A stretch of DNA of 64,000 nt from Devosia sp. FJ2-5-3 (GTDB lineage Bacteria; Pseudomonadota; Alphaproteobacteria; Rhizobiales; Devosiaceae), in contig NZ_CP104007.1 in NCBI RefSeq assembly GCF_029201545.1, forward strand, positions 124,001-188,000, in the 5' to 3' direction. Shown here one piece after another: positions 1 through 64,000 of this stretch (positions within the stretch are counted from its first letter, which is position 1; the number at the start of each line of letters is the position of its first letter). The position numbers and the translations under genes were made by a program. Below the pieces are notes generated by a model. That model saw only the letters and a list, made by a program, of their open reading frames with translations, was not told the origin of the DNA and did no database searches.

Positions 1-2
1 CG

Positions 3-638
3 GCGAAGTCTGCGCCTGAGCGGATCCTGCTCGAGGGGCGTTATGTGCGGCTGGAGCCGCTGGAGAAGCGCCACGCGGCGGATCTGTTGGCCGCGTCCAT
101 AGGTGAGGGCGTGCCGGAGCGCTATCGCTGGCTGTTCGAATATGCGCCGACGACGCTGGCAGAGGCTGAGGACTTTGTCGCGCGCGTCAATGCCGGGCCG
201 GACCGCTTCGTTGCAGTGGTGGACAAGGCAAGCGGCCGGGCGCTCGGGCGGCAGGGATGGATGCGGATTTTTCCCGAGCACGCGTCCATCGAAATTGGCG
301 GGGTCTATTGGGGACCGGAGATGGCCCGCTCGCGGCTTAGCACCGAGGCGCTCTATCTCTTTGCCCGGCATGCGTTTGAGGATCTTGGCTATCGGCGGTT
401 CGAGTGGAAGTGCAACAACCGCAATGCGCCATCCAAGGCAGCGGCGCTGCGGTTTGGGTTTGAGTTCGAGGGGGTTTTCCGGCAGGACCGGATCGTGAAA
501 GGCGAGAGCCGGGATACGGCCTGGTACTCGATGATTGATGGCGAATGGCCGGCGATCCGGGCGGAGTATGAGCGCTGGCTGGATGCGGGGAATTTTGAGG
601 CCGAGGGGCGGCAGAAGACGAAGTTGCGGGTGGGGTAG
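3..638 (+). CDS. GNAT-family N-acetyltransferase (5' end outside window)
   Basis: The frame is open from the window edge and reads through RILLEGRYVRLEPLEKRH, the usual first strand of RimJ/RimL-type GNAT enzymes. The GTG at 45 lies inside that strand, so the true start is upstream of the window. The family moves an acetyl group from acetyl-CoA to an amine; many members acetylate protein N-termini or small molecules, and the substrate here is unknown. The later segment FEWKCNNRNAPSKAAALRFGFEFEG is the typical GNAT C-terminal region (cited here by name, near positions 400-470). The gene converges on usp across a repeat-filled gap. Confidence 0.8.
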   Translation, partial: AKSAPERILLEGRYVRLEPLEKRHAADLLAASIGEGVPERYRWLFEYAPTTLAEAEDFVARVNAGPDRFVAVVDKASGRALGRQGWMRIFPEHASIEIGGVYWGPEMARSRLSTEALYLFARHAFEDLGYRRFEWKCNNRNAPSKAAALRFGFEFEGVFRQDRIVKGESRDTAWYSMIDGEWPAIRAEYERWLDAGNFEAEGRQKTKLRVG

Positions 639-769
639 GGGCGCGCGCCTCTGCGTCGGCGTTGGCGGGTTTAGCCGGCAATCCAGTTTTTGGCGGCATG
701 GACCACCGGGACAGGCCCGGTGGTGACGGTGGGAGAGATGGTGCTCTTTCTCAGGTATACGCCGGGCTG

Positions 770-857
770 CCCTCGGGCTTGACCCGAGGGTCGGTTGGGG
801 AGCCCGGGTTGATCGCATTGTGCACTGGGAGATTGGCCCTCGGGTCAAGCCCGAGGG
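770..857. repeat. Family A paired-hairpin intergenic repeat, copy 1
   Basis: Two hairpins, 770-790 and 837-857, each have arms CCCTCGGG and CCCGAGGG. The loop is CTTGA in the first and TCAAG in the second, so each unit is the reverse complement of the other. The pair can form two small hairpins or one long stem. It lies in the 351-base gap between the acetyltransferase and usp, which holds no supported gene. Confidence 0.85.
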
Positions 858-908
858 AAGCGAGCCGGTGGGTGGGGCGCGATTTTACCGCGGAGCGGCC
901 GGATCTTT

Positions 909-985
909 GCCATTCGGCCGTAGGCCTCATGGCCTGCTTCGCTCAAATCTCTCCACTGGAGAGATTTGCCCGCGCGGAGCGCGGG
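909..985 (+). repeat. Family B tandem-hairpin element, copy 1
   Basis: Hairpin 1 has outer arms GCCAT/ATGGC and inner arms GGCC/GGCC. Hairpin 2 (945-967) pairs AAATCTCTCCA with TGGAGAGATTT around a single C. Hairpin 3 (969-985) pairs CCCGCGC with GCGCGGG. The element ends four bases before the stop codon of usp, which runs leftward, so it would be the start of the usp 3' UTR on that strand. Stems differ in sequence from the other copies but remain paired. Confidence 0.75.
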
Positions 986-989
986 ACAC

Positions 990-1460
990 TCAGCAGACAG
1001 CGATAATCTCTTCGTCGGTCAGACGGCCGGGGACGATGGTCAGCGGGATCGGCAGGGCGTGGGTGCGGCTGGCGAAGTGGGTGACCAGCGGGCCGGGGCC
1101 TTCGGTGGATTTGTTGGCGGCCAAGACCAGGATGGCGATGTCCTTGTCCTTGGCGATCACCGCCTCGATCTGCTCGGCGCCATCGCCCTCGCGAATGACC
1201 GATTCGTAGCGGACATCGCCGATTTCCTTGAGACGGGCGAGGCGCTTGTCGAGATTGCGCTCGGCTTCCTCGACGGCCTCGGCGCGGAGCACTTCCTCGA
1301 CGCCCATGCCGATGAATTCGGGCTTTTCGATCACCGACATCAGCACCACCGTGCCCCCCGTGCGCTTGACACGGAAGGCCGCAAAGGTGAGGGCGCGATC
1401 GCATTCTTCGGTTTCGTCGATGACGACGAGGAATTTGCGCTTGTATTCGGTATCGTACAT
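990..1460 (-). CDS. Universal stress protein (UspA family)
   Basis: The 156-residue protein has the single-domain UspA alpha/beta fold: an N-terminal KFLVVIDETEECDRAL strand with the conserved Asp, a central helical region, and ILVLAANKS followed by a C-terminal strand PIPLTIVPG. UspA proteins are cytoplasmic nucleotide-binding stress proteins; the precise role here is unknown. The usual ATP-binding G-2x-G-9x-G(S/T) pattern is not clear (LAANKSTEGPG occurs instead). It is the last gene of the mutS-glnD-murJ-trpS-usp run, 19 bases after trpS. GGAGGG before the ATG supports the start. Confidence 0.88.
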   Translation of the reverse strand: MYDTEYKRKFLVVIDETEECDRALTFAAFRVKRTGGTVVLMSVIEKPEFIGMGVEEVLRAEAVEEAERNLDKRLARLKEIGDVRYESVIREGDGAEQIEAVIAKDKDIAILVLAANKSTEGPGPLVTHFASRTHALPIPLTIVPGRLTDEEIIAVC

Positions 1461-1479
1461 GGCGCCCTCCGAGGGGGTG

Positions 1480-2511
1480 TTAGCGGATGAAGCCGACGAT
1501 GCGGCGCACTTCGCTCATGGTCTTTTCGGCGAGGACCGAAGCCCGTTCCCCGCCATCGCGCAGCACGGCGTCGATGGTGGCCGGATCATCGAGCAGGCGG
1601 CGCATCTCGCCGCTCATCGGACCGAGCACCGACACGGCCAGTTCGGCGAGGGCCGGCTTGAACTTGCCCCAGCCCGCGCCGCCATATTCGGCCAGCACAT
1701 CGGCCTTGGTCTTGTCGGTAAGCGCGGCATAGATGCCGACGAGATTGTCGGCTTCGGGACGGCCGGCAAGGCCCTCCACGGTTTCGGGCAGTTCGGCCGG
1801 GTCGGTGGTGGCCTTCTTGATCTTCTTGGCAATGGCGTCGGCATCATCGAGCAGGGAAATGCGCGACTGATCGGAAGGATCCGACTTGCTCATCTTCTTG
1901 GTGCCGTCGCGCAGGGACATGATGCGCGTGGCGGGGCCGGCGATCAGCGGCTCGGTGATCGGGAAGAATTCAGGATCGAGGCCCTGCTCGAGGATCGAGG
2001 CGGCATAGTCGTTGTTGAATTTTGCGGCGATGTCGCGCGTCAGCTCGAGATGCTGCTTCTGGTCGTCGCCGACCGGCACCTGCGTGGCCTTGTAGAGGAG
2101 GATGTCCGCAGCCATCAGCGAGGGATAGGCAAGGAGGCCGAGCGAGACGTTTTCGCTGTTCTTGCCGGCCTTGTCCTTGAACTGCGTCATGCGGTTCATC
2201 CAGCCAATGCGGGCAACGCAGTTGAAAATCCAGGCGAGCTCGGCGTGCTGGACCACCTGGGACTGATTGAAGACGATGGAGCGCTTGGGATCAACGCCGG
2301 CGGCGATGAAGGCGGCCGCGACTTCGCGCGTGGCCCGGCGCAAGGCATCGGGCTCCTGCCAGACCGTGATGGCATGCATGTCGACCACGCAATAGAGGGT
2401 CTCGTGCGTATCCTGCAGGGGCACGAAGCGGCGAATGGCGCCGAGATAATTGCCCAAATGCAGATCGCCGGAAGGCTGGATGCCGGAAAAGACGCGAGGA
2501 GAAAAGGCCAT
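1480..2511 (-). CDS. trpS: Tryptophanyl-tRNA synthetase
   Basis: This is a class I aminoacyl-tRNA synthetase that charges tRNA(Trp) with tryptophan using ATP. The Rossmann-fold signatures are present: [17 protein letters not shown] near residues 9-25, with HLGN as the HIGH motif, and KMSKS near residue 206. The length of 343 aa is normal for bacterial TrpRS. It lies 66 bases downstream of murJ and 19 upstream of usp on the same strand, a neighbourhood common in Rhizobiales. No leader peptide or T-box was seen upstream. Confidence 0.97.
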
Positions 2512-2577
2512 GGATCTTTCAAAGCGCTGAGTGCGGAACGGCAGAGTTCTATACGCTGCCGCCGCGATTGGGAACTC

Positions 2578-4140
2578 TCAGCGGCGTCGGCGCAGGCGGG
2601 CGAGAAGCCCACCGAGGCGCTGCGTGCCGCTGACATGGATGAGGGTGAAGTAGAAGACGATGCCATAGGCGACGAGGACGAAGAGGACGCCCCCCTGCCG
2701 CCAGAGCGGAACGCCAGAGGCGAGATGGGCAGCCCCGCGCTCGCCGAGAAGCATGAGGCTGAGACCCATGAGGGCGCTGATGGCGATGATCATGGTCTGG
2801 CCCCACCACTGGCTGCGCGGGACGGAAAAATGGCCGCGCAGGGCCAGCGCGACTGCCAGCATGAGAACATTGAGCCAGGCCGAGGCGGCGGTGGCCAGAG
2901 CAATGCCGACATGGAAGAGACTGGGGAAGAGCCAGAGCGAAATGGCGATATTGGCCGCTACGCTGATGGCGGCAAAGATGGTGGGGGTGACCGTATCCTC
3001 GCGGGCGAAAAAACCCGGCTGGAGGACGCGAATAAGCACATAGGCGGGCAGGCCCGCGGCGAAGGCGACGAGAGCCTCGGCGGTGCGGGCGGTGGCGAAG
3101 GCATCAAAGGCGCCGCGTTCGAAGAGGACGCGGACAATGGGTTCAGCCAGGCCCATCAGCGCGGCGGCGGCCGGAACGGTGAGCAGCATGGAGAGGAAGA
3201 GCGACTGCTCCTGGCTCTGGCGGGCTTCCACATCGCGGCCGCCCTTGAGGTGGCGGCTCAACTCGGGGAGCAGCACGGTGCCGATGGCGATGCCGATAAT
3301 GCCCAGGGGCAATTGGTAGAGGCGATCGGCATAGGCGAGGATGGAAATCGTGTCATCGGCGCCCGAGGCGATGATGGTGCCGACGAAGATGTTGATCTGG
3401 GTGATGCCGCCGGTGAGGATGGCCGGGATGGCCAGAACCCAGAAGCGCCGCACTTCCGGATCGAGCCGGGGCAGGCGGAAATCGGGGCGGAAACCGGCGC
3501 GCTCGATGGCGGCCCAGACCAGCGCCAGTTGGGCGATGCCGCCGCCCATGGTGGCGAGCGCCACCCAGATGGTCGCGTCTTCGGGCGACTGCACCCAGAA
3601 GGTGGCCAGCGGGATCAGCATGGCGATGTTGACGATGTTGAGCAGCACCGGCGCAAAGGCAGCGGCGAAGAACTTTCCCAGCGAATTGAGGATCGCGCCA
3701 TAGGCCGCCATCAGCGACATGCAGGCGAGATAGGGGAACATGATCCGGGTGAGGAGGACCGTGAGGTCGAACTTTTCCTTGTCGTCCACGAAGCCGGGGA
3801 CGAAGGCCACCATGATCTGGGGCATGAAGATTTCGACTAGGATGGTCACCACGACGAGCATGGCGACGAGCCAGCTCATGATGCGAGCGGCCAGCTCGCG
3901 CGCGCCATCTTCGCCCTGTTGCTCGAGCGCGCCGGAGAACATGGGCACGAAGGCGGTGTTGAACGCGCCCTCGGCAAAGAGGCGCCGGAAGAGATTGGGG
4001 AAACGGAAGGCGGCGTTGAAGGCGTCGGCCACCGGGCCCACCCCGAGCACGGCCGCCATCAGCGCATCGCGGACAAAACCGGCGAGGCGGGAGAGAATGG
4101 TCCAGCTGCCGACCGAGACGAAGTTTTTGAGGAGGCTCAT
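2578..4140 (-). CDS. murJ: Lipid II flippase MurJ (MviN)
   Basis: An integral inner-membrane protein of 520 aa with about 14 hydrophobic segments, in the MOP exporter superfamily. It flips the peptidoglycan precursor lipid II across the cytoplasmic membrane. The N-terminus (SVGSWTILSRLAGFVRDALM, then FRFPNLFRRLFAEGAFNTAF) carries the conserved MurJ signature with the charged residues of the central cavity. It sits between glnD and trpS; a 315-base repeat block separates it from glnD, so it may be transcribed by read-through or from its own promoter. Confidence 0.96.
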   Translation of the reverse strand: MSLLKNFVSVGSWTILSRLAGFVRDALMAAVLGVGPVADAFNAAFRFPNLFRRLFAEGAFNTAFVPMFSGALEQQGEDGARELAARIMSWLVAMLVVVTILVEIFMPQIMVAFVPGFVDDKEKFDLTVLLTRIMFPYLACMSLMAAYGAILNSLGKFFAAAFAPVLLNIVNIAMLIPLATFWVQSPEDATIWVALATMGGGIAQLALVWAAIERAGFRPDFRLPRLDPEVRRFWVLAIPAILTGGITQINIFVGTIIASGADDTISILAYADRLYQLPLGIIGIAIGTVLLPELSRHLKGGRDVEARQSQEQSLFLSMLLTVPAAAALMGLAEPIVRVLFERGAFDAFATARTAEALVAFAAGLPAYVLIRVLQPGFFAREDTVTPTIFAAISVAANIAISLWLFPSLFHVGIALATAASAWLNVLMLAVALALRGHFSVPRSQWWGQTMIIAISALMGLSLMLLGERGAAHLASGVPLWRQGGVLFVLVAYGIVFYFTLIHVSGTQRLGGLLARLRRRR

Positions 4141-4170
4141 GGGTGGGCTTGGCTGGTTTTGGGAGTGTCG

Positions 4171-4440
4171 GAAGAACCCCCACCCTCAATCCCTCCCCAT
4201 AAGGGGGAGGGAGGCAGGGCGGTGTTGGTGGCCGGATTGGTGGGCAGTGGCAACAGGGGAGCACCCCCACCTAGCCTCCCCCTGGAGGAGGGGGAGGGAC
4301 GGATCGGGGTCGGGGGGAGATCGGTGGTCAGCCACTGTTGGGCTCCTCCCCCTATCAGGGGGAGGTTGGGTGGGGGTGTCTCGGCGCGGTACAGGAAGGC
4401 CCCCCTCCCCAACCCTCCCCTCAAGGGGGAGGGAGGCAGG
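4171..4440. repeat. Family C palindromic repeat cluster (four units)
   Basis: Four C-rich/G-rich hairpin units lie head to tail and inverted between glnD and murJ: near 4171-4213, 4261-4297, 4346-4380 and 4399-4440. Each has a core CCTCCCC(C)/(G)GGGGAGG, flanked by CCCCCACC on one side or GGTGGGGG on the other. The middle two form an inverted pair about 50 bases apart. The 315-base gap holds no supported gene. Confidence 0.85.
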
Positions 4441-4455
4441 CCCGTGGGTGGGCGC

Positions 4456-7257
4456 CTAGCCATTGGCGGCTTTCTTGTCTTCGGTGGGGTTTTCGAACAC
4501 CGCCAGAAGCGCGTCGTGGATTTTTTTCTGGCGCTGTTTCACGTGAATCTTCTGGCCTGTCAGGTCGGTGACGTAGAAAACGTCGACTGCCTTTTCGCCA
4601 TAGGTGCCGATATGGGCGGAGCCGATGGTGAGGCTGAGATCGGAGATTTCGCGGGTCAGGGCGTAGAGGAGGCCAATGCGGTCGAGGCCTGAGACCTCGA
4701 TGACGGTGAATTTTTCCGAGATGGCGTTGGAGACCGAGACCTGCGCGGGAAGGGCGAAGGGTTTGAGGCGCTTGTTGTGACGGCTCTGCTTGCCGAGATC
4801 GATGAGGACCGTGCGCTTGCCCTGGAGGAGCTGCTTGACCGTGTCGATGATGCGGGTGGCGCGGACCTTTTCGTCTTCGTCGGAGGTGAAGCTGCGGCGG
4901 AGGCGGAAGGTGTCGATGGCGCGGCCGTCGCGGGTGGAAAAGATCTGCGCGCCGATAATGGACGCATCCTGCATGGTGCAGGCGCCGGCGATGAGCGAGA
5001 GCAGGCGCGGGTGGTCGGGCGTGTAGAAGCTGACTTCGGTGATGCCTTCGAAGGCTTTTACCCGGATTGAGCCGGCGAAGGGCTGGTCGGCCTCGTCGGC
5101 ATGGCGGATCATGCGGGCGTGCTCAAGCTGCAGCTCTGGCTCGGCACGCAGCCAGTAATGGTCGTAATGCCGGGCGAGATAGGTCTCCACCGCCTCTGCG
5201 GGCCATTTGTCGAGGGCGGCGGCGAGCGTCTGGCGGGCGGCGTGGACGCGGTCGAAATGGCTGACCTGGCTATGGCCGCCCGAAAGCAGGGGCTCGGTGG
5301 CGTAGTAAAGGGCGCGCAGGAGCGAGCCCTTCCAGCCGGTCCAGGTGCCGGGGCCGACGGCGCGGATATCGCAGGCGGTGAGGATCATCAGCAGCGCAAG
5401 GCGCTGCGGCGACTGGACGATATCGGCAAAGGCCTTTGCCGTTTCCGGATCCTGGATGTCGCGGGCCTGGGCGATCTCGCTCATCAGCAAATGATATTCG
5501 ATGAGCCAGGCGACGGTGTCGGTTTCGGCTGGCGTCAGGCCGAGGCGGGGACAGAATTTGCGGGCGATGCGGGCGCCGGCGATCGAATGATCCTCGGGGC
5601 GACCCTTGGCGATATCGTGGAGGAAGAGCGCGACATAGAGGAGGCGGGTATCGTTGAGCTGGGGCAGGAGCTCATGGGTCAGCGGCAGCTCGTTGCGAAG
5701 ACCCCCATTGGCGATATCGGCCATGCAGCCGACGGAGCGGATGAGATGCTCGTCCACCGTATAGTGGTGGTACATGTTGAACTGCATCAGGGCGACGATC
5801 TTGCCGAAATCGAGCACGAATTTGCCCAGCACGCCGCTCTCGTTCATCTGCCGCAGGATGCGCTCGACATAGAGCGGATTGGTCAGAATGGTGAGGAAGT
5901 GGGCATTGGCGCGCGGATCGTTGCGCAGGCGATTGTCGATCAGGTGCAGGGAATGGCGGATGTGCTTGATGGCATCGGGATGGAAGAGCAGCTCTTCGCG
6001 GCCGGCCACCATGAACATGCGGATGAGGTTGACCGGATCCTTCTCGAAGACATCGGCGGCGGCGATGTTGAGCCGGCCGGTGTCGATGACGAAATCGGTC
6101 TCGCCCTTGATCTTGGACTTGCCCGAGCGGAACGGTGCGAGCACACGGCCGACGAGATCAAGATCCTTGGCGTGGTGGAATTCGAGTGAGGCGCAGATAA
6201 TGCGGGTGAGATCGCCCACATCCTTGGCGACGAGGAAATAGCGCTTCATGAAGCGCTCCACCCCGAGCATGCCGAGGCGCTCGGCATAGCCCATGCGGCG
6301 GGCGAGATCGGGCTGGACGTCGAAGGTCAGCTTTTCCTCGGCGCGGGCGGTCACATAGTGGAGGTGGCAGCGCACGGCCCAGAGGAAATCCTCGGCGCGG
6401 GAGAAGAGGCGGTATTCGGCGGCGGTGAGGACACCCTTGCCGACCAGCTCCTGGCTGGTCTTGACCTGGTAAAAATACTTGCCGATCCAGAAGAGGGTAT
6501 TGAGGTCGCGCAGGCCGCCCTTGCCGTCCTTGATATTGGGCTCGACCACATAGCGGGTATTGCCCATGAGGCGGTGGCGTTCGTCGCGCTCGGCCATTTT
6601 CGCGGCGATGAATTCCGGGCCCGTCCTGGGCATGATCTCGGTTTCAAAGCGGGTGACGAGCTGGTCGAAAAGGGCCTTGTCGCCGGTGAGGAAGCGGGCT
6701 TCCAGCGTCGCGGTGCGCACGGTCATGTCGGCGCGGGCCATGCGGATACATTCATCGACCGAGCGGACCGCGTGGCCGACCTTCTGGCCGAGGTCCCAGA
6801 GCATGTAGAGAATATATTCGGTGACCTGCTCGCCCCAGGGGGTCTGCTTATAGGGCAGGATGAAGAGGAGATCGATGTCCGAACCGGGTGCCAGCGTGCC
6901 GCGGCCATAGCCGCCGACGGCCGAAAGCGCGATGGCTTCAGCGCCGGAGGGATTGTCGACCGGATAGACCCGCGTCGTGGCAAAGAGATAGACGGCGCGA
7001 ATGATCTCGTCCTGGGCGGCGGAGAGATTTTGCGCGCAGCGCGTGCCCTTGCCGGTGGCGAGCAGTTCGGCTTCGGCGCCGGCGCGCGCCTCGGCGAGGG
7101 TCTGGCGCATATGGGCCAGGACCAGGGCGCGGGCCGCAGGCGATTTGGCAGGCTGGTCGGCCACAAGGGCGTCGAGTTCGGCAAGAAGGGCCGAGGCGCT
7201 CCTGAGCGCGAATTGGGCTTTTCGCGGCTTGGCCTCAGCGTCGGCGAGCATCATCAC
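4456..7257 (-). CDS. glnD: [Protein-PII] uridylyltransferase / uridylyl-removing enzyme GlnD
   Basis: GlnD senses glutamine and adds or removes UMP on PII proteins, setting nitrogen assimilation. The 933-aa length fits. Domains in order: nucleotidyltransferase with GGYGRGTLAPGSDIDLLF near residues 115-132 (catalytic Asp 127 and 129), a central helical region, an HD domain with LFLHDIAKGRPEDHS near 540, and two C-terminal ACT domains (about 735-815 and 845-920). Start codons GTG ATG ATG run in tandem at 7257, 7254 and 7251; the gene overlaps the mutS end by about 20 bases, suggesting translational coupling. A parS-like site lies in the 3' end. Confidence 0.97.
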   Translation of the reverse strand: MMMLADAEAKPRKAQFALRSASALLAELDALVADQPAKSPAARALVLAHMRQTLAEARAGAEAELLATGKGTRCAQNLSAAQDEIIRAVYLFATTRVYPVDNPSGAEAIALSAVGGYGRGTLAPGSDIDLLFILPYKQTPWGEQVTEYILYMLWDLGQKVGHAVRSVDECIRMARADMTVRTATLEARFLTGDKALFDQLVTRFETEIMPRTGPEFIAAKMAERDERHRLMGNTRYVVEPNIKDGKGGLRDLNTLFWIGKYFYQVKTSQELVGKGVLTAAEYRLFSRAEDFLWAVRCHLHYVTARAEEKLTFDVQPDLARRMGYAERLGMLGVERFMKRYFLVAKDVGDLTRIICASLEFHHAKDLDLVGRVLAPFRSGKSKIKGETDFVIDTGRLNIAAADVFEKDPVNLIRMFMVAGREELLFHPDAIKHIRHSLHLIDNRLRNDPRANAHFLTILTNPLYVERILRQMNESGVLGKFVLDFGKIVALMQFNMYHHYTVDEHLIRSVGCMADIANGGLRNELPLTHELLPQLNDTRLLYVALFLHDIAKGRPEDHSIAGARIARKFCPRLGLTPAETDTVAWLIEYHLLMSEIAQARDIQDPETAKAFADIVQSPQRLALLMILTACDIRAVGPGTWTGWKGSLLRALYYATEPLLSGGHSQVSHFDRVHAARQTLAAALDKWPAEAVETYLARHYDHYWLRAEPELQLEHARMIRHADEADQPFAGSIRVKAFEGITEVSFYTPDHPRLLSLIAGACTMQDASIIGAQIFSTRDGRAIDTFRLRRSFTSDEDEKVRATRIIDTVKQLLQGKRTVLIDLGKQSRHNKRLKPFALPAQVSVSNAISEKFTVIEVSGLDRIGLLYALTREISDLSLTIGSAHIGTYGEKAVDVFYVTDLTGQKIHVKQRQKKIHDALLAVFENPTEDKKAANG
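4536..4549 (+). other. parS-like site 1 (inside glnD)
   Basis: The sequence is GTTTCACGTGAATC, one of nine copies in the window. It is preceded by T, so it matches TGTTTCACGTGAA of the ParB consensus TGTTTCACGTGAAACA. It lies in coding sequence for the second ACT domain of GlnD. Confidence 0.6.
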
Positions 7258-9949
7258 GGATTTTCTTCAACTCGTAGAGCGTATCGATGGCTTGCTTGGG
7301 GGTCATTTCGTCTGGGCGAATGGCGTCGAGCGCCTCGAGCACAGGGTCCTTGCTGGCGACAGCCGGGGCGGGCTGGTGGGCAAAGAGTGGCAGATCATCT
7401 AGCACGCTCGCCTTCTGGCTGGAAGAGGCGGTGCCCGCCGAACGCTGCTCGAGGACATCAAGAACCTGTTTGGCCCGCGCGATGACCGGCTCGGGCAGGC
7501 CGGCAAGCCGCGCCACCTGAATGCCATAGGAGCGGTCGGCAGCGCCGGGGCCAACTTCGTGGAGGAAGACGACCTCGCCCTCCCACTCGCGCACCTTCAT
7601 GGTGACATTGGCGACGCGGGTGAGGGTTTTGGCCAGCGAGGTCAATTCGTGGAAATGGGTGGCGAAAAGCGCCCGGCAGCCGGTGGTTTCATGCAGCGCC
7701 TCGACGGCGGCCCAGGCGATGGAGAGACCATCGAACGTGGCCGTGCCGCGGCCGATCTCGTCGAGCACGACAAGGCTGCGGCGGGTGGCGCGATTAAGGA
7801 TGGCAGCGGTTTCGACCATTTCGACCATGAAGGTCGAGCGCCCATGGGCGATGTCGTCGGAGGCGCCGACGCGGGAAAAGAGACGGTCCACCACCCCTAT
7901 ATGGGCGCTATCGGCGGGAACAAAAGAGCCCATCTGCGCGAGAATGGCGATGAGCGCGTTCTGGCGGAGGAAGGTGGATTTACCACCCATATTGGGACCG
8001 GTGACCAGCCAGAGCTTGCCGCCGCCGATCTCGTCGGCGCCGGAGAGATCGGCATCATTGGCGACGAAGGCGTGGCCTTCGGCCTTGACCATGGCTTCGA
8101 CCACAGGATGGCGGCCGCCAAGAATGGCGAAGGCGAGGCTGTCATCGACCTGGGGACGGCAATAGCCCCGCGTGGCGGCGATTTCGGCCAGGGATGCGGT
8201 GACGTCGAGCTCGGCAAGAGCATCGGCGAGACGCTGCAGCCGCACGGTCTCGATAAGGGCAGCCTCCCGCAGCTGAGCGAAAATAGTGTGCTCGATTTCG
8301 AGCGCGGCATCCTGGGCGCGGGCGATGCGGCCTTCGAGCTCGGCCAATTCGGTGGTGGTGAAGCGCATCGCATTGGCCAGCGTCTGGCGATGGATGAAAA
8401 TTTCGCGATGGGGGGCTTCGAGGAGTTTCTGGCCGTGATTGGCGGGCACTTCGACGAAGAAACCGAGGACGCCATTGTGCTTGATCTTGAGCGAGCGCAC
8501 ATCGGTCTCGTCCATCAGCCGGGCCTGGAGCGCAGCGACGACGGCGCGGGTTTCCGAGCCAAGGGCGCGTTCTTCGTCGAGCCTTGCGTCATAGGCGGGG
8601 CGGACAAAACCGCCATCGCGGGTGAGGAGGGGCAAGTGGTCGTCAAGGGCGAGGCCGAATTCGCTGGCGAGGGTTCGGGGGGCGGCGACAAGCGTTTGGG
8701 CGAGGCCGGAGAGCACGGCAGGCAGATCGGAAATCTGGGAGAGTTTTTCGCCCAGCGCCAGGGCCACGCCCACCGCCTTGCCGATCGCCGCGAGATCGCG
8801 CGGACCGCCGCGCTCGAGCGACAGGCGGGAAAGGGCGCGGGCGAGATCGGGCACGGATCTGAGTTCGGTGCGCAGCTTTGCGCGCAGGATCGTGTCATCG
8901 GCGAGGCGGGCGACCGCATCGAGCCGCGCATTGATTGCGGCGGCATCACGCAGGGGCGCAGCAAGGCGATTGGCGAGGAGGCGCGCGCCGGGGGCGGTGA
9001 CCGTCAGGTCGATGGCGTGGCGCAGCGAGTTTTTGGACTGGCCGCGCTGGGTGAGAAGGATTTCAAGGCTCTGGCGCGTCGCCGCATCGATGGCCATGAC
9101 GGCGTCGGCGGCATCGAGCAGGGGCGGCCGCAGGGGGGCGGTGCGGCCCTTCTGGCTCTGGTCGACATAGGCGATGAGCGCGCCAAGCGCCGCGCGGCCG
9201 GCGCGGGAGAGGGCGCTGGGATCGAAGACATCGGCAGCGAAGGCGCGCCGTATAGGGTCGAGAGCCAGTTCGCTATCGGCGGCTTCGGGCGGGGCAAGCG
9301 AGGCAATCTCCGCCCAGGAGGGGGCAAAGAGATGCCGCTCGACGAGGATTTCGCGGGTGCGCTCGGTGAGGAGCAATTCGGCCGGCGCGATGCGGGCGAG
9401 CTCGTCGGCGAGGCGATCGGCAGAGAGATCGGCGACAAAGGTTTCGCCGGTGGAAATATCGGCCCAGGCGAGGGCGAAATCGGTTTCGCCATGGCGCACC
9501 ATGGAGAGGGCGGCCAGATAATTGGCACTGCGCGCATCGAGGTGATCGTCCTCGGTGAGGGTGCCGGGGGTGACGAGCCGCACCACATCGCGGCGGACGA
9601 CGGATTTACTGCCGCGCTTCTTGGCTTCGGCGGGGTCTTCCATCTGCTCGCAGATGGCGACGCGATGGCCGAGGCGGATGAGCTTGTTGAGATAATCATT
9701 GGCGGCATGGATGGGCACGCCGCACATGGAAATATCTTCGCCAAGGTGCTTGCCGCGCTTGGTGAGGACGATGCCCAAAGCGGCGCTGGCGATCTCGGCG
9801 TCTTCAAAGAAGAGCTCGTAGAAATCGCCCATGCGGTAGAACAGGAGATATCCCGGGTTGACCGCCTTGATCTCGAAAAACTGGGCCATCATCGGCGTCA
9901 GCCCCGCAGGCGCGGGACTGGAGGCGGCCTCGATTGGGGTCTGATCCAT
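7235..9949 (-). CDS. mutS: DNA mismatch repair protein MutS
   Basis: MutS recognises base mismatches and small loops and starts mismatch repair with MutL. The 904-aa protein has the mismatch-reading Phe-X-Glu motif in GDFYELFFEDA (F43-Y44-E45), connector and lever domains, then the ATPase: Walker A TGPNMGGKSTFLRQNA near residue 650 and Walker B VVLDEIGRGTATFDG. It heads the leftward run into glnD. Upstream, a hairpin (arms TCGGGGCT/AGCCCCGA, 9963-9986) lies just before the start codon in the leader; no T run follows it. Confidence 0.97.
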   Translation of the reverse strand: MDQTPIEAASSPAPAGLTPMMAQFFEIKAVNPGYLLFYRMGDFYELFFEDAEIASAALGIVLTKRGKHLGEDISMCGVPIHAANDYLNKLIRLGHRVAICEQMEDPAEAKKRGSKSVVRRDVVRLVTPGTLTEDDHLDARSANYLAALSMVRHGETDFALAWADISTGETFVADLSADRLADELARIAPAELLLTERTREILVERHLFAPSWAEIASLAPPEAADSELALDPIRRAFAADVFDPSALSRAGRAALGALIAYVDQSQKGRTAPLRPPLLDAADAVMAIDAATRQSLEILLTQRGQSKNSLRHAIDLTVTAPGARLLANRLAAPLRDAAAINARLDAVARLADDTILRAKLRTELRSVPDLARALSRLSLERGGPRDLAAIGKAVGVALALGEKLSQISDLPAVLSGLAQTLVAAPRTLASEFGLALDDHLPLLTRDGGFVRPAYDARLDEERALGSETRAVVAALQARLMDETDVRSLKIKHNGVLGFFVEVPANHGQKLLEAPHREIFIHRQTLANAMRFTTTELAELEGRIARAQDAALEIEHTIFAQLREAALIETVRLQRLADALAELDVTASLAEIAATRGYCRPQVDDSLAFAILGGRHPVVEAMVKAEGHAFVANDADLSGADEIGGGKLWLVTGPNMGGKSTFLRQNALIAILAQMGSFVPADSAHIGVVDRLFSRVGASDDIAHGRSTFMVEMVETAAILNRATRRSLVVLDEIGRGTATFDGLSIAWAAVEALHETTGCRALFATHFHELTSLAKTLTRVANVTMKVREWEGEVVFLHEVGPGAADRSYGIQVARLAGLPEPVIARAKQVLDVLEQRSAGTASSSQKASVLDDLPLFAHQPAPAVASKDPVLEALDAIRPDEMTPKQAIDTLYELKKIRDDARRR

Positions 9950-10026
9950 GAGCTCGGGCGGTTCGGGGCTAAAAACGAAGCCCCGACCTTATGGCGAACG
10001 GGTTAAAAATCCAACCGGTCCCGTGG

Positions 10027-10042
10027 CGCCGCAAATGCGGCG
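10027..10042. terminator. Small hairpin between the DUF2189 gene and mutS
   Basis: CGCCGC and GCGGCG pair around AAAT, followed by TTTT on the plus strand. It begins a few bases beyond the stop codon of the leftward DUF2189 gene. The T run is on the opposite strand from that gene, so a role in its termination is uncertain. Confidence 0.35.
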
Positions 10043-10049
10043 TTTTGCA

Positions 10050-10874
10050 TCAAGCCGCCGGGGCTTGACGAATGTGGGAGGCCGGCTCGACCAGGAGGCG
10101 ATAGAGGTGCCAGGTGGCGTGGCCGAGAATAGGCAGGACCACCGCAAGGCCGACAAACAGCAGCAGCGAGCCGACAAAGACCGAGAGCCCGACGATGACG
10201 CCCCAGGCCAGGAGGGCAATCGGATTGCGCATGACGGCGCGCAGGGAGGTTTCCACCGCCACATAGGCCCCGACATCGCGATCGAGCAGGAGCGGGAAGG
10301 CAATCACCGAGGTACAGAGCACGACGAGGGCAAAGCCGGCGCCGAGGAGCGAGCCGCCGATGAGAAGGGTCATGCCGCCGGGTTCGTTGAAGATCTGGGC
10401 GAGAAGACCATTGAAGGTATTGGGCGGGGAGGAGCCGAAGAGGCTTTCATAGAGCGTCTGGGCGCTGGTGAGCCAGAGGGTGAAGAGCACGAGGAGCATG
10501 ATCCCGAGCGCAAAGATCGAACCGATGGCGGGCGAGCGGATCACGTTCATGGCCTCGCCCCAACTGGTATCGAGCCCCTGTTCGCGGCGGCGCGAGACTT
10601 CATAAAGGGGGAGGGCGGCGATGGGGCCGACAAGGGCGAAGCCGCCGACCAGGGGATAGAGCAGGGACCACGTCTGGTAGCCGTTCATCCAGGTGGCGAG
10701 GACGATGCCGACGATGGGGTAGATCAGAATGAGCAGCACGTAATGGCTGGGTTTTTCCCAGAAATCGGCGGCTCCCCGGCGCAGCGCGGTGAACAGGTCG
10801 GATATGGTGATGGTGCGGATGATGGGCATGTCCAGCTTGTCGCCGGCGCCGTTCATGATGTGCAAATGGGCCAT
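10050..10874 (-). CDS. DUF2189 family integral membrane protein
   Basis: A 274-aa protein with about six hydrophobic segments (for example HYVLLILIYPIVGIVLATWM near residue 45, then GGFALVGPIAALPL, FALGIMLLVLFTLWL, LIGGSLLGAGFALVVL, ALLAWGVIVGLSVFVG). The N-terminal TISDLFTALRRGAADFWEKP and the YEVSRRREQG segment are typical of DUF2189, a family of unknown function found widely in alphaproteobacteria. GGAGGGAGACGACT before the ATG is a good ribosome binding site. It lies 100 bases upstream of mutS on the same strand; a functional link is not known. Confidence 0.8.
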   Translation of the reverse strand: MAHLHIMNGAGDKLDMPIIRTITISDLFTALRRGAADFWEKPSHYVLLILIYPIVGIVLATWMNGYQTWSLLYPLVGGFALVGPIAALPLYEVSRRREQGLDTSWGEAMNVIRSPAIGSIFALGIMLLVLFTLWLTSAQTLYESLFGSSPPNTFNGLLAQIFNEPGGMTLLIGGSLLGAGFALVVLCTSVIAFPLLLDRDVGAYVAVETSLRAVMRNPIALLAWGVIVGLSVFVGSLLLFVGLAVVLPILGHATWHLYRLLVEPASHIRQAPAA

Positions 10875-11059
10875 AGTCGTCTCCCTCCAGAAGCGGAGGT
10901 CGCTGACCCTGGCAGGCGCTCCCCAAACATGCGCGTTACGCAGAACCTGCGACCGCTAACAGAGGATAGTTTACGCGGGGATTTGCGGGATGTCGCGGGG
11001 TTTCCGAGAGATGTGATCGGGGGGGGCGACCACTATGCCCTAGAGGACCACAGTCGCGC

Positions 11060-11227
11060 ATGACCGACCGGATCGGAGGAACCGAGCGAGGAAAGACCGC
11101 CCTTCTTTTTGGGTCTCTGCCGCTGTTCGTTAAACTGTTGATCGCCGGTATTGCGCAGAACAACATCAAAAAGACTATGTCGCCCGCCGAAGCCGCCGTA
11201 TCACTGAAGAGAGGGGGAACAAAATGA
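11060..11227 (+). CDS. Possible 55-aa ORF coupled to the 221-aa gene
   Basis: An ATG at 11060 opens a 55-codon frame that ends in TGA at 11225-11227, overlapping the ATG of the next gene as ATGA. The frame has a hydrophobic stretch (LLFGSLPLFVKLLIAGIA) and a polar tail (MSPAEAAVSLKRGGTK). From about 11100 its base composition falls like that of the downstream gene. Against it: the nearest GAGGA is about 13 bases from the ATG, too far for a strong ribosome binding site, and no homologue is recognised. The rest of the 349-base gap upstream (10875-11059) shows nothing I can support. Confidence 0.4.
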   Translation: MTDRIGGTERGKTALLFGSLPLFVKLLIAGIAQNNIKKTMSPAEAAVSLKRGGTK

Positions 11228-11889
11228 GCGACTTCTGTTTATGCATAGAAGGAGAACATCTCGAATGCTGGGCAAGACTCCTCGATGATCCAGATTTATC
11301 ACATCATATATTCACTTACCGGAACCGCCATTATCTAACTTCGACGGAGATTTCAGCTGCTCGCGACCCGGAGCGTGCGCTGGAATTGGCAGAGCAGATC
11401 GTTGGCGAACTGAACGGCATCGTTGCCGCTTACCATCAATTTGCCCCGCTAAAGACGGTGGGGATGGGCCAAAGGCAGCCCGATGGCTCAATAATTTTGA
11501 GGCAATCAGCTTCATTGACCGCCAATGCGCGCGCCATGGCCTTTTTCAAACCTACCGGCTCAGCCCGCCCCACCGTTTTAACCCTTTTAGATAAGGTCGA
11601 GAATAACACGCGGCTGGCTGATGCGGCGGCATATTATGGAAAGGCATCGAGTTGGTTCGACCTATACTACGTGATCGAAGCGCTTTGCCAACATGCGGGC
11701 GGGGAAGCAGAATTCAAGAAGTCCGGATGGGCTGGGGCAAGTGCCACTAAGCTTGGAAAGCTCAAAGAAACTGCGAATTCTCACCGACATGCCTACGCTC
11801 GCGAGCCAGACGATAAATTGAGCTGGCGCGACGCTTATCGCCTTACTGGGGAACTCCTAATCTCTGCCATCCAGACTGCCCCCGACTAG
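11224..11889 (+). CDS. Hypothetical protein, low-GC, probably acquired
   Basis: A 221-aa soluble protein with a strong ribosome binding site (GAGAGGGGGAAC before ATG). By hand count the gene is about 53% GC, clearly below its neighbours, and in its first 120 bases about 40%. I do not recognise the family. The N-terminal half looks beta-rich (CLCIEGEHLECWARLL, HIFTYRNRHYLTSTEI); the C-terminal half looks helical with SSWFDLYYVIEALCQHAGG and ETANSHRHAY. The latter loosely recalls HEPN-like helical proteins, but no catalytic motif is clear. It stands between a divergent DUF2189 gene and convergent metY. Confidence 0.75.
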   Translation: MSDFCLCIEGEHLECWARLLDDPDLSHHIFTYRNRHYLTSTEISAARDPERALELAEQIVGELNGIVAAYHQFAPLKTVGMGQRQPDGSIILRQSASLTANARAMAFFKPTGSARPTVLTLLDKVENNTRLADAAAYYGKASSWFDLYYVIEALCQHAGGEAEFKKSGWAGASATKLGKLKETANSHRHAYAREPDDKLSWRDAYRLTGELLISAIQTAPD

Positions 11890-11902
11890 GGGCGCATTAA
11901 GG

Positions 11903-11930
11903 AAAACCCCCGGACCTTTCGATCCGAGGG
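11903..11930 (-). terminator. Rho-independent terminator of metY
   Basis: On the minus strand an eight-base stem with one mismatch (CCCTCGGA pairing with TCCGGGGG, loop of eight) is followed by TTTTCC. It begins about 30 bases after the metY stop codon. Confidence 0.65.
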
Positions 11931-11961
11931 CTCATTTCATTCAGCGCTATTATAAACCCGA

Positions 11962-13233
11962 TCAAGCCTTCGCAAGCGCCTGGTCGATGTCTGCAATAAT
12001 ATCGTCGACGTGCTCGATGCCGACCGAGATGCGGATCAAATCTTCGGAGACGCCGGCTTTTTTCAGTTCTTCGGGGGAGAGCTGGCGGTGGGTGGTGGAG
12101 GCGGGGTGGGTGGCCAAGGACTTGGCGTCGCCGATATTGACGAGGCGCAAAATCATCTGCAGCGCGTCGATGAAGCGGCCACCGGCTTCCTTGCCGCCTT
12201 CAATGCCGAAGGACAGGATGCCTGAACCCGAACCCTTCGAGATCTTTTTGGCGACAGCGTTGTAGGGGCTGTCCTCGAGGCCGGCATAGTTGACCCACTG
12301 CACCTTTGGATGCGCCTGCAGATGCTTGGCGACTTTGAGGGCGTTTTCGGTGTGGCGCTCCATGCGGAGGCCGAGGGTTTCGAGACCCTGCAGAATAAGA
12401 AAGGCATTGTGCGGGGAGATGGCGGCGCCGGTGTTGCGCAGCGGGGCGACGCGGGCGCGGCCGATATAGGCTGCGGGGCCGAGTGCCTCGGTATAGACGA
12501 CGCCGTGATAGGACGGATCGGGCTCGTTGAGGATCGGGAAGCGCTTGGCGTTGGCCTTCCAGTCGAACTTGCCTGAGTCGACGATGATACCGCCGATGGC
12601 GACGCCGTGGCCGCCGATATATTTGGTCAGCGAGTGGACGACGATGTCGGCGCCGAAATCAAACGGGCGGGTGAGGTAGGGGGTCGCGACAGTGTTGTCG
12701 ACGATGACCGGCACGCCATGGCGATGGGCGATCTCGGCGATCTTTTCGATATCGACGACATTGCCGGCCGGATTGCCGATGGATTCGAGGAAGACGGCCT
12801 TGGTGTTTTCGTCGATGGCATTTTCAAAACCCTCATAATCGTCATGGGAGACGAGACGGGTTTCGATGCCCTGGCGGGGGAAAGCGTGGACGAAGAGATT
12901 ATAGGTGCCGCCATAGAGCTGGGAGATGGAGATGATGTTGTCGCCCACGCCGGCAATGGTCTGGATGGCATAGGTGATGGCGGCCATGCCGGAGGCCAGG
13001 GCCAGAGCGGCGATGCCGCCTTCCATTTCGGCGACGCGCGCTTCGAGAACCGCCTGGGTGGGGTTCATGATGCGGGTATAGATATTGCCGGGGACCTTGA
13101 GATCGAAAAGGTCGGCGCCGTGCTGGGTATTGTCGAAGGTGTATGAGGTGGTCTGGTAGATCGGCACGGCAGCGGCCTTGGTGGTCGCTTCGGATGTGTA
13201 ACCGTGGTGCAGGGCGATGGATTCGAGTTTCAT
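11962..13233 (-). CDS. metY: O-acetylhomoserine aminocarboxypropyltransferase (sulfhydrylase)
   Basis: A PLP-dependent Cys/Met metabolism enzyme of 423 aa that makes homocysteine from O-acetylhomoserine and sulfide (direct sulfhydrylation); some relatives prefer the succinyl ester. The PLP lysine is in [13 protein letters not shown] near residue 202, and [22 protein letters not shown] near 52-73 is the Met17/MetY-type N-terminal signature. GGAG sits seven bases before the ATG. I looked upstream for a SAM-II type riboswitch, common before met genes in this class, and did not find its conserved core. The gene is monocistronic. Confidence 0.92.
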
Positions 13234-13361
13234 GAAGAGGCTCCGAATGGGTTGGCCATAAACTCCTCAATCGCCCCGATAAAGACAAGCCGGGGAAGAG
13301 GCAGAACGTCCTCTCGGGGAGCAATGTTTTGGAACGACGTTTCGTGGGGTGGGGAGGGGCG

Positions 13362-13712
13362 GTATCGGGGCTCTCGGAAAACCCCCACCCGGCCTCCCCC
13401 TGGGAGGGGGAGGAGTGGGCCGGTGGGTGGGGCGAGGCGGTGCCGTAAACTGGGTTTGTTTCTCCCCCTGCGAAGGGGGAGGTTCGGTGGGGGTGTTTCC
13501 TCCGCCGCCACATGAAGGCCGTTTGCGCTTTGAGAGTGGCCCTCGGGTCGGGCCCGAGGGAAGCGGGGCAGGGGCACACATATGGGGGCTCTCGGGGAAC
13601 CCCCACCCTCATTCCCTCCCCGCGGAGGGGGAGGGAGGCCTGGCGGGTGGGTGGCCTGAGGATTTGCCACAAGCTCGGTTTGTTCCTCCCCCCAGGGGGA
13701 GGTTCGGTGGGG
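13362..13712. repeat. Family C repeat cluster with one family A arm
   Basis: This fills most of the 485-base gap between metY and the xylosidase. Two inverted C pairs are seen: about 13378-13415 with 13461-13500, and about 13599-13640 with 13681-13712. Between them, 13540-13560, is a single family A hairpin (arms CCCTCGGG/CCCGAGGG, loop TCGGG). The rest of the gap (13234-13361) holds the metY leader and nothing else I can support. Confidence 0.85.
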
Positions 13713-13718
13713 CAGCGA

Positions 13719-15356
13719 CTATTGCAGGCTGTCGACTTCGTAACGGTCTGACGGATCGTGCTGCGGGCGATAGACGAAATAGTCGAAATCGGCGGGGCTG
13801 GCGGTGCCGTTGAGGTCATGGGCGGCGACGCCGACGAAGGCGCCGGTAAAACTGCCATGGGCCTGGTGGCCGCCGCATTCGTCCGAGAGGATCGAGGCAT
13901 CGAGCACGGGGCCGATGGGCCGGAGTTCCTGGCCCTCGAGGGCGTAGAAGAATTGCAGCTTGCGGCCGCGGATGGTCAGGGCCAGCCGGACCTTGCCTTC
14001 ATTGGGGATTTGGACGGGATCGGCGGGGAAGCGCATATTGCCATCGGGCCAGCTCATTTCCGAGGACATGATCAGCAATTCGCGCTGGCCGTCCGAATGG
14101 GCCGTCACCGCGAGGTAGAAAAAGTTGTAGCGGCTGTAATAGGCCGTGAGCCCCGCCATGGTGCGCTCGTCGGTGGGCTTGAAGTCCACGACCGTCTCGG
14201 CGTCATAGGAGAAATGGGTCTGGCGACGGGCGACCAGCGCCTGCTCGAACCAAGAGCCGATGGATTCGCGGCCGAAGAGACGCAGCTTGCCTTCCTGGGT
14301 CGAGAAGATGCGTTCGGTTTCCGGGGTGCGCAGCCACTGGAAATCGAGGGGCAGGCCATTGTCAAAAGTATAGCGCTGCTCGGCCCAGTATTTGGCCTCG
14401 TCGCGCGTGCCGGGCACTTCGACGTGAAGGGAGGGCACAGGCCCGTGTTTCACGTGAATCCAGTCGTCGTCGCCCCAATAGGCCTCCTGGATCGAGGTCT
14501 CGCGACCGAGCACGCAGCGGCGTTCCTGGGTGGTCGGGCGACCGCCGAGATGGACGAGATAGGTTTTTCCCTCGGGCGTTTCGACGAGATCGCCATGGCC
14601 GGCGCGCTGAATGGCGGCGAGGGGGGCGTCCTTGGAGGTGAGGATATATTTATCCGGATGGGTCTCGTAGGGCCCATCGATATTGCGGGAGCGGGCAAAA
14701 GTGCAGGCATGGTCATAGGCCGTGCCGCCTTCGGCGGTCAGCAGATAGTACCAGGGCTTTCCGTCCTTGCCGTTGCGCTTGTAGAGGTGCGGACCTTCGA
14801 CGAGCTTGAGATCGGTGCCCTGATAGATGTTCTTGATCGGGCCGACGAGTTTACCGAGCTCGGCGTCGAACTGCTGCAGCGCAATGCCGGCGAAGAGCAG
14901 GGGACGGCGGCGATGGTCCCAGAGCATGTTGACGAACCACTTCTTGCCGTCGTCGTCATGGAAAAGGGAGGGGTCAAAGCCCGAGGAATTGGCGTAGATC
15001 GGATCGGACCAGGGGCCCTCAATGTTCTCGGCCCAGACGATGTAATTGTGGGCGTCCTTGAACGAGCCGTCCTTGCGCTTCACGTCGGTATAGACCAGCC
15101 AGAATTTTTCGCCGTCATGGGTGAGGCAGGGGGCCCAGACGCCGCAGCTGTCGGGATCGCCACGCATGTCGAGCTGGGTTTTCCGGTTCAGCGGACGGGT
15201 GACGAGTTCCCAGTTCGCGAGGTCTTTGGAGTGGTGGATCTGGACGCCCGGGAACCACTCGAAGGTGGAGGTGGCGATGTAATAATCGTCGCCGACGCGC
15301 AGGATGGACGGATCCGGATTGAAGCCGGGCAGGATGGGATTGGTCAGTTGCGGCAT
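13719..15356 (-). CDS. xynB: Glycoside hydrolase family 43 beta-xylosidase
   Basis: Hydrolyses xylo-oligosaccharides to xylose. The 545-aa protein has the five-bladed GH43 catalytic domain followed by a C-terminal beta-sandwich of the DUF1349/GH43_C2 type. The inverting triad matches the numbering of characterised family-43 xylosidases: Asp15 in NPDPSI (base), Asp near 128 in SGFDPSLFHDD, and Glu near 187 in VEGPHLYK (acid). No signal peptide is seen, so it should act on imported oligomers in the cytoplasm. It is the distal gene of the leftward xylB-xylA-xynB set; a C repeat separates it from xylA. A parS-like site lies inside. Confidence 0.92.
   Translation of the reverse strand: MPQLTNPILPGFNPDPSILRVGDDYYIATSTFEWFPGVQIHHSKDLANWELVTRPLNRKTQLDMRGDPDSCGVWAPCLTHDGEKFWLVYTDVKRKDGSFKDAHNYIVWAENIEGPWSDPIYANSSGFDPSLFHDDDGKKWFVNMLWDHRRRPLLFAGIALQQFDAELGKLVGPIKNIYQGTDLKLVEGPHLYKRNGKDGKPWYYLLTAEGGTAYDHACTFARSRNIDGPYETHPDKYILTSKDAPLAAIQRAGHGDLVETPEGKTYLVHLGGRPTTQERRCVLGRETSIQEAYWGDDDWIHVKHGPVPSLHVEVPGTRDEAKYWAEQRYTFDNGLPLDFQWLRTPETERIFSTQEGKLRLFGRESIGSWFEQALVARRQTHFSYDAETVVDFKPTDERTMAGLTAYYSRYNFFYLAVTAHSDGQRELLIMSSEMSWPDGNMRFPADPVQIPNEGKVRLALTIRGRKLQFFYALEGQELRPIGPVLDASILSDECGGHQAHGSFTGAFVGVAAHDLNGTASPADFDYFVYRPQHDPSDRYEVDSLQ
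14447..14460 (+). other. parS-like site 2 (inside the GH43 gene)
   Basis: GTTTCACGTGAATC, preceded by T, identical over 14 bases to sites 1, 5, 6 and 8. It lies in coding sequence. Confidence 0.6.
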
Positions 15357-15387
15357 TTTGGGCCTTCGCGCGGAGGGTGCAGTCAGC

Positions 15388-15487
15388 TCCCTCCCCCTGG
15401 CGGGGAGGGATCAAGGGTGGGGGGAGGGAGCCCCGATATCGTGGCTCGCAGCACCCCCTCCCAACCTCCCCCGTCAAGGGGGAGGTG
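15388..15487. repeat. Family C inverted repeat pair
   Basis: Two hairpin units (core CCTCCCCCTGGCGGGGAGG near 15391, and CCTCCCCC/GGGGGAGG near 15462-15485) face each other in the 152-base gap between xylA and the xylosidase gene. Confidence 0.75.
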
Positions 15488-15508
15488 TCCCGACTGAGAC
15501 AGCGGTGA

Positions 15509-16816
15509 TCATACGAAACGGTTGACCAGGTTTTCGAGATATTCCTGGCGGCCGGAACGCGGCTGGGGGTTGATGTTGTCGGCGGCAACCTTGGCGGCGA
15601 TGTCGGCGAGCGAGAGCTTGCCGGCAAGGATGTCCTTGCCCAGACCATTGTCCCAACCGGCATAGCGATCGTCGAGGAGCTTGTCGAACTCGCCATCTTC
15701 AATGAGGGCGACGGCGCCCTTGAGGCCGCGGGCGAGCGTATCGAGCCCGAGAATGTGGCCATGGAGCAGATCGGCCGGATCGAGCGACTGGCGACGGACC
15801 TTGGCGTCGAAATTGAAGCCGCCCTTGCCGAGGCCACCCTGCTTCAAGATGTAGTAGAAGGCCAGCGCCATTTCGCCCGCATTGTTGGGGAAGTGGTCGG
15901 TGTCCCAGCCGGACTGGAGATCGTTGCGGTTGGCGTCGACCGAGCCAAGCATGCCCAGCGAAGAAGCGACAGCCAGTTCGTGTTCGAAGGAGTGACCGGC
16001 GAGGAAGGCGTGGCCGACCTCGATATTGCACTTCACCTTCTTTTCGAGGCCATACTTCTGCAGGAAGCCATAGACCGTGGCGACGTCGTAGTCGTACTGG
16101 TGCTTGGACGGTTCCTGCGGCTTGGGTTCGATGAGGATCTGGCCGGTGAAGCCGATCTTTTCGGCGTGCTCGATGACCAGATGAAGGAAGCGGGCCATCT
16201 GGTCCTGCTCCCTACCGATGTTGGTGTTGAGGAGGGTTTCATAACCCTCGCGGCCGCCCCAGAGCACATAGTTTTCGCCGCCCAGCTCATGGGTCAGCTC
16301 GAGCACGGATTTCACCTGGCCGGCGGCATAGGCGAAGACTTCCGGATCGGGATTGGTGGCGGCACCGGCCATATAGCGGCGGTTCGAGAAGAGATTGGCC
16401 GTACCCCAGAGGAGTTTCTTGCCGCTCTTCTGCATGTTGGCGGCGATGAGATCGCCGATCACGCGGAGGTTCTTGTTGCTCTCGTCAAGCGTTGCGCCCT
16501 CGGGGGCAACGTCCACGTCGTGGAAGGCGAAGAAGGGTACGTCGATGAGATCGAAGAATTCGAAGGCCACTTCGGTCTTGAGCTTGGCGCCATCAAGACC
16601 CTTGTCGAACCAGGGGCGATCAAATGTGCGGCCGCCAAAGGGGTCGCCGCCTTCCTGGGCAAAGGTGTGCCAATAGGCGATGGCCGGGCGGATGTGATCT
16701 TCCATCCGCTTGCCGGCGATCATTTCGTCCTTGTTGTAGTGGCGATAGGCGAGCGGGTTTTTGCTCTCGGTGCCTTCGAACTTGACCTGGGACAGGCCCT
16801 TGAAAAAGTCGCTCAC
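15509..16816 (-). CDS. xylA: Xylose isomerase
   Basis: Interconverts D-xylose and D-xylulose, the first step of the isomerase route. The 435-aa class II enzyme keeps the catalytic His in [13 protein letters not shown], the metal-ligand region [23 protein letters not shown] and [16 protein letters not shown], and the WGGREGYE segment. The start is GTG at 16816, which overlaps the xylB stop as GTGA, so translation is probably coupled. It stands between xylB and the xylosidase on the same strand. Confidence 0.97.
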
Positions 16817-18276
16817 GAAATTGCCTCCTCGATGGCGGGGTAGAGTGCGCGGTAGCGCGCATATTGATCGGAATAGGCGGCCGACAGGGATGTGTCGGGC
16901 GCGATAACAGTCTTGATCGGCGGCATGGCCATGATGTCGGCCGGCTTGGCGCCGGTGGCGGCACAGAGGCCGAGGCGAGCGGCGCCGAGGGCGCCACCGA
17001 AATCACCGTCCTCGGGGAGGGCGATTTCCATGTCGAGATTGGTCGCCAGCATTTTCAGCCACAGGGCGGACTTGGAGCCGCCACCCACCGCCAGAAGGCG
17101 ATTGATGGAGGTGCCGGCATCGGCCAGCACGCGCTGGCAATCGCGCATGGCGAAGGTGACGCCTTCCATGACGGCCTGGGCGAGCTGGGCGCTGTCGGTG
17201 GACTGGCTGAGACCGACAAAGGAGCCGCGCGCATTGGCATTGTTGTGCGGGGTGCGCTCGCCCGAAAGATAGGGCAGGAAGATCGCTTCGCCCGGTCCTG
17301 CAAATTGGGCTTCGGCTTCGCCGGAGAGCTCGGCCTGCTTCTTGCCGGTGATGCGGGAAAGCCAGTTCAGCGAATCGGTGGCCGAAAGGATGACGCCCAT
17401 CTGGTGCCAGGTGTCGGGGATGGCGTGGCAGAAGGCGTGGACCGCGCCCTTGGTATTCGGGCTGAAAGTTTCGTTCGAGACGAACAGCACGCCGGAGGTG
17501 CCGAGGGAGACAAAGCCCTCGCCCGGGCGGATGGCGCCGATGCCACAGGCGGCGGCGGCATTATCGCCCGCGCCGCCAGCGACGACGACAGGACCGGTCA
17601 TGCCCCAGCGGGAGACAAATTCGGGTTTAAGCTGCGCGGAGACTTCAGAGCCTTCCACGAGGCGCGGCATGTGCTCGCGGGTGAGACCTGTCACGCCGAG
17701 CAATTCGTCGGACCAGTCGCGCTTGGCCACATCGAGCCAGAGCGTGCCGGCGGCGTCGGACATGTCTTCGACGTGCTCGCCGGTCAGCAGGAGGCGCACA
17801 TAGGCCTTGGGCAGCAGCACCTTGGCTATTCTGTCGTAGATGGCGGGCTCGTGCTTACGCACCCAGGCGATTTTCGGGGCGGTGAAGCCGGGCATGGCGA
17901 TGTTGCCCGCGAGATCGCGCAGATTGGGGAGCGCGGCCTCCATCTCGCCGCATTCGGCGGAAGAGCGGCCATCATTCCAGAGGATGGAGGGGCGCAGCAC
18001 TTCGTCATTGGCGCCAAGAAGCGTCGCGCCATGCATGTGACCCGAGAGGCCTATGCCCTTGACGGCGGCGAGCTCGGTCGGGTGGCTTTGCTTGAGCGTA
18101 TCGATCGCGCCGAGCGTTGCCGTCCACCAATCGGCGGGGTTCTGCTCGGACCAGCCAGGATGCGGGCGGACGGGTTCGATGGCGGGCGCCGATGCGTCGC
18201 CGATGGCGCGGCCGTTCTCGTCGATCAGCAGCGCCTTGACCCCGGACGTGCCGATGTCGATACCGAGGAAGGTCAT
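16813..18276 (-). CDS. xylB: Xylulokinase
   Basis: Phosphorylates D-xylulose to xylulose 5-phosphate for the pentose phosphate pathway. It belongs to the FGGY carbohydrate kinases, with [16 protein letters not shown] at the N-terminus and [14 protein letters not shown] (with the catalytic-base Asp) near residue 230; 487 aa is normal. The start ATG follows GAGGTACGTGCCTC. It is 90 bases downstream of the LacI-type regulator on the same strand and overlaps xylA by four bases. Confidence 0.96.
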
Positions 18277-18324
18277 GAGGCACGTACCTCAGAATAGGTC
18301 GAAAACAACATCAGCTCCTCCTCC

Positions 18325-18340
18325 TGCCCAATTTCGGGCA
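18325..18340. promoter_or_regulatory. Candidate LacI-type operator before xylB
   Basis: TGCCC and GGGCA form an inverted repeat with a six-base spacer in the 90-base gap between the regulator gene and xylB. A similar repeat (TTGCCC, five bases, GGGCAA) lies between the regulator and galM. Both are weak on their own. Confidence 0.3.
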
Positions 18341-18366
18341 CGCCCATGTTTTGATCGGGCGAGTGT

Positions 18367-19437
18367 TTAGCGCAGATTGTCGCGCAGGAAAATCCCAATT
18401 TCAATGGGGTCGCTGGCAAGGGGCCGCGGCGTCGACAGGGCAAGGGACCGGGCGGCGCCGATAACTTCTCGAATTTCGCCATCCGGGTTCTGGTCGAGGA
18501 CCACGTCGATGGCGCCGCTGGCGAGGCCTGCGCGGGTTGGCACTGTCAGTTCGTGGGCGATGACGCGGATGCTCCGGGCCCGGCCGGAGGCCTCCAGCGC
18601 CGCGACGAGACCGGCATTGCCGGCGCCGAGATTGTAGAGGCCGGAAAGATCAGGGTGCTCGGCGAGCAAGCGGGCGACGATGGCTTCGGTTTCGGCGCCG
18701 TCATCATGGCCTTCCATGGGCCCGATGAGGGTGACACCGGCAAATTCCTCCCCGAGGAGACTGGCAAACCCCTCGAAGCGCTCCTTGTGGTCGCGCAGAT
18801 GGAGCGAGCCGGCGATAACGGCCACCTTGCCTCCGCTGGGCAGGAAACGCCCGAGCAGCGAGGCCGCGGTGCGCCCGGCCGCGACGTTGTCGATGCCGAT
18901 GAAATGGCGTCGGCCGGAACCGGGAAGGTCGGAGACCAGCGTCATCACCACGATGCCGCGGCGCGTGGCGGCATCGACCGCGGCCACGATTTCGGGGTCT
19001 TCGCTGGCGACGATGACGGCGCAATCACAGCTTTGCGGGACGAGCCTGTCGAGCTCGCGGACAAGGGCCCCGGCATCGAGGGCGCGCACGCGCTGGGTGG
19101 AGATGTGGATGCGGTCGGAATTGGCCTGCGGCGCCCGCCGCGCCACCGCATCGGCAAGGCTGTCCATGAATTCGTTGGCGCTGTCAGGGATGAAAAAGAG
19201 GATGGAGAGATCGCGTGCCCTTGCCATCAGCGAGGCGTTGAGATCGCGTGAAAATCCGAGGCTGGCAATGGCTTGGTCGACTTTTTCGGCCGTCGCCGCG
19301 CGCACGCCGGGGCGCCCGTTGAGGACGCGGTCCACCGTGGCCAGGGACACGCCGGCAGCGCGCGCGACATCATGCACCGTGACCCGGCGCCGGACTGCCT
19401 CTTCGTCCACTCTGCCCCCCAGATTTATCGTTTTCAT
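18367..19437 (-). CDS. LacI-family transcriptional regulator of the xylose cluster
   Basis: A 356-aa LacI/GalR repressor: an N-terminal helix-turn-helix (VTVHDVARAAGVSLATVDRV) followed by a periplasmic-binding-protein-like sugar domain. The ligand is unknown; xylose or a xylo-oligomer is likely from the position between xylB and the divergent aldose epimerase. I chose the ATG at 19437 because the alternative GTG at 19467 has no ribosome binding site, though the choice is uncertain. It is probably cotranscribed or coregulated with xylB-xylA. Confidence 0.88.
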   Translation of the reverse strand: MKTINLGGRVDEEAVRRRVTVHDVARAAGVSLATVDRVLNGRPGVRAATAEKVDQAIASLGFSRDLNASLMARARDLSILFFIPDSANEFMDSLADAVARRAPQANSDRIHISTQRVRALDAGALVRELDRLVPQSCDCAVIVASEDPEIVAAVDAATRRGIVVMTLVSDLPGSGRRHFIGIDNVAAGRTAASLLGRFLPSGGKVAVIAGSLHLRDHKERFEGFASLLGEEFAGVTLIGPMEGHDDGAETEAIVARLLAEHPDLSGLYNLGAGNAGLVAALEASGRARSIRVIAHELTVPTRAGLASGAIDVVLDQNPDGEIREVIGAARSLALSTPRPLASDPIEIGIFLRDNLR

Positions 19438-19482
19438 CGGATGCACAGTTTCCGGGGCGCGGCACAAAGGTCAAGTGCGGCG

Positions 19483-19499
19483 TTGCCCGCAAGGGGCAA
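19483..19499. promoter_or_regulatory. Candidate operator between the LacI-type gene and galM
   Basis: TTGCCC, five bases, GGGCAA form a perfect inverted repeat in the divergent promoter region, where an autoregulating LacI protein would bind. The only support is symmetry and location. Confidence 0.4.
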
Positions 19500-19543
19500 A
19501 TAAGGCTAGACCTGCGCGCCAGCAGAACTGAGAGGGGCAAGCG

Positions 19544-20557
19544 ATGTCGATTGCGGTTTCTACCTTTGGCGAGCATGACGGCAAGCGGGTCGACCAGTTC
19601 CGCCTGGTCAGCGACACCGGCGTCAGTGTCGATATCATCGGCTATGGCGTGGCCGTGCGCGACTGGCGCGTGCCCGTTGCCGGTGGCGAGCGGAGCGTCG
19701 TGCTCGGCTTTGACGATTTCCAATCCTATCCCCTGCACAGCCCGCATTTCGGCTCGCTGGCCGGTCGCGTGGCCAATCGCATCAAGAATGCCTCGTTCGA
19801 GCTGGATGGCGTCACGTACAAGCTGCCGCCCAATGCGGGCGAGCTGCAGCTGCATGGCGGCACTGAGGGCCTTGGTCGTCAGGTGTGGTCGGGGCAGGTG
19901 GACAATGCCAACAACGCCGTGCGCTTCACCCATTTTTCGCCTGATGGGGCGATGGGTTATCCCGGCAATGTCAATTTTGCGGCCACATATAGCCTCCAGG
20001 GCAACAAGCTCCGGTTGGAACTGAGCGCGACGACGGACCGGGCCACGCCGATCAGCCTCGTCCAGCACCAATATTTCAACCTGGGCACGGGCGTCGATGT
20101 GCTCGACCACACGATCCAGGTCAATTCCAGCGCCTATACGCTGCTTGGCGACGATCTGGCGCCGACCGGGGCGATCCTGCCCTCGCGCGGCACGAAATAT
20201 GATCTGCGCACGCCGCGGACGATGCGCGACGAAAACGGGCAGCCGGTCGACTATGATATCGGCATGGTGCTCGACAGCGGCCGCAAGACCAGCGAACCCA
20301 TCGCCACCGCGCTGTCGCCGGACAAGGATCTGACGCTCAAGCTGTGGAGCGACCGGCCGGGCGTGCAGGTCTATAACAGCGTCTGGACCGATGTGCCGGC
20401 GCCGGGCCTCGGCGGCAAGAAATATGGCCGGTTCTCCGGCTTCTGCCTCGAGGACCAGAATTTGGCCGACGCGCTGCACAACCCGCACTTCCCCAATATC
20501 ATCCACTCGCCCGACCGGCCCTACAGCCATTGGTGCGAGATCGAGATCGCTGAGTAG
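19544..20557 (+). CDS. galM: Aldose 1-epimerase (mutarotase)
   Basis: Interconverts alpha and beta anomers of aldoses such as xylose, glucose or galactose. The 337-aa beta-supersandwich protein has NRIKNASFELDGVTYKLPPN, the catalytic His in VQHQYFNLGTG, the DVLDHTIQVN strand and the catalytic Glu in GFCLEDQNLADALHNPHFPN. GAGAGGGGC before the ATG supports the start. It is divergent from the xylose regulator, so it probably serves xylose use by speeding formation of the anomer that XylA accepts. Confidence 0.93.
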   Translation: MSIAVSTFGEHDGKRVDQFRLVSDTGVSVDIIGYGVAVRDWRVPVAGGERSVVLGFDDFQSYPLHSPHFGSLAGRVANRIKNASFELDGVTYKLPPNAGELQLHGGTEGLGRQVWSGQVDNANNAVRFTHFSPDGAMGYPGNVNFAATYSLQGNKLRLELSATTDRATPISLVQHQYFNLGTGVDVLDHTIQVNSSAYTLLGDDLAPTGAILPSRGTKYDLRTPRTMRDENGQPVDYDIGMVLDSGRKTSEPIATALSPDKDLTLKLWSDRPGVQVYNSVWTDVPAPGLGGKKYGRFSGFCLEDQNLADALHNPHFPNIIHSPDRPYSHWCEIEIAE

Positions 20558-20577
20558 GGGTTACCCCCTCCTAACTA

Positions 20578-20637
20578 GCCATTCGAGCATAGCTCTCATG
20601 GCCTTCTTGCCTAAAATTGCTCCTCAGGAGCAATTTT
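20578..20637 (+). repeat. Family B tandem-hairpin element, copy 2
   Basis: Hairpin 1 has outer arms GCCAT/ATGGC and inner arms GAGC/GCTC with loop ATA. Hairpin 2 (20613-20637) pairs AAAATTGCTCCT with AGGAGCAATTTT around one C. It begins 20 bases after the galM stop codon. Confidence 0.75.
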
Positions 20638-20717
20638 GCCTGCGGCCGGCGCGAAGCCCCTGATATGGGGAGGGATCTGCCGGTGGCTCTCGAATTTTGC
20701 GGCAAACGCGATTATTT

Positions 20718-20750
20718 CCTCCCCCTGTCGGCGGGAGGTTAGGTGGGGGT
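20718..20750. repeat. Family C hairpin unit, single
   Basis: CCTCCCCC, an imperfect short loop and GGGAGG, followed by TTAGGTGGGGG, in the gap between galM and the WYL regulator. Confidence 0.7.
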
Positions 20751-20818
20751 TTGGGCAATCGCCCATGGACCTGAGGTGCTGAATTTGGCACGCTCGGCCC
20801 TCCCCAAAGGAAAGCGCC

Positions 20819-21526
20819 ATGGACAAGACCGAGCGGCTTTTTGCCATTATGGACGCGTTGCGGCGGCACCGCATGCCGATTACGGCGGCAGCGCTGGCGG
20901 ATGAGCAGGGCGTCTCCGTGCGCACGCTTTATCGCGATATCCAGACCCTGATCGGGCTCGGCGCGCCGATCGATGGCGAGGCGGGCATCGGCTATATGCT
21001 GAAACCGGGGTTTTTCCTGCCGCCGCTGATGTTTTCGCCCGAGGAACTGGAGGCCCTGGTGCTCGGTGCGCGCTGGGTGGAGGCGCAGCCCGATGATGGG
21101 CTGGGGGCAGCGGCGCGCAATGCGCTCGCAAAGATTGCCACGGCTTCGCCCGAAGACTTACGCGATCGCATCAGCGACACGGCGCTCTGGCCGGTGGCGG
21201 TCTGGGGCGCGCGCAAGCCGATACCGGTGCTGGGCGATATCAGGCTGGCCATGCGCCAGGAAAAGGCCGTGCAGATCGACTATGAGGACGAGCAGGGGCG
21301 GCCTTCGACCCGCACCATCTGGCCGGTGGGGATCGCCTTTTACGAGGGCAAGCAGACGATTGCCGCCTGGTGCTGCCTGCGCGGGGATTTTCGCAATTTC
21401 CGCACCGATCGCATCATCTGCCTGACGCTCAGCGATGACCGCTATGGCAAGCGTCGCTCCGTGCTGGAACGGGAATGGCGCGAGAGCTGGTCGCGCGATG
21501 CACAGCATATGCAGGCGGGCGAGTAA
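20819..21526 (+). CDS. YafY-type transcriptional regulator (HTH-11 and WYL domains)
   Basis: A 235-aa regulator with an N-terminal winged helix (LFAIMDALRRHRMPITAAAL then VSVRTLYRDIQTL) and a C-terminal WYL domain (VQIDYEDEQG...RTIWPVGIAFYEGKQTIAAWCCLR). WYL proteins sense ligands and control diverse genes; the target here is unknown. No gene is divergent from it: it is preceded by repeats and converges on the ScfR gene. Start ATG follows GGAAAGCGCC. Confidence 0.9.
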   Translation: MDKTERLFAIMDALRRHRMPITAAALADEQGVSVRTLYRDIQTLIGLGAPIDGEAGIGYMLKPGFFLPPLMFSPEELEALVLGARWVEAQPDDGLGAAARNALAKIATASPEDLRDRISDTALWPVAVWGARKPIPVLGDIRLAMRQEKAVQIDYEDEQGRPSTRTIWPVGIAFYEGKQTIAAWCCLRGDFRNFRTDRIICLTLSDDRYGKRRSVLEREWRESWSRDAQHMQAGE

Positions 21527-21541
21527 CGGCTTGGCGACAGG

Positions 21542-22948
21542 CTAACCCATTCGGGCGTAGATACTTTCCGGCCTGATGCTATCGTCGAGCCGGAAGCGGT
21601 GATCGGCCGGGGGATGGGCGCGGCTCGAACATTCGAGGCGCGGGCAGATGCGACAGCCCGTGCCGATGGGCACGATCTGCTGTTCGCTGGTGAGATCGAC
21701 ACCCTCGGCATAGATCATCTCTTTGGCGTGGTGGATGGCGCAGCCCAGCCCGATGGAAAGATGCCGGCGCGGGGCATTGTAGCGATAATCGCCCTTGGTG
21801 ATGGTGCGGGCGATGCAGAAATAGCGCTGGCCATCGGGCATCTGGCTGATCTGCACATTGATGCGGTCGGGCGCGAGGAAAGCGGCATAGATATTCCAGC
21901 GCGGGCAGGCGCCCGAATGGCGCGGGATGTGAATGCCCGAGAGCGAAAAGCGCTTGGAAATATTGCCCGCAATATCGGTGCGCACGAGGTGCAGCGGAAT
22001 GCCCGAAGCGCCCTTGCGCTGCAGCGTGGTCATGCGGTGACAGACTTGCTCGAAACTGGCCCCGAACCGCCGTCCGATGCGATCGATGTCATAGCGATGG
22101 TCGCGGCAGGCTTTCAAAAAGGGCTCATAGGGCATGAGCAGGGCGGCGGCGAAATAGGAGGAGAGGACGTTGCGCGCCAGAGCCGGTGCGTCGCCCTCGG
22201 GGAGATTGGCCCCGTCGATGACGGCGTCGATCTCGGCACTGGCGGCCAGCGTGCCGATTTGCTGGGCGAGGAGGAAGGACGCCGTTTCGCCGGGCAGGAG
22301 ATCGGAGACCAGGAGATGCCGTCGCGCGGCGTCGAGCTGCCGCGCCACACCATGGGGCAGGGAGGCGAGACGCGTTTCGAGCCCGAAGACGTTGAAAAGA
22401 TAGGTCTTTATGCCGGTTTCGAAACTGTCGCCGGAATTGTCGATATCGACGCGGACGCGCTCGGCGGCTTCCTCGAGGGCGGGGAAGTGATTGGCGTTGG
22501 CCTGGAGAAAATCCGAGATGGCATCCGTGGCGAGGTGAAAGGGTTCCGCCTCCCCTGGCATCGGGCGCGGGGAGGCGGCGCCGGTAAAATTCTTGTAGCG
22601 ATCATAGAGTTTTAGCACGGCGCGCGCCGCCGCCGGATTGGCGTGGGCGAGATCTCGGATTTCGAGATTGGTGAGGTCGCTGTCGGCAAAGAGATCATCG
22701 CCGAAGATCTCCATGAGATCGCCAACGAGGCGCCCCTCGTCGCTGTCGACAAGCTCGCCCGGCTCGACTCCAAAATAACCGGCGATGGAAAAGAGCAGCG
22801 GCACCGTGACCTTGCGCCGGTTGTGCTCGATGAGGTTGAGATAACTGGGGGAGATACCCAGCGCGGCGGCAAGGTCGGCCTGGCTGAGATGGCGCACGCG
22901 GCGCAAGCGCTTGATGCGCCCTCCGATCTGGCTCCCTGACGCCTCCAT
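21542..22948 (-). CDS. Short-chain fatty acyl regulator, XRE/ImmA-IrrE type (ScfR/RamB-like)
   Basis: A 468-aa regulator: an N-terminal XRE helix-turn-helix (IKRLRRVRHLSQADLAAALGISPSYLNLIEHNRRK, residues about 11-45), a degenerate IrrE-like middle region without a clear HExxH, and a C-terminal DUF2083 domain with a cysteine cluster CRICPRLEC. Relatives (RamB, PrpR, PccR) bind acyl-CoA and control glyoxylate or propionate genes. It is divergent from a 75-aa ORF and isocitrate lyase, so aceA control by acetyl-CoA or a related ligand is likely. Repeats of CTTTACA fill the shared promoter. Confidence 0.9.
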   Translation of the reverse strand: MEASGSQIGGRIKRLRRVRHLSQADLAAALGISPSYLNLIEHNRRKVTVPLLFSIAGYFGVEPGELVDSDEGRLVGDLMEIFGDDLFADSDLTNLEIRDLAHANPAAARAVLKLYDRYKNFTGAASPRPMPGEAEPFHLATDAISDFLQANANHFPALEEAAERVRVDIDNSGDSFETGIKTYLFNVFGLETRLASLPHGVARQLDAARRHLLVSDLLPGETASFLLAQQIGTLAASAEIDAVIDGANLPEGDAPALARNVLSSYFAAALLMPYEPFLKACRDHRYDIDRIGRRFGASFEQVCHRMTTLQRKGASGIPLHLVRTDIAGNISKRFSLSGIHIPRHSGACPRWNIYAAFLAPDRINVQISQMPDGQRYFCIARTITKGDYRYNAPRRHLSIGLGCAIHHAKEMIYAEGVDLTSEQQIVPIGTGCRICPRLECSSRAHPPADHRFRLDDSIRPESIYARMG

Positions 22949-22962
22949 TCCGACCTCCCAGT

Positions 22963-23072
22963 CTTTACACGCTTTACAATATCGACGGTGCTGATTGACA
23001 GCCGCTTTACAGCTTTACAGCCGGTTATGTGGTTATTTCTTGCATAGCGGACGCCGATGTCAAATCTTTACA
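22963..23072. promoter_or_regulatory. Five CTTTACA repeats: probable ScfR operator
   Basis: CTTTACA occurs at 22963, 22972, 23005, 23013 and 23066, all in the same orientation, as two close pairs (9 and 8 bases start to start) and a single. They occupy the promoter region between the regulator and the gene before aceA. Tandem same-face sites with spacing of under one helical turn suggest cooperative binding and autoregulation. Confidence 0.6.
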
Positions 23073-23094
23073 GCAACAACGAGGAGACATTCGG

Positions 23095-23322
23095 ATGAAC
23101 CGCGATATCGCTCAACGCGACGAGTACATCACCATCATTGCCCCGACCGCCCAGGAAGCCATGGCCCAGTTCAAGGCGCGCGGGCTGGATGATCAGGGTT
23201 TTACTATTGCCGGGCGCATTGGCCGCCATCAGTTCACGCTGGTGGGCGCAGAGGAAGCGCAGGAATTGTTCTCTGGCGCCGGCATGATCGCGGCGACGTT
23301 TTCACGGCGCGTGGCGAGTTAA
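23095..23322 (+). CDS. Small conserved-looking protein upstream of aceA
   Basis: A 75-aa acidic-basic mixed soluble protein (begins MNRDIAQRDEYITIIAPTAQ, ends MIAATFSRRVAS). The ATG at 23095 has GAGGAGA at the right distance; the longer frame starting at 23029 has no such site and runs through the operator. The pattern of two short strands and a helix (YITIIAPTAQEAMAQFKARGL, FTLVGAEEAQELF) suggests a compact alpha/beta fold. I do not know its function. Position between the ScfR operator and isocitrate lyase suggests coregulation with acetate or fatty-acid metabolism. Confidence 0.75.
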   Translation: MNRDIAQRDEYITIIAPTAQEAMAQFKARGLDDQGFTIAGRIGRHQFTLVGAEEAQELFSGAGMIAATFSRRVAS

Positions 23323-23366
23323 GCCTGGCCCTGCCTAGACCACAAGCTCAGCGCTCTTGGCCCCGG

Positions 23367-23400
23367 CCCACCCTAGCCCTCCCCATCGAGGGGAGGGATC
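23367..23400. repeat. Family C hairpin unit, single
   Basis: CCCACCCTAGCCCTCCCC, a short loop and GGGGAGGG, in the gap between the 75-aa gene and aceA. Confidence 0.65.
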
Positions 23401-23423
23401 AGATCGGGGCTCTCACACAGTTT

Positions 23424-23437
23424 GTTCCACGTGAATC
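23424..23437 (+). other. parS-like site 3 (before aceA)
   Basis: GTTCCACGTGAATC, one base different from the common form and the exact reverse complement of site 7. Intergenic, 60 bases before the aceA start. Confidence 0.55.
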
Positions 23438-23496
23438 ACCCAAAAATTTGCCGTTCCAACGGAATGGCGAAGCCGTGCCTGACGAGGAGAAAAAGC

Positions 23497-24792
23497 ATGC
23501 TCGACAAACCCCACAAGCCCGAGAGTTTTCCGACGCCGGACTACGCACCGGACCGCTGGCGCAATATTGCCCGAACCTACACGCCTGCCGATGTGCGTCG
23601 ACTGGCCGGCTCGCTGCCCATTCGCCAAACGCTGGCGGAAAATGGCGCAAAACGGCTCTGGGAATTGCTGCATAGCGAAGATTTCGTGCCGACGCTGGGC
23701 ACTTTTACCGGCAATCAGGCGGTGCAGCAGGTCAAGGCCGGGCTCAAGGCGATCTATCTTTCCGGCTGGCAGGTGGCCGCGGACGCCAATAGCTCAGGCA
23801 ATATGTATCCCGATCAGTCGCTTTATCCGGTCGACAGCGTTCCGGCCGTGGTCAAGCGCATCAACAAGTCCTTGCAGCGCGCCGACCAGATCCAGACGAT
23901 GGAAAAGGCCGACGGCATCGCCACCACCGATATCGACTTTCTCGTGCCCATCATTGCCGACGCAGAAGCCGGTTTTGGCGGCGCGCTCAATGTATTTGAG
24001 CTGATGAAGGCGATGATCGAAGCGGGCGCCGCCGCGGTGCACTTTGAAGACCAACTCGCCAGCGAGAAGAAGTGCGGGCATCTCGGCGGCAAGGTGCTGG
24101 TGCCGACGGCGCAATTCATCAAGACGCTCAATGCAGCGCGGCTTGCGGCCGATGTGATGGGCGTGCCGACGCTGATTATGGCGCGGACCGACGCCGAGGC
24201 GGCGCGGCTGATCACGTCCGATATCGACGAGTATGACCGCCCCTTCGTCACCGGCGAGCGGACGGCTGAGGGATTTTACCGGCTGAAGGGCGGCATTGAC
24301 TGCGCGATTGCCCGAGGGCTGGCCTATGCGCCCTATGCCGATCTCATCTGGTGCGAAACCTCGACGCCGGATCTCAGCGAAGCGCGCCGCTTTGCCGAGG
24401 CCATCCGCAAGGAATATCCGAAGCAGATGCTGGCCTATAATTGCTCGCCGAGCTTTAACTGGGCCAAGCATATGGGCGAGGCCGACATGGAAAAATTCCA
24501 GCGTGAACTGGGGGCCATGGGCTATAAATATCAGTTCATCACGCTGGCGGGCTTCCACAATCTCAGCCTCACCACGTTTGAGCTGGCGCGCGCCTACAAG
24601 GAACGCGGCATGGCCGGATACTCGGCGTTGCAGCAGGCCGAATTTGCTGCCGAAGTCCATGGTTTCTCGGCCGTTCGCCACCAGCGCGAAGTGGGCACCA
24701 GCTATTTTGACGCCGTGTCAATGACGGTCAGCGAGGGCCAGAGCGCCACAACGGCGATGGCCGACTCCACCGAAACCGCGCAATTTCACTGA
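23497..24792 (+). CDS. aceA: Isocitrate lyase
   Basis: Splits isocitrate into succinate and glyoxylate, the first step of the glyoxylate shunt for growth on acetate and fatty acids. The 431-aa protein keeps the catalytic loop KKCGH (Cys near residue 193), the [24 protein letters not shown] substrate region (named by its position, residues about 69-92), [11 protein letters not shown] and FEDQ. The ATG at 23497 has GAGGAGA six bases ahead; a longer open frame from 23422 begins inside the parS-like site. Control by the neighbouring ScfR-type regulator is likely. Confidence 0.96.
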
Positions 24793-24812
24793 AACCGGGC
24801 AAACCTCCCTCG

Positions 24813-24826
24813 GATTCACGTGAAAC
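24813..24826 (-). other. parS-like site 4 (after aceA)
   Basis: GATTCACGTGAAAC on the plus strand, the reverse complement of the common form, followed by A. Intergenic between aceA and the CSD-DUF1294 gene. Confidence 0.6.
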
Positions 24827-24833
24827 ACCGGAG

Positions 24834-24857
24834 CCCTGGGCTAGTTCAAGCCCAGGG
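24834..24857. terminator. Hairpin between convergent aceA and CSD-DUF1294 genes
   Basis: CCCTGGGCT and AGCCCAGGG form a perfect nine-base stem around AGTTCA. It includes the stop codon of the leftward gene. No T run follows, so it may work as a bidirectional barrier or mRNA 3' end protector. Confidence 0.45.
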
Positions 24858-25482
24858 CGAAACCCATTGGGCGGATGTCGAGCCAGCCGCCCAGAATGGC
24901 GAAGAGAAACAGCAGATGCAGGGCTGCGATGAGGCCGGTGATGGCGGCAAAGTCGGATTTTCGCGTCTTGTGGCGGAGGATAATCTGGCCGGCGAGCCCA
25001 CCGACAATGCCGAAAACAAGGTCGAGCCCATGCAGCATGGCCTCGCTGGTGCGCCACTGGCCGGCCTGGGCGGCGCGCTTGTCGATCAAGTAGGAAAAGA
25101 AGGTGAGGAGGCCCCCGAGCAGGTAAAGTGCGGGCAGCCAAAGGGGAAATGCGCCCAGAACCCAACCGCACACTAGGAGGCCAACGAAGGCGGCGGCGAC
25201 CGGCAGGCGCCATTCAAACCGCGATTGCGGGCGCGACGTCGGCGCCTTGCCCACCGGACGGATGAGGGGCTTGGTCGCCCCGGCGATGCGCACCGAAGCG
25301 GCCTGTTTGCGGCCATCCTCACCGATCTTGGGCACGAAGCTGACGCGATCGCCTAAATTGGGCCGCCGTTGCCGAAGGCCGACTTCACTGATGTGAACGA
25401 AATAGCGCGCGCCGTCATCGGCCTCGATAAAACCGAAACCGCGCGCGTCATTCCATTCCACGAGTGCTCCGCCAAGAGCCAT
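24841..25482 (-). CDS. Cold-shock domain / DUF1294 membrane protein
   Basis: A 213-aa two-part protein. Residues 1-65 form a cold-shock (OB-fold) domain with GGALVEWNDARGFGFIEADD and YFVHISEVG, the RNP1/RNP2-like RNA-binding motifs. The rest is DUF1294 with about four membrane segments and YLIDKRAAQAGQWRTSE followed by HGLDLVFGIVGGLAGQ, the family hallmark. Function is unknown; the fusion puts a nucleic-acid-binding domain at the membrane. The ATG at 25482 has GGAG at good spacing; a TTG two codons earlier is possible. It follows the NUDIX gene by 12 bases. Confidence 0.88.
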   Translation of the reverse strand: MALGGALVEWNDARGFGFIEADDGARYFVHISEVGLRQRRPNLGDRVSFVPKIGEDGRKQAASVRIAGATKPLIRPVGKAPTSRPQSRFEWRLPVAAAFVGLLVCGWVLGAFPLWLPALYLLGGLLTFFSYLIDKRAAQAGQWRTSEAMLHGLDLVFGIVGGLAGQIILRHKTRKSDFAAITGLIAALHLLFLFAILGGWLDIRPMGFALGLN

Positions 25483-25494
25483 GGACAAACTCCG

Positions 25495-25947
25495 CTAGAA
25501 AATGGACGTCCGGAGCGGCAGCTTGATGGGCGCGGGGAAGCCGGTGAGGCGATCTTGCCAGAAGCCGTCGCGGAGGATTTCGGGGAACACATGGCCGGTG
25601 GGAAGGGTTTGGCGCGTAAACCAGCCGGCCTCGCTGATCGATTCGCCGCGGGCAGGATTGGCCGTGACGTCGATTTCGCCCGAGAGATAATCGGCGAGGA
25701 ACCAGAATTTGACGATGCGGCCCCAGCTATCCACCAGCTCGTCGATATAGGCCATGGATTTTGCTGCGACCCGCAGGCCGGTTTCCTCGAAAGCCTCGCG
25801 TTCGGCTGCGGCGGCCAATTCCTCATTTCCCTCGACACCACCGCCGGGGCCGGCCCAGAAATCGTGCTTCCCCGGTCGATAGTGGCGCACGAGTAGGATT
25901 TCATCGCCGCGCATGGCAAGTACGCCGGCCGAAATTCGATGTTTCAT
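25495..25947 (-). CDS. NUDIX hydrolase
   Basis: A 150-aa pyrophosphohydrolase with an intact NUDIX box (GGGVEGNEELAAAAEREAFE then ETGL, residues about 34-57), which binds the divalent metal and cleaves nucleoside diphosphates linked to other moieties. Substrate is unknown. The ATG at 25947 is preceded by AAGGAAAAC; the open frame continues 33 codons upstream without a better start. It lies between comM and the CSD-DUF1294 gene on one strand, with short gaps, so all three may be cotranscribed. Confidence 0.9.
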   Translation of the reverse strand: MKHRISAGVLAMRGDEILLVRHYRPGKHDFWAGPGGGVEGNEELAAAAEREAFEETGLRVAAKSMAYIDELVDSWGRIVKFWFLADYLSGEIDVTANPARGESISEAGWFTRQTLPTGHVFPEILRDGFWQDRLTGFPAPIKLPLRTSIF

Positions 25948-25972
25948 AAGTTTTCCTTGAGGCGTCCGAGGT

Positions 25973-27496
25973 TTAATTGCCGAAATTGAGCCGGTATCCC
26001 AGCGCTTCGGCAATATGGGGCCGCCCAACCTTATCGACGCCAGCAAGATCGGCCAAGGTGCGCGCCACCTTTAGGACGCGGTGATAGGCCCGGGCCGACA
26101 GATTGAACCGATCGGCCGCCTGCAGCAGGAGGGCCTGGCTCTCGGCATCCGGATTGACGATTTTTTCGATGAGTGTCGAGCCCGCCGCCGCATTGGTCGT
26201 AATCTCGGGATGGCCGGCCTCGGCGTAGCGGTGGCGCTGGCGCTCACGGGCCATGGCCACGCGCTTGGCCACGATCTGGGAGGGCTCCGCATTGTCCGCA
26301 GGCCCGATCATGTCGGCGGCGGACACCGCCGGAACATCGATGCGGATATCGATGCGATCGAGGAATGGCCCGGAAACACGCGACTGGTAATCATCGGCAC
26401 AGGCGGCCCCACGCTTGCAGGTGTGGCCCGGCGACCCGGCCAGCCCGCATTTGCAGGGGTTCATGGCCGCGATAAGCTGGAAACGGCTCGGATAGGTGAT
26501 GCGGGCATTGGCCCGGGCAATGAAGGTTTCGCCGCTTTCGAGCGGCTGGCGCAGGCTGTCGAGCACGCTGGGCTGGAACTCGGGCAATTCATCGAGGAAC
26601 AGGACCCCGTTATGAGCAAGGCTGACCTCGCCGGGTTTTACGCGCAGGCCACCGCCCACGAGCGCCGCCATCGAGGCGGAGTGGTGCGGCGCGCGGAAGG
26701 GGCGGCGATCGGAGAGGACACCGTCGACCAGTTCGCCCGCCACCGACTGGATCATCGAAACATCGAGCAGTTCGCGCGGCAAAAGCGGTGGCAGTATAGA
26801 TGGAAGCCGTTGCGCCAGCATGGATTTTCCCGCACCGGGCGGGCCGATCATGAGTAGATTATGGCCGCCGGCGGCAGCGACCTCGAGGGCGCGCCGGGCC
26901 AGGAGCTGGCCACGGATATCAGCGAGATCGGGCAGGGCGGCAAGATCGAGGTTTTGGCGCCGGGGTTTTGGCCGAGCCTGCAATTGATGGCCGGTGAGGT
27001 GATTGACGAGTGCGAGGAGGCTGTCGGCCGCAACGATATCGATGGCCTCGCCGGCCCAGGCGGCCTCGGGGCCCGAATCTTTGGGGCAGATGATGCCCAT
27101 GTCCCGGCCCTGGGCGGAAATGGCGGCATTGAGGATGCCGCCGACATGGGCAAGGCGCCCGTCGAGACCGAGTTCGCCCAGGACGACGAAATTGTCGAGC
27201 CCATCCTGGGGAATCGCGCCCATGGCAGCCATCAGCCCCAGGGCAATGGGCAGATCGTAATGGCTACCCTCCTTGGGAAGATCGGCGGGGGCGAGATTGA
27301 TGGTGATGCGCTTGGGCGGCAGGCCCAGACCGGAGGCGACGAGGGCGGCGCGCACCCGCTCGCTCGATTCCTTGACCGCCTTGTCCGGCAGGCCGACCAC
27401 GAGAAATTTGGGCAGGCCGGGGGCGATCTGGACCTGCACGTCGACGGGCACAGCCTCAATGCCCTGAAACGCCACAGTGGCAACACGCGTGACCAT
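25973..27496 (-). CDS. comM: YifB/ComM family Mg chelatase-like AAA ATPase
   Basis: A 507-aa AAA+ ATPase. The N-terminal part is the Lon-protease-like ChlI domain (VQIAPGLPKFLVVGLPDKAVKES, residues about 22-44), then Walker A GPPGAGKSMLAQRLPSILPP near 215-230, Walker B and a cysteine-rich insert (PCKCGLAGSPGHTCKRG), and the C-terminal Mg_chelatase_C domain. ComM is a hexameric branch-migration helicase that helps integrate transforming DNA; whether this organism is competent is unknown. It is divergent from the GH25 lysozyme gene. Confidence 0.94.
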   Translation of the reverse strand: MVTRVATVAFQGIEAVPVDVQVQIAPGLPKFLVVGLPDKAVKESSERVRAALVASGLGLPPKRITINLAPADLPKEGSHYDLPIALGLMAAMGAIPQDGLDNFVVLGELGLDGRLAHVGGILNAAISAQGRDMGIICPKDSGPEAAWAGEAIDIVAADSLLALVNHLTGHQLQARPKPRRQNLDLAALPDLADIRGQLLARRALEVAAAGGHNLLMIGPPGAGKSMLAQRLPSILPPLLPRELLDVSMIQSVAGELVDGVLSDRRPFRAPHHSASMAALVGGGLRVKPGEVSLAHNGVLFLDELPEFQPSVLDSLRQPLESGETFIARANARITYPSRFQLIAAMNPCKCGLAGSPGHTCKRGAACADDYQSRVSGPFLDRIDIRIDVPAVSAADMIGPADNAEPSQIVAKRVAMARERQRHRYAEAGHPEITTNAAAGSTLIEKIVNPDAESQALLLQAADRFNLSARAYHRVLKVARTLADLAGVDKVGRPHIAEALGYRLNFGN

Positions 27497-27680
27497 ACTG
27501 CAACTCCCCCACTCAAGAGGAACGCTAACAGAAGGTTAAAAACTCCACAAGAACGGAGAGCGAACACAAAATGGTCTGTTAACCATGCGTACTGCCATAT
27601 TGGTTACCCTAAAGCTCCATTAACTTTACCCAGCGCAATTGAAGGCGAATTTTATTGTTGCGTGCCGAGTATTTGCGTTC

Positions 27681-28523
27681 ATGGGCCTTCCTCTACGCTT
27701 TCCCCGCTCCGTTTCCGCCGTTTTGCGTGGCGCTGCACTCGGCTTGGCCGTTGTGGCCCTGGCTGCCTGCGCTACGGGGGGAGGCCTATATGGCGCCATT
27801 CCCGGCGACAACCGCCCCCACAAGGCCGTGGACAGGGCCCGCACCATGCCGGTTCAAGGCATCGACGTGGCGCGCTATCAGGAAAATGTCGACTTTCCCC
27901 GGGCCCGCAGCGCCGGCATCCAGTTCGTGTTCATGAAGGCGACCGAGGGCAAGGATTATATCGACCCCAATTTCCGGGTGAACTGGCAGCGCGCCCGCGA
28001 CGCCGGCATGCCGCGCGGGGCCTATCACTTCATGACCTGGTGCTCGCTGGCGTCGGAACAGGCGGCTTGGTTTACCCAGAACGTGCCGGCAGACCCCAGC
28101 GCACTGCCGCCTGTGCTCGACCTCGAGTGGAACAATCACTCCAGCTGCAAGGTTAAGCCGAGCCGCGCCGATGCGCTCGAAAAGATTCGCTACATGCTGG
28201 AGGCGATGGAGCGCCATACCGGCAAGCTGCCGATCATCTACACCGACATGAATTTCCACCGCGATATCATGGACGGCGAATATTTCCCCAATGCGTTCTG
28301 GCTGCGCTCGACCGCTGCCGAGCCGCATGAACGCTACGGCAATCGCCCCTGGACCTTCTGGCAGTATACCCAGACCGGCGTGGTTGCCGGCGTCAAGGGC
28401 GAGGTCGATCGCAACGTGTTCTACGGCAACCAGAATGACTGGCTGATGTTCCTCTCGACCGGCTGCGATCCCCGCGCCATTGCGGCGCTGGCCCCGACGG
28501 GGCGCTGCCAGTTCGCCAAATAG
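27681..28523 (+). CDS. GH25 lysozyme, predicted lipoprotein
   Basis: A glycoside hydrolase family 25 muramidase of 280 aa that cleaves the MurNAc-GlcNAc bond of peptidoglycan. The N-terminus is a lipoprotein signal with lipobox LAAC near residue 30. The catalytic domain has GIDVARYQENVDF, FMKATEGKDYIDPNF, the acidic pair in PPVLDLEWN, YTDMNFHRDI and WTFWQYTQTG. The start is uncertain: ATG 27681 gives a compact lipoprotein signal, while a TTG at 27639 has no ribosome binding site. TTAACCAT, a CtrA half-site sequence, lies in the promoter region near 27580. Confidence 0.88.
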   Translation: MGLPLRFPRSVSAVLRGAALGLAVVALAACATGGGLYGAIPGDNRPHKAVDRARTMPVQGIDVARYQENVDFPRARSAGIQFVFMKATEGKDYIDPNFRVNWQRARDAGMPRGAYHFMTWCSLASEQAAWFTQNVPADPSALPPVLDLEWNNHSSCKVKPSRADALEKIRYMLEAMERHTGKLPIIYTDMNFHRDIMDGEYFPNAFWLRSTAAEPHERYGNRPWTFWQYTQTGVVAGVKGEVDRNVFYGNQNDWLMFLSTGCDPRAIAALAPTGRCQFAK

Positions 28524-28537
28524 AGGGTCTGGGGGCC

Positions 28538-29167
28538 TCAGCCGCTCAACAGGCCGCTGGCCTTGATGCCATCGAAGATGAACTGGACGGCGAGGGCCGC
28601 AAGGAGAATGCCGATCACGCGGGACACCACCGAAAGGCCGGTGAGGCCCAAGAGGCGCTGGATCGGAATGGCGATGAGCAGGGTCAGCCAGGCGAGGAAC
28701 AGGATGACCACGATGGCGGCGAGAACCAGCCAGAATTCAAGGTCTGACTGAGCGCCCGTCGTAAGCAGGATGACGGCGCTGATGGCGCCGGGACCAGCCA
28801 TGAGCGGCATGGCCAGGGGAAACACGGAAATATCGTGGCTCTGCCGGGCCTCGATCTCTTCCTCGCTGGTGGTTCCCGTGCCGCCCGAATGGCGGGCAAA
28901 GACCATGTCGATGGCGATCAGGAGCAGCAAAATCCCACCGGCCGTGCGCAGGGCGGGGATGGTAATGCCGAAGCCATCGAGAATGAGTGTGCCGAGGACG
29001 GCGAAGAACAACAGGATTCCCAGCGCGACAAGAACGCCGCGCGTGGCGAAAACACGCCTCTGCGCGGGCGTATTGTCCTTGGTCAGGGCTGCGAAAATGA
29101 AGGCGATATCGGCAACGCCGACTGTCGCGAACAGCGTGGCAAAAGCCACAAGAAAAGAATTCATCAC
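28538..29167 (-). CDS. MarC family integral membrane protein
   Basis: A 209-aa protein with six hydrophobic segments, beginning with FLVAFATLFATVGVADIAFI, and with the AMPLMAGPGAISAVI segment typical of MarC (UPF0056). The family name comes from the mar locus, but no drug-efflux role is established and the function is unknown. It ends 15 bases from the convergent GH25 lysozyme gene. Confidence 0.9.
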   Translation of the reverse strand: MMNSFLVAFATLFATVGVADIAFIFAALTKDNTPAQRRVFATRGVLVALGILLFFAVLGTLILDGFGITIPALRTAGGILLLLIAIDMVFARHSGGTGTTSEEEIEARQSHDISVFPLAMPLMAGPGAISAVILLTTGAQSDLEFWLVLAAIVVILFLAWLTLLIAIPIQRLLGLTGLSVVSRVIGILLAALAVQFIFDGIKASGLLSG

Positions 29168-29231
29168 AACACCCGGCGCTCAATTGCCCTAGAGCACTAG
29201 GGCATTTGCGCGCCGAGGCCAAGGCCGGGCG

Positions 29232-30173
29232 TCAGGCGCGGCGCTTCTCGATGGCTTCCCAGATCAGGACGGCAATATCGGGACCGCCAAACCGCTTGAT
29301 CTCGCGAATGCCGGTGGGGGAGGTGACGTTGATCTCGGTGAGATAGTCGCCGATGACGTCGATGCCGACAAAGATCATGTCCCGCTCCTTGAGGGCCGGG
29401 GCGATGGTGGCGCAGATCTCGCGCTCGCGCGCGGTCAGCTCGGAGAGCTCGGGACGGCCGCCAACATGCATGTTGGAGCGGGCTTCGCCTTCGGCGGGGA
29501 TGCGGTTGAGGCCGGCCACCGGCTCGCCATCGATGATGATGATGCGCTTGTCGCCCTTGCGCACGTCCGGCAGATATTTCTGGACCATGAAGGGTTCGCG
29601 GAAGCTTTGCTCGAAGAGCTCGATCAGCGAATTGAGATTGTGATCGCCTTCCTGGATGAAGAAGACGCCGGCCCCGCCATTGCCGTAGAGCGGCTTGACG
29701 ATGATGTTGCCATGCTCCTTGCGGAAGGCGTGGATTTCAGAACGGTCGCGCGTCACCAGCGTCGGCGGCATCAGCTCGGGAAACTCGGTGACGAGGATTT
29801 TTTCGGGCGCATTGCGGACTGCGGCGGGCGGGTTCACCACCAAGGTCTTCGGATGCAGCCGCTCGAGAATGTGGCTGATGGTGATGTAGTTCATGTCGAA
29901 GGGCGGATCCTGGCGCATCAGCACCACGTCCTGGGTGGACAGATCTACCCGGCTGGCTTCGCCGAGGGCAAAATGCTGGCCTTTTTCGGCGTCGGTGACG
30001 GTGATGGGCTGGCAGAGGGCCGTCACCACATTGTCGCGCAGGGACAGCGTATCGGCCGTGTAGTGGAGCAGCTGATGGCCGCGGGCCTGGGCTTCGAGCA
30101 TCATGGCGAAGGTGGAATCGCCGCGCGGATTGATGGTTGAGACATGGTCCATCTGGACGGCGACTTTAAGCAT
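29232..30173 (-). CDS. gshB: Glutathione synthase
   Basis: Joins gamma-glutamylcysteine and glycine using ATP, the second step of glutathione synthesis. The 313-aa protein has the N-terminal substrate domain ([21 protein letters not shown]), the [12 protein letters not shown] motif, and the ATP-grasp fold with [16 protein letters not shown] and [13 protein letters not shown] near the C-terminus. It lies 31 bases downstream of yraN in the rsmI-yraN-gshB set. The ATG follows AAAGGGACACCT. Confidence 0.96.
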
Positions 30174-30204
30174 AGGTGTCCCTTTTCACGATGGGCGGCC
30201 AGGA

Positions 30205-30591
30205 TCAGGCGCCCGCGTCGAATGCATTGATGAGATGGCGCGGCCAGCGGCCCGGTGCAAGGAAAATAACGTCGAACCGGCAGGACTTTTCCGCCTCGCG
30301 CGGATGGCGGGAAAGCCAGTGCTCGGCCGCCCGGACGATGCGGGCCGCGTTGACGGCCTCGAGCGCCTCACCTGCGCCGGCCGCGCTGAGGCGGGACTTT
30401 ACCTCGACAAAGATGATGGTGTTGCCGCGCTCGGCGATGAGGTCGATTTCGCCACCGGGGGTTTTGTAGCGCCGCTCGCGAATACGGTAGAGCTTTGCCT
30501 GCAGGAGCAAGGCGGCCAGCGCCTCGCTGCGCTGGCCATAGAGATTGGCTTTTTGCCTTTTATTCCCGGGCCTTGAGAGCGAGGGCGGCAT
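30205..30591 (-). CDS. yraN: YraN family (UPF0102) endonuclease-like protein
   Basis: A 128-aa protein with the restriction-endonuclease-like core of UPF0102: GQRSEALAALLL, RYKTPGGEIDLIAERGNTIIFVEVKSR, in which the D and E-x-K residues form a PD-(D/E)XK type site. The family is predicted to act on DNA, but no substrate is established. It overlaps the 3' end of rsmI by 32 bases on the same strand, which points to coupled translation; this gene order is conserved in alphaproteobacteria. Confidence 0.93.
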   Translation of the reverse strand: MPPSLSRPGNKRQKANLYGQRSEALAALLLQAKLYRIRERRYKTPGGEIDLIAERGNTIIFVEVKSRLSAAGAGEALEAVNAARIVRAAEHWLSRHPREAEKSCRFDVIFLAPGRWPRHLINAFDAGA

Positions 30592-31462
30592 CGTAGACCT
30601 CCTTGCGTTTCAAACCGTAGCGCTGGGCGATTTCGTCCACCGCGCTGCGCATGGGCTGGTCGGCCATGGCTGCTTCGAGAGCGGCCATCCAATCCTCGGC
30701 GGCGGGGGCGGTGGGTTCATCGGCACCGGCAAGGATGATGACGGCCTCGCCCTTGGTGTCTTCCGCGGCGAACTTTGCCGCGAGTTCGGAGAGCGTGCCT
30801 CGGAAGGTGCGCTCGAACCGCTTGGTCAGTTCCAGCGAGACACTGGCCTGACGCTCGCCAAAGGCTTCAGCCATGGCGGCAAGGCTATCGGCGAGGCGGC
30901 GGGGAGACTCGTAAAACACCAGTGTTTCACGTGAATCCGCCAGTTTCGCCAAGGCGTTAGCACGGGCGCCAGCCTTGTTGGGGAGGAAGCCGTGGAAAGC
31001 GAACGCATCGGTGGGCAGACCCGCAACCACCAGCGCCGAGAGCAGCGCCGAGGCACCGGGGATGGGAAAGACCGGCAGGCCGGCTTCGGCGAGGGCGCGA
31101 ATCAGCGGGAAGCCCGGATCGGAGAGGAGGGGGGTTCCGGCGTCGGAAATGAGCGCGATGGCCTCGCCGGCGGCAATGCGGGAGACGATCTCCTCGGCCC
31201 GGAAGCGCTCGTTATGTTCATGTAAAGCCTGGCGTTTTCCCTTGATGCCGTAGTGGTCAAGCAGGCGCGCCGAGGTGCGAGTATCTTCGCAGAGCACGAG
31301 GCTCGCCCTGGCCAGGGTTTCCAGGGCGCGAATGGTGATGTCGCGCAGATTGCCGATCGGGGTGGAGACCACATAGAGCCCGGCTGCCAGAGGCGGGGCG
31401 GGGAAGTCGGTGCCGGCGATGTAATAACGAGGGTCGGTCACTGTGCTCCGGGGGTTCGGCAA
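30560..31462 (-). CDS. rsmI: 16S rRNA (cytidine(1402)-2'-O)-methyltransferase RsmI
   Basis: Methylates the 2'-hydroxyl of C1402 in 16S rRNA using SAM, with RsmH making m4Cm1402. The 300-aa protein has the class III (tetrapyrrole methylase-like) fold: GLYVVSTPIGNLRDITIRAL at the N-terminus, LCEDTRTSARLLDHYGI, ALISDAGTPLLSDPG and FPIPGASALLSAL. It is divergent from the lipoprotein gene with a 32-base gap. A parS-like site lies inside the gene. Confidence 0.96.
   Translation of the reverse strand: MPNPRSTVTDPRYYIAGTDFPAPPLAAGLYVVSTPIGNLRDITIRALETLARASLVLCEDTRTSARLLDHYGIKGKRQALHEHNERFRAEEIVSRIAAGEAIALISDAGTPLLSDPGFPLIRALAEAGLPVFPIPGASALLSALVVAGLPTDAFAFHGFLPNKAGARANALAKLADSRETLVFYESPRRLADSLAAMAEAFGERQASVSLELTKRFERTFRGTLSELAAKFAAEDTKGEAVIILAGADEPTAPAAEDWMAALEAAMADQPMRSAVDEIAQRYGLKRKEVYDAALALKARE
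30924..30937 (+). other. parS-like site 5 (inside rsmI)
   Basis: GTTTCACGTGAATC, preceded by T, identical over 14 bases to sites 1, 2, 6 and 8. In coding sequence. Confidence 0.6.
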
Positions 31463-31494
31463 GGCTCAGCATTGATTAACCTGAATGGAGGACA

Positions 31495-32790
31495 ATGTTA
31501 ACGGACTGTGATCATTTCGAACCCGAGAAGGCGAATTTGCACCACTTCCGTCACACCAGACGCGGCGCCCTTGCCCTCATCGCTTCGGGCCTGCTCACCG
31601 CCTGTGCGCCCGGTACGCTGCAATGGGGATCGCGCACGCTTGGTTGGCCGGAGGGCGGATCTGGTGCGGGGCAGGGCAATGTGGCCGGCCAGACCCTGCA
31701 GCCTGCACCTGCACAGGGCATAATGGGGTCGGGGCGTACGGAAGTGTTCGGGCGCGGACCGGTGCCAGTGGCGATGCTGATGCCGCTCTCGGGTGATGCG
31801 GCGCTGGCGCAGGTGGGCGTATCGCTCGCCAATGCGGCCAAGCTCGCAATCGGCTTTATCGAAGCCAATCCCAATATCGGAGAGAATATCACCATCACGC
31901 TGCACGACAGCGGCAGCGGCGCGGCGGGCGCGACCAGTGCAGCCAGTGCCGCGGTGCAGGCCGGGGCGAAACTGATCCTGGGACCCGTCAGCGCCGACCA
32001 GGTGAGTGCGGCCGGCGCGGTGGCGCGGGCGGCGGGGATAAAACTCATCGGCTTTGCCAATAATCCATCCGTGGCCGGGCAGGGGGTGTTTCTGCTCTCG
32101 GTGCTGCCGGACATGGAGATGAAGCGGGCCATAGGCTATTTGAAGGCCGATGGGCGGCGCGGACTCGCCGGGATTTTTCCGGCAACGCCCTATGGCGAGG
32201 CGCTGGCCACCGCTTTCCGGCAGCAGGCGATCGCGGCCGGGTTTTCGCCAAGTGCGGTCTACATGTTCTCCGATGCCAGCGAGGCCGCGCAGATTGCGGC
32301 CCAGGCCAAGCCGCTGATCGACAGGAACGCCATCGACGCGATCTTCCTGCCCGAACGCACCAGCGCGCCGGCCTTCGCTGCTGCCTTGGCCCAGGCGGGT
32401 GCCGTCGCTGGCGAGTTCCTGCAGATCGTGGGGTCGGCCGATTGGGCGGGAGATGCCGCTATCCTTTCAGCGCCCGGTTTGCAGGGGGCGATTTATCCGG
32501 CGGTGGACGAGGCCGGCTACACCGCCATTGCTGGGGACTATGCCGCGCGATTTGGTGGCCGCCCGCATCAGCTGGCGACGCTGGCTTATACCGCCGTCAT
32601 TCTCGCCAATGTGAACCGGCTGTCCCTGGCGACACCGCCCTATGATACGACGCTGCTGACCGCGCCCGGTGGCTACAATGGAAGGGACGGGCAATTCCGG
32701 TTCCTCGCCAATGGAAGGGCGGAATATGCGCTGGCGCTCCGAAAGGTGCAGGCGGGTGGGGTGGTGGCCGTGGATGGGGCGAAGATTTAG
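31495..32790 (+). CDS. Penicillin-binding protein activator, LpoA/LppC-type lipoprotein
   Basis: A 431-aa predicted lipoprotein: an N-terminal signal with lipobox LLTAC, a short linker, then a periplasmic-binding-protein (type 1) fold with PVAMLMPLSGDAALAQVG and LILGPVSADQVSAAG. In enterobacteria LpoA activates PBP1A at the outer membrane; alphaproteobacterial relatives of this shape are annotated the same way, but the activity is unproven. The ATG at 31495 follows GGAGGAC. Divergence from rsmI-yraN-gshB is the conserved arrangement. Confidence 0.88.
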   Translation: MLTDCDHFEPEKANLHHFRHTRRGALALIASGLLTACAPGTLQWGSRTLGWPEGGSGAGQGNVAGQTLQPAPAQGIMGSGRTEVFGRGPVPVAMLMPLSGDAALAQVGVSLANAAKLAIGFIEANPNIGENITITLHDSGSGAAGATSAASAAVQAGAKLILGPVSADQVSAAGAVARAAGIKLIGFANNPSVAGQGVFLLSVLPDMEMKRAIGYLKADGRRGLAGIFPATPYGEALATAFRQQAIAAGFSPSAVYMFSDASEAAQIAAQAKPLIDRNAIDAIFLPERTSAPAFAAALAQAGAVAGEFLQIVGSADWAGDAAILSAPGLQGAIYPAVDEAGYTAIAGDYAARFGGRPHQLATLAYTAVILANVNRLSLATPPYDTTLLTAPGGYNGRDGQFRFLANGRAEYALALRKVQAGGVVAVDGAKI

Positions 32791-32839
32791 GTTTTTGGGA
32801 TTTTTTGGGAGGTGAGGCCGAGACCTCATTGTGGTGCTT

Positions 32840-32924
32840 CCCTCGGGCTCGACCCGAGGGTCCGTTCGGCGGCCCATTGTTGGGATCTCGCGTGGGATAG
32901 TGGCCCTCGGGTCAGGCCCGAGGG
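32840..32924. repeat. Family A paired-hairpin repeat, copy 2
   Basis: Units at 32840-32860 (loop CTCGA) and 32904-32924 (loop TCAGG), arms CCCTCGGG/CCCGAGGG, in inverted orientation. It lies between the lipoprotein gene and grpE. Confidence 0.85.
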
Positions 32925-32951
32925 AAGCGGGCCGGTGGATTTTTGGCAGAG

Positions 32952-32988
32952 CCCCCCACCTGGCCTCCCCCTGAGGAGGGGAAGGGAC
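32952..32988. repeat. Family C hairpin unit, single
   Basis: CCCCCCACCTGGCCTCCCC, short loop, GGGGAAGGGA, just after the family A pair. Confidence 0.7.
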
Positions 32989-33020
32989 GATGGGGCCGAG
33001 ACATAAGTGACCTAACAAAA

Positions 33021-33048
33021 AAAAATCCCCGCCGGAGCGGGGATTTTT
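33021..33048 (-). terminator. Rho-independent terminator, grpE (bidirectional)
   Basis: AAAAATCCCCGC and GCGGGGATTTTT pair perfectly over 12 bases around CGGA, with A/T runs on both sides, so it works as a terminator from either strand. It lies 21 bases after the grpE stop codon. Confidence 0.88.
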
Positions 33049-33069
33049 GTTTTGGACTGGGCGTCTAAA

Positions 33070-33663
33070 TCAGGCGCTCTTGTCGATGGTTTCGCCATTG
33101 GCTGTCGGGGGCGTGGCAGGGCCGCCCTTGGCGACGCCGACCATGGCGGGGCGGAGGACGCGTTCGCCGATGGCAAAGCCTTCCTGGACCACCTGGACCA
33201 CCGTGCCCTCGGGCACTTCGGTGTTCGGCACTTCGAACATGGCCTGGTGCCTGTGCGGATCGAATTTCTGGCCGGCGGCCTCGATCTGCTTGACGCCATG
33301 CTTGGCGAGGAGGCGCTGGGTTTCGCGCTCGGCCAGCTCGATGCCTTCGATGAGGCTCTTGAGCGTGCCGGAGGCCGCTGCGCGTTCGTCCGCCGGGATG
33401 ACCAGCAGGGCACGGCCCAGGGCGTCGGTGGCGGAGAGCATGTCGCGGGCAAAACCGGCGATGGCATAGGTGCGGGTATCGGCAACGTCGCGCTCGGTGC
33501 GCTTGCGCAGATTTTCCATTTCGGCAACCGACCGCAGCAGGCGGTCGCGCAGCTCGGCATTTTCGGCCTGCAGGGCTTCGATGGGATCGACCTCCGAAAC
33601 GGTTTCGGGGGCGAGATTTTCAATGTCCGGCGTTTCGCCTGGCGTGGCGTTTTCGTCGCTCAT
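33070..33663 (-). CDS. grpE: Nucleotide exchange factor GrpE
   Basis: Drives ADP release from DnaK in the chaperone cycle. The 197-aa protein has an acidic disordered N-terminus, a long dimerising coiled coil ([32 protein letters not shown] region, residues 30-60), and the C-terminal beta domain ([41 protein letters not shown]). The ATG at 33663 has GGAGATGAG before it; a longer frame upstream to 33729 lacks support. It follows hrcA by 100 bases. Confidence 0.96.
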
Positions 33664-33763
33664 CTCATCTCCATGGGCGCTGTAAGAGTTTTCTGCCCCG
33701 CATATCGGCCAAGGCGGCAGGTTTTTCAATAGCGTGGCTGGCTTTCCGACCCCTGCGGGCCGA

Positions 33764-34843
33764 TTAGCCGCGCTTTGTCGCCATCAACCTTGTGACAACA
33801 TTGGCGGTGTAGTCGACCACTGGCACGATACGGGCATAATTGAGCCTTGTCGGACCGATGACGCCCAGCACGCCCACCACCTTGTCATTGGCATCCTTAT
33901 AGGGCGAGAGAATCACCGAGGAGCCGGAGAGGGAAAACAGCTTGTTCTCCGAGCCGATGAAAATGCGCACCCCCTGCGCCTTTTCGGCGTCGCCCAGGAG
34001 TTCGAGCAGCCCATCCTTGCTTTCGAGTTCGTCGAAAAGCTGGCGCATGCGCGAGAGGTCCTCGCTGGCCATGCTGTCATTGATGAGATTGCCACGGCCA
34101 CGCACGATGACGGTAGGCGCGCTGACCCCGCTCTGCTTGCCCAGGGTGGCAATGCCCGCATCGACGAGCTTCTGGGTCAATTCATCGAGCTCGGCGCGCT
34201 GTTCCTGCCGGCGCTCTGTCAAGATTTTCTGGGCTTCGGCAAGGGTGCGGCCGACGACATAATTGGCGAGGTAATTGCTGGCCTGGGTGAGGGCCGCGGC
34301 GGTAAAGCCGGGCGGCAGTTCCATGATGCGGTTTTCGACCTGGCCATCATCGCCGACGAGCACAGCCATGGCGCGGCTCTGGTCGAGACGGACGAATTCG
34401 ATATGGCGCAGCACCATGTCGGCCTTGGTGGCGATGACGACGCCGGCGCCGTGGCTGAGCCCGGACAACAGGGACGAGGCTTCGGTGAGCAGGTCTTCCA
34501 CCTGGCCGCGCCCCGAACTGCCCTCGATATGCCGGGCGATCTGATTGCGCTCGGCCTCGTCGACAGCGCCGACTTCGAGCATGGCATCGACGAAAAAGCG
34601 CAGGCCCAGCTGCGTCGGGGCGCGGCCGGCCGATGTGTGGGGCGCCGCGATCAGCCCGAGATCTTCGAGATCGGCCATGACATTGCGCACCGAGGCCGGC
34701 GACAGCTCGACCTGCAACAGGCGGCTGAGATCGCGCGAACCGACGGGCAGGCCGGTGTCGAGATAGCGTTCGACCAGCCTCCGGAAAATATCCTGACTGC
34801 GGGCATTGAGCGCGCTGAGGAAATCTTCTGACGGCTGAACCAT
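33764..34843 (-). CDS. hrcA: Heat-inducible transcription repressor HrcA
   Basis: A 359-aa repressor that in other bacteria binds the CIRCE inverted repeat and is tuned by GroEL. It has an N-terminal winged helix ([24 protein letters not shown]), the [29 protein letters not shown] segment with residues 61-90 (named by position), and a C-terminal GAF-like dimer domain ending in [17 protein letters not shown]. No CIRCE element is seen in this window, so its targets, probably groESL, lie elsewhere. It is divergent from rph and cotranscribed with grpE. Confidence 0.95.
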
Positions 34844-34880
34844 GGTTTTTTACTCAAATTTTCGGCTTTAACCTTGCGCT

Positions 34881-34912
34881 CTTATTTAAGCGGAACGGGC
34901 CTTGTCGCCAAG
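34881..34912 (-). promoter_or_regulatory. Candidate RpoH promoter before hrcA
   Basis: On the minus strand CTTG, 18 bases, CTTAAATAAG, against the alphaproteobacterial heat-shock consensus CTTG-N17-19-CYTATNTNNG: one mismatch in the -10 part. It lies 38 bases upstream of the hrcA start. Confidence 0.5.
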
Positions 34913-34944
34913 CGCCCGACGCTTGTCGCGCGTCGCGATGAAGG

Positions 34945-34959
34945 TTAAGAGGCGGTTAA
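34945..34959. promoter_or_regulatory. Candidate CtrA site before rph
   Basis: TTAA-GAGGCGG-TTAA fits TTAA-N7-TTAA, the binding site of the cell-cycle regulator CtrA in alphaproteobacteria. It lies 30 bases before the rph start codon. This is a single short motif in a GC-rich genome, where it is not expected often. Confidence 0.35.
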
Positions 34960-34989
34960 GGACTATTTGCCAGAGATTTTGAGGTGCCC

Positions 34990-35706
34990 ATGCGGCCATC
35001 CGGACGTGCCCCCGACCAAATGCGGGCCGTAACCATAGAGCGCAATGTGGCCATGAAGGCTGAAGGGTCATGCCTGATTGCCTTCGGTAACACAAAGGTG
35101 TTGTGCACCGCTTCGGTCGAAACCAGCCTTCCGGGCTGGCTGCGCGGCAAGGGCCAGGGCTGGGTCACCGCCGAATATGGCATGCTGCCCCGCGCCACCG
35201 GCAGCCGCACGCGTCGCGAGGCGACCGCCGGCAAGCAGACCGGGCGTACCCAGGAAATCCAGCGCCTGATCGGCCGTTCGCTTCGCGCCGTGGTCGATCT
35301 CACCCTTTTGGGCGAGGCGCAGATCACGCTCGACTGCGACGTGCTGGAGGCCGATGGCGGCACCCGCACCGCCTCGATCACCGGCGCCTATATCGCCCTG
35401 GTCGACGCCATTCGCTGGATGGAAGAACGCAAGCTGACCAAGGGCCAGGCGCTCAAGGATAGCGTGGCTGCGGTTTCCTGCGGTATTTATCGCGGCGCGC
35501 CGGTGCTGGACCTCGATTATCTCGAGGATGTCGAAGCCGAGACTGACGCCAATTTCGTCATGACCGGCTCGGGCAAATTCGTCGAGATTCAGGGCACCGC
35601 CGAGGGCGCGCCGTTTGATCGGGCCGAGCTCGAGGCGCTGATGGACCTTGCCGGCAAGGGCATTGGCGAATTGAGCCTGCTGCAACAGGCGGCACTCAAT
35701 CCATGA
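34990..35706 (+). CDS. rph: Ribonuclease PH
   Basis: A phosphorolytic 3'-5' exoribonuclease that trims tRNA precursors, 238 aa. Signatures are the N-terminal [41 protein letters not shown] and [25 protein letters not shown] (positions about 91-115). The ATG at 34990 has GAGG five bases ahead; a GTG two codons earlier overlaps that site. The stop codon overlaps the next ATG as ATGA. First gene of rph-orf63-rdgB-hemW. Confidence 0.96.
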
Positions 35707-35894
35707 ATTTGCCACGGGATATATTGGCCGCCCTGTCCAATCGTGCCGCCGGCGCAGGCCGCAGCGCCGCTGGGCGCCCGCAGGCTCAGGCGGCCGTGGC
35801 TCCCGAGGTCGCGCCCGATTGCGCCATCTGGAATGACATTGTGCGCGCGCTCGACCTTGGGTGTGGCGCCGAAAAGAACGGAAGCGCCAAATGA
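35703..35894 (+). CDS. 63-aa ORF translationally coupled between rph and rdgB
   Basis: The frame starts with the ATG overlapping the rph stop (ATGA at 35703) and ends with a TGA overlapping the rdgB ATG (ATGA at 35891). Two stop-start overlaps in a row strongly suggest that the frame is translated and not a random gap. The protein is Ala-rich with a short tail ([20 protein letters not shown]). No domain is recognised. It could be a real microprotein or mainly a ribosome bridge that couples rdgB translation to rph. Confidence 0.6.
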
Positions 35895-36535
35895 GCACTC
35901 TCCCCCGCCTGCGCCGCGGCGACCGCCTGGTCATCGCCACCCATAATGCGGGCAAGCTCAAGGAGTTTCGTGAGCTGTTCGAGCCGTTTGGGCTTGAGCT
36001 GGTATCGGCCGGCGAGCTTGGCCTGCCCGAGCCGGAAGAAACCGGCACGACTTTTGCCGAAAATGCCCGCACCAAGGCGCATGCGGCGGCCAAGGGCGCC
36101 AATATGCTGGCGCTCTCGGATGATTCGGGGATTTGCGTCGATGCGCTGGATGGCCAGCCGGGCGTCTACACGGCCGACTGGGCCGGCGTGCCGCGCGATT
36201 TCGGCAAGGCCATGCAGCGGGTGGAAGACGAATTGCAGGCCAAGGGGGCAACCAGCCCCGACCAGCGCCGCGCCGCCTTCAACGCCACGCTGTGCCTCGC
36301 CCATCCCGACGGGCGCGACGTGATCTATGTCGGCACTTGCCCGGGCACGCTGATCTGGCCGCCCCGCGGCACCCAGGGCCATGGGTATGACCCGATGTTC
36401 ATGCCCGACGGGCACAACATCACCTTCGGCGAGATGGCTGCCGAGGCAAAGCATTCCTGGTCGCCGGGAGAGCAGGGTCTTTCCCACCGCGCCCGCGCCT
36501 TTGCCCAATTCGTGGAGAACCAGATTGAGCGCTAA
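35891..36535 (+). CDS. rdgB: Non-canonical purine NTP pyrophosphatase (RdgB/HAM1)
   Basis: Hydrolyses ITP, dITP and XTP to monophosphates, keeping deaminated purines out of nucleic acids. The 214-aa protein has [17 protein letters not shown] at the N-terminus, [15 protein letters not shown] with the catalytic Asp pair, and [10 protein letters not shown] and SHRARAF near the C-terminus. The ATG at 35891 is coupled to the 63-aa ORF. Its end overlaps the hemW start region. Confidence 0.96.
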
Positions 36536-37682
36536 CCCGAACGACCTGTTCGGCGTCTATGTGCATTGGCCGTTCTGCGCGTCCAAATGCCCGTATTGCG
36601 ACTTCAATTCCCATGTGCATCGGGGCCCTTTCGACGAGGACGCCTATGTCGAGGGGTACAAGCGCGAGATCGCCCATATGGCGGCGCTGTCGCCCGGGCG
36701 GCTGGTGCAGTCCATCTTTTTCGGCGGCGGCACGCCATCGCTGATGACCCCCAAGGCCGTGGGCACGATCATCGACACCATCGCCGGACACTGGCAGATC
36801 GACGGCAATGCCGAGATCACGCTCGAAGCCAATCCGACCTCGGTGGAGGTGGATCGCTTTCGTGGTTTCCGCAGTGCCGGGGTGAACCGGGTGTCGCTGG
36901 GTGTGCAGTCCCTGCGCGAGGGGCCCTTGGCCGAGCTCGGACGACGCCATAGTGTCGACGAGGCCATCTCGGCGGTGCGCATCGCCCAATCCATCTTCGA
37001 CCGGTCGAGCTTCGATCTCATCTATGCCCGCCCCAAGCAGACGCTCGAGGATTGGGAAGACGAACTCAAGGAAGCCATCTGGCTGGCGCGGGGGCACCTC
37101 AGCCTCTACCAGCTGACCATCGAGCATGGCACGCGTTATTACGACCTCTTCAATGCCGGCAAATTGAAAATGCCGAACGAAGATCTGGCGGCCGATTTCT
37201 ACGAGATGACGCAGGAGCTGACGGCAGCCGCCGGCATGCCCGCCTATGAAATCTCCAACCACGCCGTGCCCGGCCAGGAAAGCCGGCACAACATGCTCTA
37301 TTGGCGCTATGGCGAATATGCCGGGATCGGACCGGGCGCGCATGGGCGGCTGATGGTCAACCACCAGCGGCACGCCACGGCGACCGAGAAAATGCCGTTC
37401 GAATGGCTGAAGCTGGTCAATGAGTTCGGCCATGGCATGACCACGGACGACGTGCTGACCTGGGAAGAGCAGGGCGACGAATTCCTCGTCATGGGGCTGC
37501 GCCTCAAGGAGGGCATTTCGCCATCGCGGTTCATGTCGATCTCGGGCCGGTCGATCGCGGAAAAGCAGATCGAGGCCTTAAAAGGCTATGGATTTGTCGA
37601 GACCCTGCCCAATGGCAATATCCGCGTCACGGAAAAAGGCTTTCCGGTGCTCGACGCCGTGGTGGCGGATCTGGCGGCGTAA
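36525..37682 (+). CDS. hemW: Radical SAM heme chaperone HemW
   Basis: A 385-aa radical SAM protein of the HemN-like family; HemW binds heme and is thought to deliver it to respiratory enzymes, and it is often misannotated as coproporphyrinogen dehydrogenase. The 4Fe-4S motif is CASKCPYC near residues 18-25, followed by [10 protein letters not shown] and the C-terminal HemN_C domain. I place the start at TTG 36525, inside the rdgB 3' end, because GGAGAA lies seven bases ahead and [18 protein letters not shown] gives the usual N-terminus. It overlaps rdgB by 11 bases. Confidence 0.93.
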
Positions 37683-37698
37683 AACGCCGACACAGGCA

Positions 37699-37720
37699 GG
37701 ATGCTATGGCGCCATAAGAG
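37699..37720. promoter_or_regulatory. Near-palindrome like the MarR-gene operators
   Basis: The core ATGCTATGGCGCCATAAGAG lies at the junction between hemW and the convergent isomerase gene and covers the stop codon of the latter. Twenty of 22 bases equal the site at 39303-39324. Its role is unclear: possible distant operator or a mobile copy. Confidence 0.45.
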
Positions 37721-38486
37721 GCGCAAGGGCGGCGCGGGTTTCGACCAGCGCCGTTTTCGTATCCGCTGTCGGGCGGAATTCGAGGCCGATATAGCCGATG
37801 TAACCCCCGGCGATCAGCGCGGTGAGCGGGGTGAGCAAATCGAGCTGGCCCGAGCCCGGCTGATGGCGGCCGGGGTGATCGGCGATGTGTAGATGAACGA
37901 TGTGGCGACCGCGATTGCCGATCACGGTCACAGGGTCCTCGCCCATGACCATGGAATGGTAGAGATCATAGGTGATGCCGATTTCGGGGCGGTCGACCGC
38001 GTCCATGATGTCGAGGGCTTCGCTGGTCGAGGTGAGGAAATAGAGCGGGTGATCGACCCGGTCATTGAGCGGCTCGAGGCCCAGTCTTACCCCTGACCCC
38101 GCCAGCACATCGGCTGAGCGCTGCAGGACCAGGGTGAGGGCATCGCGCTGGCGCTGGCGATCGACGAGAAGGCGGTTATTGCCGGACTGGCAGATGAGCA
38201 CCGGCGCGCCCAGCCGCAGCGCCACGTCGCGGCTCTCTTCGAGGCCACGAAGGAAATCGTCGTGGGTCTTGGGATTTGTAAGTTTCGCAAAAGGCTCGGC
38301 GACGATGCCGGCGAGTTTTACGCCGGTTTGGTCCAGTGCACGCTCGATGGCATCGAGATCCTTGTTCGACCAGAGCCAGAATTCGACGGCCTCAAAGCCT
38401 TCGGCCTGGGCTAGATGGATGCGCTGGGCGGGATCAGAACTCTCCGCCTTAAAGAGCATTTCGATGCAGGCGGAGAGTTTTGTCAT
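37704..38486 (-). CDS. Hydroxypyruvate isomerase-like TIM barrel protein
   Basis: A 260-aa xylose-isomerase-like TIM barrel of the Hyi family. Metal and substrate residues are in LGLEPLNDRVDHP (Glu), GITYDLYHSMVMGED (Asp), HIADHPGRHQPGSGQLD (His) and GYIGLEFRP (Glu), the usual pattern of hydroxypyruvate isomerase, which makes tartronate semialdehyde. Other sugar-acid isomerases share these residues, so the substrate is not certain. It follows pyrF by two bases and is probably cotranscribed. Confidence 0.82.
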   Translation of the reverse strand: MTKLSACIEMLFKAESSDPAQRIHLAQAEGFEAVEFWLWSNKDLDAIERALDQTGVKLAGIVAEPFAKLTNPKTHDDFLRGLEESRDVALRLGAPVLICQSGNNRLLVDRQRQRDALTLVLQRSADVLAGSGVRLGLEPLNDRVDHPLYFLTSTSEALDIMDAVDRPEIGITYDLYHSMVMGEDPVTVIGNRGRHIVHLHIADHPGRHQPGSGQLDLLTPLTALIAGGYIGYIGLEFRPTADTKTALVETRAALAPLMAP

Positions 38487-38488
38487 TT

Positions 38489-39190
38489 TCAGGCGAACCG
38501 TGTGCCGGAGCCGGCCATTTCGGCGAGGATGGCGCGTGCAGCTGCGGCCGGATCGGGCGCCTCGACGATGGGGCGGGCGATGACGAGATGGGAGGCCCCG
38601 ACCGCCAGCGCTTCGGCGGGGGTCATGATGCGCTTCTGGTCGCCGGCGGCGCTGCCTGCAGGCCGAATGCCGGGGGTAACGATGGCCAGTTTCGGGCCGA
38701 CGATGGTGCGGACCATCTCGGCCTCGTGCGGGGAGGCGACAACGCCGCCAATGCCGGCCTCGCGCGCCTGTTGGGCGCGGAGCGCAACCAGGCCGGCGGC
38801 GTCGCGCTCGTAACCGGCTTCCTTGACGTCGGCATCGTCCATCGAGGTGAGGACGGTAACGCCCAGAACGCAGAGGTTCGATCCGGCGGCGGCCTTGGCG
38901 GCAGCGCGCATGGTTTTTGGATAGGCATGGACGGTGAGCATCGCCGCGCCGGTTTCGGCAAAGGCGGCGACGCCCTTTTCGACCGTATTGTCGATGTCGA
39001 GCAGCTTGAGGTCAAAAAAGACCTTCTTGCCGGCGGCGATGAGATCCTTGCCCAGGGCAAAGCCATCGGCGCCGTAAAAGCACTGGTAGCCGATCTTGTA
39101 GAAATCCACCGTGTCGCCCAGGGCGGTCACGATTTCCTCGGCGCGTGCGCGTGACGACACGTCGAGCCCCACTATCAGCTGGCCGGCCAT
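38489..39190 (-). CDS. pyrF: Orotidine 5'-phosphate decarboxylase
   Basis: Last step of UMP synthesis: decarboxylates OMP. The 233-aa TIM barrel has [17 protein letters not shown] at the N-terminus, the catalytic [13 protein letters not shown] (Lys and Asp tetrad), and [20 protein letters not shown] near the C-terminus for phosphate binding. It is divergent from the MarR gene; two palindromes lie in the shared region. Confidence 0.96.
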
Positions 39191-39271
39191 GGCAGTTTCC
39201 TTTTCTGTCGCGATTGCGCTGAGGTCGCATATCAGCGGAGTGGGGGCAAGGCAAAATTGCGAGTACTGGCC

Positions 39272-39324
39272 GCTGCTATGGCGCCATAGCAGCTTGCCTC
39301 CCGGATGCTATGGCAGCATAAGAG
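39272..39324. promoter_or_regulatory. Two palindromes between pyrF and marR: probable MarR operators
   Basis: Site 1 (39272-39293) is a perfect 22-base palindrome whose half is GCTGCTATGGC. Site 2 (39303-39324) has the core ATGCTATGGCAGCAT. Their centres are about 31 bases apart, three helical turns, so both face the same side of the helix. They lie 34-86 bases before the MarR start codon, as expected for autoregulation. Confidence 0.65.
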
Positions 39325-39357
39325 CCCCGATTCCCTTCCTGATTTGCCCGGATTTTC

Positions 39358-39789
39358 ATGCAGCAACAGGCTCTTTCGACCCTTGTCGCCTGGATGCGGC
39401 TCGACCAGTCCATCTCCGCCTTCCACACCATGCTGAAGACCCGCCACGGCATTACCGGGCTGCAGCTGGCCGTGCTCCACACGCTGGCAGAACGCCCGCA
39501 CATGGCGCTGGCGGCGCTGCGGAAGGGACTCAACATGCATGCGGCGACCCTTGGCCAGTCGATCGACGACTTGCGGCGCCTGGAGCTCTGTATCGTGCGC
39601 ACCGATCCGCGCGACCGGCGCGCCAGACTGGTGGCGATCACCGAAAAGGGGTTGGAGCTGGTCAAGGCGGTGCCGCTGGCCGGACCGAACCGGCTGAGGC
39701 AGATCGAAACCGACCCGGCCCGGCTCGACAGGCTCACCGAGGCGCTCAATGATGCGCTCGATGTTTTCGGATTGGTGGAGAAGGGGTAG
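39358..39789 (+). CDS. MarR family transcriptional regulator
   Basis: A 143-aa winged-helix dimer regulator. The DNA-binding region runs GITGLQLAVLHTLAERPHMALAAL, MHAATLGQSIDDLRRLEL and the wing RTDPRDRRARLVAITEKG (residues about 31-101), with helices at both ends for dimerisation. MarR proteins often respond to phenolics, oxidants or metals; the ligand is unknown. Strong palindromes lie just upstream and a further copy near hemW, so its regulon may include pyrF and the isomerase gene. Confidence 0.88.
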   Translation: MQQQALSTLVAWMRLDQSISAFHTMLKTRHGITGLQLAVLHTLAERPHMALAALRKGLNMHAATLGQSIDDLRRLELCIVRTDPRDRRARLVAITEKGLELVKAVPLAGPNRLRQIETDPARLDRLTEALNDALDVFGLVEKG

Positions 39790-39832
39790 GGGGCGCCATC
39801 TCCCTGGCGAAGGCCAGCATCGCACAGGCCTT

Positions 39833-39917
39833 CCCTCGGGCTTGACCCGAGGGGCACGAACCCGGAAGGCCGGCTGCCCATGGGCTCGCGGAATGGCCCT
39901 CGGGTCAAGCCCGAGGG
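39833..39917. repeat. Family A paired-hairpin repeat, copy 3
   Basis: Units at 39833-39853 (loop CTTGA) and 39897-39917 (loop TCAAG), inverted, after the MarR gene. Confidence 0.85.
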
Positions 39918-39956
39918 AAGCTGGTGGGAAATTTGTTCTTTGGCGGAAAGACAAGG

Positions 39957-39993
39957 CCCCACCCCCAATCCCTCCCCACAAGGGGGAGGGAGG
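39957..39993. repeat. Family C hairpin unit, single
   Basis: CCCCACCCCCAATCCCTCCCC, then a short loop and GGGGGAGGGAGG (named here by its edge bases), ahead of the phosphatase gene end. Confidence 0.7.
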
Positions 39994-40028
39994 CGAAGGA
40001 GCAGGTGCATCCGCGCCAGGTTTTCGGT

Positions 40029-40637
40029 CTAGCCTTTCCACCAATCGGGCAAAATATCCTCCATGGGGACCCAGTCGGTGAGGAGGGCGCGGGTTTTCAT
40101 GTCGAAGACAAAACCATTGCCGCCGCCTTGGACACCGCGCCGGCTCTGGTCTTCGGAGCGCGAAATCGCGCGCCCTTCGAGATGACATTTGAGCAGCGTG
40201 CCGACGGCGCCGTGGCCGCAGAAGATGGCCGGGGTATCGGGGGGCACCGATTGCAGCGCCAGATCGACCGTGGCGACGATACGGGCCTGGGCGTCGATGG
40301 CACGCTCCCAGCCATCGGTGCTGGCTTCGGGATGAGCGAAGAAGGCGTCGGCGGTTTGCTCGAAGAGGGATGGCGGCAAAAAGCCGGTGGCGCTGCGGTC
40401 GTTTTCGCCCATGAGGTGGTCGGAGAGCGCCGGGGTGCCGGTAATTTCCGACAGCATGTCGGCCATCTGCATGGCCTTGGTTTCGCGGCTCGAGAAAATG
40501 AAGGCGCCCGCCGGGATGGTCCGACGAGCGAGGAAAGTGGCGACGCGCTGGCGTCCCTCATCCGACAGGGACCAGAGGGGCACCGGAATGAGAGGGTCCA
40601 TTTGAACCTGGGGATGGGTCAGATAGAGCGCCAGCAT
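40029..40637 (-). CDS. Histidine phosphatase family protein with altered RHG motif
   Basis: A 202-aa protein of the phosphoglycerate-mutase-like superfamily. The N-terminal strand reads ALYLTHPQVQMDP, where the canonical RHG is THP: the catalytic His is kept but the Arg and Gly are not. The second His is in AIFCGHGAVGTLL. Activity is therefore uncertain. The ATG at 40637 follows the stop of the FMN reductase gene by four bases, with GGGGATG before it, so the two are cotranscribed. Confidence 0.8.
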   Translation of the reverse strand: MLALYLTHPQVQMDPLIPVPLWSLSDEGRQRVATFLARRTIPAGAFIFSSRETKAMQMADMLSEITGTPALSDHLMGENDRSATGFLPPSLFEQTADAFFAHPEASTDGWERAIDAQARIVATVDLALQSVPPDTPAIFCGHGAVGTLLKCHLEGRAISRSEDQSRRGVQGGGNGFVFDMKTRALLTDWVPMEDILPDWWKG

Positions 40638-40641
40638 ATTT

Positions 40642-41187
40642 TCATCCCCGGCTGAAATGGGTGAGTTCGTGCACGATCTGGTCGACCTTGCGGATGATGG
40701 CCGGCTCGACCGGCTTGCCGGCAGCGTCAAAGGCCTCGTCGGCCGGGCCGATGCCCAAAAGGGTCGGGACCACCAGCGTGCCGAGCTTGGTCAGCGATTC
40801 CCGCAAATGGCTGAGCCCCCAGATGGTGCCGTATTTGCCCGAGCTGACCCCGCCAATGCCGAACACGGCATGACGGAATGGGCTGGGCTTCTGGCGGCTG
40901 AGCCAGGTGACGGTGTTGACCATGAGCGGGCTGACGCCGCCATTATATTCGGGCGTGGCGATGAAGACGATGTCGTGGCTGCCAAAGAGTTCGGCGAGGC
41001 GCCGGGCGGCCTCTGGCGTGTGCTCGGCCTCGAGGTCCTCATTGAAGATCGGCATATCGAAGTCGCCGAGATCGAGCGCGGTCACCTCCACGCCCGCTTC
41101 GGCCAGTTTTTCCCCCACATGGTGCTGGAGCAGGCGATTATAGGACCCCTGGCGAATGGACCCGGAAAGGGTGAGCGCGCGCGTCAT
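40642..41187 (-). CDS. NADPH-dependent FMN reductase family protein
   Basis: A 181-aa flavodoxin-like protein: LTLSGSIRQGSYNRLL (phosphate loop for FMN), ATPEYNGGVSPLMVNTVTWLSR (isoalloxazine binding) and AVFGIGGVSSGKYGTIWGL. Such enzymes reduce FMN, quinones or azo dyes with NAD(P)H; the substrate is unknown. It heads a two-gene unit with the histidine phosphatase. Confidence 0.9.
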   Translation of the reverse strand: MTRALTLSGSIRQGSYNRLLQHHVGEKLAEAGVEVTALDLGDFDMPIFNEDLEAEHTPEAARRLAELFGSHDIVFIATPEYNGGVSPLMVNTVTWLSRQKPSPFRHAVFGIGGVSSGKYGTIWGLSHLRESLTKLGTLVVPTLLGIGPADEAFDAAGKPVEPAIIRKVDQIVHELTHFSRG

Positions 41188-41314
41188 GCAATATCCTTAA
41201 GCAATGGCTGTCGAAATTGGCTTGGCCGAAGCGTCGATGCAAGAGCGTTGACCGGAATCGGGCGAGGCTCATAGATTTAACAGCTGTCTGAACCGATTGG
41301 CGGAGGAGCCAGAA

Positions 41315-41728
41315 ATGCCAGCCCCGATGATTTTCGTGAACCTGCCGGTGAGGGATCTTGCCGCCTCCATGGCCTATTACAAGGCGCTGGGGTTCGAGCA
41401 TAATCCGCAATTCACCGACGAGACCGCCGCCTGCATCGTCATCTCTGACGCGATCTTCGTGATGGCGCTGACCCACGCCAAATTCGCCGAATTTTCCTCC
41501 CGCCCGATCCCTGATCCCAAGACAGAGACCCAGGCGCTCTATGCGCTTTCGCGCGATAGCCGGGCCGAAGTGGACGCCATTGCCGAAACTGCGCTCAGGG
41601 CAGGGGGGAGCGAATATCGTCCGGCCCAGGACATGGGCTTCATGTATTCGCGCGCCATTGCCGATATCGACGGGCATGTGTGGGAACATGTCTGGATGGA
41701 TATGAGCGGGGAGGCGCCCGCGGCGTGA
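41315..41728 (+). CDS. VOC (glyoxalase/bleomycin resistance) superfamily protein
   Basis: A 137-aa protein with two beta-alpha-beta-beta-beta modules: MIFVNLPVRDLAASMAYYKALGFEHN at the N-terminus and the module ending GHVWEHVWMD at the C-terminus. The family binds divalent metals and includes glyoxalases and dioxygenases; nothing here fixes a substrate. The ATG at 41315 has GGAGGAG ahead, better than a start six codons earlier. Confidence 0.87.
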   Translation: MPAPMIFVNLPVRDLAASMAYYKALGFEHNPQFTDETAACIVISDAIFVMALTHAKFAEFSSRPIPDPKTETQALYALSRDSRAEVDAIAETALRAGGSEYRPAQDMGFMYSRAIADIDGHVWEHVWMDMSGEAPAA

Positions 41729-41777
41729 CAGGAGGCCAAAAGGCGGTCATGCTTGGCCCCAGCAAGGAGGACCGCCG

Positions 41778-41990
41778 ATGGCAAGCGAACTGATCATCGC
41801 CAATCTCGGACACGATCTGCAGGCGAAAAAGAGTTTTGTGACGTTTCTTTGGTCAGATGATCCGACCAAGCGGCTGGGGCTGGAAGTGCCGTTCGGTATA
41901 AAGATCGAAGACGTCGAGACCGAGGCGCGAAAGGCGATCGGCGGGTTTGTCGGCGAGATGACGGAGAGCGTGATCAAGCCGCTGGGGTGA
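41778..41990 (+). CDS. Small hypothetical protein (70 aa)
   Basis: An AAGGAGG ribosome binding site eight bases before ATG 41778 supports expression. The 70-aa soluble sequence (MASELIIANLGHDLQAKKSF at the start; IKIEDVETEARKAIGGF in the middle) has no motif I recognise. It is 49 bases after the VOC gene on the same strand. Confidence 0.65.
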   Translation: MASELIIANLGHDLQAKKSFVTFLWSDDPTKRLGLEVPFGIKIEDVETEARKAIGGFVGEMTESVIKPLG

Positions 41991-42034
41991 GGGAGCGGGG
42001 CCTGGACTGGTCGTCTCTATTGAGCACCGAGCTT

Positions 42035-42121
42035 CCCTCGGGCTTGACCCGGGGGCCACAACGAGAGCTCCAATTTCACCAGTGCGCGCGCGGATGGAGG
42101 CCCTCGGGTCAAGCCCGAGGG
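42035..42121. repeat. Family A paired-hairpin repeat, copy 4
   Basis: Units at 42035-42055 (one base changed in the right arm, CCCGGGGG) and 42101-42121 (loop TCAAG). It lies in the 408-base gap before dnaJ, which also has a parS-like site and two family B units, and no supported gene. Confidence 0.85.
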
Positions 42122-42192
42122 AAGCCCGCTTGGGTGGAAGTCCACACACGGGCGCACATCACCGGGTCATTCCGGCGAAGGTGGGAAGCTCG

Positions 42193-42206
42193 GTTTCACG
42201 TGAATC
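42193..42206 (+). other. parS-like site 6 (before the dnaJ end)
   Basis: GTTTCACGTGAATC, intergenic between repeat families A and B. Confidence 0.6.
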
Positions 42207-42250
42207 AGGCGAGGATCGCCAGTGGCGTATTGGTCAGCCTCGGGCTTCGT

Positions 42251-42310
42251 GCCATTCAGCCATAGGCCGCATGGTCCCAAGACCTAAAATAGCCCCACTG
42301 AGGCGATTTT
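42251..42310 (+). repeat. Family B tandem-hairpin element, copy 3a
   Basis: Hairpin 1 arms are GCCAT/ATGGT (a G-U wobble at the base) and GCC/GGC around ATA. Hairpin 2 (42286-42310) keeps the 25-base geometry with 10 of 12 pairs (AAAATAGCC/GGCGATTTT), so this copy is the most decayed. Confidence 0.6.
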
Positions 42311-42322
42311 TACGGTCTACCC

Positions 42323-42394
42323 GCCATTCGAGCGCAGCTCTCGTGGTCTTGAGCCCTAAAATCGCTCCACCGGAGCGATTTGGCGCAAAGCGCC
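42323..42394 (+). repeat. Family B tandem-hairpin element, copy 3b
   Basis: Hairpin 1 arms GCCAT/GTGGT pair through two G-U wobbles, with GAGC/GCTC inside. Hairpin 2 (42359-42381) pairs AAATCGCTCC with GGAGCGATTT. Hairpin 3 (42382-42394) pairs GGCGC with GCGCC. It ends four bases before the dnaJ stop codon on the other strand. Confidence 0.75.
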
Positions 42395-42398
42395 GGGC

Positions 42399-43535
42399 TC
42401 AAGCCTCAAACATTTTCTTGAGTTTGTCGAAGAAGCCACCGGAGGCGGGGCTCGTCTCTTCGGTTTCGAGACGGGCAAATTCCTCGAGCAGATCGCGCTG
42501 CTTGCGGCTGAGGTTTTGCGGGGTCTCGATGTCGAGCTGGACGTAGAGATCGCCGACATCCTTGGAACGAAGCACTGGCATGCCCTTGCCCTTGAGGCGC
42601 ACGCGCTGGCCCGGCTGGGTGCCGGCCGGCACCTTTACCTTGGCGCGGGCATTATCGAGGGTTGGGACTTCGAACTCGCCACCAAGCGCCGCCGTGGTCA
42701 TGGCAATGGGCACGCGCGCATAAAGATCGGCGCCATCGCGCTGGAAGAGGCTATGCGGCTTGATGGAAATGAAGATGTAGAGATCGCCCGGCGGGCCACC
42801 GCGGACCCCGGCCTCGCCCTCATTGGCGAGACGAATGCGGGTGCCGTCCTCAATGCCCTTGGGGATATCGACCGAGAGTTTGCGATTCTGCTGGCGGCGG
42901 CCCTGGCCACCGCAATCGGTGCAGGGCTGGTCCATCATCACGCCACGGCCCTGGCAGACCGGGCAGGTGCGCTCGATGGTGAAAAAGCCCTGGGCGGCGC
43001 GGACCTTGCCATGGCCATTGCACTGGCGGCAATTATGGGTGCCGGTGCCGGGCTTTGCGCCCGTGCCTTCGCAGGTGTCGCAGCCGACAAGTGAGGGCAC
43101 GTCGATTTCGACGGTGCGGCCCTCAAAGCTCTCTTCGAGCGAAATCTCGAGATTGTAGCGCAAATCCGAGCCGCGCAGCTTGGACGCGCCGCCGCCACCG
43201 CGCCGGCCATTGCTGCCGCCCATGAAGTCGCCGAAAATGTCCTCGAAAATATCGGACATGGAGGAGGAAAACTCCGGCCCGAAGCCGTGCCCGCCGCGGG
43301 CGCCGCCATTTTCGAACGCAGCATGGCCGAAGCGGTCATAGGCAGCTCGCTTTTGCGGGTCTTTCAGCGTGTCATAGGCTTCGCTGATTTCCTTGAACTT
43401 GCCTTCCGCTTCAGAATTCCCCGGATTGCGATCGGGGTGAAACTGCATTGCGAGCTTGCGATAGGCGCTCTTCAGCGCCGCCTCGTCGGCGCCCTTCTGG
43501 CAGCCGAGAACCTCGTAAAAGTCGCGTTTGGACAA
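42399..43535 (-). CDS. dnaJ: Chaperone protein DnaJ
   Basis: Hsp40 cochaperone of DnaK. The 378-aa type I protein has the J domain ([23 protein letters not shown] in MQFHPDRNP), a Gly/Phe region, four CXXCXGXG zinc repeats ([32 protein letters not shown]), and the C-terminal substrate domains. The start is TTG at 43535: GGAGA lies seven bases ahead and the protein then begins [11 protein letters not shown]. No ATG gives this N-terminus. It is separated from dnaK by 260 bases with a terminator. Confidence 0.96.
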
Positions 43536-43712
43536 GTATCGTCTCCAACAGTCAGGTCGCGTCGATCCGCGCGCCCTGCTCAGGGCTTGCATTTTGTTCC
43601 GCCCTACATGGCAATCATGCCAGCCCGCTGCAAGGGGCCAAGGCGGCAGCTTTGATGGTGCTGCTTTAGCAAGCGCTCCGCAATGGGGCAACGGCGCTGA
43701 CCCACTGGCAAT

Positions 43713-43726
43713 GATTCACGTGGAAC
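43713..43726 (-). other. parS-like site 7 (dnaK-dnaJ gap)
   Basis: GATTCACGTGGAAC on the plus strand, the exact reverse complement of site 3. Intergenic. Confidence 0.55.
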
Positions 43727-43752
43727 GTTTGCAGGTGTCGAGGAACAAGAAA

Positions 43753-43774
43753 GGGCCCGGTTTCCACCGGGCCC
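43753..43774 (-). terminator. Rho-independent terminator of dnaK
   Basis: GGGCCCGG and CCGGGCCC form a perfect eight-base stem around six bases, followed on the minus strand by TTTCTTG, 21 bases after the dnaK stop codon. dnaJ downstream would need read-through or its own promoter. Confidence 0.8.
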
Positions 43775-43795
43775 AACTCAAAAGGCGGACAGGAA

Positions 43796-45700
<1,905 letters not shown>

Positions 45701-45820
45701 TGTATAAGCCTCTCTTTCAGCGAACCCTGTGCGAAGCCCTCTCAATCGAAAGCAGCTTCGTGTCCTAAAGGGGGTCGGGTCCCTCGTAGGTTTGAAAATC
45801 GCCCGTCGCCGGGCCTGCGG

Positions 45821-45852
45821 CGTATATAGGGGGGTGCGCTTGGGGCTTCAAG
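45821..45852 (-). promoter_or_regulatory. RpoH (sigma-32) promoter of dnaK
   Basis: On the minus strand CTTG, 18 bases, CCTATATACG: a full match to the alphaproteobacterial heat-shock consensus CTTG-N17-19-CYTATNTNNG. The -10 end is about 120 bases before the dnaK start codon, leaving a long leader. Confidence 0.8.
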
Positions 45853-45919
45853 CGCGTGTCGCAGCAGATTTCCCCTTCATTGGGGTGGCGCTGCCCGACA
45901 AAGGCAGCGCCGGGCCAAA

Positions 45920-46258
45920 TCAGTCGGTCAGCGTGTAGCTGTTGAGTGCGCAGATATCGACTTCGAAGACGTCCAGTTCGGCGCCTTCGGCGGTTTCGAA
46001 ACGCAGATCATAAAGGCACTGGTCCGAACCATCACCGATAAAGACGGTGGCTTCATAACCGGCTTCCAGGATGCCGCTGTCGCCCAGGAGATCGTCGCCC
46101 CATTCCTCGGTATTGCTCGGCGCGACATAGAGATAGGTCAGCGTATGCGAGCTGTTGTTGATCAGCGAGAACTCAACATCCTGGGCTTGTGCCTGTGCCA
46201 CGGAAAAGCTGGCGCCGAGCGCCAGGGCGGCAAATGCGCCCCAAAATTTGATTGTCAT
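45920..46258 (-). CDS. Small secreted protein of unknown function
   Basis: A 112-aa protein with a Sec signal peptide (MTIKFWGAFAALALGASFSV, then AQAQAQ) and an acidic mature domain (VEFSLINNSSHTLTYLYVAP, CLYDLRFETAEG, VDICALNSYTLTD). Two Cys in the mature part could form a disulfide. The shape, beginning with a V(E/Q)F(S/T)L(I/T)N strand and ending SYTLTD, matches small alphaproteobacterial proteins that I recall being labelled argininosuccinate lyase in databases; nothing here resembles that enzyme. GAGGG precedes the ATG. It is divergent from pabB. Confidence 0.75.
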   Translation of the reverse strand: MTIKFWGAFAALALGASFSVAQAQAQDVEFSLINNSSHTLTYLYVAPSNTEEWGDDLLGDSGILEAGYEATVFIGDGSDQCLYDLRFETAEGAELDVFEVDICALNSYTLTD

Positions 46259-46381
46259 GGAAGTAACCCTCATATCTGGCGCACCTGCGCCAGAGCGACG
46301 CTTTCTGGCATGCCGCAAAATTCTAGCCAAGAGGGCGCGTGAACGGCTTCCCGTCACGGTAAATCCGGCTAAATAGACCCC

Positions 46382-48151
46382 ATGTTGACCCCCGCGAGCG
46401 TGCTGCTCCACGACAATCTGACCCCACACGCGAAAAGCCTGCTGTTTGCAGAGCCGCGCGAGCTTGTTGTCGCCCATGATGCGGCAAGTGCGCGCACTGC
46501 GCTCAGGCGCATCGCCGCTGCCGGCCGCGAAGGCCTCTGGGCGGCCGGCTATCTCGCCTATGAGCTGGGTTTCCTGTTCGAAGAGCGCCTTGAGGCCTTC
46601 TTGCCCGGAGAGACCAGAACGCCGCTCCTTTGGTTCGGCCTTTACGATGCGCCATTAGCGCTGTCGGCCCAGGAGGTGAATGCGCTGCTCTCAGGCGGCG
46701 GCGACGGCGCGGCGCGAAATATTGCGCCGATGCTCGATTTTCCGGCCTATGCGCGGGCTTTCGCGGCGGCAAAGACACTGATCGCGGCGGGGGATATCTA
46801 TCAGGTCAATCTGACGCTCAAGGCGGGTTTTGCGCTCGAGGGCGAGGCGCTTGGGCTCTACCGGACCCTGGCCCAGAGCCAGAAGGTCGCCTATGGCGCC
46901 TTTATCGACGCCGGAGACCACAAGATACTTTCCCGCTCGCCGGAACTCTTCGTGTCCGGCACGGGGGAAGTGCTCAAGGCGCGGCCGATGAAGGGGACGC
47001 TGAAACGCGGGCGGACGCTTGCCGAAGATCGTGCCGGGCGCGCTGCGCTGGCCGGCGACGAAAAGAACCGCGCCGAAAATCTGATGATCGTTGATCTCCT
47101 GCGCAATGACCTCTCGCGGATCGCGGCAATGGGGTCGGTGAAGGTGACCGACCTTTTTACCGTCGAGACCTATCGGAGCCTCCACACCATGGTTTCGGGC
47201 ATCGAGGCGCGGAAGAGAGCAGATGTGGGCCTGGTCGAGGTGCTGGAAAATCTTTTCCCCTGCGGTTCCATCACTGGCGCACCGAAAATCCGGGCCATGG
47301 AGATCATCCGGGATCTCGAGGCCGGACCGCGCGGCCTTTATACCGGGTCCATTGGCTATATTGCCCCCAATGGGGATTTTGCCTTCAATGTCGCCATTCG
47401 CACCGCAATCATCGACGCAGCGGGCAAGGGTGAGATCGGCATTGGCGGCGGCATCGTTGCCGACAGCATTGCCGAGGCCGAATATGAGGAAGCGCTGCTC
47501 AAATTGAAGTTCCTGTCCCAGCCTGCCGAAGCTGTCACCTTAATCGAAACGCTGAAATGGACGCCGGAGGAGGGGTTTTGGCTAGTTGAGCGGCATCTCG
47601 ACCGCCTGGGCGATTCCGCCGCCTATTTCGACCTTGCGTTTGATCGCGACGCCATCGCAGCAAAACTGGAAACGGCGGCCGCGGACTGGAGCCAGGCCAT
47701 GCGCGTGCGCCTCACGCTGGTCGAGGCGGGGTCCGAACTCACCGCCGTGCCGCTGCCGGAAAACCCGGAAGTTTTCCGGTTCGCCATCGCGCCGCAAAAA
47801 CTCGATTCGCGTTCGCTCTGGCTGGCGCACAAGACGACGAACCGCGATTTTTATGATCTTCCGCGCCAGGAAGCACAGCAGCGCCTGGCGGTGGACGAGG
47901 TGGTTTTCCTCAATGAACGGGATGAGCTGGCCGAAGGCTCGATCACCAATCTCTTTATCGAGAAGAACGGCCGGCTCTATACCCCGGCGCTTTCGTCAGG
48001 CCTCTTGCCGGGGACGCTGCGGGCCGAACTCATCGCCACTGGCCGCGCCGAAGAGGCGGTTCTCAGGCTTGCCGATCTCGAGACGGCGGATGCACTCTAT
48101 CTCGGCAATTCCGTGCGCGGTCTCATCCGCGCCAATTGGATCAAAGCATAA
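46382..48151 (+). CDS. pabB: Aminodeoxychorismate synthase I / aminodeoxychorismate lyase fusion (PabB-PabC)
   Basis: A 589-aa two-enzyme protein for p-aminobenzoate, the folate precursor. Residues 1-385 are the chorismate-binding PabB part: AAKTLIAAGDIYQVNLTL, ARPMKGTLKRG with the active-site Lys, AENLMIVDLLRNDLSRIA and GSITGAPKIRAMEII. Residues about 395-589 are a fold type IV PLP lyase (PabC) with the catalytic Lys in LAHKTTNRDFYD and EGSITNLFIEKNG. The glutamine amidotransferase PabA is not in the window. Ten bases separate it from the nicotinamidase gene. Confidence 0.93.
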   Translation: MLTPASVLLHDNLTPHAKSLLFAEPRELVVAHDAASARTALRRIAAAGREGLWAAGYLAYELGFLFEERLEAFLPGETRTPLLWFGLYDAPLALSAQEVNALLSGGGDGAARNIAPMLDFPAYARAFAAAKTLIAAGDIYQVNLTLKAGFALEGEALGLYRTLAQSQKVAYGAFIDAGDHKILSRSPELFVSGTGEVLKARPMKGTLKRGRTLAEDRAGRAALAGDEKNRAENLMIVDLLRNDLSRIAAMGSVKVTDLFTVETYRSLHTMVSGIEARKRADVGLVEVLENLFPCGSITGAPKIRAMEIIRDLEAGPRGLYTGSIGYIAPNGDFAFNVAIRTAIIDAAGKGEIGIGGGIVADSIAEAEYEEALLKLKFLSQPAEAVTLIETLKWTPEEGFWLVERHLDRLGDSAAYFDLAFDRDAIAAKLETAAADWSQAMRVRLTLVEAGSELTAVPLPENPEVFRFAIAPQKLDSRSLWLAHKTTNRDFYDLPRQEAQQRLAVDEVVFLNERDELAEGSITNLFIEKNGRLYTPALSSGLLPGTLRAELIATGRAEEAVLRLADLETADALYLGNSVRGLIRANWIKA

Positions 48152-48161
48152 GGACGCCGCC

Positions 48162-48797
48162 ATGACCCTCGCCATTGCTCCCAATGATTTCCTCATTGTC
48201 GTCGATGTGCAGTATGATTTCCTGCCGGGAGGCAATCTCGCTGTGGCGCATGGCGACGAGATCGTCCCGCTGGTGAACGCGCTGGCGAAGAAGTTCACCA
48301 ATGTGGTGCTGACCCAGGACTGGCATCCGAAGGACCACATTTCCTTTGCCAGCCAGCACACCGGCAAGGCGCCCTTCGAAACCATCGAACTCGATTATGG
48401 CACGCAGGTGCTGTGGCCCGACCACTGCGTCTGGAACACACGCGGAGCCGAAATCAGCGGAGACCTCGACATCGCCCACGCCCAACTCATCATCCGCAAG
48501 GGGTTTCGGCGCGGCATCGACAGCTATTCGGGCTTCCAGGAGGCGGACCGCGAGACGGTGACCGGGCTTGCCGGCTATCTCGGCGAACGGGAAGCCGGCC
48601 GGCTCTATATCGTCGGGCTCGCCACCGATTTCTGCGTCGCCTGGACGGCACTCGACGGGGCGGCGGCAGGCTATGACGTCACCATCATCGAAGACGCCAC
48701 CCGTGCCATCGACAATGGGGGATCGCTGGACAAAGCCTGGGCGGATCTGGCCGAAGCAGGCGTACAGCGGATCATGAGCCGGGATATTCTGGGGTAA
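48162..48797 (+). CDS. pncA: Nicotinamidase (pyrazinamidase)
   Basis: Converts nicotinamide to nicotinic acid for NAD salvage. The 211-aa isochorismatase-fold protein has FLIVVDVQYDFLPGG (catalytic Asp), TQDWHPKDHISFAS (metal ligands Asp and His), IIRKGFRRGIDSYSGF (catalytic Lys) and GLATDFCVAWTALD (nucleophile Cys). The ATG at 48162 follows AAGGACGCCGCC. It is probably cotranscribed with the pabB-pabC fusion. Confidence 0.95.
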   Translation: MTLAIAPNDFLIVVDVQYDFLPGGNLAVAHGDEIVPLVNALAKKFTNVVLTQDWHPKDHISFASQHTGKAPFETIELDYGTQVLWPDHCVWNTRGAEISGDLDIAHAQLIIRKGFRRGIDSYSGFQEADRETVTGLAGYLGEREAGRLYIVGLATDFCVAWTALDGAAAGYDVTIIEDATRAIDNGGSLDKAWADLAEAGVQRIMSRDILG

Positions 48798-48817
48798 TTT
48801 CTGGGGAAGTGGGGATA

Positions 48818-48926
48818 CCCCCTCCTAGCCTCCCCCTGATAGGGGGAGGGACGGATCGAGTGTGTGGGGTGGTCTGGGAGCCACAAATTCTTCTCCTCCC
48901 CCTATCAGGGGGAGGCCGGGTGGGGG
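48818..48926. repeat. Family C inverted repeat pair
   Basis: CCCCCTCCTAGCCTCCCCC with GGGGGAGGGA, then about 50 bases, then CCTCCCCCTATCAGGGGGAGG and GGTGGGGG (edges given; second unit at about 48895-48926). It separates the convergent pncA and adenosine kinase genes. Confidence 0.85.
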
Positions 48927-48948
48927 TTTTCTCTCAAAAACCCAATCA

Positions 48949-49953
48949 CTAGCCAGCCAGCCCGTGCTGGCGGGAGAGGTCGGCCAGATCGAGCTGGGGG
49001 CGGGCGCCGATGTGGGAAATCACTTCGGATGCGGCGAGGCACCCGGTCTTGAGCGATGATTCGAGGTTCTGGCCGCGCGCCATGCCGAGCAGGAACCCGG
49101 CGGCGAACAGATCGCCCGCGCCGGTGGCATCGACCACCTTGTCGACCGGAAAGGCCGGAACAGAAACCACTTCGCCATTGTAGACAGCCATGGCGCCCTC
49201 GGCGCCCATGGTGATGGCGGCCAGTTCGGCATCCTGGGCGATGGCGCGCACGGCTTCGCCGAGATCGTCGGTCTCGTAGAGCGATTTCAGCTCATGGACA
49301 TTGGCAAAGACGTAGTCGACGGTTTTCGAGCGGATGAGATCGAGGAATTCGGGGCGGAAGCGATCGACGCAGAACGGATCGGAGAGGGTGAAGGCGGCGG
49401 CGCGCTCATGCTTATGGGCATAGTGCGCGGCAAGCACGAAAGCCTTCTTGGCCTCGACCGGGTCCCAGAGGAAGCCTTCCATATAGGTGATGGCGGCGCC
49501 GCCGATATCGTCGGGGCGGATATCGGCTTCGGTGAGCTGGTGGCAGGCGCCGAGATAGGTGTTCATGGTGCGCTCGCCATCCTCGGAGAGGAAGATCATG
49601 GAGCGGGCCGTCAACGCGCCGTTCTTGAGGCGCGAAGTGGAATAGTGGACGCCGACCGCCGAAAGATCGCTGTCGAACACATCGCCCAGGACGTCATCGG
49701 CCACCTTGCCGACAAAGGCGGCGCGGCCACCCAGCGAGGCGACGCCCGCCGCCGTATTGGCAGCCGAACCGCCCGAGATCTGCTGCCGGCTCAACGGCAT
49801 CTTGGAATAGAGCTCTTCGGCCCGATCGGTGTCGATCAGGTGCATGATGCCCTCTTGCATACCTTCGCGTTCGATGAAGCCCGCCTCGACGGGAGCGATG
49901 ATGTCGACGATCGCATTGCCGATGGTGAGAACATCGAAGCGGGTCTGGGTCAT
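48949..49953 (-). CDS. PfkB-family adenosine kinase
   Basis: A 334-aa ribokinase-fold kinase. FDVLTIGNAIVDIIAPVEAG opens the protein, GGSAANTAAGVASLGG is the substrate-side signature, and DATGAGDLFAAGFLLGMARG near the C-terminus is the PfkB signature 2 with the catalytic Asp and anion hole. Adenosine is the likely substrate from the overall layout; other sugar-nucleoside substrates remain possible. The ATG at 49953 is chosen by homology; the ribosome binding site is weak. Confidence 0.87.
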   Translation of the reverse strand: MTQTRFDVLTIGNAIVDIIAPVEAGFIEREGMQEGIMHLIDTDRAEELYSKMPLSRQQISGGSAANTAAGVASLGGRAAFVGKVADDVLGDVFDSDLSAVGVHYSTSRLKNGALTARSMIFLSEDGERTMNTYLGACHQLTEADIRPDDIGGAAITYMEGFLWDPVEAKKAFVLAAHYAHKHERAAAFTLSDPFCVDRFRPEFLDLIRSKTVDYVFANVHELKSLYETDDLGEAVRAIAQDAELAAITMGAEGAMAVYNGEVVSVPAFPVDKVVDATGAGDLFAAGFLLGMARGQNLESSLKTGCLAASEVISHIGARPQLDLADLSRQHGLAG

Positions 49954-50052
49954 GAAGAGTTTTTCCGTGAAATTGCGCGGGGCCGCCGGCCGGTTTAGCC
50001 CAAGGCGCAAGGACGGGCAATGTTTTCGCCCGTCATGCCGGCGGCCATGAGG

Positions 50053-50613
50053 TCACAGGCTCTCGATGATCCGGGCAATCAGGGTCTCGGTATCCTCGCC
50101 GGCGCGGATGGCGATCTGCCCATCGAGCAGCAGTACGGCAAGGCCATGGACCTTGGCCCAAGCGGCAAGGGTCCGGGTTCGCGCCGCCGCATCTTCGCCG
50201 CCCACCGCTTCGCGCAGTGTCTCGAAGGCGGCGTCGGCGGCCATGCGCAGGCCGGGGCGGGCATCCTTTTTCAACTGCGGCGAGAACATCAGCCGGAAAA
50301 GGTTCGGGTTCTGCAGGGCAAAGACCACATAGGTCTTGCCCATGGCTGCAAGAACATCTTCGGGCTGGCTGTCGATCACCTCCCGCATGCGCGCGGCAAA
50401 GCGCTGGAAGCCGGTGACGGCGAGGGCTTCGAGGAGCGCCGCCCGGCTGTCGAAATGGCGATAGGGGGCGGCAGCGGAAACGCCGACCGCTCGGGCCAAG
50501 TCGCGCAGGCCCAGGCCGGCCTCGCCTTCACGGGCCAGAATGGAGAGGGCCGTTTCGAGCAGAACCTGCCGCAGATTGCCGTGATGATAGGGGCTATTGG
50601 CTAAAGTTGACAT
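50053..50613 (-). CDS. TetR family transcriptional regulator (WHG-domain type)
   Basis: A 186-aa repressor. The N-terminal helix-turn-helix reads YHHGNLRQVLLETALSILAR then GLGLRDLARAVGVSAAAPYRHFDSRAAL (residues 9-60, named by position). The C-terminal ligand domain includes KTYVVFALQNPNLFRLMFSP, typical of the WHG (TetR_C_33) group. It is divergent from the DUF2214 gene, with an inverted repeat in the shared promoter. Confidence 0.9.
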   Translation of the reverse strand: MSTLANSPYHHGNLRQVLLETALSILAREGEAGLGLRDLARAVGVSAAAPYRHFDSRAALLEALAVTGFQRFAARMREVIDSQPEDVLAAMGKTYVVFALQNPNLFRLMFSPQLKKDARPGLRMAADAAFETLREAVGGEDAAARTRTLAAWAKVHGLAVLLLDGQIAIRAGEDTETLIARIIESL

Positions 50614-50641
50614 CGCTTACATGGCATGACTAGATGTGAGC
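50607..50641 (+). promoter_or_regulatory. Promoter of the DUF2214 gene with overlapping TetR operator
   Basis: TTGACA (50607-50612) and TAGATG (50631-50636) with 18 bases between are a plausible sigma-70 promoter pointing to the DUF2214 gene. GCTTACAT (50615-50622) and ATGTGAGC (50634-50641) form an inverted repeat with one mismatch over the same stretch, so bound repressor would block the promoter. Confidence 0.5.
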
Positions 50642-50671
50642 ATCGATAACATCCGGAGCCGAGGGACGCAA

Positions 50672-51112
50672 ATGGACTGGAGCCTTATCCTCGCCTGCGC
50701 CCACCATATTGCCGTGTTCTCGCTGGCTGGCATCTTTGCGGCCGAGTTCACGCTCATCCGCCCCGGGCTGACGCCAGCGCAATTGCCGGGACTATCCCGC
50801 ATCGACGCCGCCTATGGTGGTATCGCCACGCTCGTCATCATCGTGGGCATAGTGCGGGTCTGGCTGGGGACCGGTGACCCCTCCTATTATCTCGGCAATT
50901 GGGCCTTCTGGGCCAAGATGGCCGCCTTCACCCTCATGGGCATCCTGACCATTCCGCCAACCCTTGCCATTCGCCGCTGGCTCAAGGCGGGGGACATTGC
51001 GCCGTCGACGGCCGAGATCGTCAGTGCGCGGCGCTATGTGCACCTCCAGGCCGTGGCCTTGCTCTTCATCCCGATCTTTGCCGCCGCGATGGCGCGCGGC
51101 TATGGGGCCTGA
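50672..51112 (+). CDS. DUF2214 family membrane protein
   Basis: A 146-aa protein with four hydrophobic segments (LILACAHHIAVFSLAGIFAA, GIATLVIIVGIVRVWLG, AKMAAFTLMGILTIPPTLAI, AVALLFIPIFAAAMARGYG) and a His pair in the first. Function is unknown. The ATG at 50672 has GAGGGA ahead. It is probably controlled by the divergent TetR-family repressor, so an inducible membrane function is likely. Confidence 0.85.
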   Translation: MDWSLILACAHHIAVFSLAGIFAAEFTLIRPGLTPAQLPGLSRIDAAYGGIATLVIIVGIVRVWLGTGDPSYYLGNWAFWAKMAAFTLMGILTIPPTLAIRRWLKAGDIAPSTAEIVSARRYVHLQAVALLFIPIFAAAMARGYGA

Positions 51113-51118
51113 ACCGCG

Positions 51119-51793
51119 CTAGCTGCGGGCCGGATTTTCCGTCTTCGGCTCGAAGCGGCACCATTGGGCAATCGGGCAGCGCCAGCACTCGGGCTTGCGC
51201 GCCTTGCAGATGTAACGGCCATGCAGGATCAGCCAATGATGGGCGTGGAGCATGAAGCGCTCCGGCACCTGCTTTTGCAGCGCCAGCTCCACCGCCAGCG
51301 GGGTGGCGCCGGGGGCGAGACCGGTGCGATTGCTGACGCGGAAGAGATGGGTATCCACCGCGATGGTGGGCTGCTTGAAGAAGATATTGAGCACCACATT
51401 GGCGGTTTTCCGTCCCACGCCGGGCAGGGCTTCCAGGGCCTCGCGATCGTCCGGCACTTCCCCGCCATGCTTTTCGATCAATTGCTGTGACAGCGCAAAA
51501 ACGAACTTGGCCTTGTTGCGGAAGAGGCCGATCGTCTTGATCTCGTTTTCGATGCCTTCCACGCCCAGAGCAACCATTGCAGCCGGGGTGGGAGCAATCT
51601 GGAACAAATTCTTCGTGGCGCGATTTACCCCCACATCGGTAGCCTGGGCAGACAGGACCACCGCGACGAGAAGCGTATAGGCATTGACGTAATCGAGCTC
51701 GCCCTTGGGCTCGGGCTCGATCTCATGAAAGCGGGTAAAGATGGCCTCGGCGTCGGCCCGGCCCAATTTCTTAACTTTTTTCGCGGTTGCCAT
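51119..51793 (-). CDS. nth: Endonuclease III
   Basis: DNA glycosylase and AP lyase that removes oxidised pyrimidines. The 224-aa protein has LVAVVLSAQATDVGVNRATK, the helix-hairpin-helix LPGVGRKTANVVL with the catalytic Lys, the catalytic Asp in AVDTHLFRVSNRTG, and the 4Fe-4S loop with C-X6-C-X2-C-X5-C in CKARKPECWRCPIAQWC. The ATG at 51793 follows GGCGAGAG; the open frame continues far upstream on the minus strand without support. It is divergent from the DUF2244 gene. Confidence 0.96.
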   Translation of the reverse strand: MATAKKVKKLGRADAEAIFTRFHEIEPEPKGELDYVNAYTLLVAVVLSAQATDVGVNRATKNLFQIAPTPAAMVALGVEGIENEIKTIGLFRNKAKFVFALSQQLIEKHGGEVPDDREALEALPGVGRKTANVVLNIFFKQPTIAVDTHLFRVSNRTGLAPGATPLAVELALQKQVPERFMLHAHHWLILHGRYICKARKPECWRCPIAQWCRFEPKTENPARS

Positions 51794-51838
51794 TCTCTCG
51801 CCTTCGAATCTCTGCCAATAGTTCTTGGAGAGACCGCC

Positions 51839-52324
51839 ATGCCGATGCAAGCCACAACCACCACGCCGCTCTTTTCCGCCACGCTGCGACCCGACCGGTC
51901 GCTGCGGGCCACGGGCGGCTGGGTATCCCTTGTTATCGCCGCCATCGTATCCGTTCCCTTCCTCATTGCCGTTCCGGAATTTCTGGTTCCCGGGCTGGCC
52001 GCCTTCGCGCTTGCAGTCGGCGGACTGGTGGGGCTCAGCCTGCGGCAGGCGCGACGGGACCGGGTTTCCCAGCAGATCATCGTCTGGGCCGACCAGATCG
52101 AAATTACCCTGCGCGGACCCGGGCATGAACGCGTCCTGCGCCGGTTCTCGCCGCGTGACGTGCGGCTGGTTCTGACGCGCGACGACAATGAGCGGACAAC
52201 CGCCATGCATCTGCGCCATGGCGCCGAAGAGGTCGAGCTTGGTGCCTTCCTCGCGCCTGACGACAAGTCGAGCTTTGCGCGGGAATTCGGCCGCGCCCTC
52301 CGCCGCGCCCGCCAAAGCGCCTGA
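51839..52324 (+). CDS. DUF2244 family membrane protein
   Basis: A 161-aa protein with two hydrophobic segments (GWVSLVIAAIVSVPFLIAV and LVPGLAAFALAVGGLVGLSL, residues about 27-67) followed by a soluble beta-rich domain (IIVWADQIEITLRGPGHERV, VRLVLTRDDNERTTAMHL). This is the DUF2244 layout, a family of unknown function in alphaproteobacteria. The ATG at 51839 follows TTGGAGAGACC. It shares the 45-base divergent gap with nth; the two are adjacent in many related genomes. Confidence 0.85.
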   Translation: MPMQATTTTPLFSATLRPDRSLRATGGWVSLVIAAIVSVPFLIAVPEFLVPGLAAFALAVGGLVGLSLRQARRDRVSQQIIVWADQIEITLRGPGHERVLRRFSPRDVRLVLTRDDNERTTAMHLRHGAEEVELGAFLAPDDKSSFAREFGRALRRARQSA

Positions 52325-52383
52325 TGGTCAAAACCGGGTCGCCTCCCCGGCACTACGGTCCTAGAACAGCGACAGATTGATCG

Positions 52384-53268
52384 ATGAAGGGCCAGGCCAT
52401 GAACCAGCTCGCCAAGCTCGTCCCGCAGGACGACTACGACATTATCCGCGCCGCCATCCGCTATCTCAGCGAGAACGGCCCTGACGCTACCGATCTGGCG
52501 GCCTTCTCCCGCGCCCTGGGCATGAGTGAACGACAGCTGACCGAGCTTTTCCGACGCTGGTGCGGCCTCAGCCCGAAAAGTTTTGCGCAGGCAGTGGCGC
52601 TCGACCACGCTAAATCATTGCTCCGGAACAAGGCCAGCGTCCTCGATACCACCTATGAGGTGGGCCTCAGCTCGACGTCCCGGCTGCACGATCTGTTCGT
52701 CACCTATGAAGCCATGCCTCCCGGCTTGTTCCGGGCCGGCGGGGCAGGGCTCGACATGGTCTGGGGGGCGGCACCATCGCCTTTCGGCACGGCGGTGGTG
52801 ACGGCGACCGAATATGGCATTTCCGGCCTCGGCTTTGCCGATGCGGACACCAGCATCGAAGCCGCATTTGCCGACCTCGCCAATCGCTGGCCCAATGCCC
52901 GCTTCGTCCGCGACGATGCGCGGATTGCCCCGCTTGTGGGACAGGTGTTCGAACCGGGGCGCTGGGCGGATCAACACCCCGTGCGCGTCGTGCTGATCGG
53001 CACCGATTTCGAGGTGCAGGTGTGGGACCGCTTGCTGAAGATCCCCATGGGACAGGCGACCACCTATGCCGACGTCGCAAGATCCATCGGTCGGCCGACC
53101 GCGTCTCGGGCGGTGGGGGCAGCCGTGGGGAAGAACCCGATCAGCTTTGTCGTGCCCTGCCACAGGGTCGTGGGTACATCGGGCGCGTTGACGGGGTACC
53201 ATTGGGGCGTCCCGCGAAAACGGGCCATCCTCGGATGGGAAGCCGGGGTGGTCTCGGCGGCGCACTAG
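52384..53268 (+). CDS. AraC-type HTH / methylated-DNA-protein-cysteine methyltransferase (Ada-like)
   Basis: A 294-aa protein: an AraC-type helix-turn-helix (residues 15-105, MSERQLTELFRRWCGLSPKS), then the alkyltransferase with IPMGQATTYADVARSIGRPTASRAVG and the acceptor Cys in FVVPCHRVVG. It transfers alkyl groups from O6-alkylguanine to itself. The N-terminal zinc domain of E. coli Ada, which senses methyl phosphotriesters, is absent, so activation as in Ada is not expected. Start is ATG 52384 or ATG 52399. Its stop overlaps the RIME-like element. Confidence 0.92.
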   Translation: MKGQAMNQLAKLVPQDDYDIIRAAIRYLSENGPDATDLAAFSRALGMSERQLTELFRRWCGLSPKSFAQAVALDHAKSLLRNKASVLDTTYEVGLSSTSRLHDLFVTYEAMPPGLFRAGGAGLDMVWGAAPSPFGTAVVTATEYGISGLGFADADTSIEAAFADLANRWPNARFVRDDARIAPLVGQVFEPGRWADQHPVRVVLIGTDFEVQVWDRLLKIPMGQATTYADVARSIGRPTASRAVGAAVGKNPISFVVPCHRVVGTSGALTGYHWGVPRKRAILGWEAGVVSAAH

Positions 53269-53370
53269 AGCGTTTCCAGGAAAAGTGGACACCACTTTTC
53301 CGGTTCGGAAATGCGACAAACAAGGACTTAGAGTGATTTCATCGCGTCAACGACGCGGTGAAATGCTCTA
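53266..53370. repeat. RIME-like rhizobial intergenic mosaic element
   Basis: The 105-base stretch opens TAGAGCGTTTCCAGG, has a GTGGACACCACTTTTCC palindrome, a TTCGGAAATGCGACAAACAA segment and ends AAATGCTCTA, so its ends are inverted copies (TAGAGC...GCTCTA). This resembles RIME/ABC elements of Rhizobium and Brucella. Its left end uses the TAG stop codon of the Ada-like gene. The rest of the 368-base gap holds families B and C and a parS-like site. Confidence 0.7.
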
Positions 53371-53400
53371 GCGCGCCATTCGCTTCATCCAAGGCCTCCT

Positions 53401-53469
53401 GCCATTCGAGCGTAGCTCTCATGGCCTTCTCCCCTCAAATGGCGCCACTGGCGCCTTTTGCCCTGCGGG
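53401..53469 (+). repeat. Family B tandem-hairpin element, copy 4
   Basis: Hairpin 1 arms GCCAT/ATGGC and GAGC/GCTC, loop GTA. Hairpin 2 (53437-53459) pairs AAATGGCGCCA with TGGCGCCTTTT, 10 of 11 pairs. Hairpin 3 is a small CCC-TGC-GGG (53461-53469). Confidence 0.75.
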
Positions 53470-53479
53470 ACGGGTCGAA

Positions 53480-53493
53480 GTTTCACGTGAATC
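53480..53493 (+). other. parS-like site 8 (before the gpmA end)
   Basis: GTTTCACGTGAATC, intergenic between family B and family C repeats. Confidence 0.6.
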
Positions 53494-53506
53494 CTTGGGG
53501 AAGAGA

Positions 53507-53619
53507 CCCCCACCTAGCCTCCCCCTGGAGAAGGGGGAGGGACTGATCGAGCGTGTTGCGATGTTGGAGAGCCACCGGCCCATTCCTCCCCTTTTTTCAG
53601 GGGGAGGTTAGGTGGGGGT
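53507..53619. repeat. Family C inverted repeat pair
   Basis: CCCCCACCTAGCCTCCCCC with GGGGGAGGGA, then about 50 bases, then CCTCCCC, TTTTTTCA and GGGGGAGGTTAGGTGGGGG. It is one of the best examples of the full two-hairpin layout and directly precedes the gpmA stop codon. Confidence 0.85.
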
Positions 53620-53636
53620 GCCTGGGCCAAGAAACC

Positions 53637-54251
53637 TTACAGCAGGACCCGCTCGACCAGCTTGCCGTCCGGGCCGATCTTGTAGACCGTGGGTTCGCCG
53701 GTGCCGATTTCGCGGGCGAGGATTTCGTCGGGGGTCAGGCCCTCGATGGCCATGACGAGGGCGCGCAGCGAATTGCCGTGGGCCGCAATCAGGACCGTCT
53801 TGCCAGCCTTGAGCTGGGGCAGGATTTCGGCTTCGTAATAGGGCAGGGTGCGCTCTGCCGTGTCCTTGAGGCTTTCACCGCCCGGAGGCGGCACGTCGAA
53901 GGAACGGCGCCAGATATGGACTTGCTCCTCACCCCATTTGGCGCGGGCATCGTCCTTGTTGAGGCCCGAGAGGTCACCATAATCGCGTTCATTGAGCGCG
54001 ATATTGCGGGTGATGGTGACATTGAGAATGCCCATCTCCTCGAGGATGAGGTCGAGCGTGTGCTGGGCGCGACGCAGGGCGGAGGTATAGAACAGGTCCG
54101 GCGCATAACCGCCCGCCTTCAAAGCCTGGCCGGTGGCACGGGCTTCCCCGATCCCCTTCTCGGTGAGGTTGGGATTGCGCCAGCCGGTAAAAAGATTTTC
54201 GAGGTTCCATTCGCTCTGGCCGTGGCGGACCAGGATCAGCGTGCCGGTCAT
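53637..54251 (-). CDS. gpmA: 2,3-bisphosphoglycerate-dependent phosphoglycerate mutase
   Basis: Interconverts 3- and 2-phosphoglycerate in glycolysis. The 204-aa short form typical of alphaproteobacteria has [20 protein letters not shown] (phosphohistidine in RHG), [34 protein letters not shown] and [19 protein letters not shown] (second His). It lies 15 bases downstream of dapB and is probably cotranscribed. Confidence 0.95.
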
Positions 54252-54266
54252 GTTGTTTTCTGTCCC

Positions 54267-55079
54267 TTAGTCGTTGAGGCCGAGCACATCGGCCATGGAA
54301 TAGAGGCCGGCCTTCTGGCCGGCAGCCCAGAGCGCGGCGCGAATGGCGCCATTGGCGTAGATGGTGCGGTCCTGGGCGCGGTGGGTGAGCTCGATGCGCT
54401 CCGACGCGCCGGCAAGGATCACCATGTGATCGCCGATGACATTGCCGCCGCGCAGCGTGGCAAAGCCGATCGTGCCGGCTTCGCGCGCGCCGGTATGGCC
54501 GTCGCGGACACGGACCGAATGGTCCTTGAGGGAAATGTCCCGCCCCTTGGCAGCCGCTTCGCCCAGCATGAGGGCCGTGCCCGAGGGGGCGTCGACCTTG
54601 AGATTGTGATGCATTTCGAGGATTTCGATATCGTAGTCAGGCAAGGCGGCGGCGGCCTTTTCGACCAGCGCCGTCAAGGCGACCATGCCGGGCGAGAAGT
54701 TGCCGGACTTTACGATGCGAGCGCCAGCGGCGGCAGCAGCGGCGATGGCCACATCGTCGGCCTCGGTGCAACCGGTGGTGCCGATGATATGAACGAGGCC
54801 GCGCTCGGCGGCCTTTTGCGCCAACGCCACGCTGGCGGCGGGGGCGGTAAAATCGATGACCACGTCTGCAGTGTCGAGCAGGACCGAAATGTCGTCGCTC
54901 ACGGCCACACCAAGTTCTTCCAGCCCGGCCAGCAGGCCCGCATCCTTGCCGACGGCGGCGGTGCCCGGGCGATCGACAGCGCCGACCAGAACCATGCCGG
55001 GATGGGCGGCAATTGCTCTTAAATTCGCAGCGCCCATGCGCCCGCCTGCGCCCGCAATAATGGTCCGCAATCCAGCCAT
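54267..55079 (-). CDS. dapB: 4-hydroxy-tetrahydrodipicolinate reductase
   Basis: NAD(P)H-dependent step of the diaminopimelate-lysine pathway, feeding lysine and peptidoglycan. The 270-aa protein has the nucleotide-binding start [50 protein letters not shown], and the substrate motif [16 protein letters not shown] with the catalytic His and Lys. It heads the dapB-gpmA pair and is divergent from a VOC gene. Confidence 0.96.
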
Positions 55080-55205
55080 GTCGAAATTCTCCTTGCCGTC
55101 GCCCCGCCTATAGCAGTGCGGCGCGCCGACGCCAACTGCGCGTCACAATCGACACAATTGGAAACAAACACTAGGCTGGGCACGAAGAAGTTGAACGGAA
55201 CCGGA

Positions 55206-55556
55206 ATGACCATCACGAATGCGCTGGCCAGTATCGCCGTAGAAAGCCTCAGCGAGTCCCTTGTCTGGTATGAATATCTCTTCGGCCGGCCGGCGGACGC
55301 CCGTCCCATGGCCGATGTGGCCGAATGGAAATTGCCTGGCGGCAGCTGGGTTCATGTCGCCACCGATGCAGACCGTGCCGGCGCCAGCGTCGTCATGCTG
55401 ATCGTCGACGATATTGCGGACGAGTTGGGCCGGCTCGAAATGTTCGGGATCACGCCCGTGGCCAAGGCCATTGGCGATTTTTTCAAGACGGCGAAACTGC
55501 GCGACCCCGACGGCAATCTCATCGTGCTGAGCCAGCCGCAGCCGGGAACCTATTAG
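55206..55556 (+). CDS. VOC superfamily protein (glyoxalase-like)
   Basis: A 116-aa protein with a single glyoxalase-like fold: ALASIAVESLSESLVWYEYL at the start, AEWKLPGGSWVHVATDADRA in the middle and LRDPDGNLIVLSQP at the end. Substrate unknown. The ATG at 55206 is preceded by ACGGAACCGGA, a modest ribosome binding site; the frame extends 30 codons upstream without a better one. Confidence 0.83.
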   Translation: MTITNALASIAVESLSESLVWYEYLFGRPADARPMADVAEWKLPGGSWVHVATDADRAGASVVMLIVDDIADELGRLEMFGITPVAKAIGDFFKTAKLRDPDGNLIVLSQPQPGTY

Positions 55557-55650
55557 GGCCTGCCCCGTCCACGAGAGGCAGGCTTATGATCGTCCGTTCC
55601 CTTGCGGCGCGGGAACGCGGGCAGGAGCCGGTGGGCTTTGCTCCCGCGGC

Positions 55651-56601
55651 CTAGACCCGCCGCAAACTGACATTGGCGATGAAGTGGCCCTTGCCCTTTT
55701 TCAGGATCAGATCGGCGCGCCCGCGCGTGGGCAGGATGTTTTCGAGCAGGTTGGGCAGATTGATGCTGCGCCAGACCTGGCGACCGAATTCTTCCGCCTC
55801 CGCCTCGCTCATTTCCGTGAGCTTGCGGAAGAAGGAATTGGGGTCGCGGAACGCGGTCTCGCGCAGGTGGAAGAAGCGCTCGATGAACCAGTCTTCGAGA
55901 TCTGCCGTCTCGGCGTCGATATAGATCGAGAAATCGATGAAGTCCGAGGCGAACAGGATCGGATTGCCGGTCCTCGGCAATTCGCCAGGCTGGAGGATAT
56001 TGAGCCCCTCGACGATGAGAATATCGGGCCGGTCGATGACGACTTCCTCGCCCTCGACCACGTCATAGACGAGGTGGGAATAGACGGGGACCGCCACCTT
56101 TTCCTTGCCCGACTTTATGTCGGCGAGGAAATTGACGAAGCGGGCGCGATCATAGCTTTCGGGAAAACCCTTGCGCTCCATGAGGCCGCGTCGCCCCAAT
56201 TCGGCATTGGGGTAGAGAAAGCCATCCGTGGTGACGAGATCGACGCGCGGGCTCGAGGGCCAACGCGACAGAAGCGCCTGCAGGATACGCGCCGTGGTCG
56301 ATTTTCCGACGGCGACCGAACCGGCGACGCCGATGATGAACGGCACTTTATGGTCGGGCTTCTTGAGGAAGCGCGAGGCCACATTGTGCAGGTCCTGGAT
56401 GGCCTCGACATAGTGCGAGAGCAAGCGCGTCAGCGGCAGGTAAACCTCTTCGGCTTCCTCCAGCGAGATCGGGTCGTTCAGACCGTGGAGCTTGTCGATA
56501 TCGCTCTGGGTCAGCGTCATGGGCTGGCCGTTGCGCAGCTGGCTCCATTCGGCAATGGTGAAGTGATGATAGGGATCGAGCGAGGGGGAACGACGGGCCA
56601 T
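55651..56601 (-). CDS. coaA: Pantothenate kinase (type I)
   Basis: Phosphorylates pantothenate, the first and controlling step of coenzyme A synthesis. The 316-aa protein has the P-loop IIGVAGSVAVGKSTTARIL near residues 93-112, DGFLYPNAELGRRGLMERKGFPESYD, and SDFIDFSIYIDAETADLEDWFIERF (positions about 205-230). Its ATG overlaps the hisE stop (TGATG), so it is the last gene of the his operon, an arrangement usual in Rhizobiales. Confidence 0.96.
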   Translation of the reverse strand: MARRSPSLDPYHHFTIAEWSQLRNGQPMTLTQSDIDKLHGLNDPISLEEAEEVYLPLTRLLSHYVEAIQDLHNVASRFLKKPDHKVPFIIGVAGSVAVGKSTTARILQALLSRWPSSPRVDLVTTDGFLYPNAELGRRGLMERKGFPESYDRARFVNFLADIKSGKEKVAVPVYSHLVYDVVEGEEVVIDRPDILIVEGLNILQPGELPRTGNPILFASDFIDFSIYIDAETADLEDWFIERFFHLRETAFRDPNSFFRKLTEMSEAEAEEFGRQVWRSINLPNLLENILPTRGRADLILKKGKGHFIANVSLRRV

Positions 56602-56915
56602 CAGCTTTGCTCCCGCGAGGCTTTTTCGGCGAGGCCGGATTGGGCCGTGCGCGTGTCGAGTTCGTGCATCACCTCTGCGAGCGGCACGCCCGAGGCACGC
56701 AACACGACCAGCAGGTGGTAAAGCACATCCGCGCTCTCCTTGACCAGTTCGGCCCGATCCCCGGTGACGGCGGCGATCACCGCCTCAATGGCTTCCTCGC
56801 CCAGCTTCTGGCTGGCCTTGTTGATGCCCCGCGAGATGAGCTTGGCCGTATAGCTTTCGTCAGGCGAAGCAGCAGCGCGCAGCGCGATGCGCTGTTCCAG
56901 TTCTTCGAGCGTCAT
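56601..56915 (-). CDS. hisE: Phosphoribosyl-ATP diphosphatase
   Basis: Second step of histidine synthesis: removes pyrophosphate from PR-ATP. The 104-aa MazG-like helical protein has [43 protein letters not shown] with the metal-binding Glu residues, and [18 protein letters not shown]. It overlaps coaA by one base and lies 86 bases downstream of hisF. Confidence 0.95.
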
Positions 56916-57001
56916 TTCGGAGAGGTCTCCTCACCCACCGTCTGAGGTGGCTTAAATCACGGAAGGCAGCGGGCGTCACCCGCAACCTTTGTCTGGCCCC
57001 C

Positions 57002-57790
57002 TCAGGCGCGCGGCGCCGGCGCGTCCATGCGCATGTCGATGCCATGCTCGATCATGTAGCGCTTGGCCTCGGGAATGGTGAAGGTGCCGAAGTGGAAGAT
57101 CGAGGCGGCGAGCACGGCGCTGGCATGGCCTTCGGTGACGCCCTCGACCAGATGCTGTAGCGTACCGACGCCGCCCGAGGCGATGACGGGGACTTCGACA
57201 TTGTCGGCAATGGCGCGGGTGAGTTTGAGGTCGAACCCGGATTTGGTGCCGTCGCGATCCATGGAGGTGACGAGCAATTCGCCGGCGCCGCGCTCGACCA
57301 TGCGGTGGGCGAACTCAACGGCATCAATGCCGGTGGGTTTGCGGCCGCCATGGGTGAAGATCTCCCAGCCCGCACCGCCATCGCTGCGCTGCTTGGCATC
57401 GACCGAAACGACGATGCACTGATTGCCGAACTTGTCGGCGGCGCGGGCGATGAAATCGGGGTCGTTCACCGCTGCCGAATTGATCGCCACCTTGTCGGCG
57501 CCGGCCAGCAGTAGTTTTCGGATGTCCTCGATGCTGCGGACGCCGCCACCGACGGTCACCGGCATGAAACAATGTTCGGCGGTGCGCGCCACCACGTCGA
57601 AAATCGTGTCGCGACCCTCGTGGCTTGCGGCGATGTCGAGGAACGTTAGCTCGTCGGCGCCGGCCGCGTCATAGGCCATGGCCGCTTCCACCGGATCGCC
57701 GGCATCGACGAGATCAACGAACTGCACGCCTTTCACCACGCGGCCGCCGGCGACATCGAGGCAGGGGATGATGCGGGTTTTCAGTGTCAT
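57002..57790 (-). CDS. hisF: Imidazole glycerol phosphate synthase cyclase subunit
   Basis: With HisH makes imidazole glycerol phosphate and AICAR. The 262-aa TIM barrel has the catalytic Asp in [18 protein letters not shown], the second Asp in [29 protein letters not shown] and [15 protein letters not shown]. Its ATG overlaps the stop of a small membrane-protein gene as ATGA, so hisF translation is coupled to that ORF and through it to hisA. Confidence 0.97.
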
Positions 57791-58113
57791 GACGAAACCT
57801 CTGTGGACCGCCGCCAGGCGACATAGTGAATGAGCAATATGACCAGCCAGACCAACACGGCGCCGCCCGCCAGAGGCAGGGTGAGAAACAGCAGCCAGGG
57901 GAGGACAAAGGCAGCGTAGAGCGCTTCGCTCCAGTCGCTCCCCATGACCATGCAGACGCTCGCACCGCCCTCATTGAGGCTGCATCCATGCGCGGTGGCA
58001 ATGGCGTCCGCCGCGATGATGGCAATGATCGGCGCGATGGCAAACAGGATGATCACCACCATGATGATGACATAGTAGCGCAGAGGGAAAGCCCGACGCC
58101 GCTCAGCCATCAT
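57787..58113 (-). CDS. Small membrane protein inserted in the his operon
   Basis: A 108-aa protein with two strong membrane segments ([20 protein letters not shown] near residues 13-33, and [20 protein letters not shown] followed by [11 protein letters not shown] near 70-99). Between them lies a loop with two Cys ([20 protein letters not shown]) that would face the periplasm if both ends are inside. It overlaps hisA upstream and hisF downstream, each by ATGA. This double coupling makes translation very likely. I know of no role in histidine synthesis and recognise no family. Confidence 0.8.
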
Positions 58114-58838
58114 GCAGCCCTGATCCGCGCCAGTGCTTCACGTGAATCAATGCGCCCGTCGTAAAGAGCACGACCGGAAATAGCGCCTTCGAGCACGGCA
58201 TATTCAGGCTGGGTCATGCGCTCGATATCGGCCATGGAAGCGAGGCCCCCCGAGGCGATCACCGGGATGGTGGTGGCGCGGGCCAGCTCGAGCGTCGAGT
58301 CCCAGTTGATGCCGGCCAGCACGCCATCCCGATCGATATCGGTGTAGATGATGGCCGCAACCCCAGCGCCTTCAAACCGCTTGGCGAGCTCGATGACGCT
58401 GAGTTCGGAGGTTTCCGCCCAGCCTTCAACCGCCACCATGCCCTTGCGCGCATCCATGCCGACGGCGACCTGGCCGGGCCATTTCCGGGCGGCTTCCTTG
58501 ACCAGCGCCGGGTCGCGCACGGCAACGGTACCGAGAATGACGCGGGCCAGACCCTTGTCGAGCCAGGCTTCGATATGGCCGAGATTGCGAATGCCGCCGC
58601 CCAATTGGACGGGGAATTTTACGCTTTTCAGAATGGCTTCCACCGCCGCGCCATTGACGCTTTCGCCGGCAAAGGCACCGTTGAGGTCGACGACGTGGAG
58701 ATATTCAAACCCCTGGTCCTCGAACGATTTTGCCTGCGCGGCAGGGTCGTCATTGAACACGGTGGCCTGGTTCATGTCGCCCAGTTTCAGGCGCACGCAC
58801 TGGCCGTCCTTGAGGTCGATGGCGGGGAAAAGGATCAT
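58110..58838 (-). CDS. hisA: Phosphoribosylformimino-5-aminoimidazole carboxamide ribotide isomerase
   Basis: Fourth step of histidine synthesis, an Amadori isomerisation. The 242-aa TIM barrel has [18 protein letters not shown] with the catalytic Asp, [20 protein letters not shown], and [19 protein letters not shown] with the second catalytic Asp. The ATG at 58838 has GGAG ahead. The stop overlaps the small membrane ORF; a parS-like site lies in the last codons. Confidence 0.96.
58135..58148 (+). other. parS-like site 9 (inside hisA)
   Basis: GCTTCACGTGAATC, one base from the common form at position 2. In coding sequence near the hisA stop. Confidence 0.55.
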
Positions 58839-58865
58839 AACTTGCAACTCCGTGCGTGGGGCTTC

Positions 58866-58898
58866 ACCCCCACCCATCCTCCCCCATCAAGGGGAAGG
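58866..58898. repeat. Family C hairpin unit, single
   Basis: ACCCCCACCCATCCTCCCCC, short loop, GGGGAAGG, in the 100-base gap between hisH and hisA. Confidence 0.7.
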
Positions 58899-58938
58899 CG
58901 TCTGGCCGGCGTGAGAGGCGGCATCACGCCAAATGAAA

Positions 58939-59592
58939 CTAAGGCGTCCACCCCAGGAAATTCTCGATCAGTTTCAGGCCCAGAGCCTGGCTCTTTTCGG
59001 GATGGAACTGCGCCCCGAAAATATTGTCGCGACCGACACATGCCGTGACCGTGCCACCATATTCGGTGGTGGCGACCAGCGTGTCCGGGCGCTCGGTGAC
59101 CATGTGATAGGAGTGCACGAAATAGGCATGCAGCCCAGCGGGGCCATCGGGAATGCCCGCGAGCAGGGAATGGGGGCGAACAATCGATATCGTGTTCCAG
59201 CCCATATGCGGGATTTTCAGGCTCGGGTCGGACGGGGTGATTTTCTCGACCGCGCCGGGGATCCAGCCAAGACCGGCAGTGACAGTCTTCTCGCGGCCTT
59301 CGGAGGCGAGCAGCTGCATGCCGACGCAGACGCCGAGAAAGGGCGTGCCATTCTTGAGGACGCGTTCTTCGAGCATTTCGACCATGCCCGGCACGGCATC
59401 GAGCCCCGCCTTGCAATCGGCAAAGGCGCCGACACCGGGCAGCATGATGCGCTCGGCGCGGCGGACGATCTCGGGATCGGCGGTGACGATGATCTCCGGA
59501 CCATTGGTCTGGGAGGCGGCAACGCGCTCAAAGGCCTTTGCCGCCGAGCGCAGATTGCCCGCGCCATAATCGATGATGGCGACAGAACTCAT
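58939..59592 (-). CDS. hisH: Imidazole glycerol phosphate synthase glutaminase subunit
   Basis: Class I glutamine amidotransferase that supplies ammonia to HisF. The 217-aa protein has AIIDYGAGNLRSAAKAFERV, the nucleophile in LGVCVGMQLLASEG, HMGWNTISI, and the His-Glu of the triad in GAQFHPEKSQ. The ATG at 59592 overlaps the DUF2628 stop as ATGA and has GGAG seven bases ahead. Confidence 0.96.
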   Translation of the reverse strand: MSSVAIIDYGAGNLRSAAKAFERVAASQTNGPEIIVTADPEIVRRAERIMLPGVGAFADCKAGLDAVPGMVEMLEERVLKNGTPFLGVCVGMQLLASEGREKTVTAGLGWIPGAVEKITPSDPSLKIPHMGWNTISIVRPHSLLAGIPDGPAGLHAYFVHSYHMVTERPDTLVATTEYGGTVTACVGRDNIFGAQFHPEKSQALGLKLIENFLGWTP

Positions 59593-59945
59593 GGGCGGGA
59601 CTCCAGGACGGCAAGGCGGGCGAGATCGGCATCGGCGGCCAGGCGATGGCCCAGCGGGATAAAATTGCGGCGCTGGAGGGCCCGGCGTTCGGCCCCCGGC
59701 GCGGCAAAACCAAACGCAATGGCAATGAGCACATAGAGCCAGAAGCCTGCATCGCCGCCCATGAAGCGGGCGGTGAGCAGAGCGGTCCCAAGCCCGACGA
59801 CGAAAAGCCCCATAGAATCCCAATGGCGATGGATCAGCGCATGCATTGGTGGCAACAGGGCCGCAAACCATGAAAAGCGCTCGGACACCACTTCGGGTAT
59901 CGCGGTGGGATCATCCACGGATTGGTAGAGGGCAAAGAGGGTCAC
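59589..59945 (-). CDS. DUF2628 family membrane protein
   Basis: A 118-aa protein with an amphipathic start (RFSWFAALLPPMHALIHRHW) and two membrane segments (GLFVVGLGTALLTARFMGG, WLYVLIAIAFGFAAPG), ending in an Arg-rich tail with RRALQRRNFIPLGHRLA. DUF2628 members are common between hisB and hisH in Rhizobiales; the function is unknown. I chose GTG 59945, which has GGAG ahead; a TTG four codons earlier is possible. Confidence 0.82.
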   Translation of the reverse strand: MTLFALYQSVDDPTAIPEVVSERFSWFAALLPPMHALIHRHWDSMGLFVVGLGTALLTARFMGGDAGFWLYVLIAIAFGFAAPGAERRALQRRNFIPLGHRLAADADLARLAVLESRP

Positions 59946-60083
59946 GGGACGCTCCAAATGCTCGATGTCATGCCGGCGTCAGGCCGGGATCCATCCTGAG
60001 ATCGCGAGATGGCCTCCGGCCGAGGGCCGGGCGACATCCGCTTGTGGGGCTGACTTAGTGCAAAAGCGCGGCCAACGAAAGGC

Positions 60084-60671
60084 CTAGAGCGTGCCCTTGG
60101 TCGATGGCACCCGGTCGGCCTGTCGCGGATCGATCTCGAGCGCATCGCGCAGGGCCCGGGCCACCGCCTTAAACATCGACTCGGCCAGATGATGGTTGTT
60201 GTCGAAATAGAAGTTCTCGATATGGAGCGTTATGCCCGCATTGATGGCGAAGGCCTGGAAAAATTCCTGGAACAGCTCGGTGTCGATGTCGCCGATCTTG
60301 TCGCGGGAGAATTCGGCCCTGAAGACGAGGAAGGGGCGGCCCGACACATCAAGCGCTGCCCGGGTCAGCGTGCCGTCCATGGGCAAATCGCAGGAGGCGT
60401 AGCGGCGAATACCCTTCTTGTCGCCGATAGCCTCCTTGATCGCCTGGCCCAGCGCAATGCCGACATCTTCCACCGTGTGGTGAAAATCTATGTGGAGATC
60501 GCCCTGGCAGGTGATTTCCATGTCGATCAGCGAATGGCGCGAGAGCTGGTCCAGCATGTGGTCGAAAAAGCCGATTCCGGTATTCATGGCATGGCTGCCG
60601 GTGCCGTCGAGATTGATCGAGACGGAAATCTCGGTCTCGTTGGTCTTGCGGGCGATGCTGGCTGTGCGCAT
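60084..60671 (-). CDS. hisB: Imidazoleglycerol-phosphate dehydratase
   Basis: Sixth step of histidine synthesis. The 195-aa protein has two copies of the His-rich metal motif: [17 protein letters not shown] with [19 protein letters not shown], and [23 protein letters not shown] 60671 follows GAGGATCCC. First gene of the leftward his operon and divergent from hslV. The 138-base gap to the next gene holds short GC-rich inverted repeats without a clear identity. Confidence 0.96.
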
Positions 60672-60778
60672 GGGATCCTCCGGCGTTCGGCGCCTCCTAG
60701 CAGATAGGCACTCTTCCGTGAAGATCGGGTAAGCGGAGGCCAAGCCGGCTTCGTGCCGGCCGGCGTTTTCTTACATGT

Positions 60779-60809
60779 GTTGCAATCCCGGCTTCGCCCC
60801 CTAAATATC
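60779..60809 (+). promoter_or_regulatory. Candidate heat-shock promoter of hslVU
   Basis: GTTG, 17 bases, CCTAAATATC resembles the RpoH consensus CTTG-N17-19-CYTATNTNNG with three mismatches, and its -10 is close to that before hrcA. The same bases can be read as a sigma-70 promoter (TTGCAA, 16, TAAATA). It lies about 30 bases before the hslV start. Confidence 0.4.
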
Positions 60810-60837
60810 ACTCAACAGTTTGGAGTTATTTCCCCCA

Positions 60838-61398
60838 ATGAGTGACAGCGCATTTCCCGGATGGCACGGGACAACGATCGTCTCCGTGCGCAAGGGCAAC
60901 AAGGTCGTGATCGCCGGCGACGGCCAGGTATCGATGGGCCAGACCGTGATGAAGCACGGCGCCAAGAAGGTTCGCCGGCTGGCCGACGGCAAGGTGATCG
61001 GCGGTTTTGCCGGGTCCACCGCCGATGCCTTTACCCTGTTCGAACGGCTTGAAGCCAAGCTTGTTCAATATCCCAACCAGTTGATGCGCGCAGCGGTCGA
61101 ACTGGCCAAGGACTGGCGAACCGACCGATATCTCCGCAAACTCGAAGCCATGATGATCGTGGCCGACAAGACCGATACGCTGGTCCTGACCGGCAATGGC
61201 GACGTGTTGACTCCCGATCATGGCGTCATCGCCATCGGCTCGGGCGGCAATTATGCGCATTCGGCGGCGCTGGCCCTGCATCAGGCCACCGATCTCGATG
61301 CCGAGGATATTGCCCGCCGCGCCATGAAGATCGCCGAGGAAATCTGCGTCTACACCAATGGCAATGTCAGCGTCGAAACCATCGAGCTGGGCAATTGA
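60838..61398 (+). CDS. hslV: ATP-dependent protease HslVU peptidase subunit HslV
   Basis: Proteasome-like peptidase that works with HslU. The 186-aa precursor has [20 protein letters not shown]; the propeptide before the first active-site Thr (residue 12) is removed on maturation. [35 protein letters not shown] follow. The ATG at 60838 is chosen over a TTG six codons earlier. Its stop overlaps the TTG start of the acetyltransferase gene. Confidence 0.96.
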
Positions 61399-61940
61399 GC
61401 TATTCCATCCGCAGGCTTGGTCCAGAGGATCTGGAGGCCTATCGGGCGCTCCGGCTCGAGGCGCTTACCAACCATCCCGAGGCCTTCCTCACCAGTGCCG
61501 AGGGCTTTGCCCAGCGCAGTGACGACGAGATCCGGCAGATGCTGGAAAACCTTGCCGTCTTCGGCGCCGAAACCGCGGATGGCGAACTGGTCGGCATGAA
61601 CGCTTTCGTTCGCAATGACGGCCTTAAGGAGCGGCATCGCGGCTGGATGGTTCAGGTCTATGTGGCGCCGGACCATCGGGGCACGGGCCTCTCCAAGGCG
61701 CTTTGCGAACATCTGATCGAGTATGCCCGACGCCATGTGCTGCAGGTGCATCTGGGAGTGTGGGCAGAAAACGTGCCGGCGATCAAACTCTATGAGCGGC
61801 TCGGCTTCAGCGTCTACGGCACCGAGCCGCGATATCTCTTCGTGAACGGTCGATTTATCGACGAACACATGATGGTGCGCTTCCTGGATCGCGATGCGGT
61901 TCAACAGCAAGGCACCCTGGAAAGTAACAGCAATGTCTGA
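61395..61940 (+). CDS. GNAT-family N-acetyltransferase between hslV and hslU
   Basis: A 181-aa acetyltransferase with [20 protein letters not shown] at the start and the acetyl-CoA loop in [18 protein letters not shown] (Q/R-x-x-G-x-G/A), then [20 protein letters not shown]. Start is TTG 61395 overlapping the hslV stop as TTGA, and its end overlaps hslU by eight bases, so all three are coupled. This placement is usual in Rhizobiales; the substrate is unknown. Confidence 0.9.
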
Positions 61941-63243
61941 AACCAATTTTTCGCCGCGTGAGATCGTTTCCGAACTCGACCGCAATATTGTTGGCCAGCA
62001 GGACGCCAAGCGCGCCGTGGCCGTTGCCCTGCGCAATCGCTGGCGCCGCCAGCAGCTTCCCCCCGAGCTGCGGCGCGAGGTGACGCCGAAAAATATCCTG
62101 ATGATCGGGCCGACCGGTGTCGGCAAGACCGAGATTTCCCGGCGCCTCGCGCGCCTGGCCCAGGCGCCGTTCGTCAAGGTGGAAGCCACCAAATTCACCG
62201 AAGTCGGCTATGTCGGCCGCGACGTCGAGCAGATCATTCGCGACCTCGTCGAAGCGGGTATCACTGTCCTCAGGGACAAGCGCCGCCGCGACGTGCAGGC
62301 CCAGGCCCACCACAATGCCGAGGAGCGCGTGCTCGACGCCCTGGTCGGCACTTCCGCCACGCCCTCGACGCGCGACAGTTTCCGCAACAAGCTGCGCGCC
62401 AACGAGCTCGACGACAAGGAAATCGAGATCGAAATGCAGCCCGCCGCGAATACGGGCGGCTTCGAAATGCCGGGCATGCCCAATGGCGGCATCGGCATGA
62501 TCAATTTGTCCGACATGTTCAAGCAGGCCATGGGCGGCCGCGGGGTCAAGCGCAAGGTCAAGGTCAAGGATGCCTATGAGCCGCTGATCGCCGAAGAGGC
62601 GGACAAGCTGCTCGACCAGGATCAGCTCAAGACCGAAGCCATCGAGCTCGTGGAAAACCACGGCATCGTCTTTATCGACGAGATCGACAAGGTCGCGGCC
62701 CGCGAGGGCGGCGTCTCCGGTGGCCCTTCGCGCGAAGGCGTGCAGCGGGATCTCCTGCCGCTGATCGAAGGCACGACCGTTGCCACCAAATATGGACCGG
62801 TCAAGACCGACCATATTCTGTTCATCGCCTCCGGTGCTTTCCATGTGTCCAAGCCGAGCGATCTACTGCCCGAGCTTCAGGGGCGCCTGCCGATCCGGGT
62901 GGAACTGAAGGCGCTCACGCGCGAGGATTTCATCCGCATCCTCAACGACACCGAGGCCAGCCTGGTGCGCCAATATGTGGCGCTGATGGGCACCGAAGGG
63001 GTTACATTGACCTTCACCTCCGACGCCATCGAGGCGATTGCCGATGCCGCCGTCAAGGTGAACTCCTCGGTGGAAAATATCGGGGCGAGGCGCCTCCAGA
63101 CGGTGATGGAGCGGCTGGTGGAGGAAATTTCTTTCGACGCACCCGATCGCGCCGGCCAGACGGTGGATATCGACGCCGCCTTCGTCCGTGAAAAGGTAGG
63201 CGTCCTCGCCGGGGACACGGACCTTTCCAAGTTCGTTCTCTGA
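61933..63243 (+). CDS. hslU: ATP-dependent protease ATPase subunit HslU
   Basis: AAA+ unfoldase that feeds proteins to HslV. The 436-aa protein has [20 protein letters not shown], Walker [17 protein letters not shown] near residues 56-71, [15 protein letters not shown] (pore loop), the I domain, Walker [11 protein letters not shown] and the sensor/C-terminal region ending DLSKFVL, which docks into HslV. The ATG at 61933 follows GGAAAGTAACAGCA, within the end of the acetyltransferase gene. Confidence 0.97.
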
Positions 63244-63258
63244 GGCACCATGCTTGAC

Positions 63259-63281
63259 CTGCCGGGCGCTCCGCCCGGCAG
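63259..63281. terminator. Bidirectional terminator-like hairpin after hslU
   Basis: CTGCCGGGCG and CGCCCGGCAG form a perfect ten-base stem around CTC between two convergent genes. No T run is present, so strength is uncertain. Confidence 0.55.
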
Positions 63282-63282
63282 C

Positions 63283-63786
63283 TTATGGAAAGTCCGCTTC
63301 GGTCAGCACTGTGATCCTCGCCCGGCCCAGGGCGAAAAGGCACGCATTGCGCAGCTCGAAGAGATCGGGTTCGAGCACCGCAGCGACTTTCACCAGCGCC
63401 GCGTCGATGAAGCGGACGTTCTGCCTGGTCGATAGATCGGTATGAACGGGCCCGCAGATATCGCCGGCTTTGTAGTTGGCGGCGGCCATGACGCTCAACA
63501 CGCCGGCCGGGTTTTCCGTCAGGGCCCGGGAGAGGGCAGAAGCGAGCCCCACCGCCATGGGGCCAGCACTGGCCGGTGCCAATTCGGGCACCAGATCCAT
63601 CCAGCCCCGATGGCCTGCCTCGACATGGCCAAGAAATGCGGCCCAGGAACTGTCGTCGAGCCCTTCCAGCAGCATTCCGGCATCCTCATCCTCGAGAAGC
63701 GAGCGGATAGCTGACGGGGTCAGGTCGGCAGACAGGGTGGGCAGGGTCAGCGCGGCAAGGATGGCCGCGACACTCAATGTGTGCAT
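63283..63786 (-). CDS. Hypothetical secreted protein
   Basis: A 167-aa protein with a signal peptide (MHTLSVAAILAALTLPTLS, cleaved near ADLTPSA) and a mostly helical mature domain (SAIRSLLEDEDAGMLLEGLD, PMAVGLASALSRALTENPAG). Two Cys (GDICGP, NACLFA) might pair. Not recognised. AGGAGG lies just before the ATG at 63786. It converges on hslU. Confidence 0.72.
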   Translation of the reverse strand: MHTLSVAAILAALTLPTLSADLTPSAIRSLLEDEDAGMLLEGLDDSSWAAFLGHVEAGHRGWMDLVPELAPASAGPMAVGLASALSRALTENPAGVLSVMAAANYKAGDICGPVHTDLSTRQNVRFIDAALVKVAAVLEPDLFELRNACLFALGRARITVLTEADFP

Positions 63787-63846
63787 GAAAACCTCCTCCT
63801 GCTGAAGACGAAAATACGCCTTCAGGGGGTGGTTTTCCAGCACTCC

Positions 63847-64000
63847 TCAGACGCGCTTCCGGCCAGAGCGCTTCACCAGTTCATCGCGCAGAAATTTGAT
63901 ATCTTCGGGATCCAGCCGGTCGATATTGTCGCGCAGGCGATTGGTGAATTCGGTGGCTTCCGGGGTCATGCCGCCGGTGTCGATGGTCACCTTGGGGTCG
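63847..64000 (-). CDS. C-terminal end of an unrecognised gene (runs off the window)
   Basis: On the minus strand a frame open from the window edge ends in TGA at 63847. The 50 visible residues are charged and helical, with TEFTNRLRDNIDRLDPEDIK and a basic tail ending KRSGRKRV. Codon use looks like its neighbours. The rest of the gene is outside the window, so no function is offered. Confidence 0.55.
   Translation of the reverse strand, partial: DPKVTIDTGGMTPEATEFTNRLRDNIDRLDPEDIKFLRDELVKRSGRKRV

Follow-up and report, generated by a model that had tools for sequence, protein, structure and literature searches.

The window, by which we mean the whole 64-kb stretch of Devosia sp. FJ2-5-3 DNA analysed here, carries nine dispersed copies of a 14-mer resembling parS, the centromere-like site at which ParB dimers load in ParA-ParB-parS segregation, first as CTP-dependent clamps that then slide along the DNA. 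The coordinates listed for all nine in the first-pass annotation are exact; seven sites contain the 10-mer TTCACGTGAA, and the other two (23424 and 43713) are one base off it and, as had been noticed, reverse complements of each other. Nine matches with at most one mismatch compare with 0.94 expected, and none of 100 shuffles reaches nine. The 14-mer occurs in three forms, GTTTCACGTGAATC (six sites), GTTCCACGTGAATC (two) and GCTTCACGTGAATC (one):

4536..4549, forward strand: parS GTTTCACGTGAATC, GANTC at 4545-4549, within glnD
14447..14460, forward strand: parS GTTTCACGTGAATC, GANTC at 14456-14460, within the GH43 glycosidase gene
23424..23437, forward strand: parS GTTCCACGTGAATC, GANTC at 23433-23437, other half altered, ahead of the family-matched part of aceA
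24813..24826, reverse strand: parS GTTTCACGTGAATC, GANTC at 24813-24817, directly after the aceA stop
30924..30937, forward strand: parS GTTTCACGTGAATC, GANTC at 30933-30937, within rsmI
42193..42206, forward strand: parS GTTTCACGTGAATC, GANTC at 42202-42206, beyond the dnaJ stop
43713..43726, reverse strand: parS GTTCCACGTGAATC, GANTC at 43713-43717, in the dnaK/dnaJ gap, other half altered
53480..53493, forward strand: parS GTTTCACGTGAATC, GANTC at 53489-53493, in a gap separating two open frames
58135..58148, forward strand: parS GCTTCACGTGAATC, GANTC at 58144-58148, within hisA, other half altered

Family models identify the four coding hosts as glnD, a GH43 glycosidase gene, rsmI and hisA, as proposed from the sequence, and since these genes are unrelated, a promoter motif is unlikely. 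For the remaining five sites, previously called intergenic, we tested part of the overlapping ORFs, and there the sites fall beyond the stretches matched by a family model. Scans for tRNAs and Rfam families over 1-120 kb yielded two tRNAs and nothing else.

Clustering around parAB

The whole-genome scan suggested with the first-pass annotation located the 10-mer 14 times in 4,192,992 bases, always within 128,538-210,054. With up to two mismatches to the 14-mer we found 16 sites in the parAB zone and two elsewhere; a reversed-pattern control in the same scan gave four forward matches and one reverse match. All 16 zone sites fall within 82 kb, i.e. 2% of the 4.19 Mb chromosome, around parA (at 200,938) and parB (201,749-202,621), which rules out an even spread round the chromosome and upholds the proposed spread-out zone of predicted parS. 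Fourteen of them are asymmetric and two, adjoining parA-parB, are perfect palindromes; measured against the 14-16 bp near-palindrome GTTTCACGTGAAAC, two are perfect, 11 have one change and three have two.

In their core, near-palindromic form and clustering at parAB the sites are like the parS of chromosomal ParABS systems (consensus TGTTTCACGTGAAACA, PMC7383237), and the encoded ParB shares the recognition helix as well as the R and G on which parS specificity depends; its closest PDB match is Caulobacter ParB (6t1f), with GKSRSHVANT identical. By these sequence criteria the repeated sites are predicted chromosomal parS of a ParABS system. The repABC-type parS GTTNNCNGCNGNNAAC (consensus from PMC9040568) is not matched by the window sites, whose core is CACGTG. 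That core is all they share with an E-box-like site of an unrelated regulator, a reading that the clustering at parAB, the agreement with the ParB consensus and the two perfect palindromes flanking parA-parB render scarcely credible. A difference from Caulobacter lies in the spacing, its five strongest parS lying within 5 kb (PMC5815017), compared with 82 kb in Devosia.

A single GANTC in each asymmetric site

The asymmetry has a simple form that sets these sites apart from the chromosomal consensus: in 14 of 16 the half GATTCAC stands in place of GTTTCAC. Going from GTGAAAC to GTGAATC yields a GANTC, which is the sequence that the methylase CcrM modifies; exactly one GANTC is present in 14/16 sites, always within one half, and two in none (0/16). 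This occurs in a genome in which GANTC is depleted about four-fold relative to base composition (686 observed against 2660 expected in 800 kb). CcrM is encoded here; the protein has CcrM 6pbd as its top PDB match (E 1.2e-161, near full-length) and contains a RAMA domain, and against the NCBIfam equivalog model for Caulobacter CcrM it scores 624 of 830 bits, under the cut-off. The enzyme is reported from most Alphaproteobacteria (PMC3973325). The parS asymmetry thus places one putative CcrM site into one half.

Our searches of an open-access library turned up no earlier report of one CcrM site kept within parS. For Caulobacter, the GTGAAA half is described as the conserved one (PMC5815017) and assays of GANTCs in the parS locus served as a control (PMC5172544), and in the available portions of both articles a GANTC inside parS, or selected there, is not stated. 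Against a mark kept by selection, A. tumefaciens parS1 is described as sharing its consensus with the parS of B. subtilis (PMC9239152). The repABC parS (PMC9040568, PMC11514494) is alike in being an alphaproteobacterial centromere close to CcrM sites, one GANTC having been suggested to matter for repABC partition (PMC11514494), but it differs in sequence (GTTNNCNGCNGNNAAC), in its location on secondary replicons and in having the GANTC near yet outside parS.

Distribution in Devosia, the order and beyond

For the proposed comparison of Devosia genomes, we sorted parS positions by distance from parB. At the position about 6.2 kb upstream of parB (the hemJ-rho gap in our genome) the GANTC half is kept in 43/44 cases, the other half being consensus in 37/44; at 7-11 kb past parB the corresponding values are 27/27 and 20/27. 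In the mnmE-gidA gap, among rows clear of the mnmE stop, GATTCAC is found in 54/54 after removal of one stop-overlapping row; conservation at the first mnmE-gidA site was set aside, as its A is part of the TGA that ends mnmE. The consensus half never replaces the GANTC half at these three positions. A fourth position, after parB, proved mixed: its 47 left halves comprise GTTTCAC (27), GTTCCAC (8), GATCCAC (6), GATTCAC (2) and others (4). Devosia halves with A at position 2 (A2 halves) that are not GANTC are GATCCAC (7), GATACAC, AATTCAC and CATGCAC (1 each).

The asymmetric parS that had been thought unusual is real, yet not peculiar to one genome, since 201 of the 397 genomes surveyed in the order have GTTTCACGTGAATC (one match for the reversed-pattern control). 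C or G at the same half-site position occurs in 47/397 genomes, at 53 sites, with 13 control matches (own count), and a palindrome with two GANTCs in 1/397. With free pairing of halves, 19 two-GANTC sites would be expected in 57 order genomes (250 sites) and 38 in 55 loci of the Devosia group (333 sites), and both sets have none; the sets overlap in the Devosia group, and the figures are uncorrected for kinship. The partner of 11 GCTTCAC halves in the 57 genomes is a GANTC half in eight cases, GTTTCAC in two and GGTTCAC in one, and for eight such halves in the 55 loci it is a GANTC half in four, GTTTCAC in one and another altered half in three; altered partners of other kinds are seen beside a GANTC half, and a second GANTC half never is in the sites listed.

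These data bear on the view that the sites are ordinary parS in which degeneracy of one half is tolerated: ParB of the order would accept A at half-site position 2 on one side, and GANTC would arise there incidentally. Position 184 in the numbering of PMC7383237 is, by our alignment, a lysine in this ParB, a residue described there as permissive; most plain-parS families of the order have that lysine too. Low-level use of A2 halves outside the class points the same way: 142 genomes outside Alphaproteobacteria contain seven one-GANTC and three G-variant sites, and in four fetched loci of families f71/f76 GANTC depletion is absent by a Markov estimate, so that ParB there tolerates the A2 half without sign of CcrM. 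Against simple tolerance, A2 far outnumbers C and G at this position, is never self-paired in the sites listed although it pairs with other altered halves, and does not revert to consensus at three Devosia positions, and we regard this explanation as rather unlikely.

The N of GANTC varies, GACTC making up 7/139 A2 halves and GTCTC 1/347 T2 halves. These N-variants trace to few independent sites, about 5-7 as estimated from flanks, and of the four in Devosia three coincide with the mnmE stop, where the codon itself fixes the A, so that this test is strong as raw counts and weaker once orthologous sites and the stop codon are allowed for. The N-variants suggest that the 5-mer matters, which speaks against a polarity mark, i.e. 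an asymmetric half that directs parS (for ParB sliding or SMC loading) with methylation not involved. A single altered half per site would suit such a mark, as would the constant orientation of a given position across Devosia and the GANTC half that faces parB in 49/55 sites located over 5 kb upstream of parB, many of them orthologous; near parAB, however, orientation varies among families, and we consider the polarity reading unlikely.

In the survey of 397 genomes and 88 loci, plain parS are used only or nearly only by families f35, f28, f17, f34 and f43. The exact one-GANTC 14-mer is likewise missing from the 24 genomes that we sampled in other orders of Alphaproteobacteria, which have 47 plain sites and no one-GANTC site; together with the few such sites in non-alphaproteobacteria, this leaves CcrM as sole cause unsupported. 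Plain-parS lineages, broken GANTCs and low-level use outside the class all count against selection for GANTC. Altered ParB specificity is rejected as an explanation: over residues 138-204 of 62 ParBs, GANTC-using and plain families cannot be told apart by any recognition-helix residue, and the key R and G never vary.

A GANTC might also serve another end, as a GcrA/CcrM promoter switch or as a site left undermethylated through shielding by ParB. Around plain parS of GANTC-using lineages there are 0.42 GANTCs per site within 20 bp against a locus-wide background of 0.058, and proteins such as MucR can shield GANTCs from CcrM (PMC5172544). As GANTCs are generally commoner in intergenic DNA (PMC3973325), a portion of that excess is explained, and with four of nine window sites in unrelated genes fitting a promoter poorly, a role of this kind appears decidedly improbable.

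A possible methylation mark in the centromere

The reading we prefer, to which we give about an even chance, is that selection keeps one GANTC in one parS half since CcrM methylates it, and that this methylation would tune ParB loading. According to PMC3973325, Caulobacter CcrM is active late in the cell cycle, and early-replicated sites, otherwise fully methylated, are therefore hemimethylated through much of S phase. Both methyl-adenines would fall within one ParB half-site, and ParB nucleation at marked sites might thus be tuned differently before and after replication. The unmarked half, together with the two unmarked palindromes beside parAB, would remain a methylation-independent core, and a single GANTC rather than two would leave one half readable at all times. 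We suggest more tentatively, as one possibility, a methylation-gated centromere in much of the order (Devosia and relatives), in which the outlying parS have a CcrM site in one ParB half-site and hemimethylation on replication alters ParB loading there, distinguishes fresh sisters from unreplicated centromeres and couples replication to segregation. Against a role in segregation, Caulobacter lacking CcrM is described as segregating replicating chromosomes undisturbed (PMC3973325).

Direct evidence for a role of CcrM in coupling replication to centromere segregation is scant. Should parS itself bear a CcrM mark, such a link could be probed directly with HinfI, which cleaves GANTC when unmethylated (PMC5172544), with oligonucleotides and with ChIP-seq. 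A natural comparison is offered by related families, some marked and some not, that have ParBs alike in key recognition residues.

Adenine methylation marks freshly replicated origin DNA in E. coli and Vibrio through Dam/GATC and SeqA. That system controls initiation, whereas the Devosia mark would sit in the centromere. As to the origin, near which the window had been placed, the contig starts at dnaA, and GC skew and strand-biased oligomers switch sign at about 45-60 kb, some 140 kb away from parAB; placing the origin by skew is weak and noisy and runs contrary to the position of parAB. The maf-hemE gap, which we take to be the usual alphaproteobacterial oriC neighbourhood, falls inside the parS zone.

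The parS array and the putative origin

The window belongs to a single contig of 4,192,992 bases (G000:C1:124001-188000). All nine parS-like sites reported in the first-pass annotation are real, and a scan of the whole genome revealed a clustered rather than even distribution of the motif: the 10-mer TTCACGTGAA occurs 14 times, every copy within 128,538-210,054, and with up to two mismatches to the 14-mer there are 16 sites in one short zone around parAB plus two weak sites outside. The chance of sixteen random sites falling in so short an arc is about 3e-25; the window sites almost certainly form a parS array. By ParB, the nearest named relatives are Devosia (identity up to 95%).

Features of the parAB region
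parS sites of the zone: 11 GTTTCACGTGAATC, 2 GTTCCACGTGAATC, 1 GCTTCACGTGAATC and 2 perfect palindromes GTTTCACGTGAAAC
first palindromic parS: in gidB, before parA
parA: 200,938-201,738
parB: 201,749-202,621
second palindromic parS: starts 5 bases after the parB stop
maf-hemE gap: 193,626-194,063 (13626-14063 in L022, the locus of this genome), 5.6 kb beyond the window end, AT-richer

The usual place of oriC in alphaproteobacteria is the maf-hemE gap, which by gene order is a candidate for the origin here; it has 4 GANTCs in one 500-base window. A rival candidate lies outside the window at about 45-60 kb on the contig: there, and not at parAB/maf-hemE roughly 140 kb off, both the GC skew and the strand bias of oligomers reverse their sign. 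Another 4 GANTCs in 500 bases are found at about 229,000-229,700, though this genome avoids GANTC, and a 146-residue open frame (G000:C1:3247093-3247359) has a match to the DnaA model that is confined to the model's C-terminal region.

The GANTC within parS and its distribution

The change of GTGAAAC to GTGAATC yields GAATC, and thus places a GANTC, the target of the cell-cycle methylase CcrM, inside one parS half. This change had been described as consistent, and it is indeed kept in 14/14 asymmetric sites, three of which have a further change, always in the other half. GANTC is rarer than expected: a sample of 800 kb contains 686 copies where base composition predicts 2660, and an order-3 Markov estimate on the fetched loci of this genome's family shows a milder depletion (ratio 0.57).

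Forms of parS in the order Rhizobiales (one set of 397 genomes, 141 genera, for all forms)
one-GANTC 14-mer: 201/397 genomes, 67/141 genera
plain palindrome: 356/397 genomes, 132/141 genera
two-GANTC palindrome: 1/397 genomes, one site
C or G at the changed position: 47/397 genomes, 53 sites
reversed-pattern control (397 genomes): one-GANTC form, 1 match; C/G form, 13 matches by our count

The lone two-GANTC palindrome lies on a different contig from the seven one-GANTC sites of its genome. In each of the 11 other congeners sampled, exact one-GANTC sites number 7-10 and palindromes 1-2, and some families of the order have no or almost no one-GANTC sites. In a phylum sample of 190 genomes, the 24 from other alphaproteobacterial orders contain no one-GANTC, 2 G-variant and 47 plain sites, and the 142 from outside the class contain 7 one-GANTC and 3 G-variant sites.

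Pairing and conservation of half-sites

Half-sites were compared in 88 loci of 71 genomes (57 of the order and 14 others), covering all sites that have an intact CACGTG core and no more than 3 mismatches, so that altered-core sites escape; since the loci were picked around listed matches, one-GANTC and plain sites may not stand in their true proportion. Of the 250 sites in the 57 genomes of the order, 139 carry a single GANTC and 111 lack it; none carries two, where free pairing of halves predicts 19. A weak partner can be ruled out as the reason for the missing double form, because GANTC halves do pair with altered halves (GCTTCAC 8, GTTCCAC 6, ATTTCAC 2, GTTGCAC 1). Halves with A at position 2 change further at the N of GANTC alone (7/139, by our estimate about 5-7 events when counted by site rather than genome); halves with T there change at positions 1 and 4 in 18/347 and rarely at position 3 (1/347). 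The 14 genomes outside the order have 36 sites, 30 without GANTC and 6 with one, most of the six having prompted the choice of locus.

A Devosia set that partly overlaps the 57-genome set, in the Devosia group (55/61 named loci used, six dropped for <60% identity), contains 333 sites, of which 224 have a single GANTC, 109 lack it and none has two. Its halves with A at position 2 and no GANTC are GATCCAC (7), GATACAC (1), AATTCAC (1) and CATGCAC (1).

Individual positions in 54 loci, sorted by distance from parB (gene boundaries from the FJ2-5-3 genome only)
first gidB position: plain in 52/52
about 6.2 kb upstream of parB: GANTC half kept in 43/44, other half consensus in 37/44
7-11 kb past parB: GANTC half kept in 27/27, other half consensus in 20/27
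mnmE-gidA gap, stop-free rows by flank pattern (stop-overlapping row of L154, a Devosia-group locus, removed; a row or two possibly misfiled): GATTCAC in 54/54
second gidB position (coding), 48 halves: GATTCAC 45, GACTCAC 1, GATACAC 1, ATTTCAC 1
position after parB: mixed halves

For the 6.2-kb and 7-11-kb positions pooled, GANTC and other halves differ with a Fisher p of 0.0005, kinship ignored. The first mnmE-gidA parS (L022:18295) was discarded as evidence for a kept GANTC, as it shares bases with the mnmE TGA stop codon (TGATTCACG); in L154 the stop is TAA and the parS half AATTCAC. Selection probably maintains exactly one GANTC in each marked parS.

CcrM, ParB and the surroundings of the sites

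The genome encodes a 377-residue RAMA-domain protein with CcrM 6pbd as its top PDB match; it scores 624, below the 830-bit cut-off of the NCBI Caulobacter CcrM model. PMC3973325 describes CcrM as conserved in most Alphaproteobacteria, and reports GANTC depletion and hemimethylation near the origin. According to the same paper, CcrM is not required for correct segregation of replicating Caulobacter chromosomes, which counts against a general essential role. Caulobacter parS-locus GANTCs served as a control in PMC5172544, their methylation being unchanged, and A. tumefaciens parS1 is said in PMC9239152 to share the consensus of B. subtilis parS. No report of a GANTC inside chromosomal parS was found in open-access titles, abstract openings and some passages, among them passages of PMC5815017, PMC7383237, PMC9040568, PMC11514494 and PMC7022226. 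CcrM methylation may act on ParB loading, a tentative reading.

Two residues never vary in the 62 ParBs of these loci, the arginine of the recognition helix and the AGHAR glycine; by our alignment to 6t1f they correspond to the residues that set parS specificity in PMC7383237. The helix KSRSHVAN is common to most sequences of marked and plain groups alike, with departures in the families f22 (marked) and f28 (plain), and no residue separating the two groups was found in this set.

GANTCs within 20 bases number 0.42 per site around plain sites of GANTC-using lineages (59 sites), 0.15 around marked sites (137 sites), 0.15 around plain sites of plain-only lineages (52 sites) and 0.07 around plain sites outside the order (30 sites), the lineage grouping having been chosen after inspection of the data; the background, locus-wide rather than intergenic, is 0.058-0.068. 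More than 5 kb upstream of parB the GANTC half faces parB in 49/55 sites, a bias that is a lead only because many of these sites are orthologous; near parB the orientation varies between families. In the f44 and f23 family loci (L074-L078, L095-L098) tandem arrays lie 3.4-3.8 kb upstream of parB, with one plain parS beside one to three GANTC-marked sites, about 37-71 bases apart.
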